The position numbers were made by a program, and so were the translations under genes. Of a stretch of DNA of 60,945 nt, positions 1 to 60,945 are shown in pieces. The notes under the pieces are model-generated. The model was not told the DNA's origin. It saw nothing but the letters and a program-made list of their open reading frames with translations, and did no database searches. The DNA is from Clostridia bacterium 41_269 (GTDB taxonomy: Bacteria; Bacillota; DTU086): positions 1 to 60,945 of the forward strand of contig LGEZ01000012.1 of assembly GCA_001508005.1 (NCBI GenBank). Direction: 5' to 3'. Numbering within the stretch: the stretch's first letter is position 1; every line of letters starts with the position of its first letter.

Positions 1-2
1 AC

Positions 3-167
3 GGCGCACAAATATTAAGCCACGAAACGATACGGCAGATACTGCTGAAAGCAGCAGCATCCATAGAACAAGAGGAGCAAAAAAACATAGACGTCCAAGA
101 TTTTGACAAGCGCGCTGTAGAAGCCATACTAACAAGGGCTAAAAGGTATACTTACATCCTTAGCTAA
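3..167 (+). CDS. C-terminal fragment of an unidentified protein, cut by the window edge
   Basis: An open frame enters from the left edge and ends with TAA at 165-167, giving 54 residues that include SHETIRQILLKAA and end in RAKRYTYILS. The segment is rich in Lys, Glu and Ala and looks helical. I do not recognise the family. Because the other end of the window also stops in a probable insertion sequence, a transposase tail is possible, but nothing in these 54 residues proves it. Confidence 0.4.
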   Translation, partial: GAQILSHETIRQILLKAAASIEQEEQKNIDVQDFDKRAVEAILTRAKRYTYILS

Positions 168-481
168 ACTTTACCAGGGTGTTTTACCAGAATTTGTTCT
201 TACCCCAAAAATTTTAATAATCTTGTTACCCTTGTTTTGGAGCAAGGGAAAATATACCCGATACAACTTGACACATTCCGAGCTGAGCTGTTCCTTCCCT
301 TTAAGGAAATAACTTGTTAAAATAGCTCTTCTCCACCCGGAGCTTTTTTTGAATATTTTAGAAGCATCTTTTTACAAATTAAATTTTTTCCGAAGGAAGG
401 GATTGAAGTAAAAAATATCTAAGTATAATTATCCCAAATATTTTTAAATTTTTAAATTGTATTTTAGAAGGGAGCGATAAG
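168..481. other. Gene-free stretch with one weak terminator-like hairpin
   Basis: There is no convincing reading frame. The stretch is AT-rich, holds the small hairpin described at 324-350, and ends with a Shine-Dalgarno sequence (GAAGGGAGCG) just ahead of the ATG at 482. Confidence 0.5.
324..350 (+). terminator. Weak intrinsic terminator
   Basis: AGCTC (324-328) pairs with GAGCT (340-344) around an 11-nt loop and is followed by a run of seven T. The stem is only 5 bp, so this is a tentative call. Confidence 0.35.
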
Positions 482-919
482 ATGGGGAAGGTTGAAAGGA
501 AACTTTTGCTTGCCTATGTGAACAATGTGAGGCAGATAACGCGCTATGATAAACAGCTTCACAAGGATTTTTTCTATTTTAAAATGATTATGGAGGAAGA
601 GTTCAACATTCGACCCGACCTTTATTTTGAATTGGTAAACGAAAAAAAAGGTAAAACGGAATTTAAGGATGAACCATACTGCCATGCACTGGAGATGTTG
701 GTTTTTAAATTGATCCAGGAAGGAAAGTTTGAGTACGTTGAAGCAGGTTTAATTGATATAACCAAGGAAGGATATAAGGAACTTGTGGAGCTGAGAAAGG
801 TAGTTGACCCCATAGCCCCTTCGGTTCGCTACATGGTAACAAGGCTTGATGATGAAAAATATCACCAGAAATACCGTCAGATCATAAAACAGATGAAAGA
901 AAAAAATGAGCCCTATTAG
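482..919 (+). CDS. Hypothetical protein, 145 aa
   Basis: The frame opens with ATG behind a good Shine-Dalgarno (GGGAGCGATAAG) and runs 145 codons to TAG. The product is soluble and highly charged (many Lys/Glu), with no signal peptide or membrane segment. I recognise no motif. It stands alone on the plus strand between gene-poor stretches. Coding use looks normal for the window, so a real gene is likely, but its function is unknown. Confidence 0.6.
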   Translation: MGKVERKLLLAYVNNVRQITRYDKQLHKDFFYFKMIMEEEFNIRPDLYFELVNEKKGKTEFKDEPYCHALEMLVFKLIQEGKFEYVEAGLIDITKEGYKELVELRKVVDPIAPSVRYMVTRLDDEKYHQKYRQIIKQMKEKNEPY

Positions 920-1240
920 ATGCCGGTTGCGGTACATGGAAAGGCTTATTGCTAAATTTGTTTTGTGTCCCATAGGGGCTTTTCGCTTTTCATAAATGCA
1001 GTCAGGAAGCGTTCTTTTAATTTAAAATTTTAGGTACCGATTTTGAAGGAAGTGAATGATTTCCCTCATATCTTCCCGCCTAGGCATAGCTATGCCAGTT
1101 TGGAGCATAAGGAGTTTTTGGAGGAGGGGATGTTTCAAAAGAACCGCTTATGGCGTATAAAGAATCTTTCCCTGTAGAGGATAAAAAAATGTTTAATAAA
1201 ACTTAGTTTACATAATATTTATTATAGGAAATTTTTTAGA
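920..1240. other. Gene-poor stretch with a possible gene remnant
   Basis: No full-length gene is visible. The only coding-like segment is the short open frame at 1043-1177. The rest is AT-rich and ends at the strong hairpin at 1241-1290. Confidence 0.4.
1043..1177 (+). pseudogene. Short coding-like remnant, 44 codons
   Basis: From TTG at 1043 (or GTG at 1052, preceded by GAAGGA) a frame runs to TAG at 1175-1177. It encodes a segment containing FPHIFPPRHSYASLEHKEF, which looks more protein-like than random AT-rich sequence. There is no upstream continuation because an in-frame TAG precedes it. I cannot name a family; it may be the remnant of a decayed gene or chance. Confidence 0.2.
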
Positions 1241-1290
1241 AATACATAAAAGCAGCTGTCCTCAAACAATGCCAGCTGCTTTTATGTATT
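1241..1290. terminator. Strong bidirectional hairpin terminator
   Basis: A perfect 18-bp inverted repeat (1241-1258 with 1273-1290) encloses a 14-nt loop. The arms begin and end in A/T-rich sequence, so it can terminate from either side. It lies just beyond the stop codon of the minus-strand ligase gene at 1319. Confidence 0.75.
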
Positions 1291-1318
1291 TTAAATTTAA
1301 TTAAAAATTTAATTAAAT

Positions 1319-2593
1319 TTAATTTTTTCTATTATCAATTATTCTCTTTGTTTTCTTTTCACTTCTTGGAAGTTCCTTATATCTTAAAACCTTTACTTCA
1401 ACAGTAATTCCAATCCTATTTTTTATTTCTTCTTCGCATTTTTTTGCAACTGCTTCAGCTGTTGCTTGAGAGTGCTCATTTCTTTCTACCTGGAGAAGAA
1501 CGCTATCCTTTCCATTTTTGCGGTCAATTACAATACGATATTCAGAACTTATTTCTGGAATGGATTTCAGCACGTTTTCAAAGTCAGCAGGAAACACCTG
1601 TACGCCTTTTATTTTAATCATATCATCAGTTCTTCCCGTTATTCTATCTATCATTGGGTAGGAGCTCCCACATGAGCATCTTGCGGGAATTATCCTGGTA
1701 ATATCCCTTGTTCTAAATCGAAGAAGAGGCATTCCTTCTTTTGTTAATGTTGTAATCACCAGTTCACCTTTTTTTCCCGGCTCCAGCTGCTTTCCAGTTT
1801 CTGGATCTATTATTTCAAATATAAAATGATCATTCCAGTAATGGAGCCCTGTATGATGGGGGCAGTCAATTGCAATTCCTGGCCCATAAATTTCAGTAAG
1901 TCCATATATATCAAAGCTGTCAATGCCGAAGAGTTGTTCTATTCTGCTTCTCATTTTTTCTCCCCAGCGTTCTGATCCAAAAATACCTATGCGGAGCTTA
2001 ATTTTATCAAGGAGACCCTTTTTTTCTGCTTCTTCTGCCAGGTATAACCCGTATGAAGAGGTTCCTATCAATACAGTTGTCTTAAGGTCCACCATCATTT
2101 GCAGCTGCCTTTCTGTATTTCCAGGCCCCGTAGGTATGGCCATAGCTCCTATCCGTTCAACTCCGGCTTGAAAACCAATTCCAGCAGTCCAAAGGCCGTA
2201 ACCTGGGGTAATTTGAACTCTATCTTTTTTTGTAACTCCAACCATTTCCATGCATCGGGCCATCATCTCTGCCCAGTTGTTAACGTCTCGCTGAGTATAA
2301 GGTATTAATACAGCTTTGCCTGTTGTTCCAGAAGAAGAATGTATCCTCACGATTTCTTCATCGGGTGCTATCTGCATTGATAAAGGATAATTATTTCTCA
2401 AATCCTCTTTTTCTGTAAAAGGCAGCTTGTGTAAATCTTCTAATCCTTTAATGTCGCTGGGATGCAGATCTAATTCGTTAAATTTTTTTCTATAAAAATT
2501 GCTTTTTTCATAAAGCGTATTAATAAGTCTGCAGAAAAGCTGTTCTTCTCTTGAAGAAGCATAATCGGCTTTTGCATGACTACCCTTTGACAT
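1319..2593 (-). CDS. paaK: Phenylacetate-CoA ligase family enzyme
   Basis: This is an adenylate-forming enzyme of the phenylacetate (arylacetate)-CoA ligase family, which activates an aromatic or other organic acid to its CoA thioester with ATP. The 424-aa length fits. The phosphate-binding loop SSGTTGK is near residue 86, the adenylation core motif YGLTE near 225, and RFRTRD near 295 precedes the small C-terminal domain, which ends in a Lys/Arg-rich tail (KKTKRIIDN). Shine-Dalgarno GGGGG precedes the ATG. It is monocistronic between dapA and a strong terminator, with its own promoter and attenuator-like leader. Clostridial members often act on indolepyruvate or arylpyruvate breakdown products; the true substrate cannot be read from sequence. 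Confidence 0.88.
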   Translation of the reverse strand: MSKGSHAKADYASSREEQLFCRLINTLYEKSNFYRKKFNELDLHPSDIKGLEDLHKLPFTEKEDLRNNYPLSMQIAPDEEIVRIHSSSGTTGKAVLIPYTQRDVNNWAEMMARCMEMVGVTKKDRVQITPGYGLWTAGIGFQAGVERIGAMAIPTGPGNTERQLQMMVDLKTTVLIGTSSYGLYLAEEAEKKGLLDKIKLRIGIFGSERWGEKMRSRIEQLFGIDSFDIYGLTEIYGPGIAIDCPHHTGLHYWNDHFIFEIIDPETGKQLEPGKKGELVITTLTKEGMPLLRFRTRDITRIIPARCSCGSSYPMIDRITGRTDDMIKIKGVQVFPADFENVLKSIPEISSEYRIVIDRKNGKDSVLLQVERNEHSQATAEAVAKKCEEEIKNRIGITVEVKVLRYKELPRSEKKTKRIIDNRKN

Positions 2594-2605
2594 TTGTTTT
2601 CCCCC

Positions 2606-2668
2606 TTACAGGCGATAAAAATTAAACGGCTGTGACCCTGAAAAGGGCCCAGCCGTACTGTTTTCCAT
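2606..2668 (-). CDS. Possible 20-aa leader peptide upstream of the phenylacetate-CoA ligase
   Basis: In the ligase leader, AAAGGACC precedes an ATG opening a 20-codon frame, MENSTAGPFSGSQPFNFYRL, with three Phe and one Tyr. Its TAA stop lies directly against the Shine-Dalgarno of the ligase. The frame runs through the terminator-like hairpin, so ribosomes on it would melt that hairpin. It may be a regulatory peptide; its translation is inferred, not shown. Confidence 0.4.
   Translation of the reverse strand: MENSTAGPFSGSQPFNFYRL
2615..2656 (-). terminator. Attenuator-like terminator in the ligase leader
   Basis: Read on the minus strand, ACGGCTG pairs with CAGCCGT, with an inner CCCT/AGGG extension. 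The stem is followed by TTTAATTTTTAT and then, about 10 nt later, the Shine-Dalgarno of the ligase gene. The promoter lies upstream, so transcription must pass this hairpin. An upstream AGCCG segment near 2690 could pair with the left arm as an antiterminator. Confidence 0.55.
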
Positions 2669-2740
2669 GACTGGTCCTTTCTCGGCTCAACTTTACTAAG
2701 CTCAGCTCAGCTCAACAATTTTTACTTTTGTTTTTAAATA

Positions 2741-2769
2741 AAGTTAACATAATTTATTAAAAGTGTCAA
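2741..2769 (-). promoter_or_regulatory. SigA-type promoter of the ligase leader
   Basis: On the minus strand, TTGACA (2769-2764) and TAACTT (2746-2741) are separated by exactly 17 bp. This predicts a leader of roughly 140 nt before the ligase start codon. Confidence 0.6.
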
Positions 2770-2825
2770 TTAATTTTTTTTTTTGTATCATTTAATTTTT
2801 CTTTATATCATTAATATTAATTAAT

Positions 2826-3698
2826 TTAATACTGCTCTAAAGTTTTTTTCAGTATTTCTGTTTCTTTTTCGGTCAAATTGACCAAAGGCAGCCTTACTCC
2901 TCCAACATCGAATCCTTTTAGTTTTAAAGCTGTTTTAACAGGTACAGGGTTGCTTGCTATAAAAAGAACTTTAAATAGTGGAAACAATTTGATATGTATT
3001 TCTAATGATTTTTCTAAATTTCCATTAAAGAAGTGATTAATCATTTCTTTAATTTCATTACCTGCTATATGGGAAGCCACGCTTACTACTCCATAACCGC
3101 CAAGGGATAAAAGGGGAAGAGTAAAAGAATCATTTCCGCTGTAAATCTTAAAATCTGGAGAACAGATTCTTTTTATTTCTGTTGCCTGTTCCACATCGTT
3201 AGCTGCTTCTTTTAAAGCAACTATATTATCAATTTGAGACAGTCTAAATACTGTTTCAGGCTTCATATTTAGTGATGTTCTAGGAGGAACATTATAAAGC
3301 ATAACAGGAAGTTTTGTTGATGCTGCTACTGCTTTAAAGTGTTGATATAGACCTTCTTGAGAAGGCTTATTATAGTATGGAACCACTGCCATAATGCCAT
3401 CAACGCCCACAGCTTCTGCTTCTTTTGTTAATTTTATGCTGGTTTCAGTGCTGTTTGTTCCTGTTCCGGCAATAACAGCTGTTTTAGGGGACACTACTTC
3501 CCTGACTGTTTCGTATAATTTAACCTTTTCTTCAAAAGTTAGTGTTGGGCTTTCTCCTGTGGTGCCGGACACTATTATTCCATCACTTCCACTGCTTTCT
3601 AACATTTTGGCAAGCTGACCTGCTTTTTTATAATCAACATTTAATTTTTCATCAAATGGGGTTACCATAGCTGTTAAAACCCTACCAAAATCCTCCAT
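2826..3698 (-). CDS. dapA: 4-hydroxy-tetrahydrodipicolinate synthase
   Basis: This enzyme condenses pyruvate with aspartate semialdehyde, the first step committed to lysine, diaminopimelate and dipicolinate. The family hallmarks are present: GTTGESPTL near residue 42, YNVPPRT near 130, and the Schiff-base lysine in VALKEA near 158. An ATG four codons upstream (3710) lacks a properly spaced ribosome site, whereas AGGATGGTG sits 7-11 nt before the ATG at 3698, so I prefer that start. It is the last gene of the dap/dpa operon, 37 nt or more after lysC, matching the B. subtilis order asd-dapG-dapA. Confidence 0.95.
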   Translation of the reverse strand: MEDFGRVLTAMVTPFDEKLNVDYKKAGQLAKMLESSGSDGIIVSGTTGESPTLTFEEKVKLYETVREVVSPKTAVIAGTGTNSTETSIKLTKEAEAVGVDGIMAVVPYYNKPSQEGLYQHFKAVAASTKLPVMLYNVPPRTSLNMKPETVFRLSQIDNIVALKEAANDVEQATEIKRICSPDFKIYSGNDSFTLPLLSLGGYGVVSVASHIAGNEIKEMINHFFNGNLEKSLEIHIKLFPLFKVLFIASNPVPVKTALKLKGFDVGGVRLPLVNLTEKETEILKKTLEQY

Positions 3699-3747
3699 AA
3701 ATTTCACCATCCTAAAATTTTCTTAACTTTTAAATTTATTTTAAATT

Positions 3748-4971
3748 TTATTCCTCAGCCAAATCAAATTCTTTAAGCAGTGCCTTTACTGCTTTTTTCA
3801 TGTCCTTATTATTCACCAGACACCAAATAGTAGTATATGAATCTGCTGACTGAAGTATTTCAATTCCTTCATCAGTTAGGGCCTTAACTATTCTTGCCAT
3901 AACTCCAGGAACACCTGTCATACCTGCTCCCACAGCTGCAACTTTAGCACAATTTTTTAAAACACTTACCTGATAACCTTTGGAAGCTATAATCTTTTCA
4001 ACTTTTTCAGCCAAGGTATCTGGTACTGTAAATACTATCTGTTCAGGAAAAATGTTGATAAAATCTATACTGATATTGTTGTTTGCAATGGTTTCTAAAA
4101 TTTCTTTTTTGATTTCCATTTTTGATATTTCAGGTGAATTTATTTTAATCTGGGAAATATTAGTTATCTGTGCTATACCTGTTATTAACCTATCTCCTTT
4201 TATTTGTTTGCCTTCATAAGGGTATACTTTATTTACTACTAACGTTCCAGGATCATCGGTAAAAGTACTTCTTATTCTTAGGGGGATACTTCCCTGCATT
4301 GCAATTTCAACAGCTCTTGGATGTATTACCCTTGCACCTTCATAAGCGAGCTGGCAAACTTCATTATAAGTAACTTTATCCAACGTTTTGGCTTCTTCTA
4401 CAATTCTCGGATCTGCTGTTTTAAGTCCATTAACATCTGTATAGATTTCAACTATTTCGGCATTGAGTGCAACTCCAAGGGCAGCGGCTGTAGTGTCGCT
4501 ACCACCGCGGCCTAAAGTGGTAATTTCCCCGTCTTCGGTTATACCTTGATAGCCTGCGACAACCACTATATAATCTTGATTAAGATAATAATGAATTAGT
4601 TCAGGGTTAACTTTAATTATTCTGGCACAGCCATGGAAATTGTCCGTTATTATTCCAGCCTGGGCGCCTGTTAAACATATTGCTTTGTATCCTCTGCTTT
4701 GGAGTAATCCTGTTAAAAGCACTCCTGAAATAATTTCTCCACAAGAAAGTAAAAGATCCATTTCCCTTGATGATATATTTTCTTTTATGTCTTCTACCAG
4801 TTCGATTAAATTATCTGTCGAATATGGTTCTCCTTTTCTTCCCATTGCAGAAACAACAACTACTACTTGTTTTCCTTCTTTTTTTGCTGAGATTATTTTT
4901 TCTAAAACTTTTTGCCTGTTTTCAGGAGTAGATACTGAAGTTCCCCCGAACTTCTGTACTATTATTCCCAT
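3748..4971 (-). CDS. lysC: Aspartate kinase
   Basis: It phosphorylates aspartate, the entry step of the lysine/threonine/methionine family. The N-terminus has the kinase signature KFGGTS at residue 8, GRGGSDTTA lies near 154, and two C-terminal ACT domains (about 265-407) should bind an allosteric amino acid. The 407-aa length fits the single-polypeptide class. Its place between asd and dapA corresponds to B. subtilis dapG, the diaminopimelate-sensitive isozyme used in sporulation. The specific effector is inferred from context only. A strong ribosome site (GGAGGAAGCTT) precedes the ATG. Confidence 0.95.
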   Translation of the reverse strand: MGIIVQKFGGTSVSTPENRQKVLEKIISAKKEGKQVVVVVSAMGRKGEPYSTDNLIELVEDIKENISSREMDLLLSCGEIISGVLLTGLLQSRGYKAICLTGAQAGIITDNFHGCARIIKVNPELIHYYLNQDYIVVVAGYQGITEDGEITTLGRGGSDTTAAALGVALNAEIVEIYTDVNGLKTADPRIVEEAKTLDKVTYNEVCQLAYEGARVIHPRAVEIAMQGSIPLRIRSTFTDDPGTLVVNKVYPYEGKQIKGDRLITGIAQITNISQIKINSPEISKMEIKKEILETIANNNISIDFINIFPEQIVFTVPDTLAEKVEKIIASKGYQVSVLKNCAKVAAVGAGMTGVPGVMARIVKALTDEGIEILQSADSYTTIWCLVNNKDMKKAVKALLKEFDLAEE

Positions 4972-4983
4972 AAGCTTCCTCCG

Positions 4984-5991
4984 TTAAATGAGTTTTTTCT
5001 CTATGAGCAGTTCAGCAATTTGTATAGCGTTTGTAGCTGCTCCTTTACGTAGATTATCAGCTACAACCCATATATTTAAACCATTTTCAATGGAGATATC
5101 TTCTCTAATACGACCTACAAAAACCTCATCTCTATCTGCAGATTTAATAGGAAGGGGATATAAATTAGAGTTTAGATCGTCTTCCACAATAACTCCTGGA
5201 GCTTGAGACAGAATAGCCCTCGCTTCTTCAGCAGTTATCTTTTTTTCAGTTTCTATATTTATAGCTTCAGCATGTCCTATAAAAACAGGTACTCTTACAG
5301 CTGTGGCAGTTACTTTTATATTATCATCCTCCAATATTTTCCTAGTTTCATTAACCATTTTCATTTCTTCTTTTGAGTAGCCGTTTTCTAAAAAAATATC
5401 TATATGGGGTAATACATTAAAGGCTATTTGATGCGGAAAAACGTTTTTGGTAAATTCTTTTCCTTCTAATATGGCTTTGGTTTGATTGGTTAATTCATCT
5501 ATTGCTTCACTGCCTGCACCTGATACTGCCTGATATGTTGATACGACAACACGCTTAATAACAGCTACATCATGTATTGGTTTTAAAGCTACAAGCATTT
5601 GAATTGTTGAACAGTTTGGATTGGCAATTATCCCCTTATGTTTATCAACTGCATCGGGGTTTACTTCTGGTACTACAAGGGGAACATCGGGATCAAGCCT
5701 AAATGTACTGCTGTTGTCTATTACTACTGCTCCTCGTTTTACCGCTTCATGGGCAAATTCTTGACTTGCTTTACCACCGGCAAATAAAGCGATATCTATA
5801 CCATCAAATGAGGAAGGCTGTGTTTCTTCGATTATAATTTTTTCTCCGCGAAATACTTTTTCTTTTCCTGCAGAACGTTTTGTAGCCAGAAGTTTTAATT
5901 GTTTTACAGGAAAATTTCTTTCTTCCAACACTTTAAGTATTGTGTTACCAACAGCCCCCGTACCCACTATAGCTACGTTATAAGTTTTCAT
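4984..5991 (-). CDS. asd: Aspartate-semialdehyde dehydrogenase
   Basis: It reduces aspartyl phosphate to aspartate semialdehyde with NADPH. The Rossmann motif GTGAVGN is at the N-terminus and the catalytic cysteine lies in NPNCSTIQM near residue 130. The catalytic His lies within the later half (GHAEAINIE region). The frame is open nine codons further upstream, but GGGAGGAAA is correctly spaced for the ATG at 5991, which also matches the usual start (MKTYNVAIVG). It is the middle gene of the dpa/dap operon, 13 nt before lysC. Confidence 0.95.
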   Translation of the reverse strand: MKTYNVAIVGTGAVGNTILKVLEERNFPVKQLKLLATKRSAGKEKVFRGEKIIIEETQPSSFDGIDIALFAGGKASQEFAHEAVKRGAVVIDNSSTFRLDPDVPLVVPEVNPDAVDKHKGIIANPNCSTIQMLVALKPIHDVAVIKRVVVSTYQAVSGAGSEAIDELTNQTKAILEGKEFTKNVFPHQIAFNVLPHIDIFLENGYSKEEMKMVNETRKILEDDNIKVTATAVRVPVFIGHAEAINIETEKKITAEEARAILSQAPGVIVEDDLNSNLYPLPIKSADRDEVFVGRIREDISIENGLNIWVVADNLRKGAATNAIQIAELLIEKKLI

Positions 5992-6062
5992 TTTCTTACT
6001 ATTTCCTCCCATCTGCATTGCAAAAAATATACTATAAAAATAAATCTGTAATTTATATTACT

Positions 6063-6656
6063 TTATATTACTTTATACTCACGTAAAATAGGCTGCAACT
6101 GTCTGCCTTTTAATGCTTCTTTAATTGTATCAGGAATCAAATTCATATGGGATACTAATGAATTTATTTTTTCTTTGGGGTTATCCTGCCCAAAGGGAAC
6201 AATATAAATATTTTTCATATTTAAAACTAAACCCAAGTTTTTTGCGTTTACACTAAGTCCATCATTTGTTGAAATTCCTAATACTAAAGGCTTATTATTT
6301 CTTAAATGCGCTTTTGCAGCCATAAGTACTGGTGTATCCGTTATGCCATTTGCTAATTTTGCAAGAGTATTGCCGCTGCATGGTGCTATGATCATAATGT
6401 CAAACAATTTTTTTGGACCAATGGGTTCTGCTTCGATTATGCTCATAATGGGCTTCTTGCTGGTTTTGTTGATAATTTTATTAATTAGATTACAGGCTTT
6501 ACCAAACCTGCTGTCTGTTTTTTGTATAGAGTTGGAAAAAATTGGTGTTATTTCTGCTCCTTCGTTAATTAAATTATCAATTTCTTTGATTACTTTTTTT
6601 ACAGTACAATGAGAGCCAGTTATTGCAAAACCTATTTTTATACCTTTGAGTTCCAT
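6063..6656 (-). CDS. dpaB: Dipicolinate synthase subunit B
   Basis: This is the flavoprotein subunit of spore dipicolinic acid synthase (SpoVFB), which with DpaA oxidises dihydrodipicolinate in the mother cell. The fold is of the HFCD flavoprotein type: ITGSHCT near residue 12 and the nucleotide loop PCSGNTLAKLANGITD near 92. The 197-aa length is normal. It follows dpaA by 26 nt, with Shine-Dalgarno GGAGGTGC. Confidence 0.94.
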   Translation of the reverse strand: MELKGIKIGFAITGSHCTVKKVIKEIDNLINEGAEITPIFSNSIQKTDSRFGKACNLINKIINKTSKKPIMSIIEAEPIGPKKLFDIMIIAPCSGNTLAKLANGITDTPVLMAAKAHLRNNKPLVLGISTNDGLSVNAKNLGLVLNMKNIYIVPFGQDNPKEKINSLVSHMNLIPDTIKEALKGRQLQPILREYKVI

Positions 6657-6682
6657 TCAAGCACCTCCAATGAACATTAAAC

Positions 6683-7567
6683 TTAAACAACATATTGATA
6701 GATTAGTTTTGGAAGAATTTGAGCTAAAATTTCTCCTGCTGTTTTAGGAGCTACTTTGCCTGGAAGCCCTGGGGCTAAAATTGCTTTAATTCCGAGTTTT
6801 TCTGCCAACTCAAAATTTGTTCCAGCAGGGGTAGATACGAGATCAATAATTAAAGAATCTCTATTAACTGCTTCTAGAACGGCACTATCTAAAACCCTTG
6901 CAGGGATTGTATTGAAGATTATATGGGCTTGGTTTATTTTCTGAGGAAGATCTTCTAGTTTCACAACACTGCTGCCCTGCTCAAAAGCTCTTGCTAATTC
7001 TGCATCATCTTTAGAAACTACAAATGTTTTAGCCCCTATACTATGCAGCATTCGAGTAAGGGTTGTGCCCACTCGACCGTATCCCAATATAAAACAGCAG
7101 CTGTTGTGTATTGTATGCGGAGTTTCCTGCATTGCTATTTGAATAGCACCTTCTGCCGTTGGAATACTATTTAAAATGGCAAACTCGTCAAGTTTAGCAA
7201 CCTCGATAAGACTTATATTATAAAAAGCGCATAGTTTTTTGATATATGATTTTGCTACCCCAATAAATAGATGCTTGCCGGCTAATTTTTCTGCTGCCTC
7301 TTTGGTAAATGTGAGACTTTCTGTCGAATAAATGGCTCTAATTCTTCCTTCTTCGTCTGTTCCCGGCATTGGCATTACAGCAGCATCTACTTCTTCTACT
7401 GCCTCTTCTACTGAGTTATAATGTATGGCTTCTTTCAATAGTACTTTTTTATCAAAACCGACTACATTTACTTTGGCGCCCAATTTTACCAGCTCAGGTA
7501 TAAAAATAAGCTCCCTTTCATCTCCGCCTAGTACAGCTAAAGTAATGCCGGTAAGGTCATAGGCCAT
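6683..7567 (-). CDS. dpaA: Dipicolinate synthase subunit A
   Basis: This is the NAD(P)-binding subunit of dipicolinate synthase (SpoVFA), needed for DPA accumulation and spore heat resistance. Two Rossmann motifs are visible: VLGGDERE at the N-terminus and LGYGRVGTTL in the middle. The C-terminal APGLPGKVAPKTAGEILA block is very typical. The frame is open to 7621, but AAGGAGG lies 9 nt before the ATG at 7567 and that start matches the family N-terminus. The gene marks the organism as a true endospore former. Confidence 0.95.
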   Translation of the reverse strand: MAYDLTGITLAVLGGDERELIFIPELVKLGAKVNVVGFDKKVLLKEAIHYNSVEEAVEEVDAAVMPMPGTDEEGRIRAIYSTESLTFTKEAAEKLAGKHLFIGVAKSYIKKLCAFYNISLIEVAKLDEFAILNSIPTAEGAIQIAMQETPHTIHNSCCFILGYGRVGTTLTRMLHSIGAKTFVVSKDDAELARAFEQGSSVVKLEDLPQKINQAHIIFNTIPARVLDSAVLEAVNRDSLIIDLVSTPAGTNFELAEKLGIKAILAPGLPGKVAPKTAGEILAQILPKLIYQYVV

Positions 7568-7654
7568 GTAAAGTGATGCCTCCTTACAGAACCCTTGAGA
7601 CACTTTTAATATATGAGACAATTTTTTTGGAGGTGCTTGTATTCTTTTATTTAG

Positions 7655-8470
7655 CTAAATATCCATTAAATTTTCTAACCCAATAATCACCCCTTTTCTC
7701 TTTGGAGCTTCTTTAATTGCTAAAAGCACACCGGGAATAAAGGATTCTCTGCTGATAGAATCGTGACGAATACTTAGAGTTTGTCCTAATCCACCAAAGA
7801 TTACTTCTTGATGAGCAACAAGTCCTGGTAAGCGTACGCTATGTATTTTTATTCCCTCGTAGTCTCCTCCACGGCAGCCTTCTAACTTTTCTATTAGTTT
7901 TTGCTCTTTTTTTGTAGGATTTGAATTTCTTTCTAATGCAATAAGCTCAGCTGTTCTTAAGGCAGTACCTGATGGTGAGTCTAGCTTTTTATCATGGTGG
8001 AGCTCGATTATTTCGACATTGGGCAGGAATCGTGCTGCAATTTTTGCACATTGCATCATTAAAACAGCACCGATTGCAAAATTAGGTGCAAAAAAAGCAC
8101 CTATATTTGTATTTTCACAAAAATTTTGAATTTCCTCTAATTCCTTTTCTGATAGGCCTGTGGTTCCTACTATAGGATATACATTTGATTTTAAAGCTGT
8201 CATTATATTTTCAAAAGCTGCTTCTGCATTTGTAAAATCAACCATTACATCTGGTTGAGTTTCATCTATAACCTGCTTTAGATCTCTTTCTATTTTTATC
8301 CCAATATTTTCTGAGCTTATAAGCTTCCCTACATCTGTTCCTATCATTGTTACATCTACTGCTCCTACAAGGGAGCAATCTGGATCTTCGTATACTCCTT
8401 TCATTACTGCTTGTCCCATTCTACCTGCAGCACCAGTTACAACAACCCTTATTTTTTTGCTATTGTTCAA
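7655..8470 (-). CDS. dapB: 4-hydroxy-tetrahydrodipicolinate reductase
   Basis: It reduces the DapA product to tetrahydrodipicolinate. The N-terminal Rossmann motif VTGAAGRMGQAV and the catalytic/substrate segment ELHHDKKLDSPSGTA near residue 150 are clear. Length is 271 aa. The start is TTG, six nt after AAGGGGGG. In B. subtilis dapB is elsewhere; here it heads the dpa-asd-lysC-dapA operon, placing both branches from dihydrodipicolinate (lysine and spore DPA) under one leader. Confidence 0.95.
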   Translation of the reverse strand: MNNSKKIRVVVTGAAGRMGQAVMKGVYEDPDCSLVGAVDVTMIGTDVGKLISSENIGIKIERDLKQVIDETQPDVMVDFTNAEAAFENIMTALKSNVYPIVGTTGLSEKELEEIQNFCENTNIGAFFAPNFAIGAVLMMQCAKIAARFLPNVEIIELHHDKKLDSPSGTALRTAELIALERNSNPTKKEQKLIEKLEGCRGGDYEGIKIHSVRLPGLVAHQEVIFGGLGQTLSIRHDSISRESFIPGVLLAIKEAPKRKGVIIGLENLMDI

Positions 8471-8485
8471 TTTAAGCCCCCCTTA

Positions 8486-8522
8486 CAAAAAATTAACGGC
8501 TGGGTTATACCCCACAACCGTT
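8486..8522 (-). terminator. Attenuator-like hairpin directly before dapB
   Basis: On the minus strand, AACGGTTG-T-GGG pairs with CCCAGCCGTT and is followed by AATTTTTT, only 20 nt before the dapB start. It could end the ylmC transcript, but any dapB promoter must lie upstream of it, so it can act as an attenuator. The right arm and tail (CAGCCGTTAATTTTTTGTAAGG) closely resemble the ligase leader. A TTG-initiated 23-codon frame (8554-8483) also ends in TAA against the dapB ribosome site, but its own ribosome site is too close. Confidence 0.55.
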
Positions 8523-8585
8523 AAAAGATAAAGGTTACAAGTATAAATATACAATTACCTCACCAAAATGTAAATTACTGCAATC

Positions 8586-8614
8586 ATGCTATCATATATC
8601 AAAGTGAATGTCAA
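8586..8614 (-). promoter_or_regulatory. SigA-type promoter of the dapB operon
   Basis: TTGACA (8614-8609) and TAGCAT (8591-8586) lie 17 bp apart on the minus strand, in the gap between ylmC and dapB. This predicts a leader of about 110 nt carrying the attenuator-like hairpin. No L-box lysine riboswitch of normal size fits in this space. Confidence 0.5.
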
Positions 8615-8629
8615 ATCCTTAAGTTTCAA

Positions 8630-8893
8630 CTATTTATTTTTATTAATAGTAGGATTTTCATCTAATTCAACTAAAATTACTTCATTACCTATTTTAACTA
8701 CTGCTTCCCATGGGATAATAAGATGCTCCTTATTTCCCCATAGAGTAAAGATATTTCCCCTATTGGGTATAATGATAGAACTGATATGTCCGGTTTCATT
8801 ATCTATTAATAGATCGGTATCTCCGACTGTACCTAAACGTGTCCCGCTATGTATATTAATTATATCTTTACCCACTAGTTCACCCAACTTCAT
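8630..8893 (-). CDS. YlmC/YmxH family PRC-barrel sporulation protein
   Basis: This is a small PRC-barrel protein of 87 aa, of the YlmC/YmxH family found next to sporulation genes. It starts MKLGELVGKDIIN and has the barrel pattern GTRLGTVGDTDLLID and IIPWEAVVKIG. ATG at 8893 has AAGGTG six nt upstream and is preferred over GTG at 8902. In B. subtilis ymxH sits in the same place between mlpA and spoVFA. Its molecular role is not established. Confidence 0.85.
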   Translation of the reverse strand: MKLGELVGKDIINIHSGTRLGTVGDTDLLIDNETGHISSIIIPNRGNIFTLWGNKEHLIIPWEAVVKIGNEVILVELDENPTINKNK

Positions 8894-8963
8894 ATCCTGC
8901 ACCTTCTGAAATTTAATCTTCTAAGTTAGATATTATTTTTACAGAAATAAAATATGATCAATT

Positions 8964-9323
8964 TTATTCTGCTTTATAACCAGCTTTTTCTGATAATCCC
9001 CACTGCCTTTTAAAATTTTCTCTATTTTTCTTTACATAAGCTTCATAAAGCTCGTCAGCTGATATCCCGGCTTTGATGCACATACTTACAAAAAAATGAA
9101 GTATATCTACCAGCTCTTCTTTTACTCCCTCTCTATTTATTTCCTGTTTTTTCCACCATTTAAAGGACACTTCATTCAGCAGTTCTCCTAATTCAGAAAC
9201 CATTGCAAGGACTTCCTTTTGAATCCATTCATTCCACGGTATATGGTTGATGTTTCTCAAACGCATGAGCTCCTCATCAAATTTTTTCTGCAGAGCAAAA
9301 ATTTCATCAAGCTTGTCCCCCAT
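8964..9323 (-). CDS. All-alpha dUTP diphosphatase-like (MazG/dimeric dUTPase fold)
   Basis: This 119-aa helical protein has the all-alpha NTP pyrophosphatase pattern: EVLAMVSELGEL with paired Glu near residue 40, FKWWKK, then EELVDILHF with the second acidic pair near 72, and EAYVKKNRENFKRQ at the C-terminus. Members hydrolyse dUTP or other (d)NTPs to limit uracil incorporation. The exact substrate is uncertain. It replaces nothing in the B. subtilis order and looks like an insertion between the M16 peptidase and ylmC. Confidence 0.8.
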   Translation of the reverse strand: MGDKLDEIFALQKKFDEELMRLRNINHIPWNEWIQKEVLAMVSELGELLNEVSFKWWKKQEINREGVKEELVDILHFFVSMCIKAGISADELYEAYVKKNRENFKRQWGLSEKAGYKAE

Positions 9324-9341
9324 ATAACTAGCACTCCCTTT

Positions 9342-10608
9342 TTAGATCCCAATTTTTTTAATTTTTGTTTTTAAATCAACATCTTCTTTAAAGGGCCCGA
9401 TTAAAGCCAGACCAAAATTTTCAGGATCAAATAACTTTTTTGCAAGTTTATGAACCTGTTCTAAACTCACTGACATTATTTCATTTACCATTTCATCAAT
9501 GGTTATAACTCTGTTATGGGTTAATTCTGATTTTCCCAATCTGCTCATATGATTTATTGTGTTTTCCATTGATAAGAGAAGTTCTCCTCTAAGCTGCTGT
9601 TTTGCTCTTTCTAATTCTGCTTCTGTTATTCCATTTTCTTTTATGGAAGCAATAATGTTTAAACATGTATCTATTACAGAATGCACATTGCTGCTGCTTG
9701 TTCCAGTGTGAATACACCATAAACCGCAGTCAAAAAAAAGATACGTTATATGAATATATTGAGTAAGCTAAACTGCGCTTTTCACGGATCTCTTGAAATA
9801 AACGAGAACTTAAACTGCCGCCCACAACGTTATTTAAGATGGTTAAAGCATATATATCCTCGTCAGTATGAGATAAAGCTGGTGTGCCTAAACATATCTG
9901 TACTTGTTCGCAGTTTTTATATTTTATGATTGTTTGGGGTTTAATTTCTGGAGGAATATATTTACTGTTGTCTCCTTGGGGTATGTTGATTTCAAAAGCA
10001 TAACCCAGACTGTCTACAATTTCTCTATGGTTAATATTTCCGGAAACAGAAATAATTATATTGCTGCCTATATATTCTCTCTTTAAAAAATCGAATATTT
10101 TATTCTTTGTAAAAGATGAAACAGATTCGATAGTTCCTAAAATAGGTTTTCCTAAGGGATGACCATCAAAAAAAGCTTTTGCAAAATATTCATGAACTAT
10201 TTCTTCTGGCATGTCTTCATAAGATTTAATCTCCTCAATTACCACTTTTTTTTCATTTTCAATGTCCACACTGGAATAAATAGAATTGAAAAACATATCA
10301 CATAGAATATCTGCAGCATCAAAAAAGTATTCTCCCAAGACCTTTAACAAAAAACATGTATATTCTTTTGTTGTATATGCATTTACTTGGGCTCCCATTT
10401 TTTCGAAAGCTTCTGAAATTTCAAAAGCATTTCGAGATTTTGTTCCCTTAAACTGCATATGTTCTATAAAATGGGAAATGCCGTGCTCATTTTCCTTTTC
10501 ATTTCTTGATCCAGTCTTTACCCAAATTCCCAGGGAAGCTGATTTTACATAGGGAATTTTTTCAGTAACTATCCGCACTCCATTGCTTAAGGTTGTTTTA
10601 TGCAGCAA
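9342..10608 (-). pseudogene. M16 family zinc peptidase (YmxG/MlpA type), frameshifted
   Basis: The first 292 codons carry the inverted zinc motif HFIEH near residue 47 and the matching Glu in the KKVVIEEIKSYED segment. They stop at TGA inside a run of eight T (plus-strand A8 at 9733-9740). Removing one base joins a second frame (DCGLWCIHTG...) to give about 421 aa, the normal family length. The start is also irregular: GAGGAGG is ideally placed for the ATG at 10615, which opens only five codons (MFIAA), whereas the family-like N-terminus begins at TTG 10608 in another frame. The lesion may be real, phase-variable by slippage, or a sequencing error. Confidence 0.85.
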
Positions 10609-10634
10609 TAAACATCTTGACCTCCTCTTTCAAA

Positions 10635-11828
10635 TTACTTATAGTCAGCTGGCAGTTTTCCAAAAAATAATAAAAAACCCATTAAATTTTTTATTTTGTA
10701 TTTTATCTTTTCCGGCAGAGTAATGGGTTCCACATTTTCTTGAACTGCAACGGGAATTTTAATGCTTTCCATATTATCTGCAGCAATTTTTAAAAACCCA
10801 ACTATTTCACCTTTTTTTAAGGGTATTTTTAAATCATTTATTATCAACTGCTTATTTAAAGTAGATACCTCATTTCTAGAAATAGTATAACTGCAATCTT
10901 CTACAGCAACAAGGTTAACTTGATGAGGTTTAGCATTGGAAAAGTATAATTTCCCTATTTCCATTCCTTTGGGTAAGTAAAAATTTTTAAATTGATTAAA
11001 TCCATATTCCAGCAGCTTTTTTGTATCCTCATAGCGATCTCCACTTTTAAGAACCACACTAATTAGCGAACGATTTTCCCTTGTTGCCGAAGCAATGAGA
11101 CAATGGCCAGCTGTATTAGTTGTTCCGGTTTTTACGCCGTCAATCCCAGGATATTTTCCCAGCAAACGATTTGTATTTTTAATGTAGCGTTTCCAAGTTG
11201 TTTTATTTTCAGGAATTTCTGCTTCTTTTGTTTTGACTACTGTGGCAAAAAAAGGGTTGTCCAAAGCATAATCCGTAATTATTGCCAAATCATAAGCTGA
11301 GGAATAATGTTCTGAAGCTGGAAGTCCGTGAGGGTTATTGAAATGAGTGTTGCGTGCTCCTAATATTATTGCTTTTTTATTCATTAGTTCCACAAAAAAT
11401 TTTTCACTTCCACCCACTGCTTCTGCTAAAGCAGCTGCAGCATCGTTCCCAGATCTTATCATGGTACCCAAAATTAAATCTTTTATGGTAAATTTTTCTC
11501 CTTGAGCTAAATATATAGAAGCCCCTCCTGTGGATGCTGCTTTTCTGCTGATAATAACCTCTTCATCTGGTGCAGATAATTCTATAGTTAAGATACCTGT
11601 CATAACCTTTGTTGTGCTAGCTGGTGGGCGCTTAACATGGGCATTTTTTTCAAAAAGAACTTTATCGGCTGTTCTATCGTAGAGAATTGCTGACTGTGCT
11701 GTGATATGCGGGTCAAAAGCATAGCTGCAATCAGAAAAAAAATTAAGCAGGAAGACAGCTGTTAAAAAAAGTGTTGTGATTTTTTTTACATTTATTATCA
11801 TCATATTACTTATTATATTACAGTTCAA
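10635..11828 (-). CDS. dacF: D-alanyl-D-alanine carboxypeptidase, S11 family (DacF-like)
   Basis: This is a penicillin-binding protein that trims the terminal D-Ala from peptidoglycan stem peptides. A signal peptide (hydrophobic FLTAVFLLNFF) precedes the SxxK box STTK near residue 67, the SGN box (SGNDAA) near 128 and KTGTT near 230. The beta-rich PBP5-type C-terminal domain ends in an amphipathic membrane-anchor helix (residues about 375-397). TTG start nine nt after AAAGGAG. DacF homologues act in spore cortex modification, which fits the sporulation neighbourhood, but the forespore role is inferred. Confidence 0.9.
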   Translation of the reverse strand: MNCNIISNMMIINVKKITTLFLTAVFLLNFFSDCSYAFDPHITAQSAILYDRTADKVLFEKNAHVKRPPASTTKVMTGILTIELSAPDEEVIISRKAASTGGASIYLAQGEKFTIKDLILGTMIRSGNDAAAALAEAVGGSEKFFVELMNKKAIILGARNTHFNNPHGLPASEHYSSAYDLAIITDYALDNPFFATVVKTKEAEIPENKTTWKRYIKNTNRLLGKYPGIDGVKTGTTNTAGHCLIASATRENRSLISVVLKSGDRYEDTKKLLEYGFNQFKNFYLPKGMEIGKLYFSNAKPHQVNLVAVEDCSYTISRNEVSTLNKQLIINDLKIPLKKGEIVGFLKIAADNMESIKIPVAVQENVEPITLPEKIKYKIKNLMGFLLFFGKLPADYK

Positions 11829-11860
11829 CTTGTAGCACTCCTTTTATGATTTTTGGCGCA

Positions 11861-12592
11861 TTATCTATTTTGGCTTTTTGTGTCCTGTATTATTTGTGAA
11901 ATAGTTTTAAATTTAAATCTCTGCTCCTTTAGCTCCTTAATGATAGTCGGCAGTGCTTTTAATGTTGAACTTTTAGGGTGCATCAGAACGATTGCACCAT
12001 TGTGGGCTCCATTAACCACTTTTTGTACAATTTCATCAGCTGTCTTATCTTTCCAGTCAACAGTATCAATTGTCCACATAATAGTTTTGTATCCTAGGTC
12101 ATTGGCCCATTTAACAATATTAGGGCTGCATTCTCCATAAGGAGGAGCATATATTTTTGCGTACTTTATTCCTAACTTTTTAAGTATTTTTTCCGTTTTT
12201 AATATTTCTTCTTTATTTTTTTCTACGCTTGAGCTATTAGGATGTATATGAGAATAGCCATGATTTCCTATTTCAAAACCAGAAGTATATATTTTTTTAA
12301 CTAAATCAGGATATTTTTCTGCAAATCTGCCTGTTACAAAAAATGTAGCCTTTACTTTTTTATCTGAAAGTTCTTTTATAATGTCAGGTAATATCTCTTC
12401 ACCCCAATCAACATTAAAAGTGAGGGCAATATCCTTCCTGTCAGGAGAACCGTGATATATGGGTTCAAGGGTAAATACAGTTTTTTGTTGATTATAAAAA
12501 GTATTCATTCCTTCCCAGGTTAAAAAAATGGATGTTGTCAAGAGGAAAATTATAAGGAAAATCTTAATCCTGCTGAGATAGAAAATTTTCAA
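11861..12592 (-). CDS. ylxY: Polysaccharide deacetylase family protein, YlxY-like
   Basis: An N-terminal membrane anchor (residues 10-28) is followed by a NodB domain. The metal and catalytic motifs are present as TFNVDWG near 58, NHGYSHIH near 113 and VLMHP near 205. The usual RPPYG appears as APPYG, as in the YlxY subgroup. Its place immediately after pnp corresponds to B. subtilis ylxY, a sporulation-associated gene of unproven activity. Starts with TTG after AGGGAGG, which lies in a hairpin (12600-12663). Confidence 0.88.
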   Translation of the reverse strand: MKIFYLSRIKIFLIIFLLTTSIFLTWEGMNTFYNQQKTVFTLEPIYHGSPDRKDIALTFNVDWGEEILPDIIKELSDKKVKATFFVTGRFAEKYPDLVKKIYTSGFEIGNHGYSHIHPNSSSVEKNKEEILKTEKILKKLGIKYAKIYAPPYGECSPNIVKWANDLGYKTIMWTIDTVDWKDKTADEIVQKVVNGAHNGAIVLMHPKSSTLKALPTIIKELKEQRFKFKTISQIIQDTKSQNR

Positions 12593-12599
12593 TAAAAAA

Positions 12600-12663
12600 C
12601 CTCCCTTAGTTCATGATAAAGCAACATTAAAAATGCTGTATGATATCTATGAATTATGGGAGG
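12600..12663 (-). promoter_or_regulatory. Inverted repeat that could hide the ylxY ribosome site
   Basis: Two 20-nt arms (12600-12619 and 12644-12663) are mostly complementary, each ending in a CCTCCC/GGGAGG block. The arm next to ylxY contains its Shine-Dalgarno (AGGGAGG), so pairing would hide it. This may be a translational switch or simply pnp 3' structure. Confidence 0.4.
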
Positions 12664-12681
12664 TCCATTATGCTTGGAATT

Positions 12682-12729
12682 TAAAAAAATAATAAAAAAC
12701 CATAAACCTTATTTCGGTCTATGGTTTTT
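12682..12729 (-). terminator. Terminator after pnp
   Basis: AAAAACCATA (12695-12704) pairs with TATGGTTTTT (12720-12729), with an inner ACC/GGT. On the minus strand it is followed by TTTTTTATTATTTTTTT, an excellent intrinsic terminator five nt past the pnp stop. Confidence 0.85.
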
Positions 12730-12733
12730 AAGA

Positions 12734-14965
12734 TTATTTATTTTTTCTATGTTCTCTAAATTTTTTTGTTTTGTTTTTAATATTTTTTTCTGCTTCTTTA
12801 TTTGCTTCTTTTAGAGCTTCTTTACGCGAAAGTTTCAGCCTGCCCAGCTGATCAAAACCAATAGCTTTAACTATTATTTTGTCACCTGCTTTTACCACAT
12901 CTTCTACTTTGTTAACCCTTTCTTCTGCCAGCTGGGAAATATGAACCATTCCTTCTTTACCAGGTAGTCCCATTACTCCTGGAATAACTTCTACAAAAGC
13001 CCCAAAGTCTGTTGTGCGTGTTACTTTTCCCAAATATATTTTTCCTATTTCCACATCTTCTGTTAAACTCTTAATCATTTCAAGGGCTTTCTCAGCTCCG
13101 CTTTGATCTACAGCGGCTATATATACTTTACCGTCATCTTCAATATCTATTTTTACTCCTGTTTCATCAATAATTTTCTTGATTATCTTTCCGCCTGGCC
13201 CAATTATATCTCGGATTTTTTCAGGATCTATTTCTGTTTTTATTATCCGTGGAGCATATGGTGACAGTGTTGGTCTTGGTTCTGGGATTGTTTCAATTAT
13301 TTTGTCCAAAATAATTAACCTTGCTTTTCTGGCTTGTTCTAACGCCCTTTTTAGGATTTCAGTATTGATTCCCGCTATTTTTATATCCATTTGTAGTGCT
13401 GTTATTCCCTTTTTTGTTCCTGCAACTTTAAAGTCCATGTCTCCTAGAGCATCTTCAATGCCTTGAATATCTGTTAAAATTTCAACTTTGTCTCCTTCTT
13501 TTATAAGACCCATGGCAATTCCAGCTACAGGTGCTTTTATGGGAACTCCAGCATCCATAAGAGCCAGGGTACTTCCACAAACACTTGCCATGGATGTGGA
13601 ACCGTTGGACTCTAAAACTTCTGAAACAAGCCTAATTGTATAAGGGAATTCATCTTCAGAAGGTAATACTCTTTCTAAGGCACGCTCTGCAAGTGCACCA
13701 TGACCTATTTCCCTTCTTCCTGGTCCGCGTATGGGTCTTGCTTCACCTACTGAATAAGGGGGGAAATTGTAGTGATGCATGTACCTTTTTGTTTCTTCTA
13801 CATCAATTCCGTCAAGAATTTGCTCTTCTCCTAAAGCTCCCAACGTACTTACAGTTAATACTTGAGTTTCTCCCCTTACAAACAAACCAGATCCGTGTGT
13901 TCTGGGTAAAATTCCTACTTTACATTCTATGGGTCTAATTTCATCAAGTTTTCTATTATCTATTCTTTCTTTCTTTTCCAGAATCATACTTCTAACTATT
14001 TCTTTTTCAATCTCAACAATCAGGCCTTCAATTCTTTTTTGTAAGTTTGGATCTTCTTCAAATAGCTCAGGTTTTAATTCCATCACTTTATTAACTATTT
14101 CTTCCTTTGTTTCTTTAAGTATTTTTTCTCTTTCTAATTTTTTACATCCCTTTGTTTTGACTTCATCGATCGCCTGGGCAATTAATTCCTTCCCTATCCT
14201 GTAAACTTCAGATTCTAAATCTTTATCTATTGGTTCTACTGAAACTTCTTTCTTTTCTTTTGCAATACCTTCTTTTAGGCATTCCTGTCTTAAATCTTTA
14301 ATAAACCTAACTATATTCTTGATTTCCTTGTGAGCAAGTTCAATGGCTTCGATAATTATGTCTTCTGGGACTTCGCTGGCTTCTGCTTCAACCATAACAA
14401 CTGCTTCTTCAGTTCCTGCTATGACAAGATCCAGCTCACTTTTTTCCCATTGTTCCAATGTAGGGTTTATTATTAGATCATTGCCTATTTTTCCAACCCA
14501 AACTGCGCCAATGGGATTTTCAAAGGGAATATCAGAAATCATTAATGCAGCAGAAGCACCGTTTATAGCTGTAACATCAGGACGATTATCTTGATCAACC
14601 GATAATACAGTTGCTACTATATGAATATCATTATGAAAGCCTTTAGGGAAAAGGGGTCTCAAAGGCCTATCTATTAAACGACTTGAGAGTGTTGCTTTTT
14701 CACTTGGCTTACCTTCCCGCTTTATAAACCCCCCTGGAATTTTCCCCACGGCATAAAGCCTTTCCTCATAATCTACCGTTAATGGAAGAAAATCTATTCC
14801 CTCACGGGGTTCTTCTGAAGCAGTGGCTGTAACCAACACGCAGGTATCTCCATACCTAACAAAGACTGAACCGTTTGCTTGAGTAGCCAAGCTACCAACA
14901 TTAAAACTTAAATTTCTCCCTGCTACTTCTATAGATTTAGTTATATTTATTCTGTTATTAAGCAT
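12734..14965 (-). CDS. pnp: Polyribonucleotide nucleotidyltransferase
   Basis: This is PNPase, the trimeric phosphorolytic 3'-5' exoribonuclease. The 743 residues contain two RNase PH domains (about 15-230 and 330-550) separated by a helical linker, then KH ([14 protein letters not shown] near 567) and S1 ([17 protein letters not shown] near 632) RNA-binding domains. The C-terminus is Lys-rich. AAGGAGGTAATATT precedes the ATG. It follows rpsO as in most bacteria, with a terminator between them. Confidence 0.97.
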
Positions 14966-15121
14966 TGCAAGAATATTACCTCCTTATCTTGAACTCAAAA
15001 AAAATTTGAGAATATATACTCGGATTTTTTTGTTTTAATTTATAAATACATCCAAATAATTCAATTTTTATTTTAGTATATCCTTCAAAAAATTTTTAAA
15101 AACAGAACAATTATATAATGT

Positions 15122-15150
15122 TCAAAAATAAAGAGCGGTCTTACCGCTCT
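15122..15150 (-). terminator. Terminator after rpsO
   Basis: AGAGCGGT (15132-15139) and ACCGCTCT (15143-15150) form an 8-bp stem, followed on the minus strand by TTTATTTTTG. It sits immediately past the rpsO stop and probably separates rpsO from pnp partially or fully. Confidence 0.8.
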
Positions 15151-15151
15151 C

Positions 15152-15421
15152 TTAACGTCTTAGATTAAGTTTAGAAATTATAGCCCGGTATCTTTCAATG
15201 TCTTTATTCTTCAAATAATTCAACAATCTTCTACGCTGACCTACCATTTTAAGCAGACCCCGTCTTGAATGATGATCCTTTTTGTGAACCTTTAGATGTT
15301 CACTTAACTGTTCAATACGTTCCGTTAAAATTGCTATCTGCACTTCGGGCGAACCTGTATCATTTTCGTGAAGTCTAAACTTTTCTATAATTTCACTTTT
15401 CTTTTCTTTCATTAAAGCCAC
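15152..15421 (-). CDS. rpsO: Small ribosomal subunit protein uS15
   Basis: This is the 16S rRNA-binding ribosomal protein S15, 89 aa. The typical signature runs through [19 protein letters not shown] and [23 protein letters not shown] with GGAGGTGTAATTTGAAG upstream. A structured leader and separate promoter precede it. Confidence 0.98.
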
Positions 15422-15451
15422 TTCAAATTACACCTCCATAATTTTAAATCG

Positions 15452-15499
15452 CCGCCTGCCAAGTAAAACGTCGGAGCACTCGATTTACCTAGCAGGTGG
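15452..15499 (-). promoter_or_regulatory. Structured rpsO leader, candidate S15 autoregulatory element
   Basis: CCGCCTGC (15452-15459) pairs with GCAGGTGG (15492-15499), and GTAAAACG pairs with CGATTTAC inside, leaving a 10-nt G/C-rich loop. It lies about 30 nt before rpsO. S15 binds its own mRNA leader in several bacteria; that this one is bound by S15 is inference. Confidence 0.5.
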
Positions 15500-15512
15500 T
15501 TCACTGGGTTAT

Positions 15513-15541
15513 ATTATATTCTGTTTTTATGTTATAGGCAA
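15513..15541 (-). promoter_or_regulatory. Promoter of rpsO
   Basis: TTGCCT (15541-15536) and TATAAT (15518-15513) are 17 bp apart on the minus strand, directly upstream of the structured leader. Confidence 0.65.
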
Positions 15542-15555
15542 ATAATATCATAAAT

Positions 15556-16506
15556 TTAGTTATAAAAAATTGTTTCTAGCTTACTTAATTTGGTTGTAGC
15601 AACTTCTATATCTTTTTTTATCTGTTCTTTTAATTCTTCTAGGTTTTTAAATTTCTTTTCATCTCTAATTTTATTTCTAAAGGAAAAACAAATGCTCTTT
15701 CCATATAAATTACCATCAAAATTGACAACATGAATCTCAACTCTTACATTATTTTCATCTGTTACAGTTGGTCTAACACCAATATTGGCAACTCCTATAT
15801 ATTTTTTATTGTCAATTGATACCATACCTGCATAAACACCGTTGGGGGGAAGCAGTATATCATCTTGTATATGCAGATTGGCTGTAGGAAAACCAATCTT
15901 TCTGCCCAATCTATCCCCAACAACTACTTTTCCATGAATAAAAGGCCAATAACCTAAGCATTCTTTAGCTTTGTATATTTCCCCAACTGCAATAAATTTT
16001 CTTATTAATGTACTGCTGATGGGCTGACTGTTTAGACACACAGGAGAGAAGATTTTTACATCAAAATTATATTTCTGCCCGTAATTTTTAAGAAGTTCTG
16101 CTGTACCAATTCCTCCTGAGCCGAAAGTATAATTATACCCAACATATACACATGATGGATTGAAAATTTTTACTAGTATATTTTTTATGAATTCATCAGA
16201 TTGAATTTCTGCTATTTTTTTGTTAAAAGGAAAAAATACTAATACATCAATATTTAATGCAGAAATAAGTTTAGCTTTAGCATGATTCGTAGTAATTAAT
16301 TTAGTATATTTATTACTTAAGATTTTCCCAGGATGAGGATTGAAAGTTACAACAATGCTTTTGGCACGGCTGTTTTTTGCATCCTTTACCATGGTATTGA
16401 TAATTTTTTTATGCCCTCTATGCACTCCATCAAAATTTCCAAGAGCTATATAGTTAACTGTATGTAAAAAGGAACCTGCAGAGGGAATTCCTGTTATTAT
16501 TTTCAT
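15556..16506 (-). CDS. ribF: Bifunctional riboflavin kinase/FAD synthetase
   Basis: It converts riboflavin to FMN and FMN to FAD. The N-terminal nucleotidyltransferase domain has ALGNFDGVHRGHK near residue 21 and TFNPHPGK near 53; the C-terminal flavokinase domain has GRKIGFPTANLHI near 200 and a GVYAG segment. Length 316 aa is normal. It sits between truB and rpsO as in B. subtilis (ribC). Confidence 0.96.
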   Translation of the reverse strand: MKIITGIPSAGSFLHTVNYIALGNFDGVHRGHKKIINTMVKDAKNSRAKSIVVTFNPHPGKILSNKYTKLITTNHAKAKLISALNIDVLVFFPFNKKIAEIQSDEFIKNILVKIFNPSCVYVGYNYTFGSGGIGTAELLKNYGQKYNFDVKIFSPVCLNSQPISSTLIRKFIAVGEIYKAKECLGYWPFIHGKVVVGDRLGRKIGFPTANLHIQDDILLPPNGVYAGMVSIDNKKYIGVANIGVRPTVTDENNVRVEIHVVNFDGNLYGKSICFSFRNKIRDEKKFKNLEELKEQIKKDIEVATTKLSKLETIFYN

Positions 16507-16517
16507 TTGATGCTCCT

Positions 16518-17432
16518 CTATATGAAAACTTTTTTTGGTTTAATTAATTTTTTTCCATTACTAATAATTACCTGTCCCACTGCTATTAACTTATCGTTAT
16601 GAATAATTTGAGCCATAGAATTATTTTTTAAAATTTTATCATTTAATTGCTTCATACTTATTGTGCTGCCGTTTTTAATTCTTTTTACATCAGATAGATC
16701 AACTTCAATTACAGGTAAATGTTTTACTAGATAATTCATGGGAAGAATAAAATCGTAATTGCCCTTTGATATATTTTCTTTAATTTCCTCAATGGTTAAA
16801 GAATCTTCTAATTTAAAAGGTCCTGATGATGTTCTTATTAAAAAGCTTAGGACTGCTCCTGTTCCAAGTTTTTCCCCAATATCTGAACATAATGTGCGGA
16901 TATAAGTTCCTTTTGAACATGTTATATCTATAATGATCCTAGGATGTGGTCCTTGAGGATAATATTTAAAAATTTCTAATTTCTTAATATATACTGTTCT
17001 GGTTTTTTTAGGTACTTCTATTCCTTTTCTTGCAAGTTCATATAGTCTTTTTCCTTTATAATGTACAGCTGAGAAATCAGGCGGAATCTGCTCAATGCTA
17101 CCTTTAAAGTCTTTTAATACCTGTTCTATAACTTCTAGTGGTAGATTTGAGACGCTTTTTTGGGATAATATCTCACCTACTGTATCATAAGTGTTTGTCG
17201 TTATCCCCAAAGTTAGTTCTGCCCTGTAAGATTTAAGATGCTCAAGAGTATATTCAGCCAGTCTAGTCGCTTTACCTACGCATATTGGAAGAACACCACA
17301 GGCAACAGGATCTAATGTTCCAGTATGTCCAACTTTTCTTTTCTGCAGTAATTTACGAATATAATCAACTGCATCATGGGAGGTTATTCCCGGGGGTTTT
17401 AGAAAATTTATAACGCCGCAAATATCACTAAT
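16518..17432 (-). CDS. truB: tRNA pseudouridine(55) synthase, probable ATT start
   Basis: It makes pseudouridine 55 in the T-loop of tRNAs. The in-frame sequence GVINFLKPPGITSHDAV and KVGHTGTLDP, with the catalytic Asp, clearly belongs to the protein but has no ATG, GTG or TTG in front of it. The best-placed initiation codon is ATT at 17432, nine nt after AAGGGGG, giving 304 aa; a second ATT is at 17423. Starting at the first internal conventional codon (about 17210) would delete the active site. It begins five nt after nrnA, so coupled translation is likely. A point mutation of an original ATG is an alternative. Confidence 0.88.
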   Translation of the reverse strand: MSDICGVINFLKPPGITSHDAVDYIRKLLQKRKVGHTGTLDPVACGVLPICVGKATRLAEYTLEHLKSYRAELTLGITTNTYDTVGEILSQKSVSNLPLEVIEQVLKDFKGSIEQIPPDFSAVHYKGKRLYELARKGIEVPKKTRTVYIKKLEIFKYYPQGPHPRIIIDITCSKGTYIRTLCSDIGEKLGTGAVLSFLIRTSSGPFKLEDSLTIEEIKENISKGNYDFILPMNYLVKHLPVIEVDLSDVKRIKNGSTISMKQLNDKILKNNSMAQIIHNDKLIAVGQVIISNGKKLIKPKKVFI

Positions 17433-17436
17433 TTTT

Positions 17437-18408
17437 CTATTCCCCCTTTTTTATGATTGTTTTTTGAGCTTCTCTTACCACCTGTCTAATCACTTCCTCC
17501 AATGGAGCTTCCAGTATACATCCAGCAGCTCTTTTATGTCCCCCTCCGCCAAATTTTTGTGCTAATTTATTAACATCAACCTTTGACTTTGACCTAAAAC
17601 CAACTTTGACTTTATTGGGTTCGATTTCTTTGAAAAATAAACCTATTTCCACTCCTTCAATGGATTTGGGGAAATTAACGAACCCTTCAATATGTTCAAA
17701 ACTGGAACCGTATTTTTTATATATTTCATAAGGTAGAACAACCCAGGCTATTTTTTTAGTCTCATCAACTTCTAATGTATCCAGCAGCTTCCTTTGGAGC
17801 TTAACACTTTTTAGAGGAATACTTTCCCATAAAAATCTTCTAATGGTAGCAAGATTTATCCCTTTAGAAATCAAGTCTGCTGCTATAGTATGGGTTTGCT
17901 CTGTTGTATTCTCAAACTGGAAAGAACCTGTATCGGTAACAATAGCTGTATAAAGACATGTGGCAATTTCAATATTTATGGGGCAATCCAGTAATTTTAT
18001 TAAATTGTATACTATTTCTCCTGTTGCACCTGCTTTTGTATCAACATAATTTAATGTACCAAAAAATGTATTACTAATATGATGATCAATGTTGATAATA
18101 TTTTTATTTAAACCAGAAATTACCCCGCTGATGGCTCCAGCTCTGGTAATATCACTGCAGTCTAAAAAAATTATTGTATCTGGTATATATAAAAAACTGG
18201 TTCTTATTAAATCGCTGCCGGGAAGAAAAGAATAAATTCTTGGAATATTATCCTGATTAATAAGCTGAATATTATAACCTAGGTTTTCCAAGGCTAAGCC
18301 TAATGCCAAAGTGGAACCAATGGCATCACCATCAGGATTGGTGTGAGAAACCACAGCCAGCTCTTTATCAGCTTTTTTAATAAAATTAGCAATATCCGCT
18401 AAATCCAA
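17437..18408 (-). CDS. nrnA: DHH-family oligoribonuclease / pAp phosphatase
   Basis: NrnA-type enzyme that degrades nanoRNAs and dephosphorylates 3'-phosphoadenosine 5'-phosphate. The DHH domain shows SHTNPDGDAIGS near residue 22 and NIDHHISN near 107; the C-terminal DHHA1 domain has the glycine-rich GGGGHKRAAG. TTG start after GAGGAAG, directly abutting the rbfA stop. It occupies the position between rbfA and truB common in Clostridia. Confidence 0.94.
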   Translation of the reverse strand: MDLADIANFIKKADKELAVVSHTNPDGDAIGSTLALGLALENLGYNIQLINQDNIPRIYSFLPGSDLIRTSFLYIPDTIIFLDCSDITRAGAISGVISGLNKNIINIDHHISNTFFGTLNYVDTKAGATGEIVYNLIKLLDCPINIEIATCLYTAIVTDTGSFQFENTTEQTHTIAADLISKGINLATIRRFLWESIPLKSVKLQRKLLDTLEVDETKKIAWVVLPYEIYKKYGSSFEHIEGFVNFPKSIEGVEIGLFFKEIEPNKVKVGFRSKSKVDVNKLAQKFGGGGHKRAAGCILEAPLEEVIRQVVREAQKTIIKKGE

Positions 18409-18762
18409 TTAATCTTCCTCTCCTTGATTTACCTGAGTTATAAGTCTATTAATATACGCTCCTCGTTCCAATGACTTATCAAGTTTAAAAATTATTTCTG
18501 GAGTAAAACGCAGTCTAATGCGCTTCCCTATTTCACTCCTAATAAAACCTTTGGCGTTATTTAATGCTTCCATGGTTTTTGTTTCTTCTTCTCCAGAAGA
18601 AAGTATGCTTATATATATTTTGGCATGACGAAGGTCATTTGAAATATCGACTCCAGTAACAGTTACAAATCCTATACGAGGGTCTTTCAATTCTTCCTGA
18701 ATAATTTGAGATACTTCTTTTTTCATCTGTTCAGCAACGCGGGAAGCTCTATATGAATTCAT
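18409..18762 (-). CDS. rbfA: 30S ribosome-binding factor A
   Basis: This is a 117-aa KH-fold factor for 16S rRNA maturation and cold adaptation. Typical blocks are RVAEQMKKEVSQII, DPRIGFVTVTGVDIS and LRHAKIYIS. It follows infB by 25 nt; ylxP, present here in B. subtilis, is missing. Confidence 0.96.
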   Translation of the reverse strand: MNSYRASRVAEQMKKEVSQIIQEELKDPRIGFVTVTGVDISNDLRHAKIYISILSSGEEETKTMEALNNAKGFIRSEIGKRIRLRFTPEIIFKLDKSLERGAYINRLITQVNQGEED

Positions 18763-18787
18763 TTGACCACCTCATTTTACAAATTTA

Positions 18788-20929
18788 TTATTGACGGGAA
18801 ACTTCTTCAATAATATAAGCTTCTAAAATATCTCCCACTTTTATATCATTAAAGTTTTCAATACCTATTCCACATTCATAACCCTGTTCCACTTCTCGTA
18901 CATCATCTTTAAATCTTTTGAGGGAAGCTATATTTCCTTCATAGATAACAACACCGTCTCTAATTATTCGGACTTTCGATTTATTCCTAATTTTACCATC
19001 TATTACATAACTTCCCGCTATAGTACCGACCTTAGGTACTTTGAAGGTTGCTCTTACCTCAGCTCGACCAAGATATTTTTCCCTATATTCAGGTTCAAGC
19101 ATTCCGTTTATCAGTGAAGTTAAATCCTCTATTGCCTCATAAATTATTCTATATAATCTTATTTCAACTCCTTCATTTTCGGCTGTCTTTTTAGCATTTG
19201 TATCCAGTGTAACATTAAACCCTACTACTAAAGCATTAGAAGCTGTAGCAAGCATAATATCTGTTTCATTAACAGCTCCCACGCCGCTGTGAATTATTTT
19301 AATTTCAACTTCTTCATTCTTAATTTTTTCAATGGCATTTTTTAATGCTTCTAGAGATCCCTGCACGTCAGCTTTTAAAACAATCTCTAATTTTTTCTTT
19401 TCGCCCTTGTCAAGCTTTTTAAACAAATCATCTATACTGATTCTTGCCTGTTGAAGCTTTTTCTCTCTTTGTTCCTCTTTCTTTTGTTCAGAAAGTAGTT
19501 TAGCTGTTTTTTCATCAACAACATAAAATTTTTCTCCAGCCTGAGGCACTTCAGAAAATCCTTGAATCTGAACAGGAGTGGAAGGTCCTGCTTCTCTTAA
19601 CCTTTGACCTTTATCATTCATCATTGAACGAACTCTACCATAAGTTGTACCAACAAATACGCTGTCACCTACTCGAAGGGTACCATTCTGGACAATTACA
19701 GTGGCTACGGGACCACGTCCTTTATCCAACTGGGACTCTATCACTATCCCTGTAGCAGGTGCGGTGGGGTCCGCTTTTAATTCTTCTAATTCTGCTACTA
19801 AAAGTATCATTTCCAGCAGTTGGTCTATCCCCTGCCCTTTGAGAGCTGAAATTTCAACAAAAACTGTTTGTCCTCCCCATTCTTCAGGAATTAAGCCGTA
19901 TTCAGTAAGTTGTTGTTTTACCCTATCCGGTGCAGCATTGGGCTTATCAATTTTATTTATTGCAACAATAATAGGTATATCTGCTGCTTTTGCATGATTG
20001 ATTGCTTCTACAGTTTGAGGCATAACACCATCATCAGCTGCAACAACAAGAACTGCAATATCAGTAGCTTGAGCACCACGGGCTCTCATAGTTGTAAAAG
20101 CTTCATGACCAGGGGTATCAATAAATGTTATCAGTTTTCCTCCTACATCTACTTGATAAGCACCAATATGCTGCGTTATTCCACCAGCTTCCTGTTCTGT
20201 AACTTTTGTATTCCTTATGGCATCCAGTAACGTTGTTTTTCCATGGTCTACATGTCCCATTACAGTAACAACTGGAGGCCGCTCTTTTAAATTTTCGCTT
20301 TTTATATCAGTTGTATCCAATGAAATTTTACTTTTTTGAGAAGTGTCTTCTTTTTCAATTTTAACTTCGACTCCAAATTCTTCTCCAATAATTGCTGCTG
20401 TATCAGCATCAATTTCTTGATTTATGGTGGCAATAATTCCAAAATCCATTAGTTTTTTGATTACTTCAGTTGCCTTAACCCCTATTTTTTTGGCCAGCAT
20501 ATCAACACTAATAGTATCGCTTATATATATGGTGTCTTTATCTGCTTTTGTCTTTTTTATGTCATCAGAAGAAGCTGAAGCTTTTTTCATGCTCTTTTTC
20601 TTTTCCTTAACTCTACTTTCATGTTCTTTTTTATCTTCTTTTTTACGAGGGCTGTGAGAATGAATTTTTTCTTTTTTCTCCTCAGCTGGCTTAGTTTTCA
20701 TTTTTCCCTTTTTACCCTCATCGGTTTTAATAGGTAATTTTTCTCGGCTTATTTTATCTTCCTTTTCTTCCTTACCCAGTATTTTTTTCTTTACCCATTC
20801 AACCTGATGAGCATCCAGGCAGCTCATGTGTGACTTTACAGAAATATCATAATCCTGTAAAATTTTTATAAGTTCCTTACTGGATTTATTTAATTCCTTC
20901 GCTAGTTCGTATACCCGCTGCTTAGTCAT
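18788..20929 (-). CDS. infB: Translation initiation factor IF-2
   Basis: GTPase that brings fMet-tRNA to the 30S subunit. It has an N-terminal IF2_N segment (MTKQRVYELAKELN), a Lys/Glu-rich linker (residues about 55-130), a second IF2_N motif near 145, the G domain with GHVDHGKTTLLD near 226, DTPGH and NKID motifs, and C-terminal beta-barrels. Length 713 aa. Start ATG after GGAGGTGATTAA. Confidence 0.98.
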   Translation of the reverse strand: MTKQRVYELAKELNKSSKELIKILQDYDISVKSHMSCLDAHQVEWVKKKILGKEEKEDKISREKLPIKTDEGKKGKMKTKPAEEKKEKIHSHSPRKKEDKKEHESRVKEKKKSMKKASASSDDIKKTKADKDTIYISDTISVDMLAKKIGVKATEVIKKLMDFGIIATINQEIDADTAAIIGEEFGVEVKIEKEDTSQKSKISLDTTDIKSENLKERPPVVTVMGHVDHGKTTLLDAIRNTKVTEQEAGGITQHIGAYQVDVGGKLITFIDTPGHEAFTTMRARGAQATDIAVLVVAADDGVMPQTVEAINHAKAADIPIIVAINKIDKPNAAPDRVKQQLTEYGLIPEEWGGQTVFVEISALKGQGIDQLLEMILLVAELEELKADPTAPATGIVIESQLDKGRGPVATVIVQNGTLRVGDSVFVGTTYGRVRSMMNDKGQRLREAGPSTPVQIQGFSEVPQAGEKFYVVDEKTAKLLSEQKKEEQREKKLQQARISIDDLFKKLDKGEKKKLEIVLKADVQGSLEALKNAIEKIKNEEVEIKIIHSGVGAVNETDIMLATASNALVVGFNVTLDTNAKKTAENEGVEIRLYRIIYEAIEDLTSLINGMLEPEYREKYLGRAEVRATFKVPKVGTIAGSYVIDGKIRNKSKVRIIRDGVVIYEGNIASLKRFKDDVREVEQGYECGIGIENFNDIKVGDILEAYIIEEVSRQ

Positions 20930-20946
20930 TTAATCACCTCCGTATT

Positions 20947-21246
20947 CTACTCATTCGTTTCCATCTTGTTTCTCTCCTTAGCTGCTTTTTCTAAGGCTTC
21001 ATTAAGCTCTTCCCATATTTCCGGCTGAATAATAATTTGTAAGCCCTTTTCCAGAGCTTTATTTTTTTGGGCTTTTTCGAGGCAAGAAATATTGTAGCAG
21101 ATATAGGCTCCTCTCCCTGATTTTTTACCGGTAAAATCCAGTTCTACAATTCCTTCAGGGGAACGTACGATACGAACCATATCACGCTTGGGTTTTTTTT
21201 CTCTGCATCCCACACACATTCTTTCAGGTATCTTCCTCTTTTTCAT
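20947..21246 (-). CDS. rnpM: YlxR family RNA-binding protein RnpM
   Basis: YlxR-type protein of 99 aa, reported to bind RNase P RNA. The motif RMCVGCREKKPKRDMVRIVR and GRGAYIC are diagnostic. The frame is open upstream, but ATG 21246, nine nt after GAGGGGG, gives the normal N-terminus ([11 protein letters not shown]). It overlaps the nusA stop by 23 nt. The usual downstream partner ylxQ is absent; infB follows directly. Confidence 0.93.
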   Translation of the reverse strand: MKKRKIPERMCVGCREKKPKRDMVRIVRSPEGIVELDFTGKKSGRGAYICYNISCLEKAQKNKALEKGLQIIIQPEIWEELNEALEKAAKERNKMETNE

Positions 21247-22354
21247 TGATGTTATCCCCCTCTTTTTCCAAATCAAAAGGAATTAAAACATTCTGCTGTG
21301 TTATTTTTTCCTGCTGATCGCTTTTAATATCTATTTTTAGTCCGGTTAACTTCGCTGCAAGTCTGGCATTCTGTCCTTCTTTCCCTATTGCCAATGAAAG
21401 CTGATAATCAGGTACTACTACTTTTGCGACCTTATCATCAACTAATTCTACTGAAAGGACTTTTGCAGGACTTAAGGCGTTTGCAACATATTGTGCAGGA
21501 TCTTCACTCCATTCAATTATGTCAATTTTTTCTCCACGAAGTTCATTTACAATAGCCTGAACTCTAGCTCCTTTTGCACCTACGCAGGCACCTACGGGAT
21601 CAACGTTTTCATCTCTGGAAGATACCGCAATTTTTGATCTTGAACCGGCTTCCCTAGCCACTGCTTCAATTACGACAATACCTTCATATATTTCAGGTAC
21701 TTCTAATTCAAATAAACGTTTTAAAAGCCCAGGATGGGTTCTGGAAACCATAATCAAGGGACCCTTCGTTGTTTTTTTAACTTCTAAAATATAAACTTTT
21801 ATTCTATCTCCCTGCTTGTATATTTCGCCTGGTACTTGTTCCGACGGTGCTAGGATAGCTTCAACTCTACCTAGATCAATGAAAACATTGTTATTTTCAT
21901 AACGCTGTATTATGCCTGTAACAATATCGTCTTCTTTTTTTGCAAACTCTTCATACATTATATTTCTTTCTGCCTCACGAATTCTTTGTATTACAACCTG
22001 TTTAGCCGTTTGGGCAGCTATTCTGCCGAAGTTTTTAGGTTTAATTTCTACCTCTACAATGTCGGAAATATCATAGTTAGGATTAATTTCCCTGGCTTCT
22101 TTTAAAGAAATTTCAGTACGGGGATCATTTATTTCTTCTACCACTTCTTTTCTGGCAAAAACCTGTATCTTACCAGTTTCTTTATCTATATTAATTCTGA
22201 CATTTTGAGCAGTTCCAAAATTCTTTTTATATGCAGATACCAGGGCTGCTTCTATGGCTTCCAGCAGAATTTCTTTGTTTATTCCCTTTTCTCTTTCTAT
22301 ATCATCAAGGGCTTCTATGAAATCTAAGTTAAGATCCATATTCATAAGAATCAT
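21224..22354 (-). CDS. nusA: Transcription termination/antitermination factor NusA
   Basis: It has an N-terminal RNAP-binding domain, S1 ([20 protein letters not shown] near 140), then KH1 and KH2 ([19 protein letters not shown] near 235; [16 protein letters not shown] near 305). The 376-aa length lacks the acidic repeats of proteobacteria, as usual in Firmicutes. The ribosome site GGAGG is unusually close to the first ATG (3 nt) and 12 nt from the ATG three codons later, so the exact start is uncertain. Confidence 0.96.
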
Positions 22355-22363
22355 TGTCCTCCT

Positions 22364-22834
22364 TTAAAAATCATTATCAAACTGGGGTACTAAACGAGCC
22401 GATAAAATATTGTCTAAGGATATGAATATTTTTTCTGATTCTGTTAAAACTTCTATTTGCCCACTGTTTATCCCCATAAGTTTCCCTTTAATTTTTTTCC
22501 TGCTTCCTACAGCCTCTTTTGTTTTAACTAAAATAATATTTCCCTGGAAACGCACAAAGTCTTTTTCTTTTTTTAACGGTCTATCTAACCCAGGAGATGA
22601 TACTTCCAAAATATAGCTGTAAGGAATGGGATCCTCTGCATCTAAAAAATTGGATAAAGATTTACTTACTTTTTCACAATCTGTAATACCAATTCCCTTG
22701 GGGTGATCAATATAGATCCTTAGTATCCATTGAGCCCCTTCTTTTCCATAGGTGAGATCCACCAGCTCATACCCAAGATCCTCAATGAAAGGAGCACATA
22801 ACTCTTCTAACTTTTGCTTCATGCTTTTTGACAA
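22364..22834 (-). CDS. rimP: Ribosome maturation factor RimP
   Basis: 30S assembly factor of 156 aa. Typical elements are GYELVDLTY in the N-terminal domain, IYIDHPKGIGITDCEKVSK in the middle, and YILEVSSPGLDRPL at the domain junction. It opens the nusA-infB operon, with a promoter and hairpin upstream. Confidence 0.96.
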   Translation of the reverse strand: MSKSMKQKLEELCAPFIEDLGYELVDLTYGKEGAQWILRIYIDHPKGIGITDCEKVSKSLSNFLDAEDPIPYSYILEVSSPGLDRPLKKEKDFVRFQGNIILVKTKEAVGSRKKIKGKLMGINSGQIEVLTESEKIFISLDNILSARLVPQFDNDF

Positions 22835-22888
22835 TTTATTAGCACCTCATTTCTTAATATTTCCTTAGATTAAATCCTTTTCATAATT

Positions 22889-22913
22889 AAAGAGTGGGCT
22901 TTACCCACTCTTT
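22889..22913 (-). terminator. Hairpin in the rimP leader
   Basis: AAAGAGTGGG (22889-22898) and CCCACTCTTT (22904-22913) form a perfect 10-bp stem with a 5-nt loop. It lies downstream of the rimP promoter and about 55 nt before the start codon, so it is a leader attenuator rather than the end of the previous gene. The T tail is weak (TTTAATT). Confidence 0.5.
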
Positions 22914-22946
22914 TACAACACGTCTTCTCAACCTTTAACATGGAAT

Positions 22947-22975
22947 AGTATATCATAATAGCTAACGATTAGCAA
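22947..22975 (-). promoter_or_regulatory. Promoter of the rimP-nusA-infB operon
   Basis: TTGCTA (22975-22970) and TATACT (22952-22947) lie 17 bp apart on the minus strand. The identical pair of hexamers with the same spacing is found before rpsB. Confidence 0.6.
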
Positions 22976-23032
22976 GAAGCCATAATTAAAGGGTATTTTA
23001 GCTTTTATGCAAAATAACATGCTTTTTTGTAT

Positions 23033-23686
23033 TTATATTTTTAGGTGTTTGCGCATGTATTGAGCAATTTCCCAATACATTCTCAATCTTGCAGAAATGC
23101 CCTTCACCAAACCAAATTTTTCTTCTTTCATGCGGTGAGACATGTCTTCCAGCACTACTTCTTTAACTTTTAACCTATTTTCCACGGCATACCTGGTTAG
23201 CGCCACTTCTACTCCAAATCTAGATGCATCGAGATCGGACATTCCTTTTAAAAGGTGTTTCCGAACAGCCCTTTGTCCAGATAAAAATGGAGCGATTGTT
23301 TGTGCAAAATCGGTTAGGACTCTTCCCTTTTCAAAAATCCCCACTGTCATGTCTGCTTCACCATCTACAACAGGCTTTATAAGTTTTTTTACATGTCCAG
23401 GAGTCAGACCTATAAGATCAGCATCCAAAAATAAAATTATATCGTTTTTGGAATGCCTGACTCCCTCCATCATTGCCCCACCCTTACCCAAATTTTTTGG
23501 GAGCTCAATTACAATATCGGCGCCTTCTTCACGTGCTATTTTTGCTGTATTATCAGTGCATCCATCGCAAACTACAATAATTTCATCAATTTCTTTGCCA
23601 TTATTTTCTTTCAACGATTTAAGAACTCTTACAATATCACCGATGGTTTCTTGCTCATTAAAAGCAGGTATAACGACAGAAATCAA
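23033..23686 (-). CDS. Glycosyltransferase family 2
   Basis: Soluble 217-aa GT-A fold enzyme. It begins MISVVIPAFNEQETIG, has VVCDGCTDNT near 40, NLGKGGAMMEG near 65, and the metal-binding DADL near 92. It lacks membrane segments. Relatives transfer sugars to polyprenyl phosphate or other acceptors; donor and acceptor cannot be inferred. It is the last gene of the uppS-proS run, where polC occurs in B. subtilis. Confidence 0.85.
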   Translation of the reverse strand: MISVVIPAFNEQETIGDIVRVLKSLKENNGKEIDEIIVVCDGCTDNTAKIAREEGADIVIELPKNLGKGGAMMEGVRHSKNDIILFLDADLIGLTPGHVKKLIKPVVDGEADMTVGIFEKGRVLTDFAQTIAPFLSGQRAVRKHLLKGMSDLDASRFGVEVALTRYAVENRLKVKEVVLEDMSHRMKEEKFGLVKGISARLRMYWEIAQYMRKHLKI

Positions 23687-23731
23687 TAATGCAACCCCTC
23701 CTTAAGAGAGCTAGCTGAATTGAACTAGGTA

Positions 23732-25447
23732 TTACTCACTAATTAGAGACTTTATATAACTTCCCACTTCATTTAATTTTACAGTTACTTCTTCACCACT
23801 TAACCTGCTTTTAACATCTACAGTATTATCGGAAATGGTTTTTTTACCCACTGTAATCCTGTATGGATAACCTATTAAGTCCGCATCTTTAAACTTAACC
23901 CCTGCTCGTTCATCTCTGTCATCCAACATTACTTCTATTCCCAGGCTGTTCAAATCTTTATATATTTTTTCTGCAGCATTCATCATTTTCTCATCTTTTT
24001 CACTTACCGGTATTATGACAACATGAAACGGGGCAATTGATATAGGCCATATGATTCCATCCTTATCATGATTTTGTTCAATAGCTGCTGCCATGGTTCT
24101 GGATACCCCAATTCCATAGCAGCCCATAAGTATTTTTTGAGCTTTTCCATTTTCATCAGTAAATACAGCATTGAGAGCATCGCTGTATTTATCTCCTAAT
24201 TGAAAAATTTGTCCTACTTCAATTCCCCTAGTTTTATGCAGCGTACCGCTGCAGTTAGGACATGGTTCTCCTTCTTCGACAAACCTAATATCTAATATTT
24301 CATCAATATCTATATCTCTTTGGGGATTTACACCAACATAATGATAGTCTTTTCTATTAGCCCCTACCACAGCATAATCCATCAAAGGAATTTCCAAATC
24401 TGCAATAATTTTAATGTTATTTTTGTCTTTCAGCCCTAATGGTCCTACATATCCTTTAACTATATTATATTTTGAAAAGTCATTTTCTTCAGCTAGGTAC
24501 AGATTGGAACATCCAAGTTTATTTTTCAGTTTAATTTCATTTATCTGTCTATCTCCACGAATAAGAACACATATAATTTCTCCGTCTGCTTCATAAATTA
24601 GAGATTTTATCATGTATTCAGGATCAATTTTTAGGTATTGGGATACTTCTTCTATGGACTGCAGGCCTGGAGTGTGCACAAGCTCTTTATTATTAAAACT
24701 TACGTTTTTAACGGCTTTGGGAGGACTGGGTTTGCAGGGAGCTATTTCCACATTTGCTGCATAATCGCACTTATCACAATATACAATTTCTGCTTCTCCT
24801 GTGTCAGCTAAAGCGATAAACTCATGGCTTTTATTACCACCTATGGCTCCGGTATCTGCTTCTACAATTTTGTATTTTAAACCACATCGGTTAAAGACAT
24901 TAATATAAGCCTGATACATTTTTTCATAACTTCTCTTCATACCTGCTTCATCACGATCAAAGGAATATAAATCTTTCATAATAAATTCTCGACCGCGAAT
25001 GGGGCCGAATCTGGGACGTTTTTCATCTCTATATTTATTTTGTATTTGATACAGAAGAAGGGGAAGCTGTTTATATGAAGAAACTTCTGTTCTCACAAGA
25101 ATTGTAATAATTTCCTCATGGGTAGGACCTAAACAAAAATCTCTACCATGTCTATCTTTTAGGCGAAACATTTCTTCACCATATACATCCCACCTGCCGC
25201 TTTCTTTCCAAATTCCAGCCGGCTGCAGAATAGGAAGAAGAAGTTCCTGCCCTCCAGCTTTATTCATTTCTTCTCTAATTATTTTCATTATTTTTTCGAT
25301 TACCCTATAACCCATTGGAAGATATGTATAAATTCCTGCTGCTGCTTTCCTTACCATCCCTGCTTTTAACAGCAATTGGTGGCTGGGAATTTCTGCTTCC
25401 GATGGGATCTCCCTTAATGTTGGCGTAAAATATTCAGAAGCACGCAA
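23732..25447 (-). CDS. proS: Prolyl-tRNA synthetase
   Basis: Class II synthetase with the bacterial-type insertion (editing) domain. Motif 2 is in the [17 protein letters not shown]-like region near residue 140, the YbaK-like editing domain spans about 230-390, and [13 protein letters not shown] (motif 3) is near 440. GGGAGGG lies seven nt before TTG 25447, giving the standard N-terminus [13 protein letters not shown]. An upstream ATG at 25477 lacks a ribosome site and would overlap ispG. Confidence 0.97.
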
Positions 25448-25466
25448 TTTTATACCCTCCCTTTTA

Positions 25467-26537
25467 TTAAAAATCATTCTTTAATATTTCTATTATAAGA
25501 GCTTCGACAATTTCATTTTTCGATATCTTTCTAACAACTTGTCCCTTTTTAAATAAAAGGGCTTGTTTTTTTCCTCCAGCAATTCCGATATCAGCCTGCT
25601 TAGCTTCTCCAGGACCATTTACGGAACAGCCCATTACTGCAATTTTAATGGGTTTTTTGAGTCTTATATTTTTAATTTCTTCCTCTAATTGCTTTACTAT
25701 CTCAAACAAATCCCATTCACATCTACCGCAGGTAGGGCACGAAATTATATCAACAATATTTTTTTTGCGAAGCCCTAAAGAATTTAATATCAAATATGCT
25801 GCTTCAACTTCTTTTACGGGAGATCCAGTAAGGGAAACCCTAATGGTGTCTCCTATACCCTTGTATAAAAGAATCCCCATAGCAACTGATGATTTAATAG
25901 ATCCAGAAAAAACAGTACCTGCTTCAGTTACTCCTAAATGAAGGGGATAAGATGTTTTTTCACTTAATAATTCATAGCTGGAAATAACAGTTGGTACATC
26001 AGAAGATTTTATGGAAACTTTTAAATTGTCATAACCAAACTTTTCTATTATTTCTATATTTCGCAAAGCACTTTCCACCAAAGCTTCAGGTGTTGGCCCG
26101 CCAAATTTGATTTCAATGTCCTTTTCCAAAGAACCAGCATTTACACCAACTCTAATGGGAATGTTATATTCTTTAGCATATTTAACAATTTCCTTTATTT
26201 TCTCTTCATTTCCAATATTTCCGGGATTAATACGTATTCCTTGTACCCCAGATAAAATGGCTTCTATTGCAAGCTTATAATTAAAGTGAATATCAGCAAT
26301 AATTGGCAGTGGAGACATTTTAACAATTTCTTTAAGAGCCTGAGCACTCTCATCATCTTTTACTGCTACTCTAACGATCTCACAACCTGCAATGAAGAGT
26401 TCTTTTATCTGTTCAACAGTAGCTTTAATATTTTTTGTATCAGTTTTGGTCATTGATTGAACTCTAATGGGTTCTGATCCGCCAATTTTTACATTGCCCA
26501 CGCTTATTACCTTAGTTTTTTTTCTTTTTATTTTCAT
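25467..26537 (-). CDS. ispG: 4-hydroxy-3-methylbut-2-enyl-diphosphate synthase
   Basis: Iron-sulfur enzyme of the MEP isoprenoid pathway. [10 protein letters not shown] is near residue 28. The C-terminal cluster ligands are in [11 protein letters not shown] near 267 and near [11 protein letters not shown] at 305. Length 356 aa fits the short bacterial type. It lies between rseP and proS, in one run with dxr, so two MEP steps are co-transcribed with lipid carrier synthesis. Confidence 0.97.
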
Positions 26538-26549
26538 TCATTTTCAACC

Positions 26550-27560
26550 TCATCCAAAAATTCTAACAATATCCTGATATGTTATTATTAGCATTATGAG
26601 TATTAATATTGCAAAACCAATAAAATGAATAAAGTTTTCCTTTTGTGGGTCAATGGGTTTGCCCCTAAGCCATTCAATCAAAATAAACATAAGCCGGCTT
26701 CCATCAAGAGCAGGAATGGAAAATAGGTTTATTAAACCTAAATTTAAGCTTAAAACAGCTGTGAAGTTTAAAATATTTGCCAAACCAAAACGTGCAACAT
26801 CTCCTATAATAGTAACAATTCCCACGGGACCAGCTACTTCTGCTGGTATCTCCCCAATGATCATTTTTGCAAAGCCTAAAATAATCATGAATATAACATT
26901 CAAAGCATTATTAATACCCAGATAAATTGAATTTAAAAGATCCTGCCTTTCCACACTCTGTTTTATACCAATCAATCCAATATTTCTTTCCTTATCTAAG
27001 TATGGAACAATACTTACAGTAAACTTTAAATTTTCCCGCTGCACAACCATATGAAGTCTTTTTTCAGGATTCTTGTGGATAATTTCAACCAAATCATTCC
27101 AGTTATTAATTTTTTTATCTTCAATTGCCAAAATTTTATCTCCCGGTTTTATGCCAGCTTCTTCAGCGGGGCTGCTTGGCATTACCTCACCTACTACATT
27201 TGAATCTGAGGGAATTCCTATTACGGTAAATACAAAAACAAATAGAACTACTGCCAATAGAAAGTTCATCAGAGAACCTGCACTGACAACAGCTGCTCTC
27301 TGAAATATACTCTTTTTGTTAAACCCCTTGGGATTGTTTTCATCACCCGGCTCCATTCCTGCCATTTTAACATAACCGCCTATGGGAAGAAGTCGTATGG
27401 AATATTTTGTTTCTCCCCGAACTCTGCTTATAATAGCAGGCCCCATGCCAATAGAAAATTCATAAACTTGTATCCCAGCTTTCTTAGCAGCCAAAAAATG
27501 ACCCCATTCATGAACTAAAATAAGAAGGCTTAATATTAAAAGGGACAGTAATACAGTCAA
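26550..27560 (-). CDS. rseP: Site-2 intramembrane zinc metalloprotease
   Basis: RseP/RasP-type protease that cleaves anti-sigma factors and other membrane substrates. HEWGH in the first membrane helix holds the zinc site, a PDZ domain spans about 100-185, and the third ligand motif (NLFSIPALDG) is near 280 in a late helix. Four membrane helices are visible. TTG start after AAAGGGGG. Confidence 0.95.
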   Translation of the reverse strand: MTVLLSLLILSLLILVHEWGHFLAAKKAGIQVYEFSIGMGPAIISRVRGETKYSIRLLPIGGYVKMAGMEPGDENNPKGFNKKSIFQRAAVVSAGSLMNFLLAVVLFVFVFTVIGIPSDSNVVGEVMPSSPAEEAGIKPGDKILAIEDKKINNWNDLVEIIHKNPEKRLHMVVQRENLKFTVSIVPYLDKERNIGLIGIKQSVERQDLLNSIYLGINNALNVIFMIILGFAKMIIGEIPAEVAGPVGIVTIIGDVARFGLANILNFTAVLSLNLGLINLFSIPALDGSRLMFILIEWLRGKPIDPQKENFIHFIGFAILILIMLIITYQDIVRIFG

Positions 27561-27598
27561 AAACTTACCCCCTTTATAAAAACTCGTAAATTATTAAT

Positions 27599-28768
27599 CT
27601 AAAACAGCTTTTCTGCAATTTGTAAAGTTTTCTTACGAATAAGCCTATCTGTTTCTAATATTTCTTCTAATTCAGGATTAGGAGAGTTATTATCAAAACT
27701 GTCTAATACTTTTTCCACTAAGTAGGGAATATCTAAAAAGCCAATTTTTTCTTCTAAAAAGAGAGCTACAGCTACTTCATTGGCAGCGTTTAAAACTACA
27801 GGCATTAGTCCCCCTTCTTCTCCTGCTCTCCTTGCAAGCTTGAGACAGGGAAACAATTTATGATTGGGACTTTCAAAAGTTAGAGTTTTCAATTTTGTAA
27901 AATCAATTTCTTCAGAATTTGAAATGGGCATCCTCTCAGGCCATGTTAGTGCATATTGAATGGGAATTTTCATGTCTGGAATACTCATAAGAGAAAAAAC
28001 TGAATTATCAATTAATTCTACCATCGAATGAATGATACTTTGAGGATGAATAACAACTTCTAATTGGTTATATGGAATATCAAACAACCATCTTGCTTCA
28101 ATAAGTTCCAGCCCTTTATTCATTAACGTTGCTGAGTCAACAGTGATTTTTTTTCCCATGGACCAGTTGGGATGATCAAGTGCCATTTCTGGAGTAACTC
28201 TTTTCAATTCTTCAATACTGTAATTTCTAAAAGGTCCACCAGAAGCAGTTAATATTATCTTTTTAATATGTAACTTGTTTTTTCCTTGAAGACACTGAAA
28301 AACTGCTGAATGCTCACTATCAACAGGAATAATTGGTACTTTAAATTTTTTTGCCTGTTCCATTACAATGTGTCCAGCAACCACAAGGGTTTCCTTATTT
28401 GCCAATGCTATGATCTTTCCGGTCTTAATAGCAGCTAAGGTCGGCAGCAGTCCTGCAGTTCCGCTAACTGCAATAAATGCTATATCTACTTTAGGATTGG
28501 CTACTATTTCATTTAAACTATTTTCTCCTGATAAAATTTTTGTATGTTTAAAGCCATGAAGATCTAAAGAAAGTTTTTTGGCAGCCTTTTCATCAGAAAC
28601 TACTGCTACTTCAGGCTTGAATTTTATTATTTGTTCTTTAAGTATTTTAATTTCGTTATGTGCTGCTAGTGCAAAAACTTCAAAACTATTTTTATTTGCT
28701 TCAATAACTTCCAGCGTTTGTCTGCCTATGGAACCTGTGGAACCCAAAAGTGCTACAGTTTTTTTCAT
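27599..28768 (-). CDS. dxr: 1-deoxy-D-xylulose 5-phosphate reductoisomerase
   Basis: Second step of the MEP pathway. N-terminal NADPH motif LLGSTGSIGRQTLEV, metal/substrate residues in PVDSEHSAVFQCL near 148, LTASGGPFR near 184, HPNWSMGKKITVDSATLMNK near 205. Length 389 aa is normal. Followed by rseP with a 38-nt gap. Confidence 0.97.
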   Translation of the reverse strand: MKKTVALLGSTGSIGRQTLEVIEANKNSFEVFALAAHNEIKILKEQIIKFKPEVAVVSDEKAAKKLSLDLHGFKHTKILSGENSLNEIVANPKVDIAFIAVSGTAGLLPTLAAIKTGKIIALANKETLVVAGHIVMEQAKKFKVPIIPVDSEHSAVFQCLQGKNKLHIKKIILTASGGPFRNYSIEELKRVTPEMALDHPNWSMGKKITVDSATLMNKGLELIEARWLFDIPYNQLEVVIHPQSIIHSMVELIDNSVFSLMSIPDMKIPIQYALTWPERMPISNSEEIDFTKLKTLTFESPNHKLFPCLKLARRAGEEGGLMPVVLNAANEVAVALFLEEKIGFLDIPYLVEKVLDSFDNNSPNPELEEILETDRLIRKKTLQIAEKLF

Positions 28769-28786
28769 TTTATTTCCCCCAGAAAT

Positions 28787-29905
28787 CTAAAACCATTTGG
28801 ATAATATACTTCCTCGAGAAGCAGCTTTTGCAATAACAAGAAATATTGGTCCCAAAATAACACCAATAAATCCAAATAATTTCAGCCCTACGTAAATGGA
28901 TATCAACGTTGCCAGTGGGTGCAGTCCTATATTTTCGGCTACAATTTTCGGTTCCAACAGTTGTCGTACTATTATTATAAAAGCATATATAATGGTTAAT
29001 CCAACAGCCATAAAGAATTTACCTTTAATTATTTCAAAAATAATCCAGGGTATCAAAACGGCACCTGGTCCCAAAATGGGAAGGATATCAACTAAACCTA
29101 CCACCAATCCCATAGTTAAGGCATATTTCACACCTAATATATATAAACCAATTACTGTTTGAATTGCTGTTATAAGCATAAGAATTAGCTGCGCTCTTAT
29201 ATATCCAAATAAAGCTTTGCCTACATCTTCACTGATTGCTATATACATTTCATATACAGAATCGGGCAAAATTTTTGCTGCTAAAAAATCTATAACATGC
29301 TTATCTCTGCTTATAAAAAAGGATGCTAAAATTGAAATAACTAAAATCAAAAGTAAATTGGGTACAAAGTTGGTTAGAAACATTAAAATTGTATTGGCAG
29401 TATTTGATATTATATCGGTAAAACTGCCAAGCAAAGAGCTTAAATTTCCTGAAAAACCTTTTATTAATTGGGGAGATACATTGATAATTCTATAAATGTC
29501 CTTAATATTATAAAGTGCCCCTGTAAAATATTTGGTTAAATCATCAGTATACTTTGGAAAAATTTTAGAAAATCCAATCAATTCTGCAGCGAGTTTTGAA
29601 AGCCCCACAGCTAAAACAGCAATTAAAAGAGTAAAAATTGCTGCCAGACAGATAAAAACAGCCCAGCCCCTTTTGATTTTAAAGTTCTTTTCAATATAGT
29701 TTACTATGGGTTCAATTAATGAAGAAATTACCCAACCAATAATGAATGGAGCCAAAATGGGCATAAGAAATTTTACTATTTGGCGCACAGCAGGAAATAT
29801 AAAATAGTATGTAAGATAAAATATGCCGCAAAGGCCTCCCGCAATTGCTGTCTGGTATAAAATGGGGAGATATTTAAGGTGAACATCTTTAATATCCCTA
29901 TCCAT
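28787..29905 (-). CDS. AI-2E/YtvI family membrane protein
   Basis: Polytopic membrane protein of 372 aa with about seven to eight hydrophobic helices and a central soluble segment (about residues 120-170). The sequence IGWVISSLIEPIVNYIEK near 55 and the GLVVGLVDILPILGPGAVLIP stretch near 265 are typical of the family. The N-terminal half resembles the sporulation protein YtvI. Neither substrate nor sporulation function is proven here. It separates cdsA from dxr. Confidence 0.85.
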   Translation of the reverse strand: MDRDIKDVHLKYLPILYQTAIAGGLCGIFYLTYYFIFPAVRQIVKFLMPILAPFIIGWVISSLIEPIVNYIEKNFKIKRGWAVFICLAAIFTLLIAVLAVGLSKLAAELIGFSKIFPKYTDDLTKYFTGALYNIKDIYRIINVSPQLIKGFSGNLSSLLGSFTDIISNTANTILMFLTNFVPNLLLILVISILASFFISRDKHVIDFLAAKILPDSVYEMYIAISEDVGKALFGYIRAQLILMLITAIQTVIGLYILGVKYALTMGLVVGLVDILPILGPGAVLIPWIIFEIIKGKFFMAVGLTIIYAFIIIVRQLLEPKIVAENIGLHPLATLISIYVGLKLFGFIGVILGPIFLVIAKAASRGSILSKWF

Positions 29906-29919
29906 TTCTTCACCTCAAA

Positions 29920-30708
29920 TTAGCATATATATGCAATATAATAGTATACTAAAGGAACTATAACTAAAAAGCTGTCAAATCGATCAAGAAATCCTCCATG
30001 GCCAGGCAATATACTGCCAAAGTCTTTTAAATTTGCATGCCTTTTAAAAGCTGAAGCTGTTAAATCACCTAATTGGCCTAAAATCCCTACTAAAATACCT
30101 AATACCACAAATTTGAAAATGTTTAAATCCTGGGGAATAAAAAATGAAAATATGATTGAAGCCATTACAGGAAAAAGAATACCTCCTACTGACCCTTCAA
30201 TTGTTTTTTTGGGACTTAAGGTGCTGTGTAATTTATGTCTCCCAAGGAGCAGACCAATTATATAAGCTCCACTATCCGTTGCCCAAGTCAGTATAAAGGC
30301 AAACATAAGAAATAAGAATCCTTCTTCCATGTTCCTTAACAATATTGCAAAGCTCAGCAGGAAACCAATATAGATTGAACTAAAAAGAGTTAGTCCAACT
30401 CCTGATGGTTTTATTCTGGGAAATGAAATTACATAGTAAAATAAATTTAGTAAAACCACTAATAAAAGTGTTTCCGCGACTTTGCCAGCTCCAAAATAAT
30501 GGCTGTTTAATATAAATAATACAGCTCCTAAAAATCCTAAAAATTTACTGAATTGAACTTCAGTATTTTTTAAGGCCCTGTACAGCTCATCTAAAGATAA
30601 TAATGAAATTATAATAACAGAAAATAATAATACATAACCTCCAAAATAGCTAATTAAAATAATTAAGGGAATACCCAATAACGCTGTTAAAATACGCTGA
30701 CGCAGCAC
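29920..30708 (-). CDS. cdsA: Phosphatidate cytidylyltransferase
   Basis: CDP-diacylglycerol synthase of phospholipid synthesis. Eight hydrophobic helices; the signature LSPKKTIEGSVGG is near residue 165 and GDLTASAFKRHANLKDFG / LPGHGGFLDRFDS near 210-240. GTG start with a weak ribosome site, following uppS by 31 nt. Confidence 0.95.
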   Translation of the reverse strand: MLRQRILTALLGIPLIILISYFGGYVLLFSVIIISLLSLDELYRALKNTEVQFSKFLGFLGAVLFILNSHYFGAGKVAETLLLVVLLNLFYYVISFPRIKPSGVGLTLFSSIYIGFLLSFAILLRNMEEGFLFLMFAFILTWATDSGAYIIGLLLGRHKLHSTLSPKKTIEGSVGGILFPVMASIIFSFFIPQDLNIFKFVVLGILVGILGQLGDLTASAFKRHANLKDFGSILPGHGGFLDRFDSFLVIVPLVYYYIAYIC

Positions 30709-30739
30709 AATTAATCACCGTCTTTTTTTATAATAAAGT

Positions 30740-31531
30740 TTATTTTAATCCTCCAAATCGTCTCTCTCTATTTTGATATGATAGAAGTGCTTCTAATAAA
30801 TCCTTTTTATCAAAATCAGGCCACAATGTATCTGTAAAAAAAAGTTCTGTATAAGCTAACTGCCACAAAAGAAAATTACTTAATCTTTTTTCCCCAGAAG
30901 TTCTTATCAACAAATCAGGCTCAGGAAGCCCTTTAGTATATAAATGAGCTTCCATCAATGAATAATTAATATCTTCTATGTCATAAACACCATCCTTAAC
31001 CAAAGCTGCAATTTCTTTAACGGCTTTTAAAATTTCATCCCTAGAACCGTAATTTAAAGCAACATTTAATATTAAGCCCGTGTTGTTTTTAGAAACACTT
31101 TTTGCCTTTAAAATTTCCGCATATGCATCCCTGGGAAGTTCTTCTATTTTTCCGCTAGTTATTATTTTAACATTGTTTTTACACAAAGCATCCATTTCTT
31201 TTTGAAGATACTCAACTAAGAGATTCATCAACAAATTTATTTCGGTTTTGGGTCTTTTCCAATTTTCTGTAGAAAAGGCATATACAGTTAAAACTTTTAT
31301 ACCCAATTGAGCACAAAATTCAACAGTTCTTTTAAGGGCATTTGCTCCTTCTCTATGTCCTGCACTTCGCGGAAGCATACGTTTTTGTGCCCAGCGGCCA
31401 TTCCCGTCCATTATTATTGCTATGTGCCGGGGAAGCTTTTCCACCCAAAGTTTGCTGAGATAATTTATTTCAGTCTGGTTCAAATTTGTTATTATATTAG
31501 GTTTTAAAACTTCTAGTAATAATTTTGCCAT
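30740..31531 (-). CDS. uppS: Undecaprenyl diphosphate synthase
   Basis: cis-Prenyltransferase that makes the C55 carrier for peptidoglycan. IIMDGNGRWA near residue 38 is the catalytic motif; TVYAFSTENW and DLLIRTSGEKRLSNFLLWQ follow. The open frame extends to 31675 through the ferredoxin gene, but GGGGAGG seven nt before ATG 31531 (MAKLLLEV) fixes the start, giving 263 aa. Confidence 0.97.
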   Translation of the reverse strand: MAKLLLEVLKPNIITNLNQTEINYLSKLWVEKLPRHIAIIMDGNGRWAQKRMLPRSAGHREGANALKRTVEFCAQLGIKVLTVYAFSTENWKRPKTEINLLMNLLVEYLQKEMDALCKNNVKIITSGKIEELPRDAYAEILKAKSVSKNNTGLILNVALNYGSRDEILKAVKEIAALVKDGVYDIEDINYSLMEAHLYTKGLPEPDLLIRTSGEKRLSNFLLWQLAYTELFFTDTLWPDFDKKDLLEALLSYQNRERRFGGLK

Positions 31532-31575
31532 CACCTTTCCTCCCCAAACATAAAAAGAATATAATATAATTATTA

Positions 31576-31605
31576 ATAGCAAACCCCCTCTAATAGAGGG
31601 GGTTT
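31576..31605 (-). terminator. Hairpin between the ferredoxin gene and uppS
   Basis: AAACCCCCTCT (31581-31591) and AGAGGGGGTTT (31595-31605) form an 11-bp G/C-rich stem with a 3-nt loop, just past the ferredoxin stop. The T tail is short (TTT), so it may be a partial terminator or processing site. Confidence 0.65.
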
Positions 31606-31610
31606 CCCAA

Positions 31611-31781
31611 TTACTCCTCGATAATGGCTCCATTAGGACAGGCATCCACGCAGTTACCGCATTCAGTACACTCATCCTGATTAATTACATAAATGCCGTC
31701 TCCTTCTTCAATAGCCCCTACTGGACATTCCATTTCGCATACTCCACAAGCTGTGCAGTCTTCTGTAATTCTATAAGCCAC
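31611..31781 (-). CDS. 2[4Fe-4S] ferredoxin
   Basis: Small electron carrier of 56 aa with two clostridial-type cluster motifs, CTACGVCEMECP and CTECGNCVDACP. GTG at 31781, behind GGGGGTGGG, is preferred over an ATG at 31802 that has no ribosome site. It overlaps the preceding gene by 11 nt. The partner enzyme is unknown; it sits in a housekeeping operon between frr and uppS. Confidence 0.92.
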   Translation of the reverse strand: MAYRITEDCTACGVCEMECPVGAIEEGDGIYVINQDECTECGNCVDACPNGAIIEE

Positions 31782-32004
31782 CGTTCCCACCCCCTTTCCC
31801 ATAATTAAAAGTTATTTCAGAAACCAAAACTAATTCAATAGTTTCTTTTGACAATTTTTTTTGTCTAACTACTCTCATTTTTTCATAGGGGTGTTCGCTG
31901 CCACTATTTGGTGTAAATAATAACTTATAATTAAGACCGGTGGCTTTTAAATAATTTAAAGCCTCATCAGCATAAAGACCTACTAAATCTATATTCTTGA
32001 TCAA
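31771..32004 (-). CDS. Small PASTA-domain-like protein
   Basis: This 77-aa protein has one PASTA-like unit: IDLVGLYADEALNYLKATGL followed by two beta strands ending ELVLVS. No signal peptide or membrane segment is present, so unlike PASTA kinases or PBPs it appears cytoplasmic. It lies seven nt after frr and overlaps the ferredoxin gene. Its function is unknown; similar lone PASTA proteins occur at this position in other Clostridia as far as I recall. Confidence 0.7.
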   Translation of the reverse strand: MIKNIDLVGLYADEALNYLKATGLNYKLLFTPNSGSEHPYEKMRVVRQKKLSKETIELVLVSEITFNYGKGGGNGGL

Positions 32005-32011
32005 AAGCGGA

Positions 32012-33305
<1,294 letters not shown>

Positions 33306-33373
33306 TTACCTCCAGCTGGAGAACTTCTACATAATAATTAAAATATCCTTTAGTAAATCTTTTTATTTTTGGG

Positions 33374-34009
33374 TCAATTTTTAATTTCATCAGCAAAACA
33401 TTCTTCTTTTTTCTCCAGTCCTTCTCCTAAAACATAACGAGTAAATCTTCTAACCACTATATTTTCCCCTAACTTTGCTATATACTCATTTATAATGTCC
33501 TGCACACTTTTATCAGAATCTTTAATAAAAGGCTGCTCTAAAAGGCAGTTTTCTTCAAAAAATTTTTCCAGCCTTCCTTCTACTATTTTATCAACAATTT
33601 TTTCCGGCTTCCCTTCGTTTAAAGCTTGGGCTCTAAGAATTGATTTTTCCTTTTCAATCACTTCTTCAGGAACTTCCTGTCTGGAAACATATTGAGGATT
33701 AGAAGCGGCTATCTGCATAGCAATGTCATGGCACAACTTCTTAAAAGCATCGTTTCGAGCAACGAAATCTGTCTCACAGTTAACTTCAACCAATACTCCT
33801 ATTCTTCCATTACCGTGAATGTATGAGGTGACTAATCCTTCAGTGGCTATTCGATCGGCTTTTTTAGCTGCTTTTGCTAAACCCTTTTCCCTTAGTATAT
33901 CAACTGCCTTTTCAATATCCCCTCCTGCTTCTTCAAGGGCTCTTTTACAATCCATCATTCCAGCGCCAGTTTTATTCCTCAGTTTTTTAACATCTTCAGC
34001 TTTTACCAT
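33374..34009 (-). CDS. tsf: Elongation factor Ts (short type)
   Basis: Guanine nucleotide exchange factor for EF-Tu. N-terminal [18 protein letters not shown] and the core TDFVARND are present. At 211 aa it is of the short type that lacks one core subdomain, common in Clostridia. It follows rpsB across a terminator-like hairpin. Confidence 0.96.
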
Positions 34010-34042
34010 CTGCTATGTCCCCCTTATTTTTTCTTTAAAAAG

Positions 34043-34080
34043 TCTTAAAAAAAGGCAGGAAAACGTTCCTTCCTGCCTTT
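34043..34080 (-). terminator. Terminator/attenuator between rpsB and tsf
   Basis: AAAGGCAGGA (34051-34060) and TCCTGCCTTT (34071-34080) form a 10-bp stem followed on the minus strand by seven T. Some readthrough into tsf would be expected because no clear promoter follows. Confidence 0.8.
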
Positions 34081-34092
34081 GCTTTCCTGTCA

Positions 34093-34812
34093 TTAAGCTT
34101 CTTCAACGGCCAATTCTTGTGCTGTATCTACTCCCTGCTTTCCTTCAATAACGGCATCAGCAATTTTACTTGTTAATAGTTTTACAGCTCTTATGGCATC
34201 ATCATTGCCTGGAATCACATAATCAATCTCATCGGGATCGCAGTTGGTATCCACAATAGCTACAATGGGAATACCTAACTTTCTTGCTTCCCGAACAGCA
34301 ATTCTTTCCTTGCGAGGATCAACAATGTATAAAGCTCCTGGAAGCTTATCCATATTTCTTATACCGCCGAGGAACCTTTCAAGTTTCTGCTTTTCTGTCA
34401 TTAATTTAGCAACTTCTTTTTTGGGCAGAAGATTAAAAGTGCCGGCTTCTTCCATCTTTTCCAACTCAAATAGACGATTAACCCTACTTCTTATTGTTTG
34501 AAAGTTTGTAAGCATTCCTCCAAGCCATCTCTGATTTACATAAAACATGCCGCATCTTTCAGCTTCTTCTTTTATTGAATCCTGAGCCTGTTTTTTGGTT
34601 CCTACAAAAAGAATAGTTCCTCCTTCACTTACCAGGTTTTTTACGAAATTATAAGCTTCTTCAATCATTTTTACAGTTTTTTGAAGATCAATAATGTATA
34701 TACCGTTTCTCTCAGTAAAAATATAAGGCTTCATTTTGGGGTTCCATCTTCTCGTTTGATGGCCAAAATGGACCCCTGCTTCCAGAAGCTGCTTCATTGT
34801 TACTACTGCCAA
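34093..34812 (-). CDS. rpsB: Small ribosomal subunit protein uS2
   Basis: Ribosomal protein S2, 239 aa, with [19 protein letters not shown] near the N-terminus, [11 protein letters not shown] near 95 and the conserved [21 protein letters not shown] near 185. TTG start, eight nt after AAGGAGG. Confidence 0.97.
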
Positions 34813-34841
34813 TTACTGCACCTCCTTATTGGTTTTTCCTC

Positions 34842-34901
34842 CGCACCTATCAATTGAAGTGGGAACTGCCCCCACAGCACCACCCACTCCATCAAGGTGC
34901 G
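34842..34901 (-). promoter_or_regulatory. Structured rpsB leader, candidate S2 autoregulatory element
   Basis: An outer helix CGCACCT (34842-34848) with AGGTGCG (34895-34901) encloses an inner helix GAAGTGGG/CCCACTCC around a G/C-rich loop. The rest of the window is AT-rich, so this structure stands out. Binding by S2 is an inference from its position. Confidence 0.5.
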
Positions 34902-34920
34902 TGCGTATTTGCCAAAGGGT

Positions 34921-34949
34921 AGTATAACATATATTGTTTATCATAGCAA
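34921..34949 (-). promoter_or_regulatory. Promoter of the rpsB operon
   Basis: TTGCTA (34949-34944) and TATACT (34926-34921) lie 17 bp apart on the minus strand, with the structured leader beginning about 20 nt downstream. Confidence 0.65.
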
Positions 34950-34969
34950 GAATTTGCTTATATTAAAGA

Positions 34970-35758
34970 TTATTTAGGTTGTTGTTTCAATTTTGCCAGC
35001 TCTTCAATTAATATATCATTTAATACTTTTATATATGTTCCTTTCATACCAACAGATTTAGTTTCTATAACTCCAGCACTTTCAAATTTTCTCAGTGCAT
35101 TGACAATCACAGATCTTGTAATTCCAGCTCTATCTGCAATCTTGCTTGCCACCAATACTCCTTCAGATCCTTTTAATTCGTCAAAGATATGTTCCACTGC
35201 CTCAAGCTCAGAATAGGAAAGGGTGTTTAAGGCTATATGAACAGCAGCTTTTTTTCTGGCTTGTTCTTCTGCTTTCTCAGCTTTTGAACGCAAAATTTCC
35301 ATACCTATGACTGTCGCACCATATTCGGCCAACACCAAGTCAGCTTCAGTAAATTTTTCATCAAATTTTGCCAGTACCAAAGTTCCAAGCCTCTGTCCAG
35401 CTCCAGCAATGGGCACAGATGTTACCAATTTATTTGAAAATATGCACTTTCTTTCATCAAAAAGGCATTTGTTGTTTTCCTGAGTAATATTAGCCCTAGT
35501 TTCATTGTTGCTCAAAAGTTCTTTATTATACTCATCAGGGAAGCGGGATAATTGATAAACAATTTCTTCCATTATATCACATGTAAAACCCTCCATTAAA
35601 GCATAACCCAAAACTGCACCTTCTTTGCTGAGAATATAGCAGTTTGCACCTATCATATCTCTAAGCACGGCCGCAATATCATAGAAATTTACCGGCTTGC
35701 CAGCATATTGCTGCAGCCTTCTGTTTATGCTTCTAGTTTTTTCCAATAAAGATTTCAT
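34970..35758 (-). CDS. codY: GTP-sensing transcriptional pleiotropic repressor CodY
   Basis: Global regulator responding to branched-chain amino acids and GTP. The N-terminal GAF domain (about 1-155) and C-terminal winged HTH ([26 protein letters not shown]-like region near 205-230) are both intact, 262 aa. It is the last gene of xerC-hslV-hslU-codY, as in B. subtilis. Confidence 0.96.
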
Positions 35759-35775
35759 TTTTTCCTCCTTAATAA

Positions 35776-37170
35776 TTAAAGAATATATCTCGTTAAATCT
35801 TTATCTTCAATAATTCCTTTAAGTTTATTTCGCACAAATTCCCTATCTATAATAAATTTTTGAGGTTCTAAATCTGGAGCCTCAAAAAATAAATCTTCAA
35901 ATAATCTTTCAAATATTGTATGAAGCCTTCGGGCTCCAATATCTTCTGTTTGGGTGTTTATTTGATAAGCAATTCTTGCGATTTCATCTACGGCACTTTC
36001 CTTGAATTCCACTGTATGCCCTTCTGTTTCAAGCAAAGAAGAATAAAGTCTTATTAATGAGTTTTTAGGTTCGGTTAAAATTTTTTTAAAATGTTCCTCA
36101 TTCAAGCTGTGCAGTTCAACCCTAATGGGAAACCTCCCTTGTAATTCAGGTATTAAATCTGATGGCTTGCTTGTATGAAAAGCTCCTGCAGCTATAAACA
36201 GTATATGGTCACTTTTTACTGGTCCATATTTTGTCATTATAGTACTTCCTTCAACAATAGGAAGTATATCTCTCTGAACACCTTCCCTTGATACATCAGG
36301 TCCATAATGCCCCCCTGAACTGCAGATTTTATCTATTTCATCGATAAAAATTATGCCCGTTTCTTCGGCTTTCTTGATACCTAAAGATTTTACCTCTTCC
36401 ATATCAATGAGCTTTTCAGCTTCCTGCTGTGCTAAAATGTTCCTTGCTTCTTTTACTGTAACTTTTCGCTTTTTTTTCCTTTTTGGAAATACATTTCCGA
36501 AAAGCTCATGAAAATTAACCCCCATCTGCTCCATACCGGCATCTGAAAATATCTCTAAAACTGGAACGTTAGTATCTTCAATTTCTATTTCTATAATTTC
36601 ATCTTCCAATTCCTTTCTTCTAAGCTTTTCCCTAATTATTGCCCTTTGCTCTTTTACTTTTTTATATTTCTCACTTTCCTCTTCTGTATGGTCTTCAGGT
36701 TTACCCATTGAAAACAGAATTTCAAATGGATTTTTTGATGATTGAGATCTTTGGGGAAATGGAACTAATAATTCTACCAGTTTATTTTCAGCTTCTTTTA
36801 ATGCCTTATCTTCTACTTCTTTTAATTTTTCCATTTTTACCATTCTAATTGATGTTTCCACTAAATCTCTAACCATTGATTCAACGTCTCGTCCCACGTA
36901 CCCTACTTCAGTAAATTTGGTGGCTTCTACCTTAACGAAAGGAGCTTTCACTAATTTTGCCAGACGTCTTGCTATTTCTGTTTTACCAACACCAGTAGGT
37001 CCGATCATAATAATATTTTTGGGAGCCATTTCATCACGTATGTCTTCAGGCAAAAATTTCCTTCGAAGTCTATTTCTTAAAGCCACAGCTACGCATTTTT
37101 TTGCTTCATATTGGCCTACAATATATTTATCCAGTTCCTGAACAATTTGTTTTGGAGTAATCTCTTCCAC
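35776..37170 (-). CDS. hslU: ATP-dependent protease ATPase subunit HslU
   Basis: AAA+ unfoldase of the HslUV (ClpYQ) protease. Walker [16 protein letters not shown] near 54, Walker [11 protein letters not shown] near 270, the pore region GYVGRD near 91, and the C-terminal peptide ending TRYIL that docks in HslV. 464 aa. GTG start. Confidence 0.96.
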
Positions 37171-37185
37171 CCAATTCCCCCCTTA

Positions 37186-37719
37186 TTACAGCTTTTCCAC
37201 ATATATATTGTTATTAGTATAAATACAAATGGAAGCTGCAATTGACAGGGCCTCTTTAACAATTTCTTCAGCTTCCATATCAGTAAATTTAAGCAGTGCC
37301 AGTGCTGCCGCTTGAGCGTAAGCTCCACCTGAACCAATAGCTGCAACGTCGTTATCCGGCTGGATCACCTCTCCATTTCCTGAAATAATAAGCAGATCAT
37401 TTTTGTCAGCAACAACTAAAAGAGCTTCTAAGCGTCTAAGCATCCTATCTGTTCTCCACTCTTTGGCCAATTCCACAGCTGCTCTCTGCAGATTTCCATG
37501 ATATTCTTCAAGTTTTCCCTCAAACTTTTCAAAAAGAGTAAAAGCATCTGCAACGGAACCTGCAAAACCTGCAAGCACTTTTCCATTATATAATCGCCTA
37601 ACCTTGCATGCTTTTTGCTTCAAAATAGTATTATTTCCACTAAAAGTTACTTGCCCATCTCCTCCAACAGCTACAACGCCATTTTTTTTAACTCCAATAA
37701 TTGTTGTTCCAATTAACAT
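37186..37719 (-). CDS. hslV: ATP-dependent protease peptidase subunit HslV
   Basis: Threonine protease with MLIG propeptide and catalytic Thr5 in GTTIIGV; GDGQVTF near 20 and the C-terminal sodium-site segment are typical. 177 aa. The spacer between AAGGAGG and the ATG is 13 nt and contains nine consecutive T (plus A9, 37723-37731), longer than ideal, so indels in this run would change translation. Confidence 0.95.
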
Positions 37720-37746
37720 TGTAAAAAAAAAGCCTCCTTAAAGGAT

Positions 37747-38661
37747 TTAAGCACGGGGATGAAACTTCATATATATATCTTTTAATCTTTTTCGGTCTAC
37801 ATGGGTATAAATTTGTGTAGTTGAAAGATTTACATGCCCTAATAATTCTTGAACAGCACGCAGATCGGCTCCCTGCTCCAAAAGATGTGTTGCAAAAGAA
37901 TGCCTTATAGTATGGGGACTAATTTTCAATCTTAAACTTTCCTTAGCAGCATATTTTTCTAGAATATACCTTACTGCCCGAGAAGTTAAGCGTGTTCCTT
38001 TTTGACTTAAAAAAACTGCATCCTGAGCATCCTTATCTTTAGCTCTCTTTAAAAAAATTGGACGAACATTTTTAAAATAATTTTTCAAAGCCTCAATTGA
38101 ATAATTGCCTAGGGGTAAAATTCTTTCAATGCCACCTTTCCCTAGGACAATTACCTGCTTATTTTCCATATCAATATCGTTTTTATTCAAACTAACCAGT
38201 TCGCCAACCCTCATTCCAGTGGCATAAAGCATTTCCAATATGGCTCTATCTCTTATTCCTAACAGATTGTTTTCAGGCCTTTTTAATATATTTTCCATAG
38301 TTTCGGCATACAAAAAGGTGGGCAATTTTCTTCCCACTTTTGGAGACTTAACCTTCTGCATTGGATTATTTGATATTATATCCAAGCGTTTAAGAAATTT
38401 AAAAAAGCTTTTTAGACAGGAAATTTTTCTTGCAATTGTTCTTTTTTCACAGCCTTTTTCCTGTAAAAAAGAAAGAAATTCTCTAATTGCTAAATGATCA
38501 ATTTTATTTATTTCGTAAATGCTTTTTTTATCTTTTAAAAAATTTTCAAATTGAAGGAGGTCAGCTTTATAGTTTTTTACTGTATTATTTGACAAATTGC
38601 GTTCTGCAGAAAGATAGTTGCAAAAAGGTTCAATCAAATCTGAAAATTTTAATTCTTTCAC
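37747..38661 (-). CDS. xerC: Tyrosine recombinase XerC
   Basis: Resolves chromosome dimers with XerD. The N-terminal core-binding domain (about 10-95) and C-terminal catalytic domain are complete, with Arg in GMRVGELVSL near 145, HTIRHSFATHLLEQGAD near 245 and the Tyr nucleophile in TQIYTHV near 280. GTG 38661, eight nt after GAGG, gives 304 aa; the longer frame to 38766 would run into trmFO. Confidence 0.95.
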   Translation of the reverse strand: MKELKFSDLIEPFCNYLSAERNLSNNTVKNYKADLLQFENFLKDKKSIYEINKIDHLAIREFLSFLQEKGCEKRTIARKISCLKSFFKFLKRLDIISNNPMQKVKSPKVGRKLPTFLYAETMENILKRPENNLLGIRDRAILEMLYATGMRVGELVSLNKNDIDMENKQVIVLGKGGIERILPLGNYSIEALKNYFKNVRPIFLKRAKDKDAQDAVFLSQKGTRLTSRAVRYILEKYAAKESLRLKISPHTIRHSFATHLLEQGADLRAVQELLGHVNLSTTQIYTHVDRKRLKDIYMKFHPRA

Positions 38662-38749
38662 TTTACTTTCCTCTCTCTTTTTTAAATCAACCAAGATTAA
38701 TGTTAGCATAATTAAATCCTGCCAGCAACTTTCAACTTTAAAGAACCCT

Positions 38750-40057
38750 TCATAAACCGTTTTCATTTATAAATTTTTTCATGGCATCAAGGGCTCTTTT
38801 TGATAAAGCTAAGTTGCGCTTTTTCTTATTTTTAATTCTCTTTTCTAGAGGCGGAATTATCCCAAAGTTAATGTTCATTGGTTGAAAATTATCTTTGGGA
38901 GAAGTTATATAGTTGCATAAAGCTCCTATCGCTGTTTCCTTTGGAAAGCACAGCAGCTTTTTATTGCGAAAAAGCCTTTCCGCATTTATGCCAGCAACTA
39001 TACCTGTAGCAGCGGATTCTATATATCCTTCTACTCCCGTAATTTGGCCAGCAAAAAATAATCTTTTATCTTTTTTAAATTGTAAAGTGGGCTTTAGAAG
39101 CTTTGGAGAATTAATAAATGTATTTCTGTGCATAACACCATATCGAATAAATTCTGCATTTTTTAAAGCTGGAATTTTTGAAAATACACGTTTCTGTTCG
39201 GGCCACTTTAAATTTGTTTGAAATCCCACAAGATTATATAAAGTTGCTTCACGATTTTCCTGACGCAGCTGTACAACTGCAAAAGGCTGCTTCCCTGTAC
39301 GAGGATCTATAATTCCCACTGGTTTCAAAGGACCGAATAATAAAGTCTTTTCTCCCCTTTGAGCCAAAACTTCTATGGGCATACAGCCTTCAAAAAAAAT
39401 TTCCTTTTCAAAATCATGGAGAGGATGCCTTTCAGCTTCTATTAAACTCTTATAAAAATCATAATATTCTTCCTCAGTCAATGGACAATTTACATAATCA
39501 GGATCTCCCTTTCCATAACGCGAAGCTTTAAAAGTTTTGCTGAAATCTATACTTTCTGCGATAACAATGGGAGAAGCTGCGTCATAAAAATATAGATGCT
39601 CTTCTCCCGTAAGTTCCCTGATAGCATCACTTAAAGCTGGGGAACTCAATGGCCCTGAGGCAATTATAACTATCCCACTGGGAATGGATTTGACCTCTTT
39701 GCGGACAACTTCAATATTGGGATGATTTTCTATTTTAGCAGTTATACACTTTGCAAATGCTTCCCTATCAACTCCCAGAGCACCACCCGCAGGTACCGCA
39801 TTTTCTAAAGCACACTGCATTATTAAAGAACCCAGTAATTTCATTTCTTCCTTTAAAAGACCCGCAGCATTTTCCAAAGATAAAGATCTTAAAGAATTAC
39901 TGCATACTAATTCCCCTAGGTAACCCGTATGGTGTGCTGGGGTTTTAACAAAAGGCCTCATTTCAAACAAAATAACCTTTACTCCCCGCTCAGCTAAAAC
40001 CCAGGATGCTTCAGTTCCTGCCAAACCGCCGCCTATAACGGTAACTACGTCCGTCAA
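38750..40057 (-). CDS. trmFO: Methylenetetrahydrofolate-tRNA-(uracil-5-)-methyltransferase
   Basis: FAD and folate-dependent enzyme for m5U54 in tRNA. FAD motif [12 protein letters not shown] at the N-terminus, CSNSLRS near 52 and [12 protein letters not shown] near 345. 435 aa. TTG start overlapping the topA stop by 4 nt, indicating coupled translation. Confidence 0.96.
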
Positions 40058-42171
40058 ATAATTTCCCCCTCTTTCTTTTCTGCATTAGTATTGTTGCTAT
40101 CCTTGTTGTTTAATGTTTCTTCATACTGGCAGCTTTGATTTGAACAAACAACACGTTTAATTTTTTTTGTCTCCTTTTCAATCAGCATGCTGTTGCATTG
40201 GGGACAATTTTTTTCAGTAAGCTTGTGCCACGAAATAAATTCACATTTGGGAAAATTTTCACATCCATAAAATTTTCTACCCTTTTTGCTTCTACGTACG
40301 ACAATTTCACCACCGCATTCCGGACATTTAACCCCTACTTTTTCTAAAAAAGGTTTTGTATTCGTGCACTCAGGGTATCCAGGACAGGCAAGGAACTTGC
40401 CATAACGTCCGTATTTAACAACTAAGTTTCTACCGCATTTTTCACAAACTTTATCTGTCACTTCTTCTCCAACGTCTATTTTTTCAACTTCTTCTTCAGC
40501 TTTTTTTAATATTTCTTTAAAAGGTCTGTAAAAATCTTCAACTACTTTTCTCCACTCCTGCTTTCCTTCTTCTATTTTATCTAAATTTTCTTCCATAGCA
40601 GCTGTAAATTCCACATCAATTATGTCGCTGAAATATTTTTCAAGGAGATCCGTTACGACAGCACCCAGTTCAGTGGGTACAAAATACTTGTCTTCTTTAA
40701 CAACATATCCTCTGGTTAAAATGGTGTCTATAATAGGAGCATATGTACTTGGTCTTCCAATCCCCAGATCCTCAAGGGTTTTAACCAAACTAGCTTCTGT
40801 ATATCTTGGGGGAGGCTGTGTAAAATGTTTTTTAGGTTCAAGTTTCTTAACTTCTAATACTTCTCCTTCTGATAGTTCTGGTAATAATGCTTCCTTTTCC
40901 ATAAAATCATCATTGGAAAAAACCTTTAAAAATCCAGAAAAACGTAGAATAGACCCTGTAGCTTTAAACAAGTAATCACAAGCAGCAATTTCCACTTCCG
41001 TAACATCAAAAACAGCAGGTTTCATTTGACTGCTTATAAACCTTTCCCATATTAGTGAGTAAATTTTAAATTGGTCTCTTGTAAGAGCTGTTTTTATACT
41101 TTCAGGATCCCGTGAAACTGATGTTGGTCTTATAGCTTCATGAGCCTCCTGGGCTCCTTTTTTGCTGGGAAATATATTGGGTTTATCAGGCACATACTCC
41201 TTACCAAATTTATCGGCAATATAAGTTCTACAGCTGCTCAATGCTTCATCAGAAATTCTAGTAGAATCTGTTCTAATATAAGTTATTAATCCTACAATTC
41301 CATCCTTCCCCCCCAAATCAATGCCTTCATATAACTGTTGGGCAATCAGCATAGTTTTTTTAGCGCTGAAATTATATCTTTTTGATGCTTCCTGCTGAAG
41401 GGTACTGGTAATTAAAGGAGCTAAAGGTTTACGTTTTCTCTCTTTTTTCTTAATTGTTTTAACAACGAAGGGCTTTTCTTTCAAATCTTTTAAAATTTCA
41501 TTTATTTGTCCTTCGCTGCTTATATGAATTTTTTTATTGCCTTTTGATACTAATTTTGCTTCTAGTATATCTTCACCGTTTGTAAGCTGAGCTGTTAGGC
41601 TCCAATATTCCTCCGGTTTAAAATCCTCAATTTCTCTTTCTCTCTCCAATATTAACTTTACAGCTACAGATTGAACCCTCCCAGCGCTTAAACCTTTTTT
41701 TACCTTTTTCCACAAAAAGGGACTTAAATTATATCCCACCAATCTGTCCAAAATTCGCCGTGCCTGCTGGGCATCTACTCTTCTTTGATCAATTTCCTTT
41801 GGTTCTTTAACAGCTTTCAAAATTGCATTTTTTGTTATTTCATTGAATTCAATTCTACACTTGCTGTCGTTTAACTTTAAAATCTCTTTCAGATGCCATG
41901 CTATTGCTTCCCCTTCTCTATCGGGGTCGGGACCAAGGAGGACCTTTGAGCTTTTTTGAGCTTCTGCTCGCAAATTTTTTAATATTTCACCTTTACCCCT
42001 TATTGTTACATATTTAGGCTCAAAATTATTTTCCACATCAACTCCAAGCTGGCTTTTAGGTAAATCCCTTACATGTCCCATACTGGACTTTACAGTGTAT
42101 CCTTTTCCCAAAAACCTTTTTATTGTTTTTGCCTTTGTAGGAGATTCTACAATTACCAATATGTTCGCCAC
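40054..42171 (-). CDS. topA: DNA topoisomerase I
   Basis: Type IA enzyme relaxing negative supercoils. Toprim [12 protein letters not shown] at the start and [13 protein letters not shown] near 85, catalytic Tyr in [10 protein letters not shown] near 295. Three C-terminal four-cysteine zinc fingers are seen ([21 protein letters not shown]). GTG 42171 with GAGGTG six nt upstream is preferred to GTG 42180. Confidence 0.97.
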
Positions 42172-42200
42172 TACCTTCACCTCAAAAAAGATTTTTTACA

Positions 42201-43307
42201 TCATATCATAAGATATACTTTTCCTTCTCCTCTAACAACCAGCCCCATTAGTTCCAGCTGTGTAACTAATACATTTAGCTGAGCTGCTGACTTGCCTGTG
42301 TAATGGCATAACTCCTCTATCAGCATAGGTCCCCCTAAAAGAAGGTCTATAATCTGCTTCATAGCTGGACTTATGCTGCCTAAATCCCTATCAAATTTAT
42401 TAAAAGAAGAACTATACCTATCATCCTCAAAATTTCTGTATTCTTCAAGAATATCTTCTGCACTTTCCACAAGCTTTGCCCCTTCTTTTATTAAATTATT
42501 ACTGCCTTCGCCGGTTTTGCTCAAAATTGATCCAGGTACTGCAAATACATCTCTTCCCTGCTCTAAAGCAAAATCAGCAGTAATTAGGGCTCCTCCTTTC
42601 CTAGGCGATTCCACCACAAGTACACCTGAAGATAAACCGCTTATAATTCTATTTCGTGCTGGAAAATTTTGTTTTGCAGGAGGAGTCCCCAGGGGAAATT
42701 CTGTTATTACCGCCCCTTCCTCGCAGATTTTATCAAAAAGCCTTTTATTTTCTCGAGGATAAACAATATCAATGCCGCAGCCTAAAACGGCAATAGTTTT
42801 TCCCCCTGCTTCCAAAGCTCCACTATGAGCACTTGAATCTATCCCACGAGCAAGGCCGCTGACTATTACTGTACTTTGTGAAGCTAAATCAAAAGAAATT
42901 TTTCTTGCTACCTGCTTGCCGTAGATGGTTGCTTTTCTTGTTCCCACCACGGCAATATGTAAAAAAGATGTATCTGGTAATTTTCCTTTTACATAAATTA
43001 CAGGAGGTGCTCTGTGAATATTTTTTAAGTTCAGAGGATAACGTCTATCATTAATAGATATTATTTCTGCCCTATTTTTTATTACCTGTTCATAATAGTG
43101 CTCGATATTAAATGTTTCTCTAAAACTAAAAAATTGCTCTAAAGAGATATTTACGGGTACAATATTTGTAATTTCTTTTTTGGGAGCTTCCCAAGCTTTC
43201 TTAGGACAGCCGAAAAAATCAATAATCTTAAGTATATTTTCATATCCCATTTTAGAGCAGTTAAAAGCAGCCCAATAGGCTTCAATAGGCATTTGCATTA
43301 GCATCAC
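42201..43307 (-). CDS. dprA: DNA processing protein DprA
   Basis: Loads RecA on incoming single-stranded DNA in transformation. The Rossmann-like core has SGLARGIDSSAHSGAL near 150 and VLGCGIDIVYP near 180; a C-terminal winged-helix (about 305-368) is present. Several in-frame starts exist (43307, 43304, 43298, 43292) and the ribosome site is weak. AAGGAGG lies about 45 nt upstream, where a TTG-started 11-codon frame ends in TGA overlapping the first ATG; this may be a coupled upstream frame. Confidence 0.93.
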   Translation of the reverse strand: MMLMQMPIEAYWAAFNCSKMGYENILKIIDFFGCPKKAWEAPKKEITNIVPVNISLEQFFSFRETFNIEHYYEQVIKNRAEIISINDRRYPLNLKNIHRAPPVIYVKGKLPDTSFLHIAVVGTRKATIYGKQVARKISFDLASQSTVIVSGLARGIDSSAHSGALEAGGKTIAVLGCGIDIVYPRENKRLFDKICEEGAVITEFPLGTPPAKQNFPARNRIISGLSSGVLVVESPRKGGALITADFALEQGRDVFAVPGSILSKTGEGSNNLIKEGAKLVESAEDILEEYRNFEDDRYSSSFNKFDRDLGSISPAMKQIIDLLLGGPMLIEELCHYTGKSAAQLNVLVTQLELMGLVVRGEGKVYLMI

Positions 43308-43531
43308 ACTTCCATTTTTTGTACCCTACATTCGTGCAAATAAAAAAATTTCCTCCTTAAAGTTAAATAAAATTTAATATTATATTTACGGTAACCAGTA
43401 TATCATGTCTAATTTATATATTTATCTGCCACTTTTCTAAAACAATTATTCAAATCTTTAAAAAGGAGAAATGCCTAAATTGTAGAAGCATAATTAGAAA
43501 AGTCCAAATAAATATCAGAAGGAGGCTAAGA

Positions 43532-45073
43532 ATGCTTGCAGTAGTCGAAAGCTGTTCAACAAAAGGTGTAGAAGGATATGCAGTGCAAGTAGAAGTTGAT
43601 GTTTCCCCCGGCCTGCCGGGTTTTTATATTTGTGGACTTCCTGACACCGCAGTAAAAGAGTCCAAAGATAGAGTGCGAGCTGCAATAAAAAATTCAGGCT
43701 TTGATTTCCCTATGCAGAGAATAACTGTTAATCTTGCTCCAGCCGACATAAAAAAAGAAGGTTCTCAATTTGATCTCCCCATTGCAGCTGGAATTCTTGC
43801 AGCAACAGAACAAATATCAATTGAAAATCTAAAGAACAAATTTTTTGTTGGTGAGCTCTCACTAAAAGGTGAACTAAGAAAAGCCCATGGCATTCTTCCT
43901 ATGGCACTGTACATAGCTGAAGCATACCAAAACTCTGTTTTTTTAGTACCCCCTGATAATAGTTTTGAAGCCTCATTAGCAAGTAATATAGAAGTAATAG
44001 CCCCTAAAACTCTTAATGATGCAGTGCTTTTTTTAAACAATGAAAAAATTATTCCTCCCGTAAAAGCAGATATAGAAAGTCTCTTTTCAAAAAATATTAT
44101 GGATTATCCCGATTTTTCTGAGGTTAAGGGACAAGAAAATGCTAAAAGAGCTTTAGAAATTGCTGCTGCTGGAGGGCATAATGTTCTAATGATAGGTCCT
44201 CCTGGTTCAGGTAAAACCATGCTAGCTAAGCGTCTTCCCGGCATCTTTCCTCCATTGAGTGCAGAAGAAGCTTTTGAGATAACAAAAGTATACAGTGTAT
44301 CCGGCTTGATTGACCCTGAAACCCCTTTAGTAACAAAAAGGCCTTTCAGGACACCCCATCATACTGCCTCAGCTTCAAGTATTATTGGTGGAGGACAAGT
44401 TCCAAGGCCAGGTGAAATAAGCTTAGCAACCTACGGTATTTTATTTATGGACGAACTACCCGAATTTAGAAGGGATGTTATAGAAGCTCTGCGCCAACCT
44501 TTGGAAGATAAAAAAATAACAATTTCTAGAGCATCAGCTACAATTACCTTTCCTTCAAACTTCAGCCTTGTAGCAGCCATGAATCCATGCCCATGTGGGT
44601 TTTATTTAGATGAGGAAAACCAATGCAGCTGCACTCCTTTTCAAATACAAAGGTATGTAAGTAAAGTTTCCGGTCCTATAATGGATAGAATAGATATACA
44701 CATTGAAGTTCCAAAATTAAAATATAAAGATTTAAAAAATGATAAAAAAAGTGAATCATCAGAAAAAATTAGAGAAAGAGTTACAGCTGCAAGAAACATC
44801 CAAAGAAAAAGATACCAAGGGCTAAATATCAGCAGCAATGCAGAGCTTGAAGGAAAAATGGTTTATCAATTCTGCAAAACAACAATGGAAGCTAATAAAT
44901 TACTTGAAAAAGTTTTTGATAAACTGAAAATAAGTATGAGAGCACACAACAAAATTTTAAAAATAGCCAGGACCATAGCAGATCTTGAAAATAAATCTAA
45001 GATTAATGCTGAACATATTGCGGAGGCAGTTCAGCTGCGTTTTTTAGATAGGGCAAACTATTACTGCTATTAA
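43532..45073 (+). CDS. comM: YifB/ComM family Mg-chelatase-like ATPase
   Basis: AAA+ protein with an N-terminal LonC-like domain (about 1-170), Walker A GPPGSGKTMLAKRLPG near 222, FMDELPEF Walker B near 308 and a C-terminal helical domain. ComM is a branch-migration helicase aiding transformation. It is divergent from dprA, forming a competence pair. AGAAGGAGG precedes the ATG. A 4-codon frame (ATG 43471, MPKL) behind AAAGGAG lies upstream. Confidence 0.93.
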   Translation: MLAVVESCSTKGVEGYAVQVEVDVSPGLPGFYICGLPDTAVKESKDRVRAAIKNSGFDFPMQRITVNLAPADIKKEGSQFDLPIAAGILAATEQISIENLKNKFFVGELSLKGELRKAHGILPMALYIAEAYQNSVFLVPPDNSFEASLASNIEVIAPKTLNDAVLFLNNEKIIPPVKADIESLFSKNIMDYPDFSEVKGQENAKRALEIAAAGGHNVLMIGPPGSGKTMLAKRLPGIFPPLSAEEAFEITKVYSVSGLIDPETPLVTKRPFRTPHHTASASSIIGGGQVPRPGEISLATYGILFMDELPEFRRDVIEALRQPLEDKKITISRASATITFPSNFSLVAAMNPCPCGFYLDEENQCSCTPFQIQRYVSKVSGPIMDRIDIHIEVPKLKYKDLKNDKKSESSEKIRERVTAARNIQRKRYQGLNISSNAELEGKMVYQFCKTTMEANKLLEKVFDKLKISMRAHNKILKIARTIADLENKSKINAEHIAEAVQLRFLDRANYYCY

Positions 45074-45166
45074 GTTTTAAGAAGGAAACCATACTTTTAT
45101 GTTGAACTTTTGAATGGTAGCTAAAAAATAACAACAAAAAAGAAATTAAAGGGGGAAATTTTTTAC

Positions 45167-45466
45167 ATGAAAATTCATACAGAAATAAAAAAGGACGGCA
45201 AAAACGAAAGGGTATATGAAATTGAGGTGGTTATACCCAAAACTGATAAACCGACTATTCCCGGAGAGGCAAGCAGTAAAAGAGTAGCCGACATTCTAAA
45301 TTATTTTGAAAAAGTAATTTTAGATCATGATTGGATTGAGGATATGGGATATGATGAAAAAATAGAAGTACTGCGCCAATATTCCCTTTATTGGTTTCTA
45401 AGCAACATCCTTCAGCTTGACTTATATCCCCTTCCCAAAAATGAAGGAAGCTCTAAACCCTGTTAA
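45167..45466 (+). CDS. Hypothetical protein, 99 aa
   Basis: Small acidic soluble protein beginning MKIHTEIKKDGKNERVYEI, with an aromatic segment LYWFLSNILQLDLYPL near the C-terminus. No known motif. AAAGGGGG lies 11 nt before the ATG. It follows comM and ends before a bidirectional terminator, so it may be co-transcribed with comM. Confidence 0.65.
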   Translation: MKIHTEIKKDGKNERVYEIEVVIPKTDKPTIPGEASSKRVADILNYFEKVILDHDWIEDMGYDEKIEVLRQYSLYWFLSNILQLDLYPLPKNEGSSKPC

Positions 45467-45517
45467 ATTGTTTAATAATAATTAGCAATGGAAAAATAAA
45501 GTATAAAAAGATAAAAT

Positions 45518-45554
45518 AAAAATGGGACCAAGTTTGCTGCTTAGTCCCATTTTT
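45518..45554. terminator. Bidirectional terminator
   Basis: AAAAATGGGAC (45518-45528) and GTCCCATTTTT (45544-45554) form an 11-bp stem with flanking A and T runs. It can end the plus-strand comM transcript and the minus-strand tRNA transcript. Confidence 0.8.
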
Positions 45555-45621
45555 TAATCATATAAATAATTTTTTAATCATTTAACTTAAATATATAAAA
45601 GGTGATATAATGTAACTAATA

Positions 45622-45697
45622 TGGAGCCGACGACCGGATTTGAACCGGTAACCTGCTGATTACAAGTCAGCTGCTCTGCCTGTTGAGCTACGTCGGC
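45622..45697 (-). tRNA. tRNA-Thr (anticodon TGT)
   Basis: 76 nt with encoded CCA. Acceptor GCCGACG pairs with its partner at the 3' end, anticodon loop CTTGTAA gives TGT, and the T-loop is GGTTCAAATCC. It lies 20 nt after tRNA-Pro in the same transcript. Confidence 0.95.
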
Positions 45698-45717
45698 ATC
45701 CTCAAGTTTTTTAAATG

Positions 45718-45794
45718 TGGTCGGGGCGGAGGGATTTGAACCCACGACCCCTTGGTCCCAAACCAAGTGCGCTTCCAAGCTGCGCTACGCCCCG
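45718..45794 (-). tRNA. tRNA-Pro (anticodon TGG)
   Basis: 77 nt with encoded CCA. Acceptor CGGGGCG, anticodon stem CTTGG/CCAAG with loop TTTGGGA giving TGG, T-loop GGTTCAAATCC. First gene of the tRNA-Pro-Thr pair. Confidence 0.95.
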
Positions 45795-45809
45795 TACTAC
45801 GCAAGCTCT

Positions 45810-45838
45810 ATTATAATGAAGAAAAAAATCGTAGTCAA
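45810..45838 (-). promoter_or_regulatory. Promoter of the tRNA-Pro-Thr operon
   Basis: TTGACT (45838-45833) and TATAAT (45815-45810), 17 bp apart on the minus strand and about 15 nt before the tRNA: a near-consensus stable-RNA promoter. Confidence 0.75.
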
Positions 45839-45997
45839 GACTGAGTTCCATAAGGAATCTAAAAAGTTGTATGAAACATTTCTATTTTTGCCGCTAAAAA
45901 AAAGAAAATTGAAAAATTTTAAAATTACCGTTATAAAAATTAGAAAATACATTATTTATTTAATCATTCAATCAAAAAATTTAAGGAGTGATAACTT

Positions 45998-46318
45998 ATG
46001 ATTTCAGGAATAAAAAAAGCTTTTCTTTTAGGTTTAGGTGCAATTTCTATCACTAAAGAAAAAGCAGAAAAACTTTTTGATGAAATGGTAAAAAGAGGTG
46101 AAATTACAAAAGAAGAAGCCAACGAGTTATTAAATATTTTAGTGGAAAAAGGTAAGGAAGAAGGAGAAAGAATAAAAGAAATTGTAAAAACTGAGATAGA
46201 TAAGGTAAAAATGACCAATAAATTTGTAACTAAACAAGAATTTGAAGTGCTTTCAGAAAGAGTTACTAGGTTAGAAGAAATTCTGCTTAGTAAAAATAAA
46301 GTTGATGAAAATAAATAA
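45998..46318 (+). CDS. Phasin-family-like protein, 106 aa
   Basis: A short hydrophobic N-terminus (KKAFLLGLGAISITKEKAEKL) is followed by long charged helices with coiled-coil character (VTKQEFEVLSERVTRLEEIL). This matches small clostridial phasin-superfamily proteins. Phasins coat polyhydroxyalkanoate granules, but no PHA gene is in the window, so that role is not supported. AAGGAGTGATAACTT precedes the ATG. Confidence 0.7.
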   Translation: MISGIKKAFLLGLGAISITKEKAEKLFDEMVKRGEITKEEANELLNILVEKGKEEGERIKEIVKTEIDKVKMTNKFVTKQEFEVLSERVTRLEEILLSKNKVDENK

Positions 46319-46323
46319 AAAAA

Positions 46324-46397
46324 TGGCTGGGACGGTTGGATTCGAACCAACGATGACGGGGCCAAAGCCCGCTGCCTTACCCTTTGGCTACGTCCCA
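46324..46397 (-). tRNA. tRNA-Gln (anticodon TTG)
   Basis: 74 nt with encoded CCA. Acceptor TGGGACG, anticodon loop CTTTGGC giving TTG, T-loop GGTTCGAATCC. It lies convergent to the phasin-like gene, only 5 nt past its stop. Confidence 0.95.
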
Positions 46398-46456
46398 TTA
46401 CATCAAATAATATTTACTTTAAATAAAGTATTAAAACACGAAATTTTAACCAAGAA

Positions 46457-46484
46457 ATGGGCTAAACTTTTCGCCCATTTTTTT
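46457..46484 (+). terminator. Intrinsic terminator
   Basis: ATGGGC (46457-46462) and GCCCAT (46473-46478) with a 10-nt loop and a run of seven T. It probably ends the phasin-like transcript running past the antisense tRNA-Gln. Confidence 0.65.
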
Positions 46485-46505
46485 CTTTTCTTTTCTTTTC
46501 TTTTC
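46481..46505 (+). repeat. (TTTTC)5 microsatellite
   Basis: Five perfect tandem copies of TTTTC follow the terminator T tract. No function is apparent; it is a length-variable sequence of interest given the broken mismatch-repair genes. Confidence 0.8.
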
Positions 46506-46602
46506 TTTAAAATCACTGTTTGTTATTTATCCCGCCCTATCTAAACTAAACTATTTTTAAAACAAAATACACAAAAAATAAAGGTAAACGGAAGAATTTT
46601 AG

Positions 46603-46703
46603 TCCCAAAATACCTAAAAATCAATTAAGAAGTATTTTGGGAGTTTTTAATCTTCCTAATTTACAAAAACCCGAGCTGTTATTCTTCCCATCCGCGGTTT
46701 TTT
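46603..46703 (+). terminator. Two tandem terminator-like hairpins upstream of acs
   Basis: TCCCAAAATAC (46603-46613) pairs with GTATTTTGGGA (46632-46642), followed by GTTTTT. A second, imperfect hairpin (AAAAACCCG, 46665-46673, with CGCGGTTTTT from 46693) ends in six T. Together with the hairpin at 46769-46790 they fill the 416-nt gap before acs. No known riboswitch is recognised. Confidence 0.45.
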
Positions 46704-46722
46704 ACTCCCTACCGAATAATTA

Positions 46723-46751
46723 TTTACCCTTTTTTCTTGAATTTATAAAAT
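46723..46751 (+). promoter_or_regulatory. Possible promoter of acs
   Basis: TTTACC (46723-46728) and TAAAAT (46746-46751) lie 17 bp apart. A hairpin TTCCTGC/GCAGGGAA (46769-46790) follows in the leader, close to the ribosome site. Confidence 0.35.
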
Positions 46752-46814
46752 AAAATCACAAAATATCTTTCCTGCGTAATTTGCAGGGAATAATTTTTAA
46801 AAGGGGGTAATATT

Positions 46815-48785
46815 GTGACTGCAATGGAAAAACAAAAATCGGAAAGCCCAATTGAAGGACTATTAGAAGAGAAAAGGTTATTTAAGCCCAGTGACGAGTT
46901 TAGAGCCCAGGCAAACGTAAATGATCCAAAAATATATGAAGAAGCCGCAAAGGATAGAGAAGCTTATTGGGCAAAACAAGCAGAACGCCTTCATTGGTTT
47001 AAGAAATGGGATAAAGTTCTGGAATGGGACCCTCCCTTTGCAAAATGGTTTATTGGTGGCAAATTAAATGCCTCTTACAATTGCGTTGACCGTCATTTTA
47101 AAAGCCATCGAAGACAAAAACCTGCAATTATTTGGGAGGGAGAGCCGGGTGAGCAGAGAGTTTTAACATATGAAGACCTATATTACGAAGTTAACAAATT
47201 TTCAAATGTACTTAAAAACCTTGGAGTAAAAAAAGGTGACAGAGTAACAATTTATATGCCCATGGTACCTGAACTAGCAATTGCAGTGCTTGCATGTGCC
47301 CGTATTGGAGCTCCACACAGCGTAGTTTTTGGTGGTTTCAGCGCTGATTCATTACGGGAACGCATTAACGACTGTCAGAGCAAAATTGTAGTTACTGCAG
47401 ATGGTGGATACCGCAGAGGAAACTTTATTCCCCTTAAGGACAATGTGGATGAAGCTCTAAAAAATGCCCCCAGTGTTGAAAAAGTAGTTGTTTTTCAACG
47501 GGGAGAAGATAAGAAGAAGGTAAACATGCATAAGGATCGCGACTATTGGTGGGACGAATTAATGGAAAAAGCAGAAACATACTGCGAACCTGAACCCATG
47601 GATTCTGAAGATATGCTCTTCCTATTATACACAAGTGGGACCACTGGAAAACCAAAAGGTATTGTTCATACAACTGGTGGCTATATGACCGGAGTTACCA
47701 CAACAACTTATATGATATTTGACATAAAAGAGGATGATATTTATTGGTGTACAGCAGATATAGGCTGGATTACGGGACATTCATATGTGGTTTACGGTCC
47801 TTTATCAAACGGTGCTACAGTAGTAATGTATGAAGGAGGCCCCGATTATCCAGATAAAGACCGTTTTTGGAGAATAGTCGAAAAATACAGAGTAACTATC
47901 TTTTATACAGCACCAACGGCAATAAGATCTTTTATGCGCTGGGGAATCGAATATCCTCGTAGATGCGATCTATCAAGTCTGCGTCTTTTAGGAACTGTTG
48001 GTGAGCCCATAAATCCTGAAGCATGGATATGGTTCCATAAATATATCGGTAATGAAAAATGTCCCATTGTGGATACCTGGTGGCAAACAGAAACAGGCTC
48101 TATTCTAATTAGTCCTCTGCCGGGCATTGTAGCAACAAAACCAGGTTCAGCAACGATACCAATACCAGGCATTGAAGCTGATGTAGTTGATAATTATGGG
48201 AATCCTGTGGAGCCGGGACAAGGTGGATACTTGGTTATAAAATCACCTTGGCCTTCTATGCTGAGAACTATCTATGGTGATGAAAAAAGATATATTGATA
48301 CTTACTGGAGTAAATATAAGAATATGTACTTCCCAGGAGATGGGGCTAAAAAAGATGAAGATGGATATTTTTGGCTGCTGGGCAGGGTTGATGATGTAAT
48401 AAATGTTTCTGGTCATAGGATAGGCACAATGGAAGTTGAGAGTGCCCTTGTTGATCACCCCAGTGTTGCTGAATCGGCTGTTATAGGGAAAAGTCATGAT
48501 ATTAAGGGGCAGTGTATTGTGGCATTTGTAACCCTAAAAGAAGGTGTAAAAGGAACACCAGAACTGGAAAATGAGTTAAAGCTGCATGTCGGTAAAAAAA
48601 TTGGTGCCATTGCGAAACCAGAAAAAATATATTTCACTGCTGAACTTCCCAAAACTCGAAGTGGAAAAATTATGCGCAGGCTGTTGAGGGATATTGCTGA
48701 AGGTAGAATTCTTGGAGATACCACTACGCTGGCAGATCCTACTGTAATTGAGCGCATTAAAAGCCAGTACACAGATAAGGAGTGA
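46815..48785 (+). CDS. acs: Acetyl-coenzyme A synthetase
   Basis: AMP-forming ligase that activates acetate. Acs N-terminus with [19 protein letters not shown], CoA-site [18 protein letters not shown] near 170, the core loop [20 protein letters not shown] near 275, DTWWQTETG near 420, and the regulatory Lys motif [14 protein letters not shown] near 620. GTG start behind AAAGGGGG; an ATG three codons later is possible. The 656-aa length is typical. It is followed at once by an organic-acid transporter gene. Confidence 0.95.
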
Positions 48786-48790
48786 TTTCA

Positions 48791-50063
48791 ATGGATAAAA
48801 CTACAGAGGTTACTGCAAAAAAACTTCCCAATCGATGGTTGATAGTCGTTGCGGGTATTATTATTCAGCTTTGCCTTGGCACACTGTACGCATACAGTGT
48901 ATTCAGAAACCCTTTGATGGAAAAATTCGGCTGGACCATAACAGAAGCATCCATGGCATTTACTATTTGCCTCGTGTTTTTCACCATCGCAATGGTTTTT
49001 GCAGGGCTGTGGCAGGATAAGGTAGGTCCAAGACTTGTAGGTACGGTAGGAGGAATACTTTTGGGCGCTGGCTGCTTACTGGCCAGCCGAACAAATTCTC
49101 TGACCATGCTCTACATTTCTTATGGAGTTATTGCCGGAACTGGTGTAGGATTTGCCTATGTAACCCCAATCGCAACCATTGTTAAGTGGTTCCCCGATAA
49201 AAGGGGCATGATGACAGGATTTGCAGTATTTGGATTTGGTGCGGGTTCTCTGGTTTTTGCACCTCTTGCAGCAAAACTTATTATAAAATATGGAGTTTTA
49301 AACGCATTTGCCATTCTTGGTATTATATTTTTAATTGCAGTTGCAGGATCTGCTCAATTACTACAGAATCCACCTCAGGGCTGGAAGCCTAAAGGTTGGA
49401 ACCCGCCACAAACCGAAGCAAGTGCCAAAGGAATTACGTTGAGAGAAGACTATTCTCCAGGAGAAATGCTCCGCACATTACGTTTTTGGATTGCATGGAC
49501 AATGTATTTTTTAGGAGCTTCAGCAGGATTAATGATTATTTCACAGGCTGCACCTATGGCAGAAGAAATGGTTGGCTTAAGTAAGGAAACAGCGGCAGCA
49601 GCAGTTGGCGTCCTAGCAATTTTCAACGGTCTGGGTAGGCTTTTCTGGGGTGCTGTATCTGACAGAATTGGGAGAAACCTTTCCATATTCCTTATGTTCT
49701 CTGTATACGCTGTAGACCTTTTCTTTGTACTGCCGCATGCAACAACCTATGCCAGTTATGTTGTTGGAATTTGCGCAGCAGCATTTTCCTTTGGAGGATA
49801 CCTGGCATTAATGCCAGCTATAACCGCAGATTACTTTGGAACAAAAAATTTGGGAATAAACTATGGTTGGATGTTTACAGCATACGGAGCAGCAGCTATC
49901 TTCGGACCATTGCTAATTGCACGTATCAAAGAAGCCTCCGGGGGGGTATTCCCAGGCACTATATATCCTAGCAGCGCTGTCACTCATAGGAGTGGGTTTG
50001 ACTGTAATTAACAAAATTATCCAAAATCGTATTTTTCAGCATGAGATTAAAACAGATTCTTAG
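48791..50063 (+). pseudogene. MFS transporter, OxlT (oxalate/formate antiporter) family, frameshifted at the 3' end
   Basis: Eleven membrane helices are encoded in one frame, with MFS loops DKVGPRLVG near 75 and DRIGRNLS near 295. The reading frame then hits a run of seven G (49940-49946) and ends out of frame at 50011 with a hydrophilic tail. Removing one G continues in a frame encoding ALYILAALSLIGVGLTVIN, the missing helix 12, to TAG at 50061-50063 (about 423 aa). ATG 48791 lies eight nt after AAGGAG at the acs stop. Acetate or another monocarboxylate is the likely cargo, inferred from the acs neighbour. Confidence 0.85.
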
Positions 50064-50100
50064 TAAGAGGATAAAGAAATTTTAAAATATAATTTTAATG

Positions 50101-50128
50101 GCCGGTCAAAAACAGACCGGCACTTTTT
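50101..50128 (+). terminator. Terminator of the acs-transporter operon
   Basis: GCCGGTC (50101-50107) and GACCGGC (50115-50121) form a perfect 7-bp stem followed by ACTTTTTG. Confidence 0.8.
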
Positions 50129-50294
50129 GTATATATTCGGTTAATCATGCGGTTTCCCTATGTCTTATTGTATACAAATCATTACTGTATATGAATAATA
50201 GCCCCTAAAAACTCTCATAGGATGCTCTACGCCTATAAAAATTTAAAAAGATATATTCTTTGAAGATAATTCTCTGCTTTTGCAAAAAGTGAAA

Positions 50295-50469
50295 AGCCCT
50301 GCGATAACACAGGGCTAAATAGACAAAAATTCTTTCTAATTCATAATCCCTTTCAACAGCACAACAACACGACCCCTGATAATTTTTTTCCAGCTACAAT
50401 TGCATTAAAATTGCATTATTTTAGGTGTTTTAGAAAGGCTTCCAGGATTTGCAAAACCCCGGAAGCCTT
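50295..50469 (-). terminator. Two hairpins downstream of tRNA-Leu
   Basis: AAGGCTTCC (50435-50443) with GGAAGCCTT (50461-50469) lies 9 nt past the tRNA and probably ends it. A second hairpin, AGCCCTG (50295-50301) with CAGGGCT (50310-50316), has a better T tail on the minus strand (TTTTCACTTTTTG). The remaining sequence between 50130 and 50430 shows nothing else. Confidence 0.55.
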
Positions 50470-50477
50470 GATTTTCT

Positions 50478-50564
50478 TGGTGCGGCAGAAGGGATTTGAA
50501 CCCCCACGGGCGCCAGCCCACTAGACCCTGAACCTAGCGCGTCTGCCAGTTCCGCCACTGCCGC
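50478..50564 (-). tRNA. tRNA-Leu (anticodon CAG)
   Basis: 87 nt class II tRNA with encoded CCA and a long variable arm (TGGGCTGGCGCCC region). Acceptor GCGGCAG pairs with CTGCCGC; anticodon stem CTAGG/TCTAG with loop TTCAGGG giving CAG. Confidence 0.95.
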
Positions 50565-50584
50565 ACTTTAAAACTGCATTTTTT

Positions 50585-50613
50585 ATACTATCATAGTATA
50601 AATTCAATGTCAA
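50585..50613 (-). promoter_or_regulatory. Promoter of tRNA-Leu
   Basis: TTGACA (50613-50608) and TAGTAT (50590-50585) with 17-bp spacing on the minus strand, about 20 nt upstream of the tRNA. Confidence 0.6.
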
Positions 50614-50709
50614 GTAAGCAGGTAAATTCCGCAAAGCAGTCTTTTTTTATTGAATTCACTTTAATCTACTCTAAGGTCTATATCTCATGTTTAAAAAGAT
50701 TATGACTAA

Positions 50710-51126
50710 TTACAAAACATCATCCGCATCTATATGATACTTCTCCACAAAACAGTATAATATATCACCATCGGTGACAATTCCAACTAATTTATCATTT
50801 TCTATAACAGGCAGACATCCAATTTTATGCTTATAAAGTAAACGAGCAGCTTCCTCCACAGATTCATTAGGTGATATAGTTATAACATCTTTTATCATTA
50901 TATCCTTTACTAAAGTTTTTTCAAGAATATCTATATCCATAGAAGCAAGTATCGAAGGGCTCACACTTCTTAAATCCCTATCAGAAACTATTCCCACCAA
51001 AGTTTCCCCATCCACTATTGGAAGATGCCTTATTTTATGAATTTTTACAATTTTTAAAGCATCAAGGACTGTATTATTTGGACTAGCAGTAATAACATTT
51101 TTGGTCATTATATCTCTAACTAACAT
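50710..51126 (-). CDS. CBS-domain pair protein
   Basis: 138 aa consisting of two CBS motifs (VRDIMTKNVITASPNNTV, VKDIMIKDVITISPNESV), each ending with a GIVSDRDL/GIVTDGDI strand. It would bind adenine nucleotides as an energy sensor. No ACT or catalytic domain is attached, unlike AcuB. ATG 51126 follows GGGAGGG; the frame to 51192 lacks a ribosome site. Nearness to acs hints at an AcuB-like role, but that is a guess. Confidence 0.85.
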   Translation of the reverse strand: MLVRDIMTKNVITASPNNTVLDALKIVKIHKIRHLPIVDGETLVGIVSDRDLRSVSPSILASMDIDILEKTLVKDIMIKDVITISPNESVEEAARLLYKHKIGCLPVIENDKLVGIVTDGDILYCFVEKYHIDADDVL

Positions 51127-51225
51127 ATTTTCAAGCCCTCCCCTAAATCCCAAACAATTCCTTCCACAAATTATATTATATATTACCTTCATTAATTTAC
51201 TTTCTTCTGTTTAATAATTTTACTA

Positions 51226-51333
51226 CTAATCTTTCTTTTCATATGTTCCACTTTCACCACAATTGGGGCACTTTCTTGGTTTACACTTTGCTTCACGTTC
51301 ATTTCCGCACTTAGTACAATACCAAACAGCCAA
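51226..51333 (-). CDS. RCKP-type rubredoxin-like mini-protein, 35 aa
   Basis: A tiny frame starting TTG (11 nt after AGGAGG) encodes AVWYCTKCGNE, then KCKPRKCPNCGESG, ending KKD. Two CxxC pairs around RKC and the KCKP signature match RCKP-type rubredoxin-like proteins of anaerobes. It would bind one iron or zinc. The function is unknown, possibly electron transfer or a small zinc ribbon. It is too short for routine gene callers. Confidence 0.75.
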   Translation of the reverse strand: MAVWYCTKCGNEREAKCKPRKCPNCGESGTYEKKD

Positions 51334-51512
51334 AGCTAATTGCACCTCCTATTTTCTTTAAACAATAATAAAATTAATTTCTATATTTCAAAACTTCAAC
51401 ATCCTTCTTGCAGTTCCTTTTAAAAAAAATAAAAATAGGAATTTTAATCTAAAACATAGAATAAAAATAATTTAATTGTCATTAATTGGGTATAATGCGA
51501 GGTGTTTTAACA

Positions 51513-51761
51513 ATGAGCAGATCTTTAAAAAATATTTGGTTTTTAATTTTACTACTTTTTCTAGGAAGTTTATTGGGATTGTTAATCGGGCAAGCTTTAG
51601 GCAGCACCTTCCCTATTTTAAACTACAGTAAAGCAATGGGATTCAGCCCAGTGACTTTTAACTTAATAGTAATCAAACTTACCTTTGGTTTTATATTGAA
51701 CATAAATATTGCTAGTATATTGGGCTTTTTAGTAGGATTGCTTATTTATTCTAGGTTGTAA
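51513..51761 (+). CDS. DUF4321 family small membrane protein
   Basis: 82 aa with two membrane helices (FLILLLFLGSLLGLLIGQAL and a C-terminal hydrophobic stretch) around FNLIVIKLTFGFILNINIAS, typical of DUF4321 proteins of Clostridia. ATG 51513 has GAGGTG eight nt upstream. It is convergent and overlaps the yneA stop by 16 nt. Function unknown. Confidence 0.75.
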   Translation: MSRSLKNIWFLILLLFLGSLLGLLIGQALGSTFPILNYSKAMGFSPVTFNLIVIKLTFGFILNINIASILGFLVGLLIYSRL

Positions 51762-52060
51762 CTTTTATTTATTGTCAAGAAATCTTGAGGATCATCGAGT
51801 ATGGGGACAGCTAACCTCTGCCCAGGATGGATAAATTCCCCATTAAGATGATTTATTTTTTTGATCTCTGAAACAATTTGTCTTATATCAGCATTTCCAT
51901 ATTGGTATTTCTCAGCTATGCCCCAAAGGGTATCTCCTTCATCTACAGTAACAATTATAACATGCCTGTAATTATTATTTTCTGCTTTATCCCAAAGATA
52001 TATTAGGAACAGAGATAAAAATAAGCATAATAATATAACTACCATTATACTATTTCTCAA
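51746..52060 (-). CDS. yneA: YneA-like LysM cell-division suppressor
   Basis: 104 aa: an N-terminal membrane anchor (VVILLCLFLSLFLIYLW) and a C-terminal LysM domain (VDEGDTLWGIAEKY ... IHPGQRLAVP). YneA is the SOS-induced septation inhibitor of Bacillus, divergent from lexA exactly as here. TTG 52060, six nt after GGAGAGG, gives the right length; the frame to 52144 would run through the operator region. Confidence 0.85.
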   Translation of the reverse strand: MRNSIMVVILLCLFLSLFLIYLWDKAENNNYRHVIIVTVDEGDTLWGIAEKYQYGNADIRQIVSEIKKINHLNGEFIHPGQRLAVPILDDPQDFLTINKSYNLE

Positions 52061-52072
52061 TTTTTCCCTCTC

Positions 52073-52152
52073 CAAACATATGTTTGCTGTTTTGGCTTTA
52101 TTATATAAAACATTTGTTTTCTTTTCAAAGCCAATTAAGAACAAACGTTTGC
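52073..52152. promoter_or_regulatory. Three LexA (SOS) operator-like boxes in the yneA-lexA gap
   Basis: CAAACATATGTTTG (52073-52086), AAAACATTTGTTTT (52107-52120) and GAACAAACGTTTGC (52139-52152) all fit the Gram-positive pattern GAAC-N4-GTTC with relaxed outer bases. The first overlaps the yneA ribosome-site region and the third overlaps the lexA -35 box, so LexA could repress both genes. Confidence 0.75.
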
Positions 52153-52177
52153 TGTCTAGAGTAATTTTTAGTATAAT
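52149..52177 (+). promoter_or_regulatory. Promoter of lexA
   Basis: TTGCTG (52149-52154) and TATAAT (52172-52177) have 17-bp spacing, with the -35 box overlapping the third SOS box. Confidence 0.7.
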
Positions 52178-52203
52178 AGTTAAAAAAATGAGGTGGTTTT
52201 CTA

Positions 52204-52845
52204 ATGAATTCAGATTTAACCCATATTCAGAAAAAAATTTTAAACTTTATAATAGATGAAATAGAACAAAAAGGATATCCTCCATCAGTGAGGGAAATTG
52301 GAAAAGCTGTTGGCTTAAAATCAAGCTCAACAGTTCATAATCATTTAACCAAACTTGAAAAGAAAGGCTATTTGAGAAGGGACCCTTCCAAACCAAGGGC
52401 AATTGAGGTGTTAATAAAAAACGCTGATAAAGCAGCAATAAATGACAGAAACTCAGATATCAAATCAAACATTATTCATGTTCCCATAGTGGGAAGAATT
52501 ACTGCTGGTGAACCCATCTTTGCGGATGAAAACATTGAAGACTATTTTTCTCTTCCTAGTCATTTTTTAGGTAACAGTGAAAATATTTTCATGCTTAAAG
52601 TCAAAGGTAACAGTATGATTGAAGCGGGAATTTTTGACGGCGATATCATAATAGTTAGAAAGCAAAATTATGCAGATAACGGTGATATTGTAGTTGCACT
52701 AATAGAAAATGAAGCAACCGTTAAAAGATTTTATAAAGAAAAAGATTTCATAAGACTTCAACCAGAAAATCGTTATATGGAGCCTATATTTTTAAAAAAA
52801 GTGATGATATTAGGCAAAGTACTTGGACTTATAAGAAAATATTAG
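52204..52845 (+). CDS. lexA: SOS repressor LexA
   Basis: 213 aa. The N-terminal winged HTH ([19 protein letters not shown]) and C-terminal S24 autoprotease are complete: Ala-Gly cleavage site in RITAGEPIF near 98, Ser in [14 protein letters not shown] near 136, Lys in NEATVKRF near 175. GAGGTGGTTTTCTA precedes the ATG. Confidence 0.96.
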
Positions 52846-52899
52846 AGAAAAAATGTTATTGAGAATAAGACAAATATATTAATCTTTTAAACTAATCTT

Positions 52900-54231
52900 T
52901 TAAAATTTGTGAAGATAGTTTTCAATTTCCCACGGATGTACTTCCTTTGAGTAAGAGTTCCACTCTTGAATTTTAATTTTAAAATAACTTTCTACTAGAT
53001 GCTCTCCCAAACCACTTTTCAAGTATTTATCAGACATTAATGTTATGAGGGCCTGTTCTAAATTTTTGGGAAGCTGAAATTCATCATTAAAATTATAAAA
53101 CTCTGAACATGAATCATCTATATTTTCATTGGGTTTAGGTGGATTAATCCTTTCCTCTATGCCTCTAATTCCCGCTCTAACGGCTGCTGCTATAGTTAAA
53201 TAGGGATTGCATGAAGGATCTGGGCTTCGCCATTCTATAAAACTTTCTCCTAAATTTTTTAAGGGAATTTTTATAAAAGATTTATTAGAGTAATATGACC
53301 AACTCATACAACGGGGAGTATCGTTATCACCCCATAGCCTTTTATATGAATTTATAGTGGGATTTGCAAGGGCAGTTAGAGAACGAGCATGTTTAAATAT
53401 GCCACCCATAAAATAAGCCATGTCATTATTACTTTCCCCTTCTAATCCCGCCTCTTGAATAAATAACTTTTTATTATTTTTGAATAAGTAGAAACGCAGA
53501 TGCATTCCCGATCCAGAAAGTCCTTTTATTGGTTTTGGCATAAATGTTGCATGAAGCCCATGACGTTGGGCAATGGTTCTTATTACAAATTTATATGTGA
53601 CAATATTATCTGCAGCAGAAAGTGCATCACTTGGTTTAAAAACTATTTCATGCTGTCCAGGGGATTTTTCATGATGCGAAGTTTCAACATCTATTCCCAT
53701 ATCTTGAAGGGTAATAATCATATCCCTTCGGGCGTTTTCCCCTAAATCCAAAGGAGTAAGATCAAAATGCTCTCCTTTATCATGAGTTTCTGTTGTTGGT
53801 TTCCCATGCTCATCAACTAAAAAAAGAAAAAATTCTGCTTCTGGACCAATATGTATGGAATAGCCCCTCTCTTGAGCTTCCCCAAGAATTCTTTGGAGCA
53901 CTGATCTTGTACAGCATTTTGCTGGTTCCCCGTTCTCATCATAAAGACTGCAAATAAGTCTTGCTACTGCTCCTTCTTGAGGTCTCCATGGAAATGTTAC
54001 AAAAGTTGAAGGATCTGGAAACAAAAATAGATTTTTTTCGGTTTTTAAACAATATTTATTGACTGAAGAACCATCAATAACAATTTTACCATCGAGAGCT
54101 TTTTCCAGCTGGTTAACTGTCACCGCTACATTTTTTAAGGTTCCCAGTATATCCGTGAATTGGAGTCTTATAAACCTTACATCCCTATCGTCTGCTGCCT
54201 GTAAAATCTTGCCCTTCTCTTCGGCATTCAC
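52900..54231 (-). CDS. glnA: Glutamine synthetase family protein with a divergent active site
   Basis: 443 aa of the type I GS fold. Conserved metal and ammonia-site blocks are present: IGPEAEFFLF near 125, HHEKSPGQHEI near 185, ATFMPKPI and GSGMH near 235-245, SPDPSCNPYL near 340. Usual KRLVPGYEAP is KRLWGDNDTP, NRS is NKS, IRIP is IKIP and the DGSSI-x-ESDM loop reads DGSSVNKYCLKTEKN. It may be a gamma-glutamyl ligase with another acceptor, or an altered GS. It lies in the B. subtilis ynbB-glnRA position, but glnR is absent. Confidence 0.85.
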   Translation of the reverse strand: MNAEEKGKILQAADDRDVRFIRLQFTDILGTLKNVAVTVNQLEKALDGKIVIDGSSVNKYCLKTEKNLFLFPDPSTFVTFPWRPQEGAVARLICSLYDENGEPAKCCTRSVLQRILGEAQERGYSIHIGPEAEFFLFLVDEHGKPTTETHDKGEHFDLTPLDLGENARRDMIITLQDMGIDVETSHHEKSPGQHEIVFKPSDALSAADNIVTYKFVIRTIAQRHGLHATFMPKPIKGLSGSGMHLRFYLFKNNKKLFIQEAGLEGESNNDMAYFMGGIFKHARSLTALANPTINSYKRLWGDNDTPRCMSWSYYSNKSFIKIPLKNLGESFIEWRSPDPSCNPYLTIAAAVRAGIRGIEERINPPKPNENIDDSCSEFYNFNDEFQLPKNLEQALITLMSDKYLKSGLGEHLVESYFKIKIQEWNSYSKEVHPWEIENYLHKF

Positions 54232-54259
54232 TTAACCCAAATCTCCTTTCAACTATGTT

Positions 54260-55492
54260 TTATTTTTTTATTTTCTCAAATAATTTTTCAGTAGTTTTGT
54301 TAATTATTATTTTTGTATACTCGTATGAAATACCTCCCTGAAGGTATAACCAATACGGAGGTTTAACTGGAGCATCTGCGCTTAATTCAATAGATGATCC
54401 CTGAATAAATGTTCCCCCAGCCATAATTATTTTATCTCTATAACCAGGAAGCCATGATGCCTCAGGAACTGCCATAGAATCTACGGGAGAAAATCTCTGC
54501 AAATAATGGCAGAAATTTTCTAAAAGTTCCTGATCGTTAAATTTAATAGCTTGAACTATATCAGTACGATATTCGTCATATCTTGGACTTACTTCAAAAC
54601 CCAACTTTTCATAAAGACAAGCAGTATATATTGCACCTTTTAAAGCTTCTGTTACCACAAGGGGAGCCATAAAAAACCCTTGAAACAGCAGGCGGGGATC
54701 TGTCAGGCTTGCACCTATTGAACTTCCCAAACCCGGTGCTGTTAGGGATGATGCAACTTTTTCAATTAACTCTTGCTTTCCTACAACATAACCACCAGTT
54801 GGGGCTAAACTTCCACCAGGATTTTTAATTAATGAACCAACAACCAAATCTGCTCCTACTTCTGTGGGTTCTTTGTTTTCTACAAATTCTCCATAACAGT
54901 TGTCCACCAGACATACAATATTTTGGTTAAAATCTTTGACCGTTTTTACTATGGATTCTATTTTTTTTATACTGAGTGAAGGTCGATTTTGATATCCCCT
55001 GGAACGCTGAATTAATACTAATTTTGTCCTAGAAGAAAGTGCACATTTTAAATTTTCTAAATCAGGCAAACCTTCTGATGTAAGGGGAATTTCTTTATAT
55101 AAAATATTAAAATCCTTCAACAGACCGGCATTACGCTCATAAATGCCCAGTGCATTACTTAAAGTATCATAAGGAGTTCCTGTTGCCGAAATAATTTCCT
55201 CACCTGGCCTGACTATACCCATTATAGATTTAACAATGGCATGAGTGCCTGAAACAAATTGCGTCCTTACAACAGCATCTTCTCCTTTAAATACCTTAGC
55301 ATAAAGGCTGTCAAGTTTTTCTCTGCTTAAATCCCCATATCCATATCCTGTTGATCCATAAAAACAGCTTTCAGAAATATTTAATTCTCTAAAAGCATTT
55401 AGTACTTTCTCATGATTAAAACTGCTGATTTTATTAAGCTTTAAAAATAAATGTGTTATTTCATTTTCTACTTCTTCAAAAAGTTTTTGCAT
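54260..55492 (-). CDS. YnbB-type PLP enzyme (methionine gamma-lyase family, 'aluminium resistance protein')
   Basis: 410-aa fold-type I PLP enzyme. TQFVSGTHAI near 77, CLVDNCYGEFVE near 198 and SLIKNPGGSLAPTGGYVVG near 222 with the Schiff-base Lys. The family is annotated from an aluminium-resistance phenotype; its true reaction is not settled. It lies between spoVK and glnA, as ynbB does in B. subtilis. Confidence 0.9.
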   Translation of the reverse strand: MQKLFEEVENEITHLFLKLNKISSFNHEKVLNAFRELNISESCFYGSTGYGYGDLSREKLDSLYAKVFKGEDAVVRTQFVSGTHAIVKSIMGIVRPGEEIISATGTPYDTLSNALGIYERNAGLLKDFNILYKEIPLTSEGLPDLENLKCALSSRTKLVLIQRSRGYQNRPSLSIKKIESIVKTVKDFNQNIVCLVDNCYGEFVENKEPTEVGADLVVGSLIKNPGGSLAPTGGYVVGKQELIEKVASSLTAPGLGSSIGASLTDPRLLFQGFFMAPLVVTEALKGAIYTACLYEKLGFEVSPRYDEYRTDIVQAIKFNDQELLENFCHYLQRFSPVDSMAVPEASWLPGYRDKIIMAGGTFIQGSSIELSADAPVKPPYWLYLQGGISYEYTKIIINKTTEKLFEKIKK

Positions 55493-55497
55493 AAAAG

Positions 55498-56490
55498 CTA
55501 ATTACCCCCTGAGGCTGCAGATTTTTTTGCTTCGAAAATTTTAATAACATTATTGTCGTTGTTATTATTTATTTTAGAAGTTAAATCTTCAATATCGCAA
55601 GCTTTTAAATATATTAACTGCTCTCTAGAAAAATTATTTTCATGAATTAATCTTAAGGCTTGTGCACGTATAGATTTTTCTATAATGTTTCTTGCAAGAC
55701 GTGCATTACCCTCATAGCAGTGGCCAATGCTCACTGCATTTCTGATAGCATTTTTCAGCTTTATCTCTGCCTCGGCTGTTAGGCAGTACTGTCTTTCTTC
55801 TAACATCATCTTTGCTATTTTTAACAGCTCTTCTACTGTATAGTCAGAAAATTCCAGCTGAATGGGAAATCTCGATCTCAAGCCAGGATTGCTATTTAAA
55901 AATAATTCCATTTCAACTTTATAACCTGCCAAAATCAAAACAAAATCATTGCGATAATCTTCCATTGCTTTAACCAGGACATCTATGGCTTCTTTCCCAA
56001 AATCCTTAACTCCTCCCCTTGCCAGAGAGTAAGCTTCATCAATAAAAAGTACTCCCCCTAAACTTTTTCTAACTTGCTCCCTTGTCTTCTGTGCTGTATG
56101 CCCAACATACTCTCCCACCAAATCAGCTCTTTCAACTTCATTTACATCTCCCTTTTCCAAAATACCAAGCTCTTTAAAAAGTTTCCCCATTAATCGTGCC
56201 ACTGTAGTCTTACCCGTTCCTGGATTTCCTTTAAAAATCATATGAAAAACCATTGGTTCCGTAGCCAATCCCTCTAATTCTCTTTTCTTTTGAATTTTAA
56301 CAAAAGCAATAATTTCTTCCACCAACTCCTTAATATTTCCTAAACCTACAAGCTTTTTAAATTCTTTAATACTTTCGAGTCCTGCTGTTATATGTGAAGA
56401 ATTTTTATTTTTGTTAAAAATACTTTGCTTTAAGCAATGCTCATTAATTTCTTTCTTAGCGGAATTTACAAAGTTAAAATGTATCTTCAA
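55498..56490 (-). CDS. spoVK: Stage V sporulation protein K (AAA ATPase)
   Basis: 330 aa CbbX-like AAA+ protein with Walker A GNPGTGKTTVARL near 92, Walker B GGVLFIDEAYSL near 148 and LRSRFPIQLEF near 208. SpoVK is required for spore maturation. TTG start after GGGGAG. The C-terminus has a low-complexity NNNNDNN stretch coded by repeated AAT/AAC, a possible slippage site. Confidence 0.92.
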   Translation of the reverse strand: MKIHFNFVNSAKKEINEHCLKQSIFNKNKNSSHITAGLESIKEFKKLVGLGNIKELVEEIIAFVKIQKKRELEGLATEPMVFHMIFKGNPGTGKTTVARLMGKLFKELGILEKGDVNEVERADLVGEYVGHTAQKTREQVRKSLGGVLFIDEAYSLARGGVKDFGKEAIDVLVKAMEDYRNDFVLILAGYKVEMELFLNSNPGLRSRFPIQLEFSDYTVEELLKIAKMMLEERQYCLTAEAEIKLKNAIRNAVSIGHCYEGNARLARNIIEKSIRAQALRLIHENNFSREQLIYLKACDIEDLTSKINNNNDNNVIKIFEAKKSAASGGN

Positions 56491-56583
56491 TGTTTTTCAC
56501 TCCCCACGAAAAAATAGAAAACAATAAAATATCTAAATAATATTTTATGAAACCATTAATACTTCAGTGCTTGACTGCAATAA

Positions 56584-56620
56584 AATTAAAAAACTCTCTA
56601 GATAAACTCTGGAGAGTTTT
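56584..56620 (-). terminator. Terminator after hfq
   Basis: AAAACTCTC (56590-56598) and GAGAGTTTT (56612-56620) form a 9-bp stem followed on the minus strand by TTTTTTAATTTTATT. Confidence 0.8.
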
Positions 56621-56622
56621 AG

Positions 56623-56637
56623 ATTATTATTATTATT
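56623..56637. repeat. (ATT)5 trinucleotide microsatellite
   Basis: Five tandem ATT units lie between the hfq stop and its terminator. Non-coding, and potentially unstable without mismatch repair. Confidence 0.75.
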
Positions 56638-56656
56638 ATCTTCTATGCTATCTCTA

Positions 56657-56902
56657 CTATTCTTTATTATTTTCTCCTTCAGGTAGAAGACTGACATTTC
56701 GTGAAGGTACAATGGTGGAAATAGCATGTTTATAAACCATTTGCTGCTTTCCTTCTACTTCTAGAACTACTGTAAAATTATCAAAAGCTTTTATTACTCC
56801 TCTCAATTGGTAACCATTAATCAAGAACAGCGTTACAGACTGACTTTCTTTTCTAAGTTGATTTAAAAAAGAATCTTGAAGGTTAATTTGATTCTTAGTC
56901 AT
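56657..56902 (-). CDS. hfq: RNA chaperone Hfq
   Basis: 81 aa Sm-like hexameric RNA-binding protein. [13 protein letters not shown] at the N-terminus, Sm1 [25 protein letters not shown]-type segment and Sm2 [11 protein letters not shown] 56902, ten nt after GGAGG, gives the normal N-terminus. Standard place between miaA and spoVK. Confidence 0.96.
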
Positions 56903-56962
56903 CCTACATGTACCTCCATTTTTTTTCTCTCTACCAATAAGGGCAGGCATTTATATTCTATA

Positions 56963-57919
56963 CTAATTTAATTTTATTTGCAATCGCTGGCGAATATGTG
57001 TTCCAATTGCTTTAGCTAATTCCTGCAGATTTGAATAATCATCTACATTAAACCACACAATATTTTTATCTCTTTTAAACCATGTAAGCTGACGCTTAGC
57101 ATAATTTCTAGTTTCTTTCTTTATCAACTCTATACATGTATTAATATCATATTTTCCTTCCAAAAAACCCAAAACCTGCTTATAACCCAACCCTTGAGCC
57201 CAGTTATAATTAGTTTTATATCCTCTTTTTACGAGAGATTTAACTTCATCTATTAAACCTTCTTCTATCATTTTATCTACTCTTTTTTCTATTTCTGAAT
57301 AAAGTTTTTTTCTTTCCATATATAAACCCACAGAAGCTGTCCTATAACATGATTTATTTTTGCTCTCTGAATCCGAAATTCGTTTTCCAGTTAAGTAAAA
57401 AAATTCTAAAGCCCTGATTATTCTTTTTATATCATTAGGATGTATTTTTTCAGAAGCTTTAGGGTCTATGGAAACTAGTTTTTTATATAGATACATATTC
57501 CCTTTTTCCTCGGCTTCTCTCATCAATTCTAAGCGCAGCTCTTCATTAAAAGATTTCTTTGGAAATTCATATCCATAAACAATTGCGTTGTAATATAATC
57601 CTGTTCCACCAACTAATATGGGAAGCTTTCCGCGGTTATGTATCTCTCTAATTATTTTTTTAGCTTCCCGTTGGAAATCTGCCACGTTGTAGTTAATATC
57701 AGGAGTAACAATATCAATCATATGATGTGCTATATATCTTCCACTTTTTGCATAGCATTCTTCCTTTTTAATTTTTGCGGTCCCAATATTTAAGCCTATG
57801 TATACCTGCATTGAATCAACAGAAACAATTTCTCCATCAAGCATATCAGCTACCTCTAAGGCAACTTTAGATTTTCCAGTAGCTGTGGGACCAACTATAG
57901 CCCCTATTGGTATGCTCAT
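56963..57919 (-). CDS. miaA: tRNA dimethylallyltransferase
   Basis: Prenylates A37 of UNN-decoding tRNAs. P-loop IVGPTATGKSKVAL at residue 8, SVDSMQVYIGLNIGTAK near 34, VGGTGLYYNAIVYG near 98, and the C-terminal RNYAKRQLTWFKRD near 275. 318 aa. It starts 18 nt after the (frame-corrected) mutL stop. Confidence 0.96.
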   Translation of the reverse strand: MSIPIGAIVGPTATGKSKVALEVADMLDGEIVSVDSMQVYIGLNIGTAKIKKEECYAKSGRYIAHHMIDIVTPDINYNVADFQREAKKIIREIHNRGKLPILVGGTGLYYNAIVYGYEFPKKSFNEELRLELMREAEEKGNMYLYKKLVSIDPKASEKIHPNDIKRIIRALEFFYLTGKRISDSESKNKSCYRTASVGLYMERKKLYSEIEKRVDKMIEEGLIDEVKSLVKRGYKTNYNWAQGLGYKQVLGFLEGKYDINTCIELIKKETRNYAKRQLTWFKRDKNIVWFNVDDYSNLQELAKAIGTHIRQRLQIKLN

Positions 57920-57937
57920 TTTTTTACACCACCGACA

Positions 57938-59750
57938 TCAGCTGTTTCTCAAAAACTCACTTAGCAATTTACTCCCTGGAATTATGACAGTTGTAGGACG
58001 CCCATGGGGACATGTTAATGGGTTCTCTAAAGAAAAAAGTTTATTTACTAAAGCCTCCATTTCTTCAAAGTTCATTTTTTTTACCCGCTTTAACTGAAGT
58101 TCTGCAGGCCATCTTTTTTATAAAATCCTCTTTATCTATTTTTCTCCCTTTATTTTTCTCCTCAGCTAATTCATCAATTATATCAAGAAAAAAAACATCA
58201 GCTGTTTGTTTTTCTAGAAAAACAGGAACTTCTCTCAATATAAATGAACTTCCACCAAAATGTTCTACTTTAAAACCAAGTTCTGAAAGATCATTTTTTA
58301 GTTCATCAACAACTGCTGTTTGGGAAGGAGATAACTCAAGTTTTTTAGGGAACACAAGCTGCCTTGCTGCTAAATTTTCCTTTTTAGAATACTCTTCATA
58401 TTTAATTCTTTCATGGGCAGCATGTTGGTCTATAATATACAAATCTTTTCCATATGAACATATAATAAATGAAGCATTATGTTGTCCAATTACCCGTGGG
58501 GTTTCTGCAGTATATTCTAACTGTACCTCTTTGAAAACAATATTATTATCATTATCTTTCTTCGAAAAATCTGTTATGCATTCATTGATAAATTCATTTA
58601 ATTCTTTTATTTGAGAAGTCTTATTATTAAGATATTTCATTTTTAACTGAAAATTTTCTTCTTTTATGTCTACTTTACCATTAGTTTCTTCTTTCCCAAT
58701 CTTATTTACATTAAATTTCTCGTTTTTAAAATCAGCGGAAAAAGTTTTTAACTCAGAAAACCTGCTTTTAAATAAATTTTTTCTAACTGAATTTTTAATA
58801 AATTCAATTATTTTGTTCTCATCTTTAATTCGCACCGTATTTTTTGTTGGATCTACATTAACATCAATAAGATGATTATCAATATTTAATGACAAAACAG
58901 CCATAGGAAATCTATTTTTAGGAATCAAAGTGTAGTAAGCATCATCAACAGCTTTTCTCAAAATTTTGTTTGCAACCCACCTTTTGTTAATGTAAAAATA
59001 TTGATATTTATGAGATCCCTTAGTGTAAAAAGGTTTTGATATAAATCCACTAAGAATCCATGAACTCTCCTTTTCATTAACCTCAATCATATTTTCAACG
59101 GCTTCAAAACCGAAAATTTCTGCAATACAATCAAGAAGTCTGCCATTACCAGCAGTCTGATAAATAATACTGCCGTTATTTACCAAGCGAAATGAAATAT
59201 CTGGAAATCCTAAGGCATATCTGGTGACAGTTTCATTCACAAAATAAGTTTCTTTAGAAATGCTTTTTAGGAATTTTTTTCTGGCAGGTGTATTAAAAAA
59301 TAAATTTTCAACTTCAACAGTAGTGCCATCAGAGCAGCCCACAGCAGAAAAACTTTTCATTTTTCCACCCTCAACTTCCAATCGATAGCCTTGAGCTGAC
59401 CCCTTATACTTGCTAGTTATTATCATTTTTGCAACAGCAGCAATGCTGGCTAATGCTTCACCCCTAAAACCCATGGTCTTTATAAAACTAAGTTCCTCAA
59501 AGCTTTTTAGCTTACTTGTTGCATGGCGAAGATACGACAGCTTTATATCATGCTCATCCATGCCACAACCGTTATCACTCACTTTAATTTTTTCAATTCC
59601 CCCAGAATAAATTTCAACATAAATGCGGGAACTTCCGGCATCAATAGAATTTTCAATTAATTCTTTGACTACTGAAGCTGGATTTACAACAATTTCCCCT
59701 GCTGCAATTTTGTTTGATACAGCAGGGTCCAATATTATAATGCTGCCCAA
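57938..59750 (-). pseudogene. mutL: DNA mismatch repair protein MutL, frameshifted near the C-terminus
   Basis: N-terminal GHKL ATPase: IAAGEIVVNPASVVKELIEN near 16, DNGCGM and GFRGEALASI. The C-terminal endonuclease domain begins with DQHAAHERIKYEEY and reaches ACRTSVKAGKK, then meets a run of eight A (plus T8 at 58075-58082) and stops at 58065 after NEL. Removing one A restores MNFEEMEALVNK through CPHGRPTTVIIPG to TGA at 57938 (about 604 codons). The lost tail holds the zinc-site motif CPHGRP required for nicking. TTG 59750 after GGGGTG gives the usual start. Whether the defect is biological or a read error is unresolved. Confidence 0.88.
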
Positions 59751-59755
59751 TAATA

Positions 59756-60856
59756 TCACCCCAATACTTTTAAGCTCCTCACTTTTTTCTGCAGTTCATC
59801 TAACGTACTAATTGCCTGAAGTGGAGTTATGTTCAATAGATCCAATTTTTCAATCTCTTCCAGAAGTTTTTTAACATCTTTCCACCTATCTTCTTTTATA
59901 TCAAGATCTTTCTTTTTTTCTGAGATTTCTAGAGCATTTGTATTAAAACTTTTTTCCTCAAGCTGCATTAATATTTCCTCTGCCCGTCTAATAATTTCCT
60001 GAGGTAGACCAGCTAATCGAGCAACTTGAATCCCATAACTTTTATCAGTACCACCAGGTACAACTTTATGCAGAAATACTATCCCATCATCTTTTTCTTG
60101 AGCAGTTACATTAAAATTTTTTACACCCGGCAAATAATTTTCCAATGCTGTAAGCTCATGATAATGTGTTGCAAATAGGGTTTTAGATTTATTTTTATTT
60201 GCTATATATTCAACTATTGCCCATGCCAGACTTAGTCCATCATAAGTACTTGTCCCTCTTCCCACTTCATCCAGAAGCACAAGACTTTGGGATGTAGCGT
60301 TATTAATAATATTGGAAACTTCATTCATTTCAACTAAAAAAGTACTTTGACCTGTTGCTATATCATCTGAAGCCCCAATTCTAGTAAATATTTTATCTAC
60401 AATGGGAAGCTCTGCACTTTCTGCTGGTACTAAGCTACCCATTTGAGCCATAATGCAGATCAAAGCATTCTGACGAAGGTACGTGGATTTACCAGACATA
60501 TTGGGCCCGGTAAGTATAATTATCCTTTGATCTTCACTATTTAGTTCCAAATCATTGGGTACAAAATTCTCCTCTCCTACAGCCTGTTCAACAACTGGAT
60601 GTCTCCCTTTCACTATCTTTATTGCTTTTATATCTTTACTGATATTAGGTTTTACATAATTGTAGATTGCTGCAGCTTCTCCAAGAGAACACAAAGCATC
60701 CAGTTCTGCTAAGCTAAGTGCTGACTGCTGTATCTCCTCAATGTACTTTGCTACAAAACTTTTTAGATTATTAAAAATTTCTATTTCCAACCTGCTTAGT
60801 CTTTCTTCTGCGCTTAATACAGTATTTTCATAATCCTTTAACTCTTTAGTTATATA
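59756..60856 (-). pseudogene. mutS: DNA mismatch repair protein MutS, 3' part only, interrupted by an insertion
   Basis: The remaining 366 codons begin YITKELKDYENTVLSAEERL, about residue 500 of a normal 860-aa MutS, and continue through Walker A TGPNMSGKSTYLRQ, the LLDEVGRGTSTYDGLSLAWA Walker B block, TLFATHYHEL and the C-terminal helices. Upstream, homology ends abruptly at 60857 where a sequence resembling an IS terminus begins. The 5' part (mismatch recognition and clamp domains) is outside the window or lost. The remnant lacks the DNA-mismatch domain. Confidence 0.9.
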
Positions 60857-60857
60857 T

Positions 60858-60945
60858 CAGACTGTCGACAAAACCGCTTTTATGCTGTAAGGCATAGAAG
60901 CGGTTTTTATTATAACATCACATAAATTATTAAATAAATTGGTTA
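60858..60945. mobile_element. Probable insertion-sequence end inserted in mutS
   Basis: The sequence beginning CAGACTGTCGACAAAA has the look of an IS terminal repeat (IS1182-like ends are my best guess). It is followed by a strong hairpin (60870-60908), a feature that shields transposase genes from outside transcription. It begins exactly where the MutS frame is lost and runs off the window. No transposase frame is visible in the 88 nt available. Confidence 0.55.
60870..60908. terminator. Hairpin terminator inside the IS-like end
   Basis: AAAACCGCTT-T-TATGC pairs with GCATA-G-AAGCGGTTTT around a 6-nt loop, with A and T runs on both sides. It would block transcription across the junction in either direction. 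Confidence 0.7.

Follow-up and report, generated by a model that had tools for sequence, protein, structure and literature searches.

The draft genome of Clostridia bacterium 41_269 carries a mutS gene split by an insertion element, a frameshifted mutL gene and a set of single-base indels in homopolymer runs elsewhere, and for this one assembly the best reading is that the organism probably belongs to a lineage devoid of MutS/MutL mismatch repair, that is, a natural hypermutator. The window analysed here is the whole of one contig, C14 (60,945 bp; LGEZ01000012.1 of assembly GCA_001508005.1), from a draft genome of 1.67 Mb in 30 contigs that is 95.5% complete. Comparisons were made with one metagenome-assembled genome (MAG) of the same genus, the public 'Clostridia bacterium isolate AS09scLD_70' (denoted G001), whose DNA is ~80% identical to that of the window over the syntenic stretch. 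A preliminary description of the window had suggested a hypermutator signature from three homopolymer frameshifts and broken mutS and mutL genes; the disruption of both genes and 17 single-base indels in 15 genes, against a single one in G001, support that suggestion.

Only the 3' part of mutS resides in the window (59756-60857, minus strand), where it covers positions 484-840 of the TIGR01070 profile and includes the ATPase Walker A motif GPNMSGKST. A search of the organism's own genome with this profile placed the 5' part (positions 1-488) on a second contig, at C18:87-1601, and found no full-length mutS; no second copy of mutS1 or mutL was found in the genome either. In G001, mutS is uninterrupted within a 914-codon frame, and contig C57 of that genome spans the window and continues directly into C18, with both mutS halves collinear with the intact gene. 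The window sequence at the break is ...TTAGTTATATAT followed by CAGACTGTCGACAAA, that of C18 is TTTGTCGACAGTCTG followed by TATATATCTTTC, and the uninterrupted site in G001 is TTGGTTATAAACCTTTC. The mutS half in the window ends in a 7-bp target-site duplication, TATATAT (60851-60857), which is repeated at bases 90-96 of C18, where the other half begins. Beyond it, the last bases of the window (60858-60945) comprise a 15-bp terminal inverted repeat, CAGACTGTCGACAAA, and 73 bp more, and ends identical to this one occur on contigs C3 and C10. Because the 15-bp inverted repeats at the two junctions match perfectly and are accompanied by the 7-bp duplication, the break is attributed to an insertion element; the junction sequences thus indicate that an element known from its ends alone split mutS upstream of the ATPase domain. 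As Walker A belongs to the downstream half, no ATPase can be made from the upstream half. Truncation of mutS merely by the end of a contig was ruled out, as the same foreign inverted repeat and the target duplication flank both sides and the halves are collinear with the intact G001 gene. Family-wide loss of mutS was also considered and set aside, since the apparent break in a second related genome (G002) sits at an NN in the assembly and that in a third (G003) at a contig end.

The mutL gene (58065-59759, minus strand; TIGR00585, E = 2e-161) is broken after residue 564, where its frame ends early with ...KMACRTSVKAGKKNEL; the G001 gene, of 600 aa, is intact, and its product runs ~45 residues further, CPHGRP among them. 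The lesion coincides with a T8 run (58075-58082, plus strand; A8 on the coding strand) that is one base over the frame-keeping length. The missing 3' end is still recognizable out of frame by tblastn of G001 MutL (57941-58077, minus strand), with the CPHGRP motif at 57995-58012. Hence two of the MutL endonuclease motifs, DQHAX2EX4E and ACR, are present in the open frame, and CPHGRP is out of frame. MutL endonucleases have three metal-site motifs, of which CPHGRP is one; its arginine is required for nuclease activity and for in vivo repair by Thermus MutL (PMC10366529). Given this requirement in the Thermus protein, the truncated MutL should be inactive in repair. That mutL itself was broken by a slip in a run suggests that mutS was lost earlier.

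Two further window genes are frameshifted in the same manner. An M16-family zinc peptidase gene that adjoins the dap-asd-dpa and pnp genes (9342-10608, minus strand) is divided into two frames (9730-10608 and 9342-9686) at an A8 run (plus strand; T8 on the coding strand) that is one base longer than in G001. An OxlT-like or L-lactate MFS transporter gene (48782-50063, plus strand; NF049980, 473 bits) is shifted near its 3' end, leaving the last ~38 residues out of frame, by a G7 run (49940-49946, plus strand) one base over the frame-keeping length. Pairwise DNA alignment confirms that all three runs have one extra base relative to G001 and that the frames on both sides are open, and the syntenic M16, OxlT-like and mutL genes of G001 are intact. 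The preliminary description had placed the G7 and T8 runs exactly; for the peptidase its one-base excess stands but the run lies at 9732-9739, not at 9733-9740. It had also regarded the remainder of the window as essentially intact, and apart from these lesions the window is indeed intact when set against G001. The same genes have a GC content of 34.9% in the window (1319-60854) and 38.5% in G001 (C57, 35303-95512).

To place these lesions in the genome, conserved open frames of both genomes were compared in both directions by tblastn and DNA alignment, within stretches amounting to 696 kb of Clostridia bacterium 41_269 (~42% of the genome) and 799 kb of G001. The indel count covers 399 G001 ORFs, with about 343-345 kb of coding sequence each way, or about one-fifth of the genome. 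It yielded 17 single-base indels in 15 genes, so that ~1 in 26 checkable genes is broken by a single-base slip. The reverse comparison gave only one clear indel in G001, located in a transposase. As the window was chosen for its frameshifts, the count outside it is given separately: 12 frameshifted genes versus 0 or 1 in G001 (p = 0.0005 or 0.003). The preliminary description had proposed that homopolymer-linked frameshifts be counted against others; in the 343-kb sample, 16 of the 17 single-base indels lie in runs, nearly all 5-9 long when pre-mutation lengths are inferred from the G001 reading frame at ~80% DNA identity. The exception is the second of two indels in an RlmL-like methyltransferase gene, in a run shorter than 5. 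Its claim of exactly one extra base per run holds for the three window runs but, as a general pattern, was an accident of the small sample, for the full set comprises 9 insertions and 8 deletions.

Besides the three window genes, the affected genes encode a histidine kinase (C26:18854, G7), spore photoproduct lyase (SPL; C12:20322, T9), YlbJ (C21:8226, A10), FapA (C21:37254), FliK (C1:129300), FlhF (about C1:139640), FlhG (a MinD-like ATPase; C1:140858), a TIGR04086 membrane protein (C26:52510), an RtcB-family protein (about C21:5370), a geranylgeranyl-reductase-like protein (about C1:151350, A10), the RlmL-like methyltransferase (two indels, C6:15850-16000) and a NAGPA-like protein (two indels, C6:36950-37250). 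The labels FlhF, FlhG and NAGPA-like are our own reading; the gene at C21:8226, at first taken for AroC, was reassigned to YlbJ after a family search. Five other candidates (C12:15975, C6:81660, C1:158842, C1:161300 and C14:7573) were dropped as upstream or antisense open frames. By function, four of the 15 genes are flagellar, two are sporulation genes and none belongs to core translation or replication; transport and accessory genes are also among those affected. About 23 lesions were seen in all. Among those of other kinds, nonsense codons interrupt a DASS symporter gene and an SdpI-like gene and shorten FliM, a GGDEF-EAL gene has suffered a deletion, and there is a tandem duplication of 13 bp at C18:8774. 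With frameshifts in FliK, FlhF, FlhG and FapA and a shortened FliM, motility is probably being lost. While the sporulation genes SPL and YlbJ are frameshifted at T9 and A10, the dipicolinate synthase genes of the window look intact. Events per run climb with run length, from ~0.0004 for runs of 5 to 3 in ~6 runs of 9.

A platform that miscalls homopolymer lengths could in principle produce such frameshifts, in which case the insertion in mutS would be real but unrelated to them. Single-base changes in runs, the kind of error made by flow-type and nanopore chemistries, account for nearly all events, and because error also climbs with run length, the length-dependent event rate does not discriminate error from mutation. 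However, in nearly all cases where contig ends have sequence in common, the overlap is exactly 89 bases (the exceptions being rRNA ends and a simple repeat), which implies a fixed-k de Bruijn assembly and hence short, accurate reads; a long-read or 454-type consensus would not yield such overlaps, although flow-type (Ion) reads put through a de Bruijn assembler could give rise to some of the same pattern. The 9/8 balance of insertions and deletions does not fit pure over-calling, and there are also lesions outside homopolymers (the insertion in mutS, the nonsense codons, the 13-bp duplication and a large deletion). Moreover, the events fall in less conserved genes, although this signal is weak (median 75% identity for frameshifted genes versus 82% for run-carrying genes overall, p = 0.04, falling to 0.02 when the window is excluded), and they are concentrated in flagellar and sporulation genes. 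An essential-gene test of low power is compatible with error as well as mutation: 0 of 16 events fell in 18 genes classed as essential versus ~1.2 expected (P = 0.28), a weak result because those genes hold only 7.6% of runs of at least 6. On balance, sequencing or assembly error is an unlikely source of the frameshifts, and systematic over-calling, which the preliminary description had named as the competing idea, is disfavoured.

Ordinary decay under relaxed selection, with motility and sporulation being lost in a small population whose mutation rate is normal or slightly elevated and mutS and mutL as mere casualties, would explain why lesions cluster by function (FliK, FlhF, FlhG and FapA; SPL and YlbJ) and why some lie outside homopolymers. 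We consider it improbable, however, given that 17 of ~23 lesions are single-base indels and 16 of these are in runs, the share expected without mismatch repair, that both mismatch-repair genes are broken, and that almost no such lesions occur in G001, which matches in genus and genome size. Least credible is that the frameshifts are phase-variable switches or are rescued by RNA polymerase slippage on poly-A/T runs: 10-A runs do occur in YlbJ and the geranylgeranyl-reductase-like gene, but efficient slippage generally calls for longer runs than those found here (4-8, and G7), two genes have two lesions each, and the mutS insertion is not rescuable by slippage. Such rescue has been proposed for the reduced genomes of the endosymbionts Blochmannia and Buchnera (PMC3017870), which likewise are AT-rich and carry homopolymer frameshifts; there, some essential genes are affected, perhaps rescued by transcript slippage, whereas here no core gene in the sample is.

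Under loss of mismatch repair, the insertion in mutS would have been the initial event, abolishing mismatch recognition. Slippage during replication of runs of 5-9 would then have gone uncorrected, frameshifting genes under weak selection, such as those for FliK, FlhF, FlhG and FapA, for SPL and YlbJ, and for a transporter, a kinase and accessory enzymes, while purifying selection would have cleared such frameshifts from essential genes. Last, mutL would have been broken by a slippage-type lesion. Whether this describes a stable, long-lived environmental Clostridia lineage without MutS/MutL, its motility and sporulation eroded by homopolymer slippage, as opposed to a short-lived mutator strain, is a more tentative matter; we regard the former as possible but rather less than even.

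Mismatch-repair-deficient lineages are already known, but the setting here is unusual. In natural Pseudomonas aeruginosa hypermutators, inactive mismatch-repair genes (mutS, mutL or uvrD) and homopolymer indels are the reported marks (PMC9355025, PMC3764201), and both features recur here. Those hypermutators, however, are clinical isolates with measured rates, whereas here a draft genome alone represents an anaerobic member of the Clostridia in which both mutS and mutL are broken. Mutation-accumulation lines of mutS-deleted Vibrio and mismatch-repair-deficient P. aeruginosa accrue single-base homopolymer indels at rates that climb with run length, and G:C runs are the more mutable in mismatch-repair-deficient P. 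aeruginosa (PMC5854121; PMC4702332). The present indels also climb with run length, and 2 events fell in ~45 G/C6 runs versus 6 in ~811 A/T6 runs; in contrast to such lines, selection has acted in Clostridia bacterium 41_269, and therefore only tolerated indels remain. Most natural mutators known so far were found in chronic infections or in laboratory cultures kept for long periods. Here the putative cause, an insertion element in mutS and a broken mutL, stands beside its footprint, run-length-dependent frameshifts in dispensable genes, in a single anaerobe draft genome. Such a genome would help gauge how frequently mismatch repair is lost outside hosts, and it warns against routine dismissal of homopolymer frameshifts in such genomes as sequencing errors.

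Ends of the insertion element also occur on contigs C3, C10, C21 and C26, where the flanks pair as two more insertions, giving three copies in the genome. Rearrangement between copies was ruled out because the duplications pair C14 with C18, C3 with C26 and C10 with C21. The other two copies (C3/C26 and C10/C21) are in palindromic, terminator-like sites at which the whole palindrome is duplicated (~24-27 bp, versus 7 bp in mutS). An ORF adjoining the same repeat in another genome (G020) gave no Pfam match at E = 1e-9. A solo relic of one element end, 94% identical, is present at C18:28598-28683; the 301-aa ORF beside it has a G001 counterpart of 95-97% identity that contains a 1-base deletion. 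Adjoining the copy on C10 is a 1400-residue ORF with PKD-like repeats (222-4421), probably a surface protein.

Follow-up and report, generated by a model that had tools for sequence, protein, structure and literature searches.

A mutS frame that stops at a contig end

The right-hand end of this locus raises the question of why the reading frame of mutS, a gene that limits errors in DNA replication, should stop abruptly at the border of a contig: whether the gene is interrupted in the cell, by what, and with what consequences for the genome that carries it. The window (the whole stretch of 60,945 nucleotides analysed here) is the entirety of one contig (C14) in the draft genome of an uncultured, Clostridia-type bacterium (G000; 1.67 Mb, 30 contigs, 95.5% complete), and the window end is thus the contig end.

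The mutS 3′ fragment occupies positions 59756–60856 on the minus strand (366 codons, by direct reading of the sequence), with its stop at 59756 and its last codons, TAT-ATA, at 60851–60856. In this part of the gene, Pfam searches identify domain V of MutS, the ATPase (E 1e-88), together with the tail of domain III, and give no match to domains I, II or IV; an ATPase half lacking its mismatch-binding half, as had been proposed from the sequence, is therefore what the window holds. The insertion point falls in MutS domain IV, and an in-frame TGA created at the junction (TGA-TAT-ATA) blocks any fusion reading out of the adjoining element. The terminal 88 bp of that element (60858–60945) begin with the inverted repeat CAGACTGTCGACAAA at 60858–60872, followed by a bidirectional terminator-like hairpin with T-runs at 60870–60907, which folds stably on both strands (MFE −24.3 kcal/mol, z −6.6; opposite strand −20.5 kcal/mol, z −5.0). 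This arrangement agrees with the IS-like terminal repeat and bidirectional terminator described in the sequence-only reading.

The 5′ half of mutS and the rejoined frame

The sole MutS domain I (PF01624) of the genome is located on a second contig (C18:1263–1598), within a 522-codon open frame at the contig start that contains domains I and II and most of domains III and IV (Pfam). This fragment extends to C18:90 and meets TTTGTCGACAGTCTG at C18:75–89, the reverse complement of the sequence at window position 60858. The same seven bases, TATATAT, adjoin the inverted repeat on both sides of the insertion, one copy at 60851–60857 in the window and the other on C18 (L008), directly after the other element end. 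Joining the flanks with one TATATAT retained gives a single open MutS frame, which aligns with the intact 871-aa MutS of a same-genus relative (G001) at 84% identity over 870 aa with 0 gaps; gene order is also alike in the two genomes (guaB, a lysine-2,3-aminomutase-like gene, miaB, mutS, mutL).

The claim that an IS-like element has cut mutS in half, with a further contig expected to carry the 5′ part joined to the other IS end, is thus upheld at both junctions, by the inverted repeats, by the duplication and by the gapless empty site. The suggested TATA/ATAT duplication at 60851–60856 was correct in kind and too short in extent, since seven bases rather than four to six are repeated. No second MutS1 was found in the genome, which has a single PF01624 match. 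A MutS-like protein encoded on contig C12 is a 33%-identical paralogue with no domain I match and is probably MutS2.

Copies of the element and their target sites

The ends of two further contigs (C3 and C10) carry the 89 bases at 60857–60945 unchanged (100% identity), in line with the earlier supposition that a multi-copy IS had broken the assembly at the window end. Each end of the element is present in three copies, 100% identical to one another (left end on C14, C3 and C10; right end on C18, C26 and C21), and the inverted repeats of the two ends are identical over 15 bp. All six end-bearing contigs stop exactly 89 bases into the repeat, as a de Bruijn assembler would be expected to do at a multi-copy sequence; the element interior is missing from the assembly because the repeat broke it at this point. 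A degraded fourth end (94% identity) is present at C18:28598–28684.

The flanking duplications pair the copies as C14/C18, C3/C26 and C10/C21. The C3/C26 copy (L011 and L035; C3 end and C26 start) lies within a DUF3231-like gene, which it interrupts at a palindrome, and is bordered by a 26-bp duplication, GCTTTTTTGAATAAATTCAAAAAAGT, whilst the C10/C21 copy is located in a terminator-like hairpin and is bordered by a 27-bp duplication, AAAAGCCCGTCTCAATGACGGGCTTTT; each of these duplications is a complete hairpin. Unlike these two targets, the mutS target forms no hairpin. TATATAT was obtained by a scripted search of lengths up to 14, and the 26-bp and 27-bp duplications, which exceed that length, were identified by visual inspection of the flanking sequence.

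Probable assignment of the element to the IS1182 family

IS1182-family transposases (NF033551, scoring above the cut-off) are encoded in relatives from the same phylum, and at four of their loci (L039, L040, L041 and L049) these transposases adjoin ends of the CAGACTGTCGACAAA type with 0–3 mismatches, or 0–4 when a variant at L038 is counted. Elements of 1.5–1.6 kb at L038, L039 and L040 lie between exact direct duplications of 22–35 bp which are themselves palindromes; overall, palindromic hairpins flank two of the three copies in the present genome and four elements of the relatives, the mutS copy being the exception. The two ends of L040 also differ in what lies behind them: at one, the inverted repeat recurs as a short internal copy, and at the other there is a terminator-like hairpin, a layout like that of the ends of the element studied here.

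Ends like those of IS1182-bearing relatives, together with the L040-like layout, make it very probable that the interrupting element belongs to the IS1182 family of insertion sequences, its transposase gene being predicted to read towards the window; the sequence-only reading had named no family. Membership of the family rests on the ends because the interior is absent and the bin contains no IS1182 transposase (no NF033551 or PF13751 match). The exact element-end patterns gave no match in the genome_contigs or viral_contigs collections, and the element-end DNA gave none among 60 relatives. IS1202, considered on account of its long duplications, was dropped once ends of this type proved to bound IS1182 transposases. 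By comparison with relatives having such ends, the element would carry an IS1182 transposase gene read in the mutS direction; the hairpin at 60870–60907 probably sits downstream of this gene and would thus separate it from the mutS 3′ half.

Palindromes are stated to be the targets of some IS1182 members (PMC5678879, citing Siguier et al.). The elements described here resemble this family (NF033551; IS1272) in the inverted repeat that they have in common with the transposase-bearing elements of relatives, and in the hairpin targets of two of the three copies; they differ in the mutS copy, whose target is a 7-bp AT stretch, and in that the transposase is seen only in the relatives. IS1272 itself is reported to replace its hairpin target without duplication, although duplication of the whole hairpin has been set out as a possible route (‘pathway b’; PMC5678879). 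In the present genome and its relatives the whole hairpin is duplicated, and these elements look like products of that route.

Taking the two junctions and the family assignment together, we consider it highly probable that a recently active IS1182-family IS inserted into the domain IV codons of mutS with duplication of TATATAT, destroying the single mutS gene that the genome has.

A second lesion in mutL and frameshifts in homopolymers

The neighbouring mutL gene (58065–59759, minus strand) is frameshifted near its 3′ end when aligned with that of the same-genus relative. DNA alignment places a +1 insertion in an A8 run at 58075–58082 (minus strand), leaving the C-terminal piece that bears CPHGRP out of frame at approximately 57938–58075. 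The extra A removes the CPHGRP C-terminus from this MutL, whereas the MutL of the relative keeps it. The CPHGRP motif is part of the MutL endonuclease site; transcriptional slippage might rescue the A8 shift in part.

For a wider comparison, the intact genes of each genome were aligned with the DNA of the other and the alignments were inspected by eye, covering approximately 1.22 Mb of the present genome and 0.80 Mb of the relative. Clear one-base frameshifts, classified manually, number approximately 14 in 385 genes in the present genome versus approximately 4 in 404 genes in the relative (two-sided binomial test, P = 0.03). Insertions of +1 in runs of at least seven bases number eight versus none (binomial test, P = 0.008), small counts from approximately 400 shared genes. 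The eight affected runs are now 7–10 bases long. Besides mutL, they lie in the window in an M16 peptidase gene (T8 run, 9733–9737) and an MFS transporter gene (G7 run, 49929–49945), both placed by alignment to the relative, and elsewhere in genes for a HAD hydrolase (L112:13718), a Gate-domain protein (L130:8222), an HTH-cupin regulator (L216:14926–15050), a TrkH transporter (L216:16975) and spore photoproduct lyase (L230:324). Several further frameshifts of the present genome lie outside long runs. A tRNA-adjacent candidate at window position 46296 (L135:1543) was discarded as unclear, as were L112:11895, L112:11978, L122, L230:827, L230:17480 and L133:1493, which are near gene starts or poorly aligned.

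An excess of homopolymer frameshifts is as expected of mismatch-repair loss and a mutator state, without proving either. Loss of mutS would abolish mismatch recognition and give rise to a mutator lineage, in which slippage at homopolymers may then have broken other genes, mutL among them; no order of the mutS and mutL losses is implied by this scheme. The case resembles natural mismatch-repair mutators defective in mutS or mutL in that the single mutS is lost, mutL is broken and one-base slips in homopolymers appear to be in excess, and differs from them in being known from an assembled genome alone.

Discussion

Insertion sequences are already known to disrupt mutS; the present case adds the probable IS family, duplication of target hairpins, a second lesion in mutL and an apparent footprint of slippage. 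An artefactual origin of the break, in which the assembler joined mutS to an unrelated repeat and the cell itself carries an undamaged gene, would fit a window that ends in a repeat and the 89 bases common to three contigs. The two mutS halves, however, adjoin the opposite ends of a single element, and the other two copies also lie between exact duplications spread across separate contigs. A random join would yield neither matching inverted repeats at both ends, nor a 7-bp duplication, nor a gapless joined frame; these features together indicate a true insertion, and a chimera is extremely improbable. We also regard it as very unlikely that the element is a non-autonomous, MITE-type relative and not a complete IS. 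It is known from its ends, and the genome contains at least ten MITE-like elements with ends of the same type, but neither end resembles a MITE interior, whilst the hairpin behind one and the short inner inverted-repeat copy behind the other match the full IS1182 element at L040.

If a complete IS is accepted in mutS, its persistence and effect can be read in more than one way. The insertion might be real in part of the population only, a mixed or reversible state amounting to contingency-type mutS switching. Direct duplications permit precise loss in principle, the assembly appears to be a draft bin and population consensus in which a minority with intact mutS could exist, and there is a precedent in Vibrio splendidus 12B01, where an excising mobile element in mutS alters the mutation rate: it separates the original mutS start from the gene and supplies a new promoter and start, so that excision breaks the gene (PMC5296598). 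The present case is similar in having a mobile element within mutS with a bearing on mutation rate, but here the IS end lies in domain IV and it is the presence of the element that breaks mutS. Such switching seems unlikely, as both contigs pass the junction into the element, from which we infer that the inserted state dominated the assembly, and a lasting loss, rather than a brief one, would suit the decay seen in mutL and other genes. Somewhat unlikely, though deserving more weight, is the possibility that the homopolymer excess reflects sequencing or assembly error and that mutS was lost recently, as yet without visible consequence: many of the shifts are in runs of 7–10 bases, a classic context for error, the counts are small, and the sequencing platforms of the two genomes may differ. 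Against this, the exact 89-base overlaps at contig ends point to de Bruijn assembly of short reads, for which consensus errors at runs of 7–10 would be rare; runs of at least seven bases in the shared gene set are free of insertions in the relative, and several shifts are outside long runs.

The fullest reading of the locus, which in our estimation falls a little short of an even chance, is that of a long-lived natural mutator lineage in an uncultured anaerobe of Clostridia type: mutS would have been lost to an IS1182-family element, after which slippage broke mutL and spread through coding homopolymers, and the element family would duplicate each target hairpin in full, the structure of the target rather than a fixed stagger determining how long the duplication is. 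Knowledge of mutators comes mostly from pathogens and laboratory lines. An uncultured genome that has probably lost mismatch repair, set beside an intact relative in the same genus, bears on the persistence of mutators in nature and on which genes are the first to erode, and the range of natural duplication lengths (7, 26 and 27 bp here; 22–35 bp in relatives) bears on how IS1182 transposases recognise and handle hairpins.

Miniature elements and the TwoAYGGAY RNA

Miniature elements of approximately 265 bp with an inverted repeat, CAGACTGTMRACAAA ... TTTGTCAACAAGCTG, of the same type as the IS ends are also present in the genome, at L020, L021, L023, L025, L027, L029, L030 and L032 (contigs C4, C6, C13, C25, C6, C20, C24 and C26, respectively). 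Most sit between copies of a duplicated terminator hairpin of 20–27 bp. They carry the TwoAYGGAY RNA (Rfam RF01731), with scores of up to 53.7 bits against a gathering threshold of 43. This RNA has been proposed as a CsrA-binding sRNA (PMC4333381), and passages of its original description (PMC2864571) make no link to mobile elements; in the present genome its sequence context is that of cargo carried by an IS1182-type MITE. In two relatives (G120 and G001), TwoAYGGAY RNAs at L069, L089 and L090, and more weakly at L068, are likewise found between hairpin duplications and IS1182-like ends, flanks that most of the remaining TwoAYGGAY loci checked do not have. At both L049 and L023, the loop has opposite orientations in the left and right flanking hairpins, the right-hand copy being approximately the reverse complement of the left; a cruciform intermediate, or flipping between the palindromes, may account for this.
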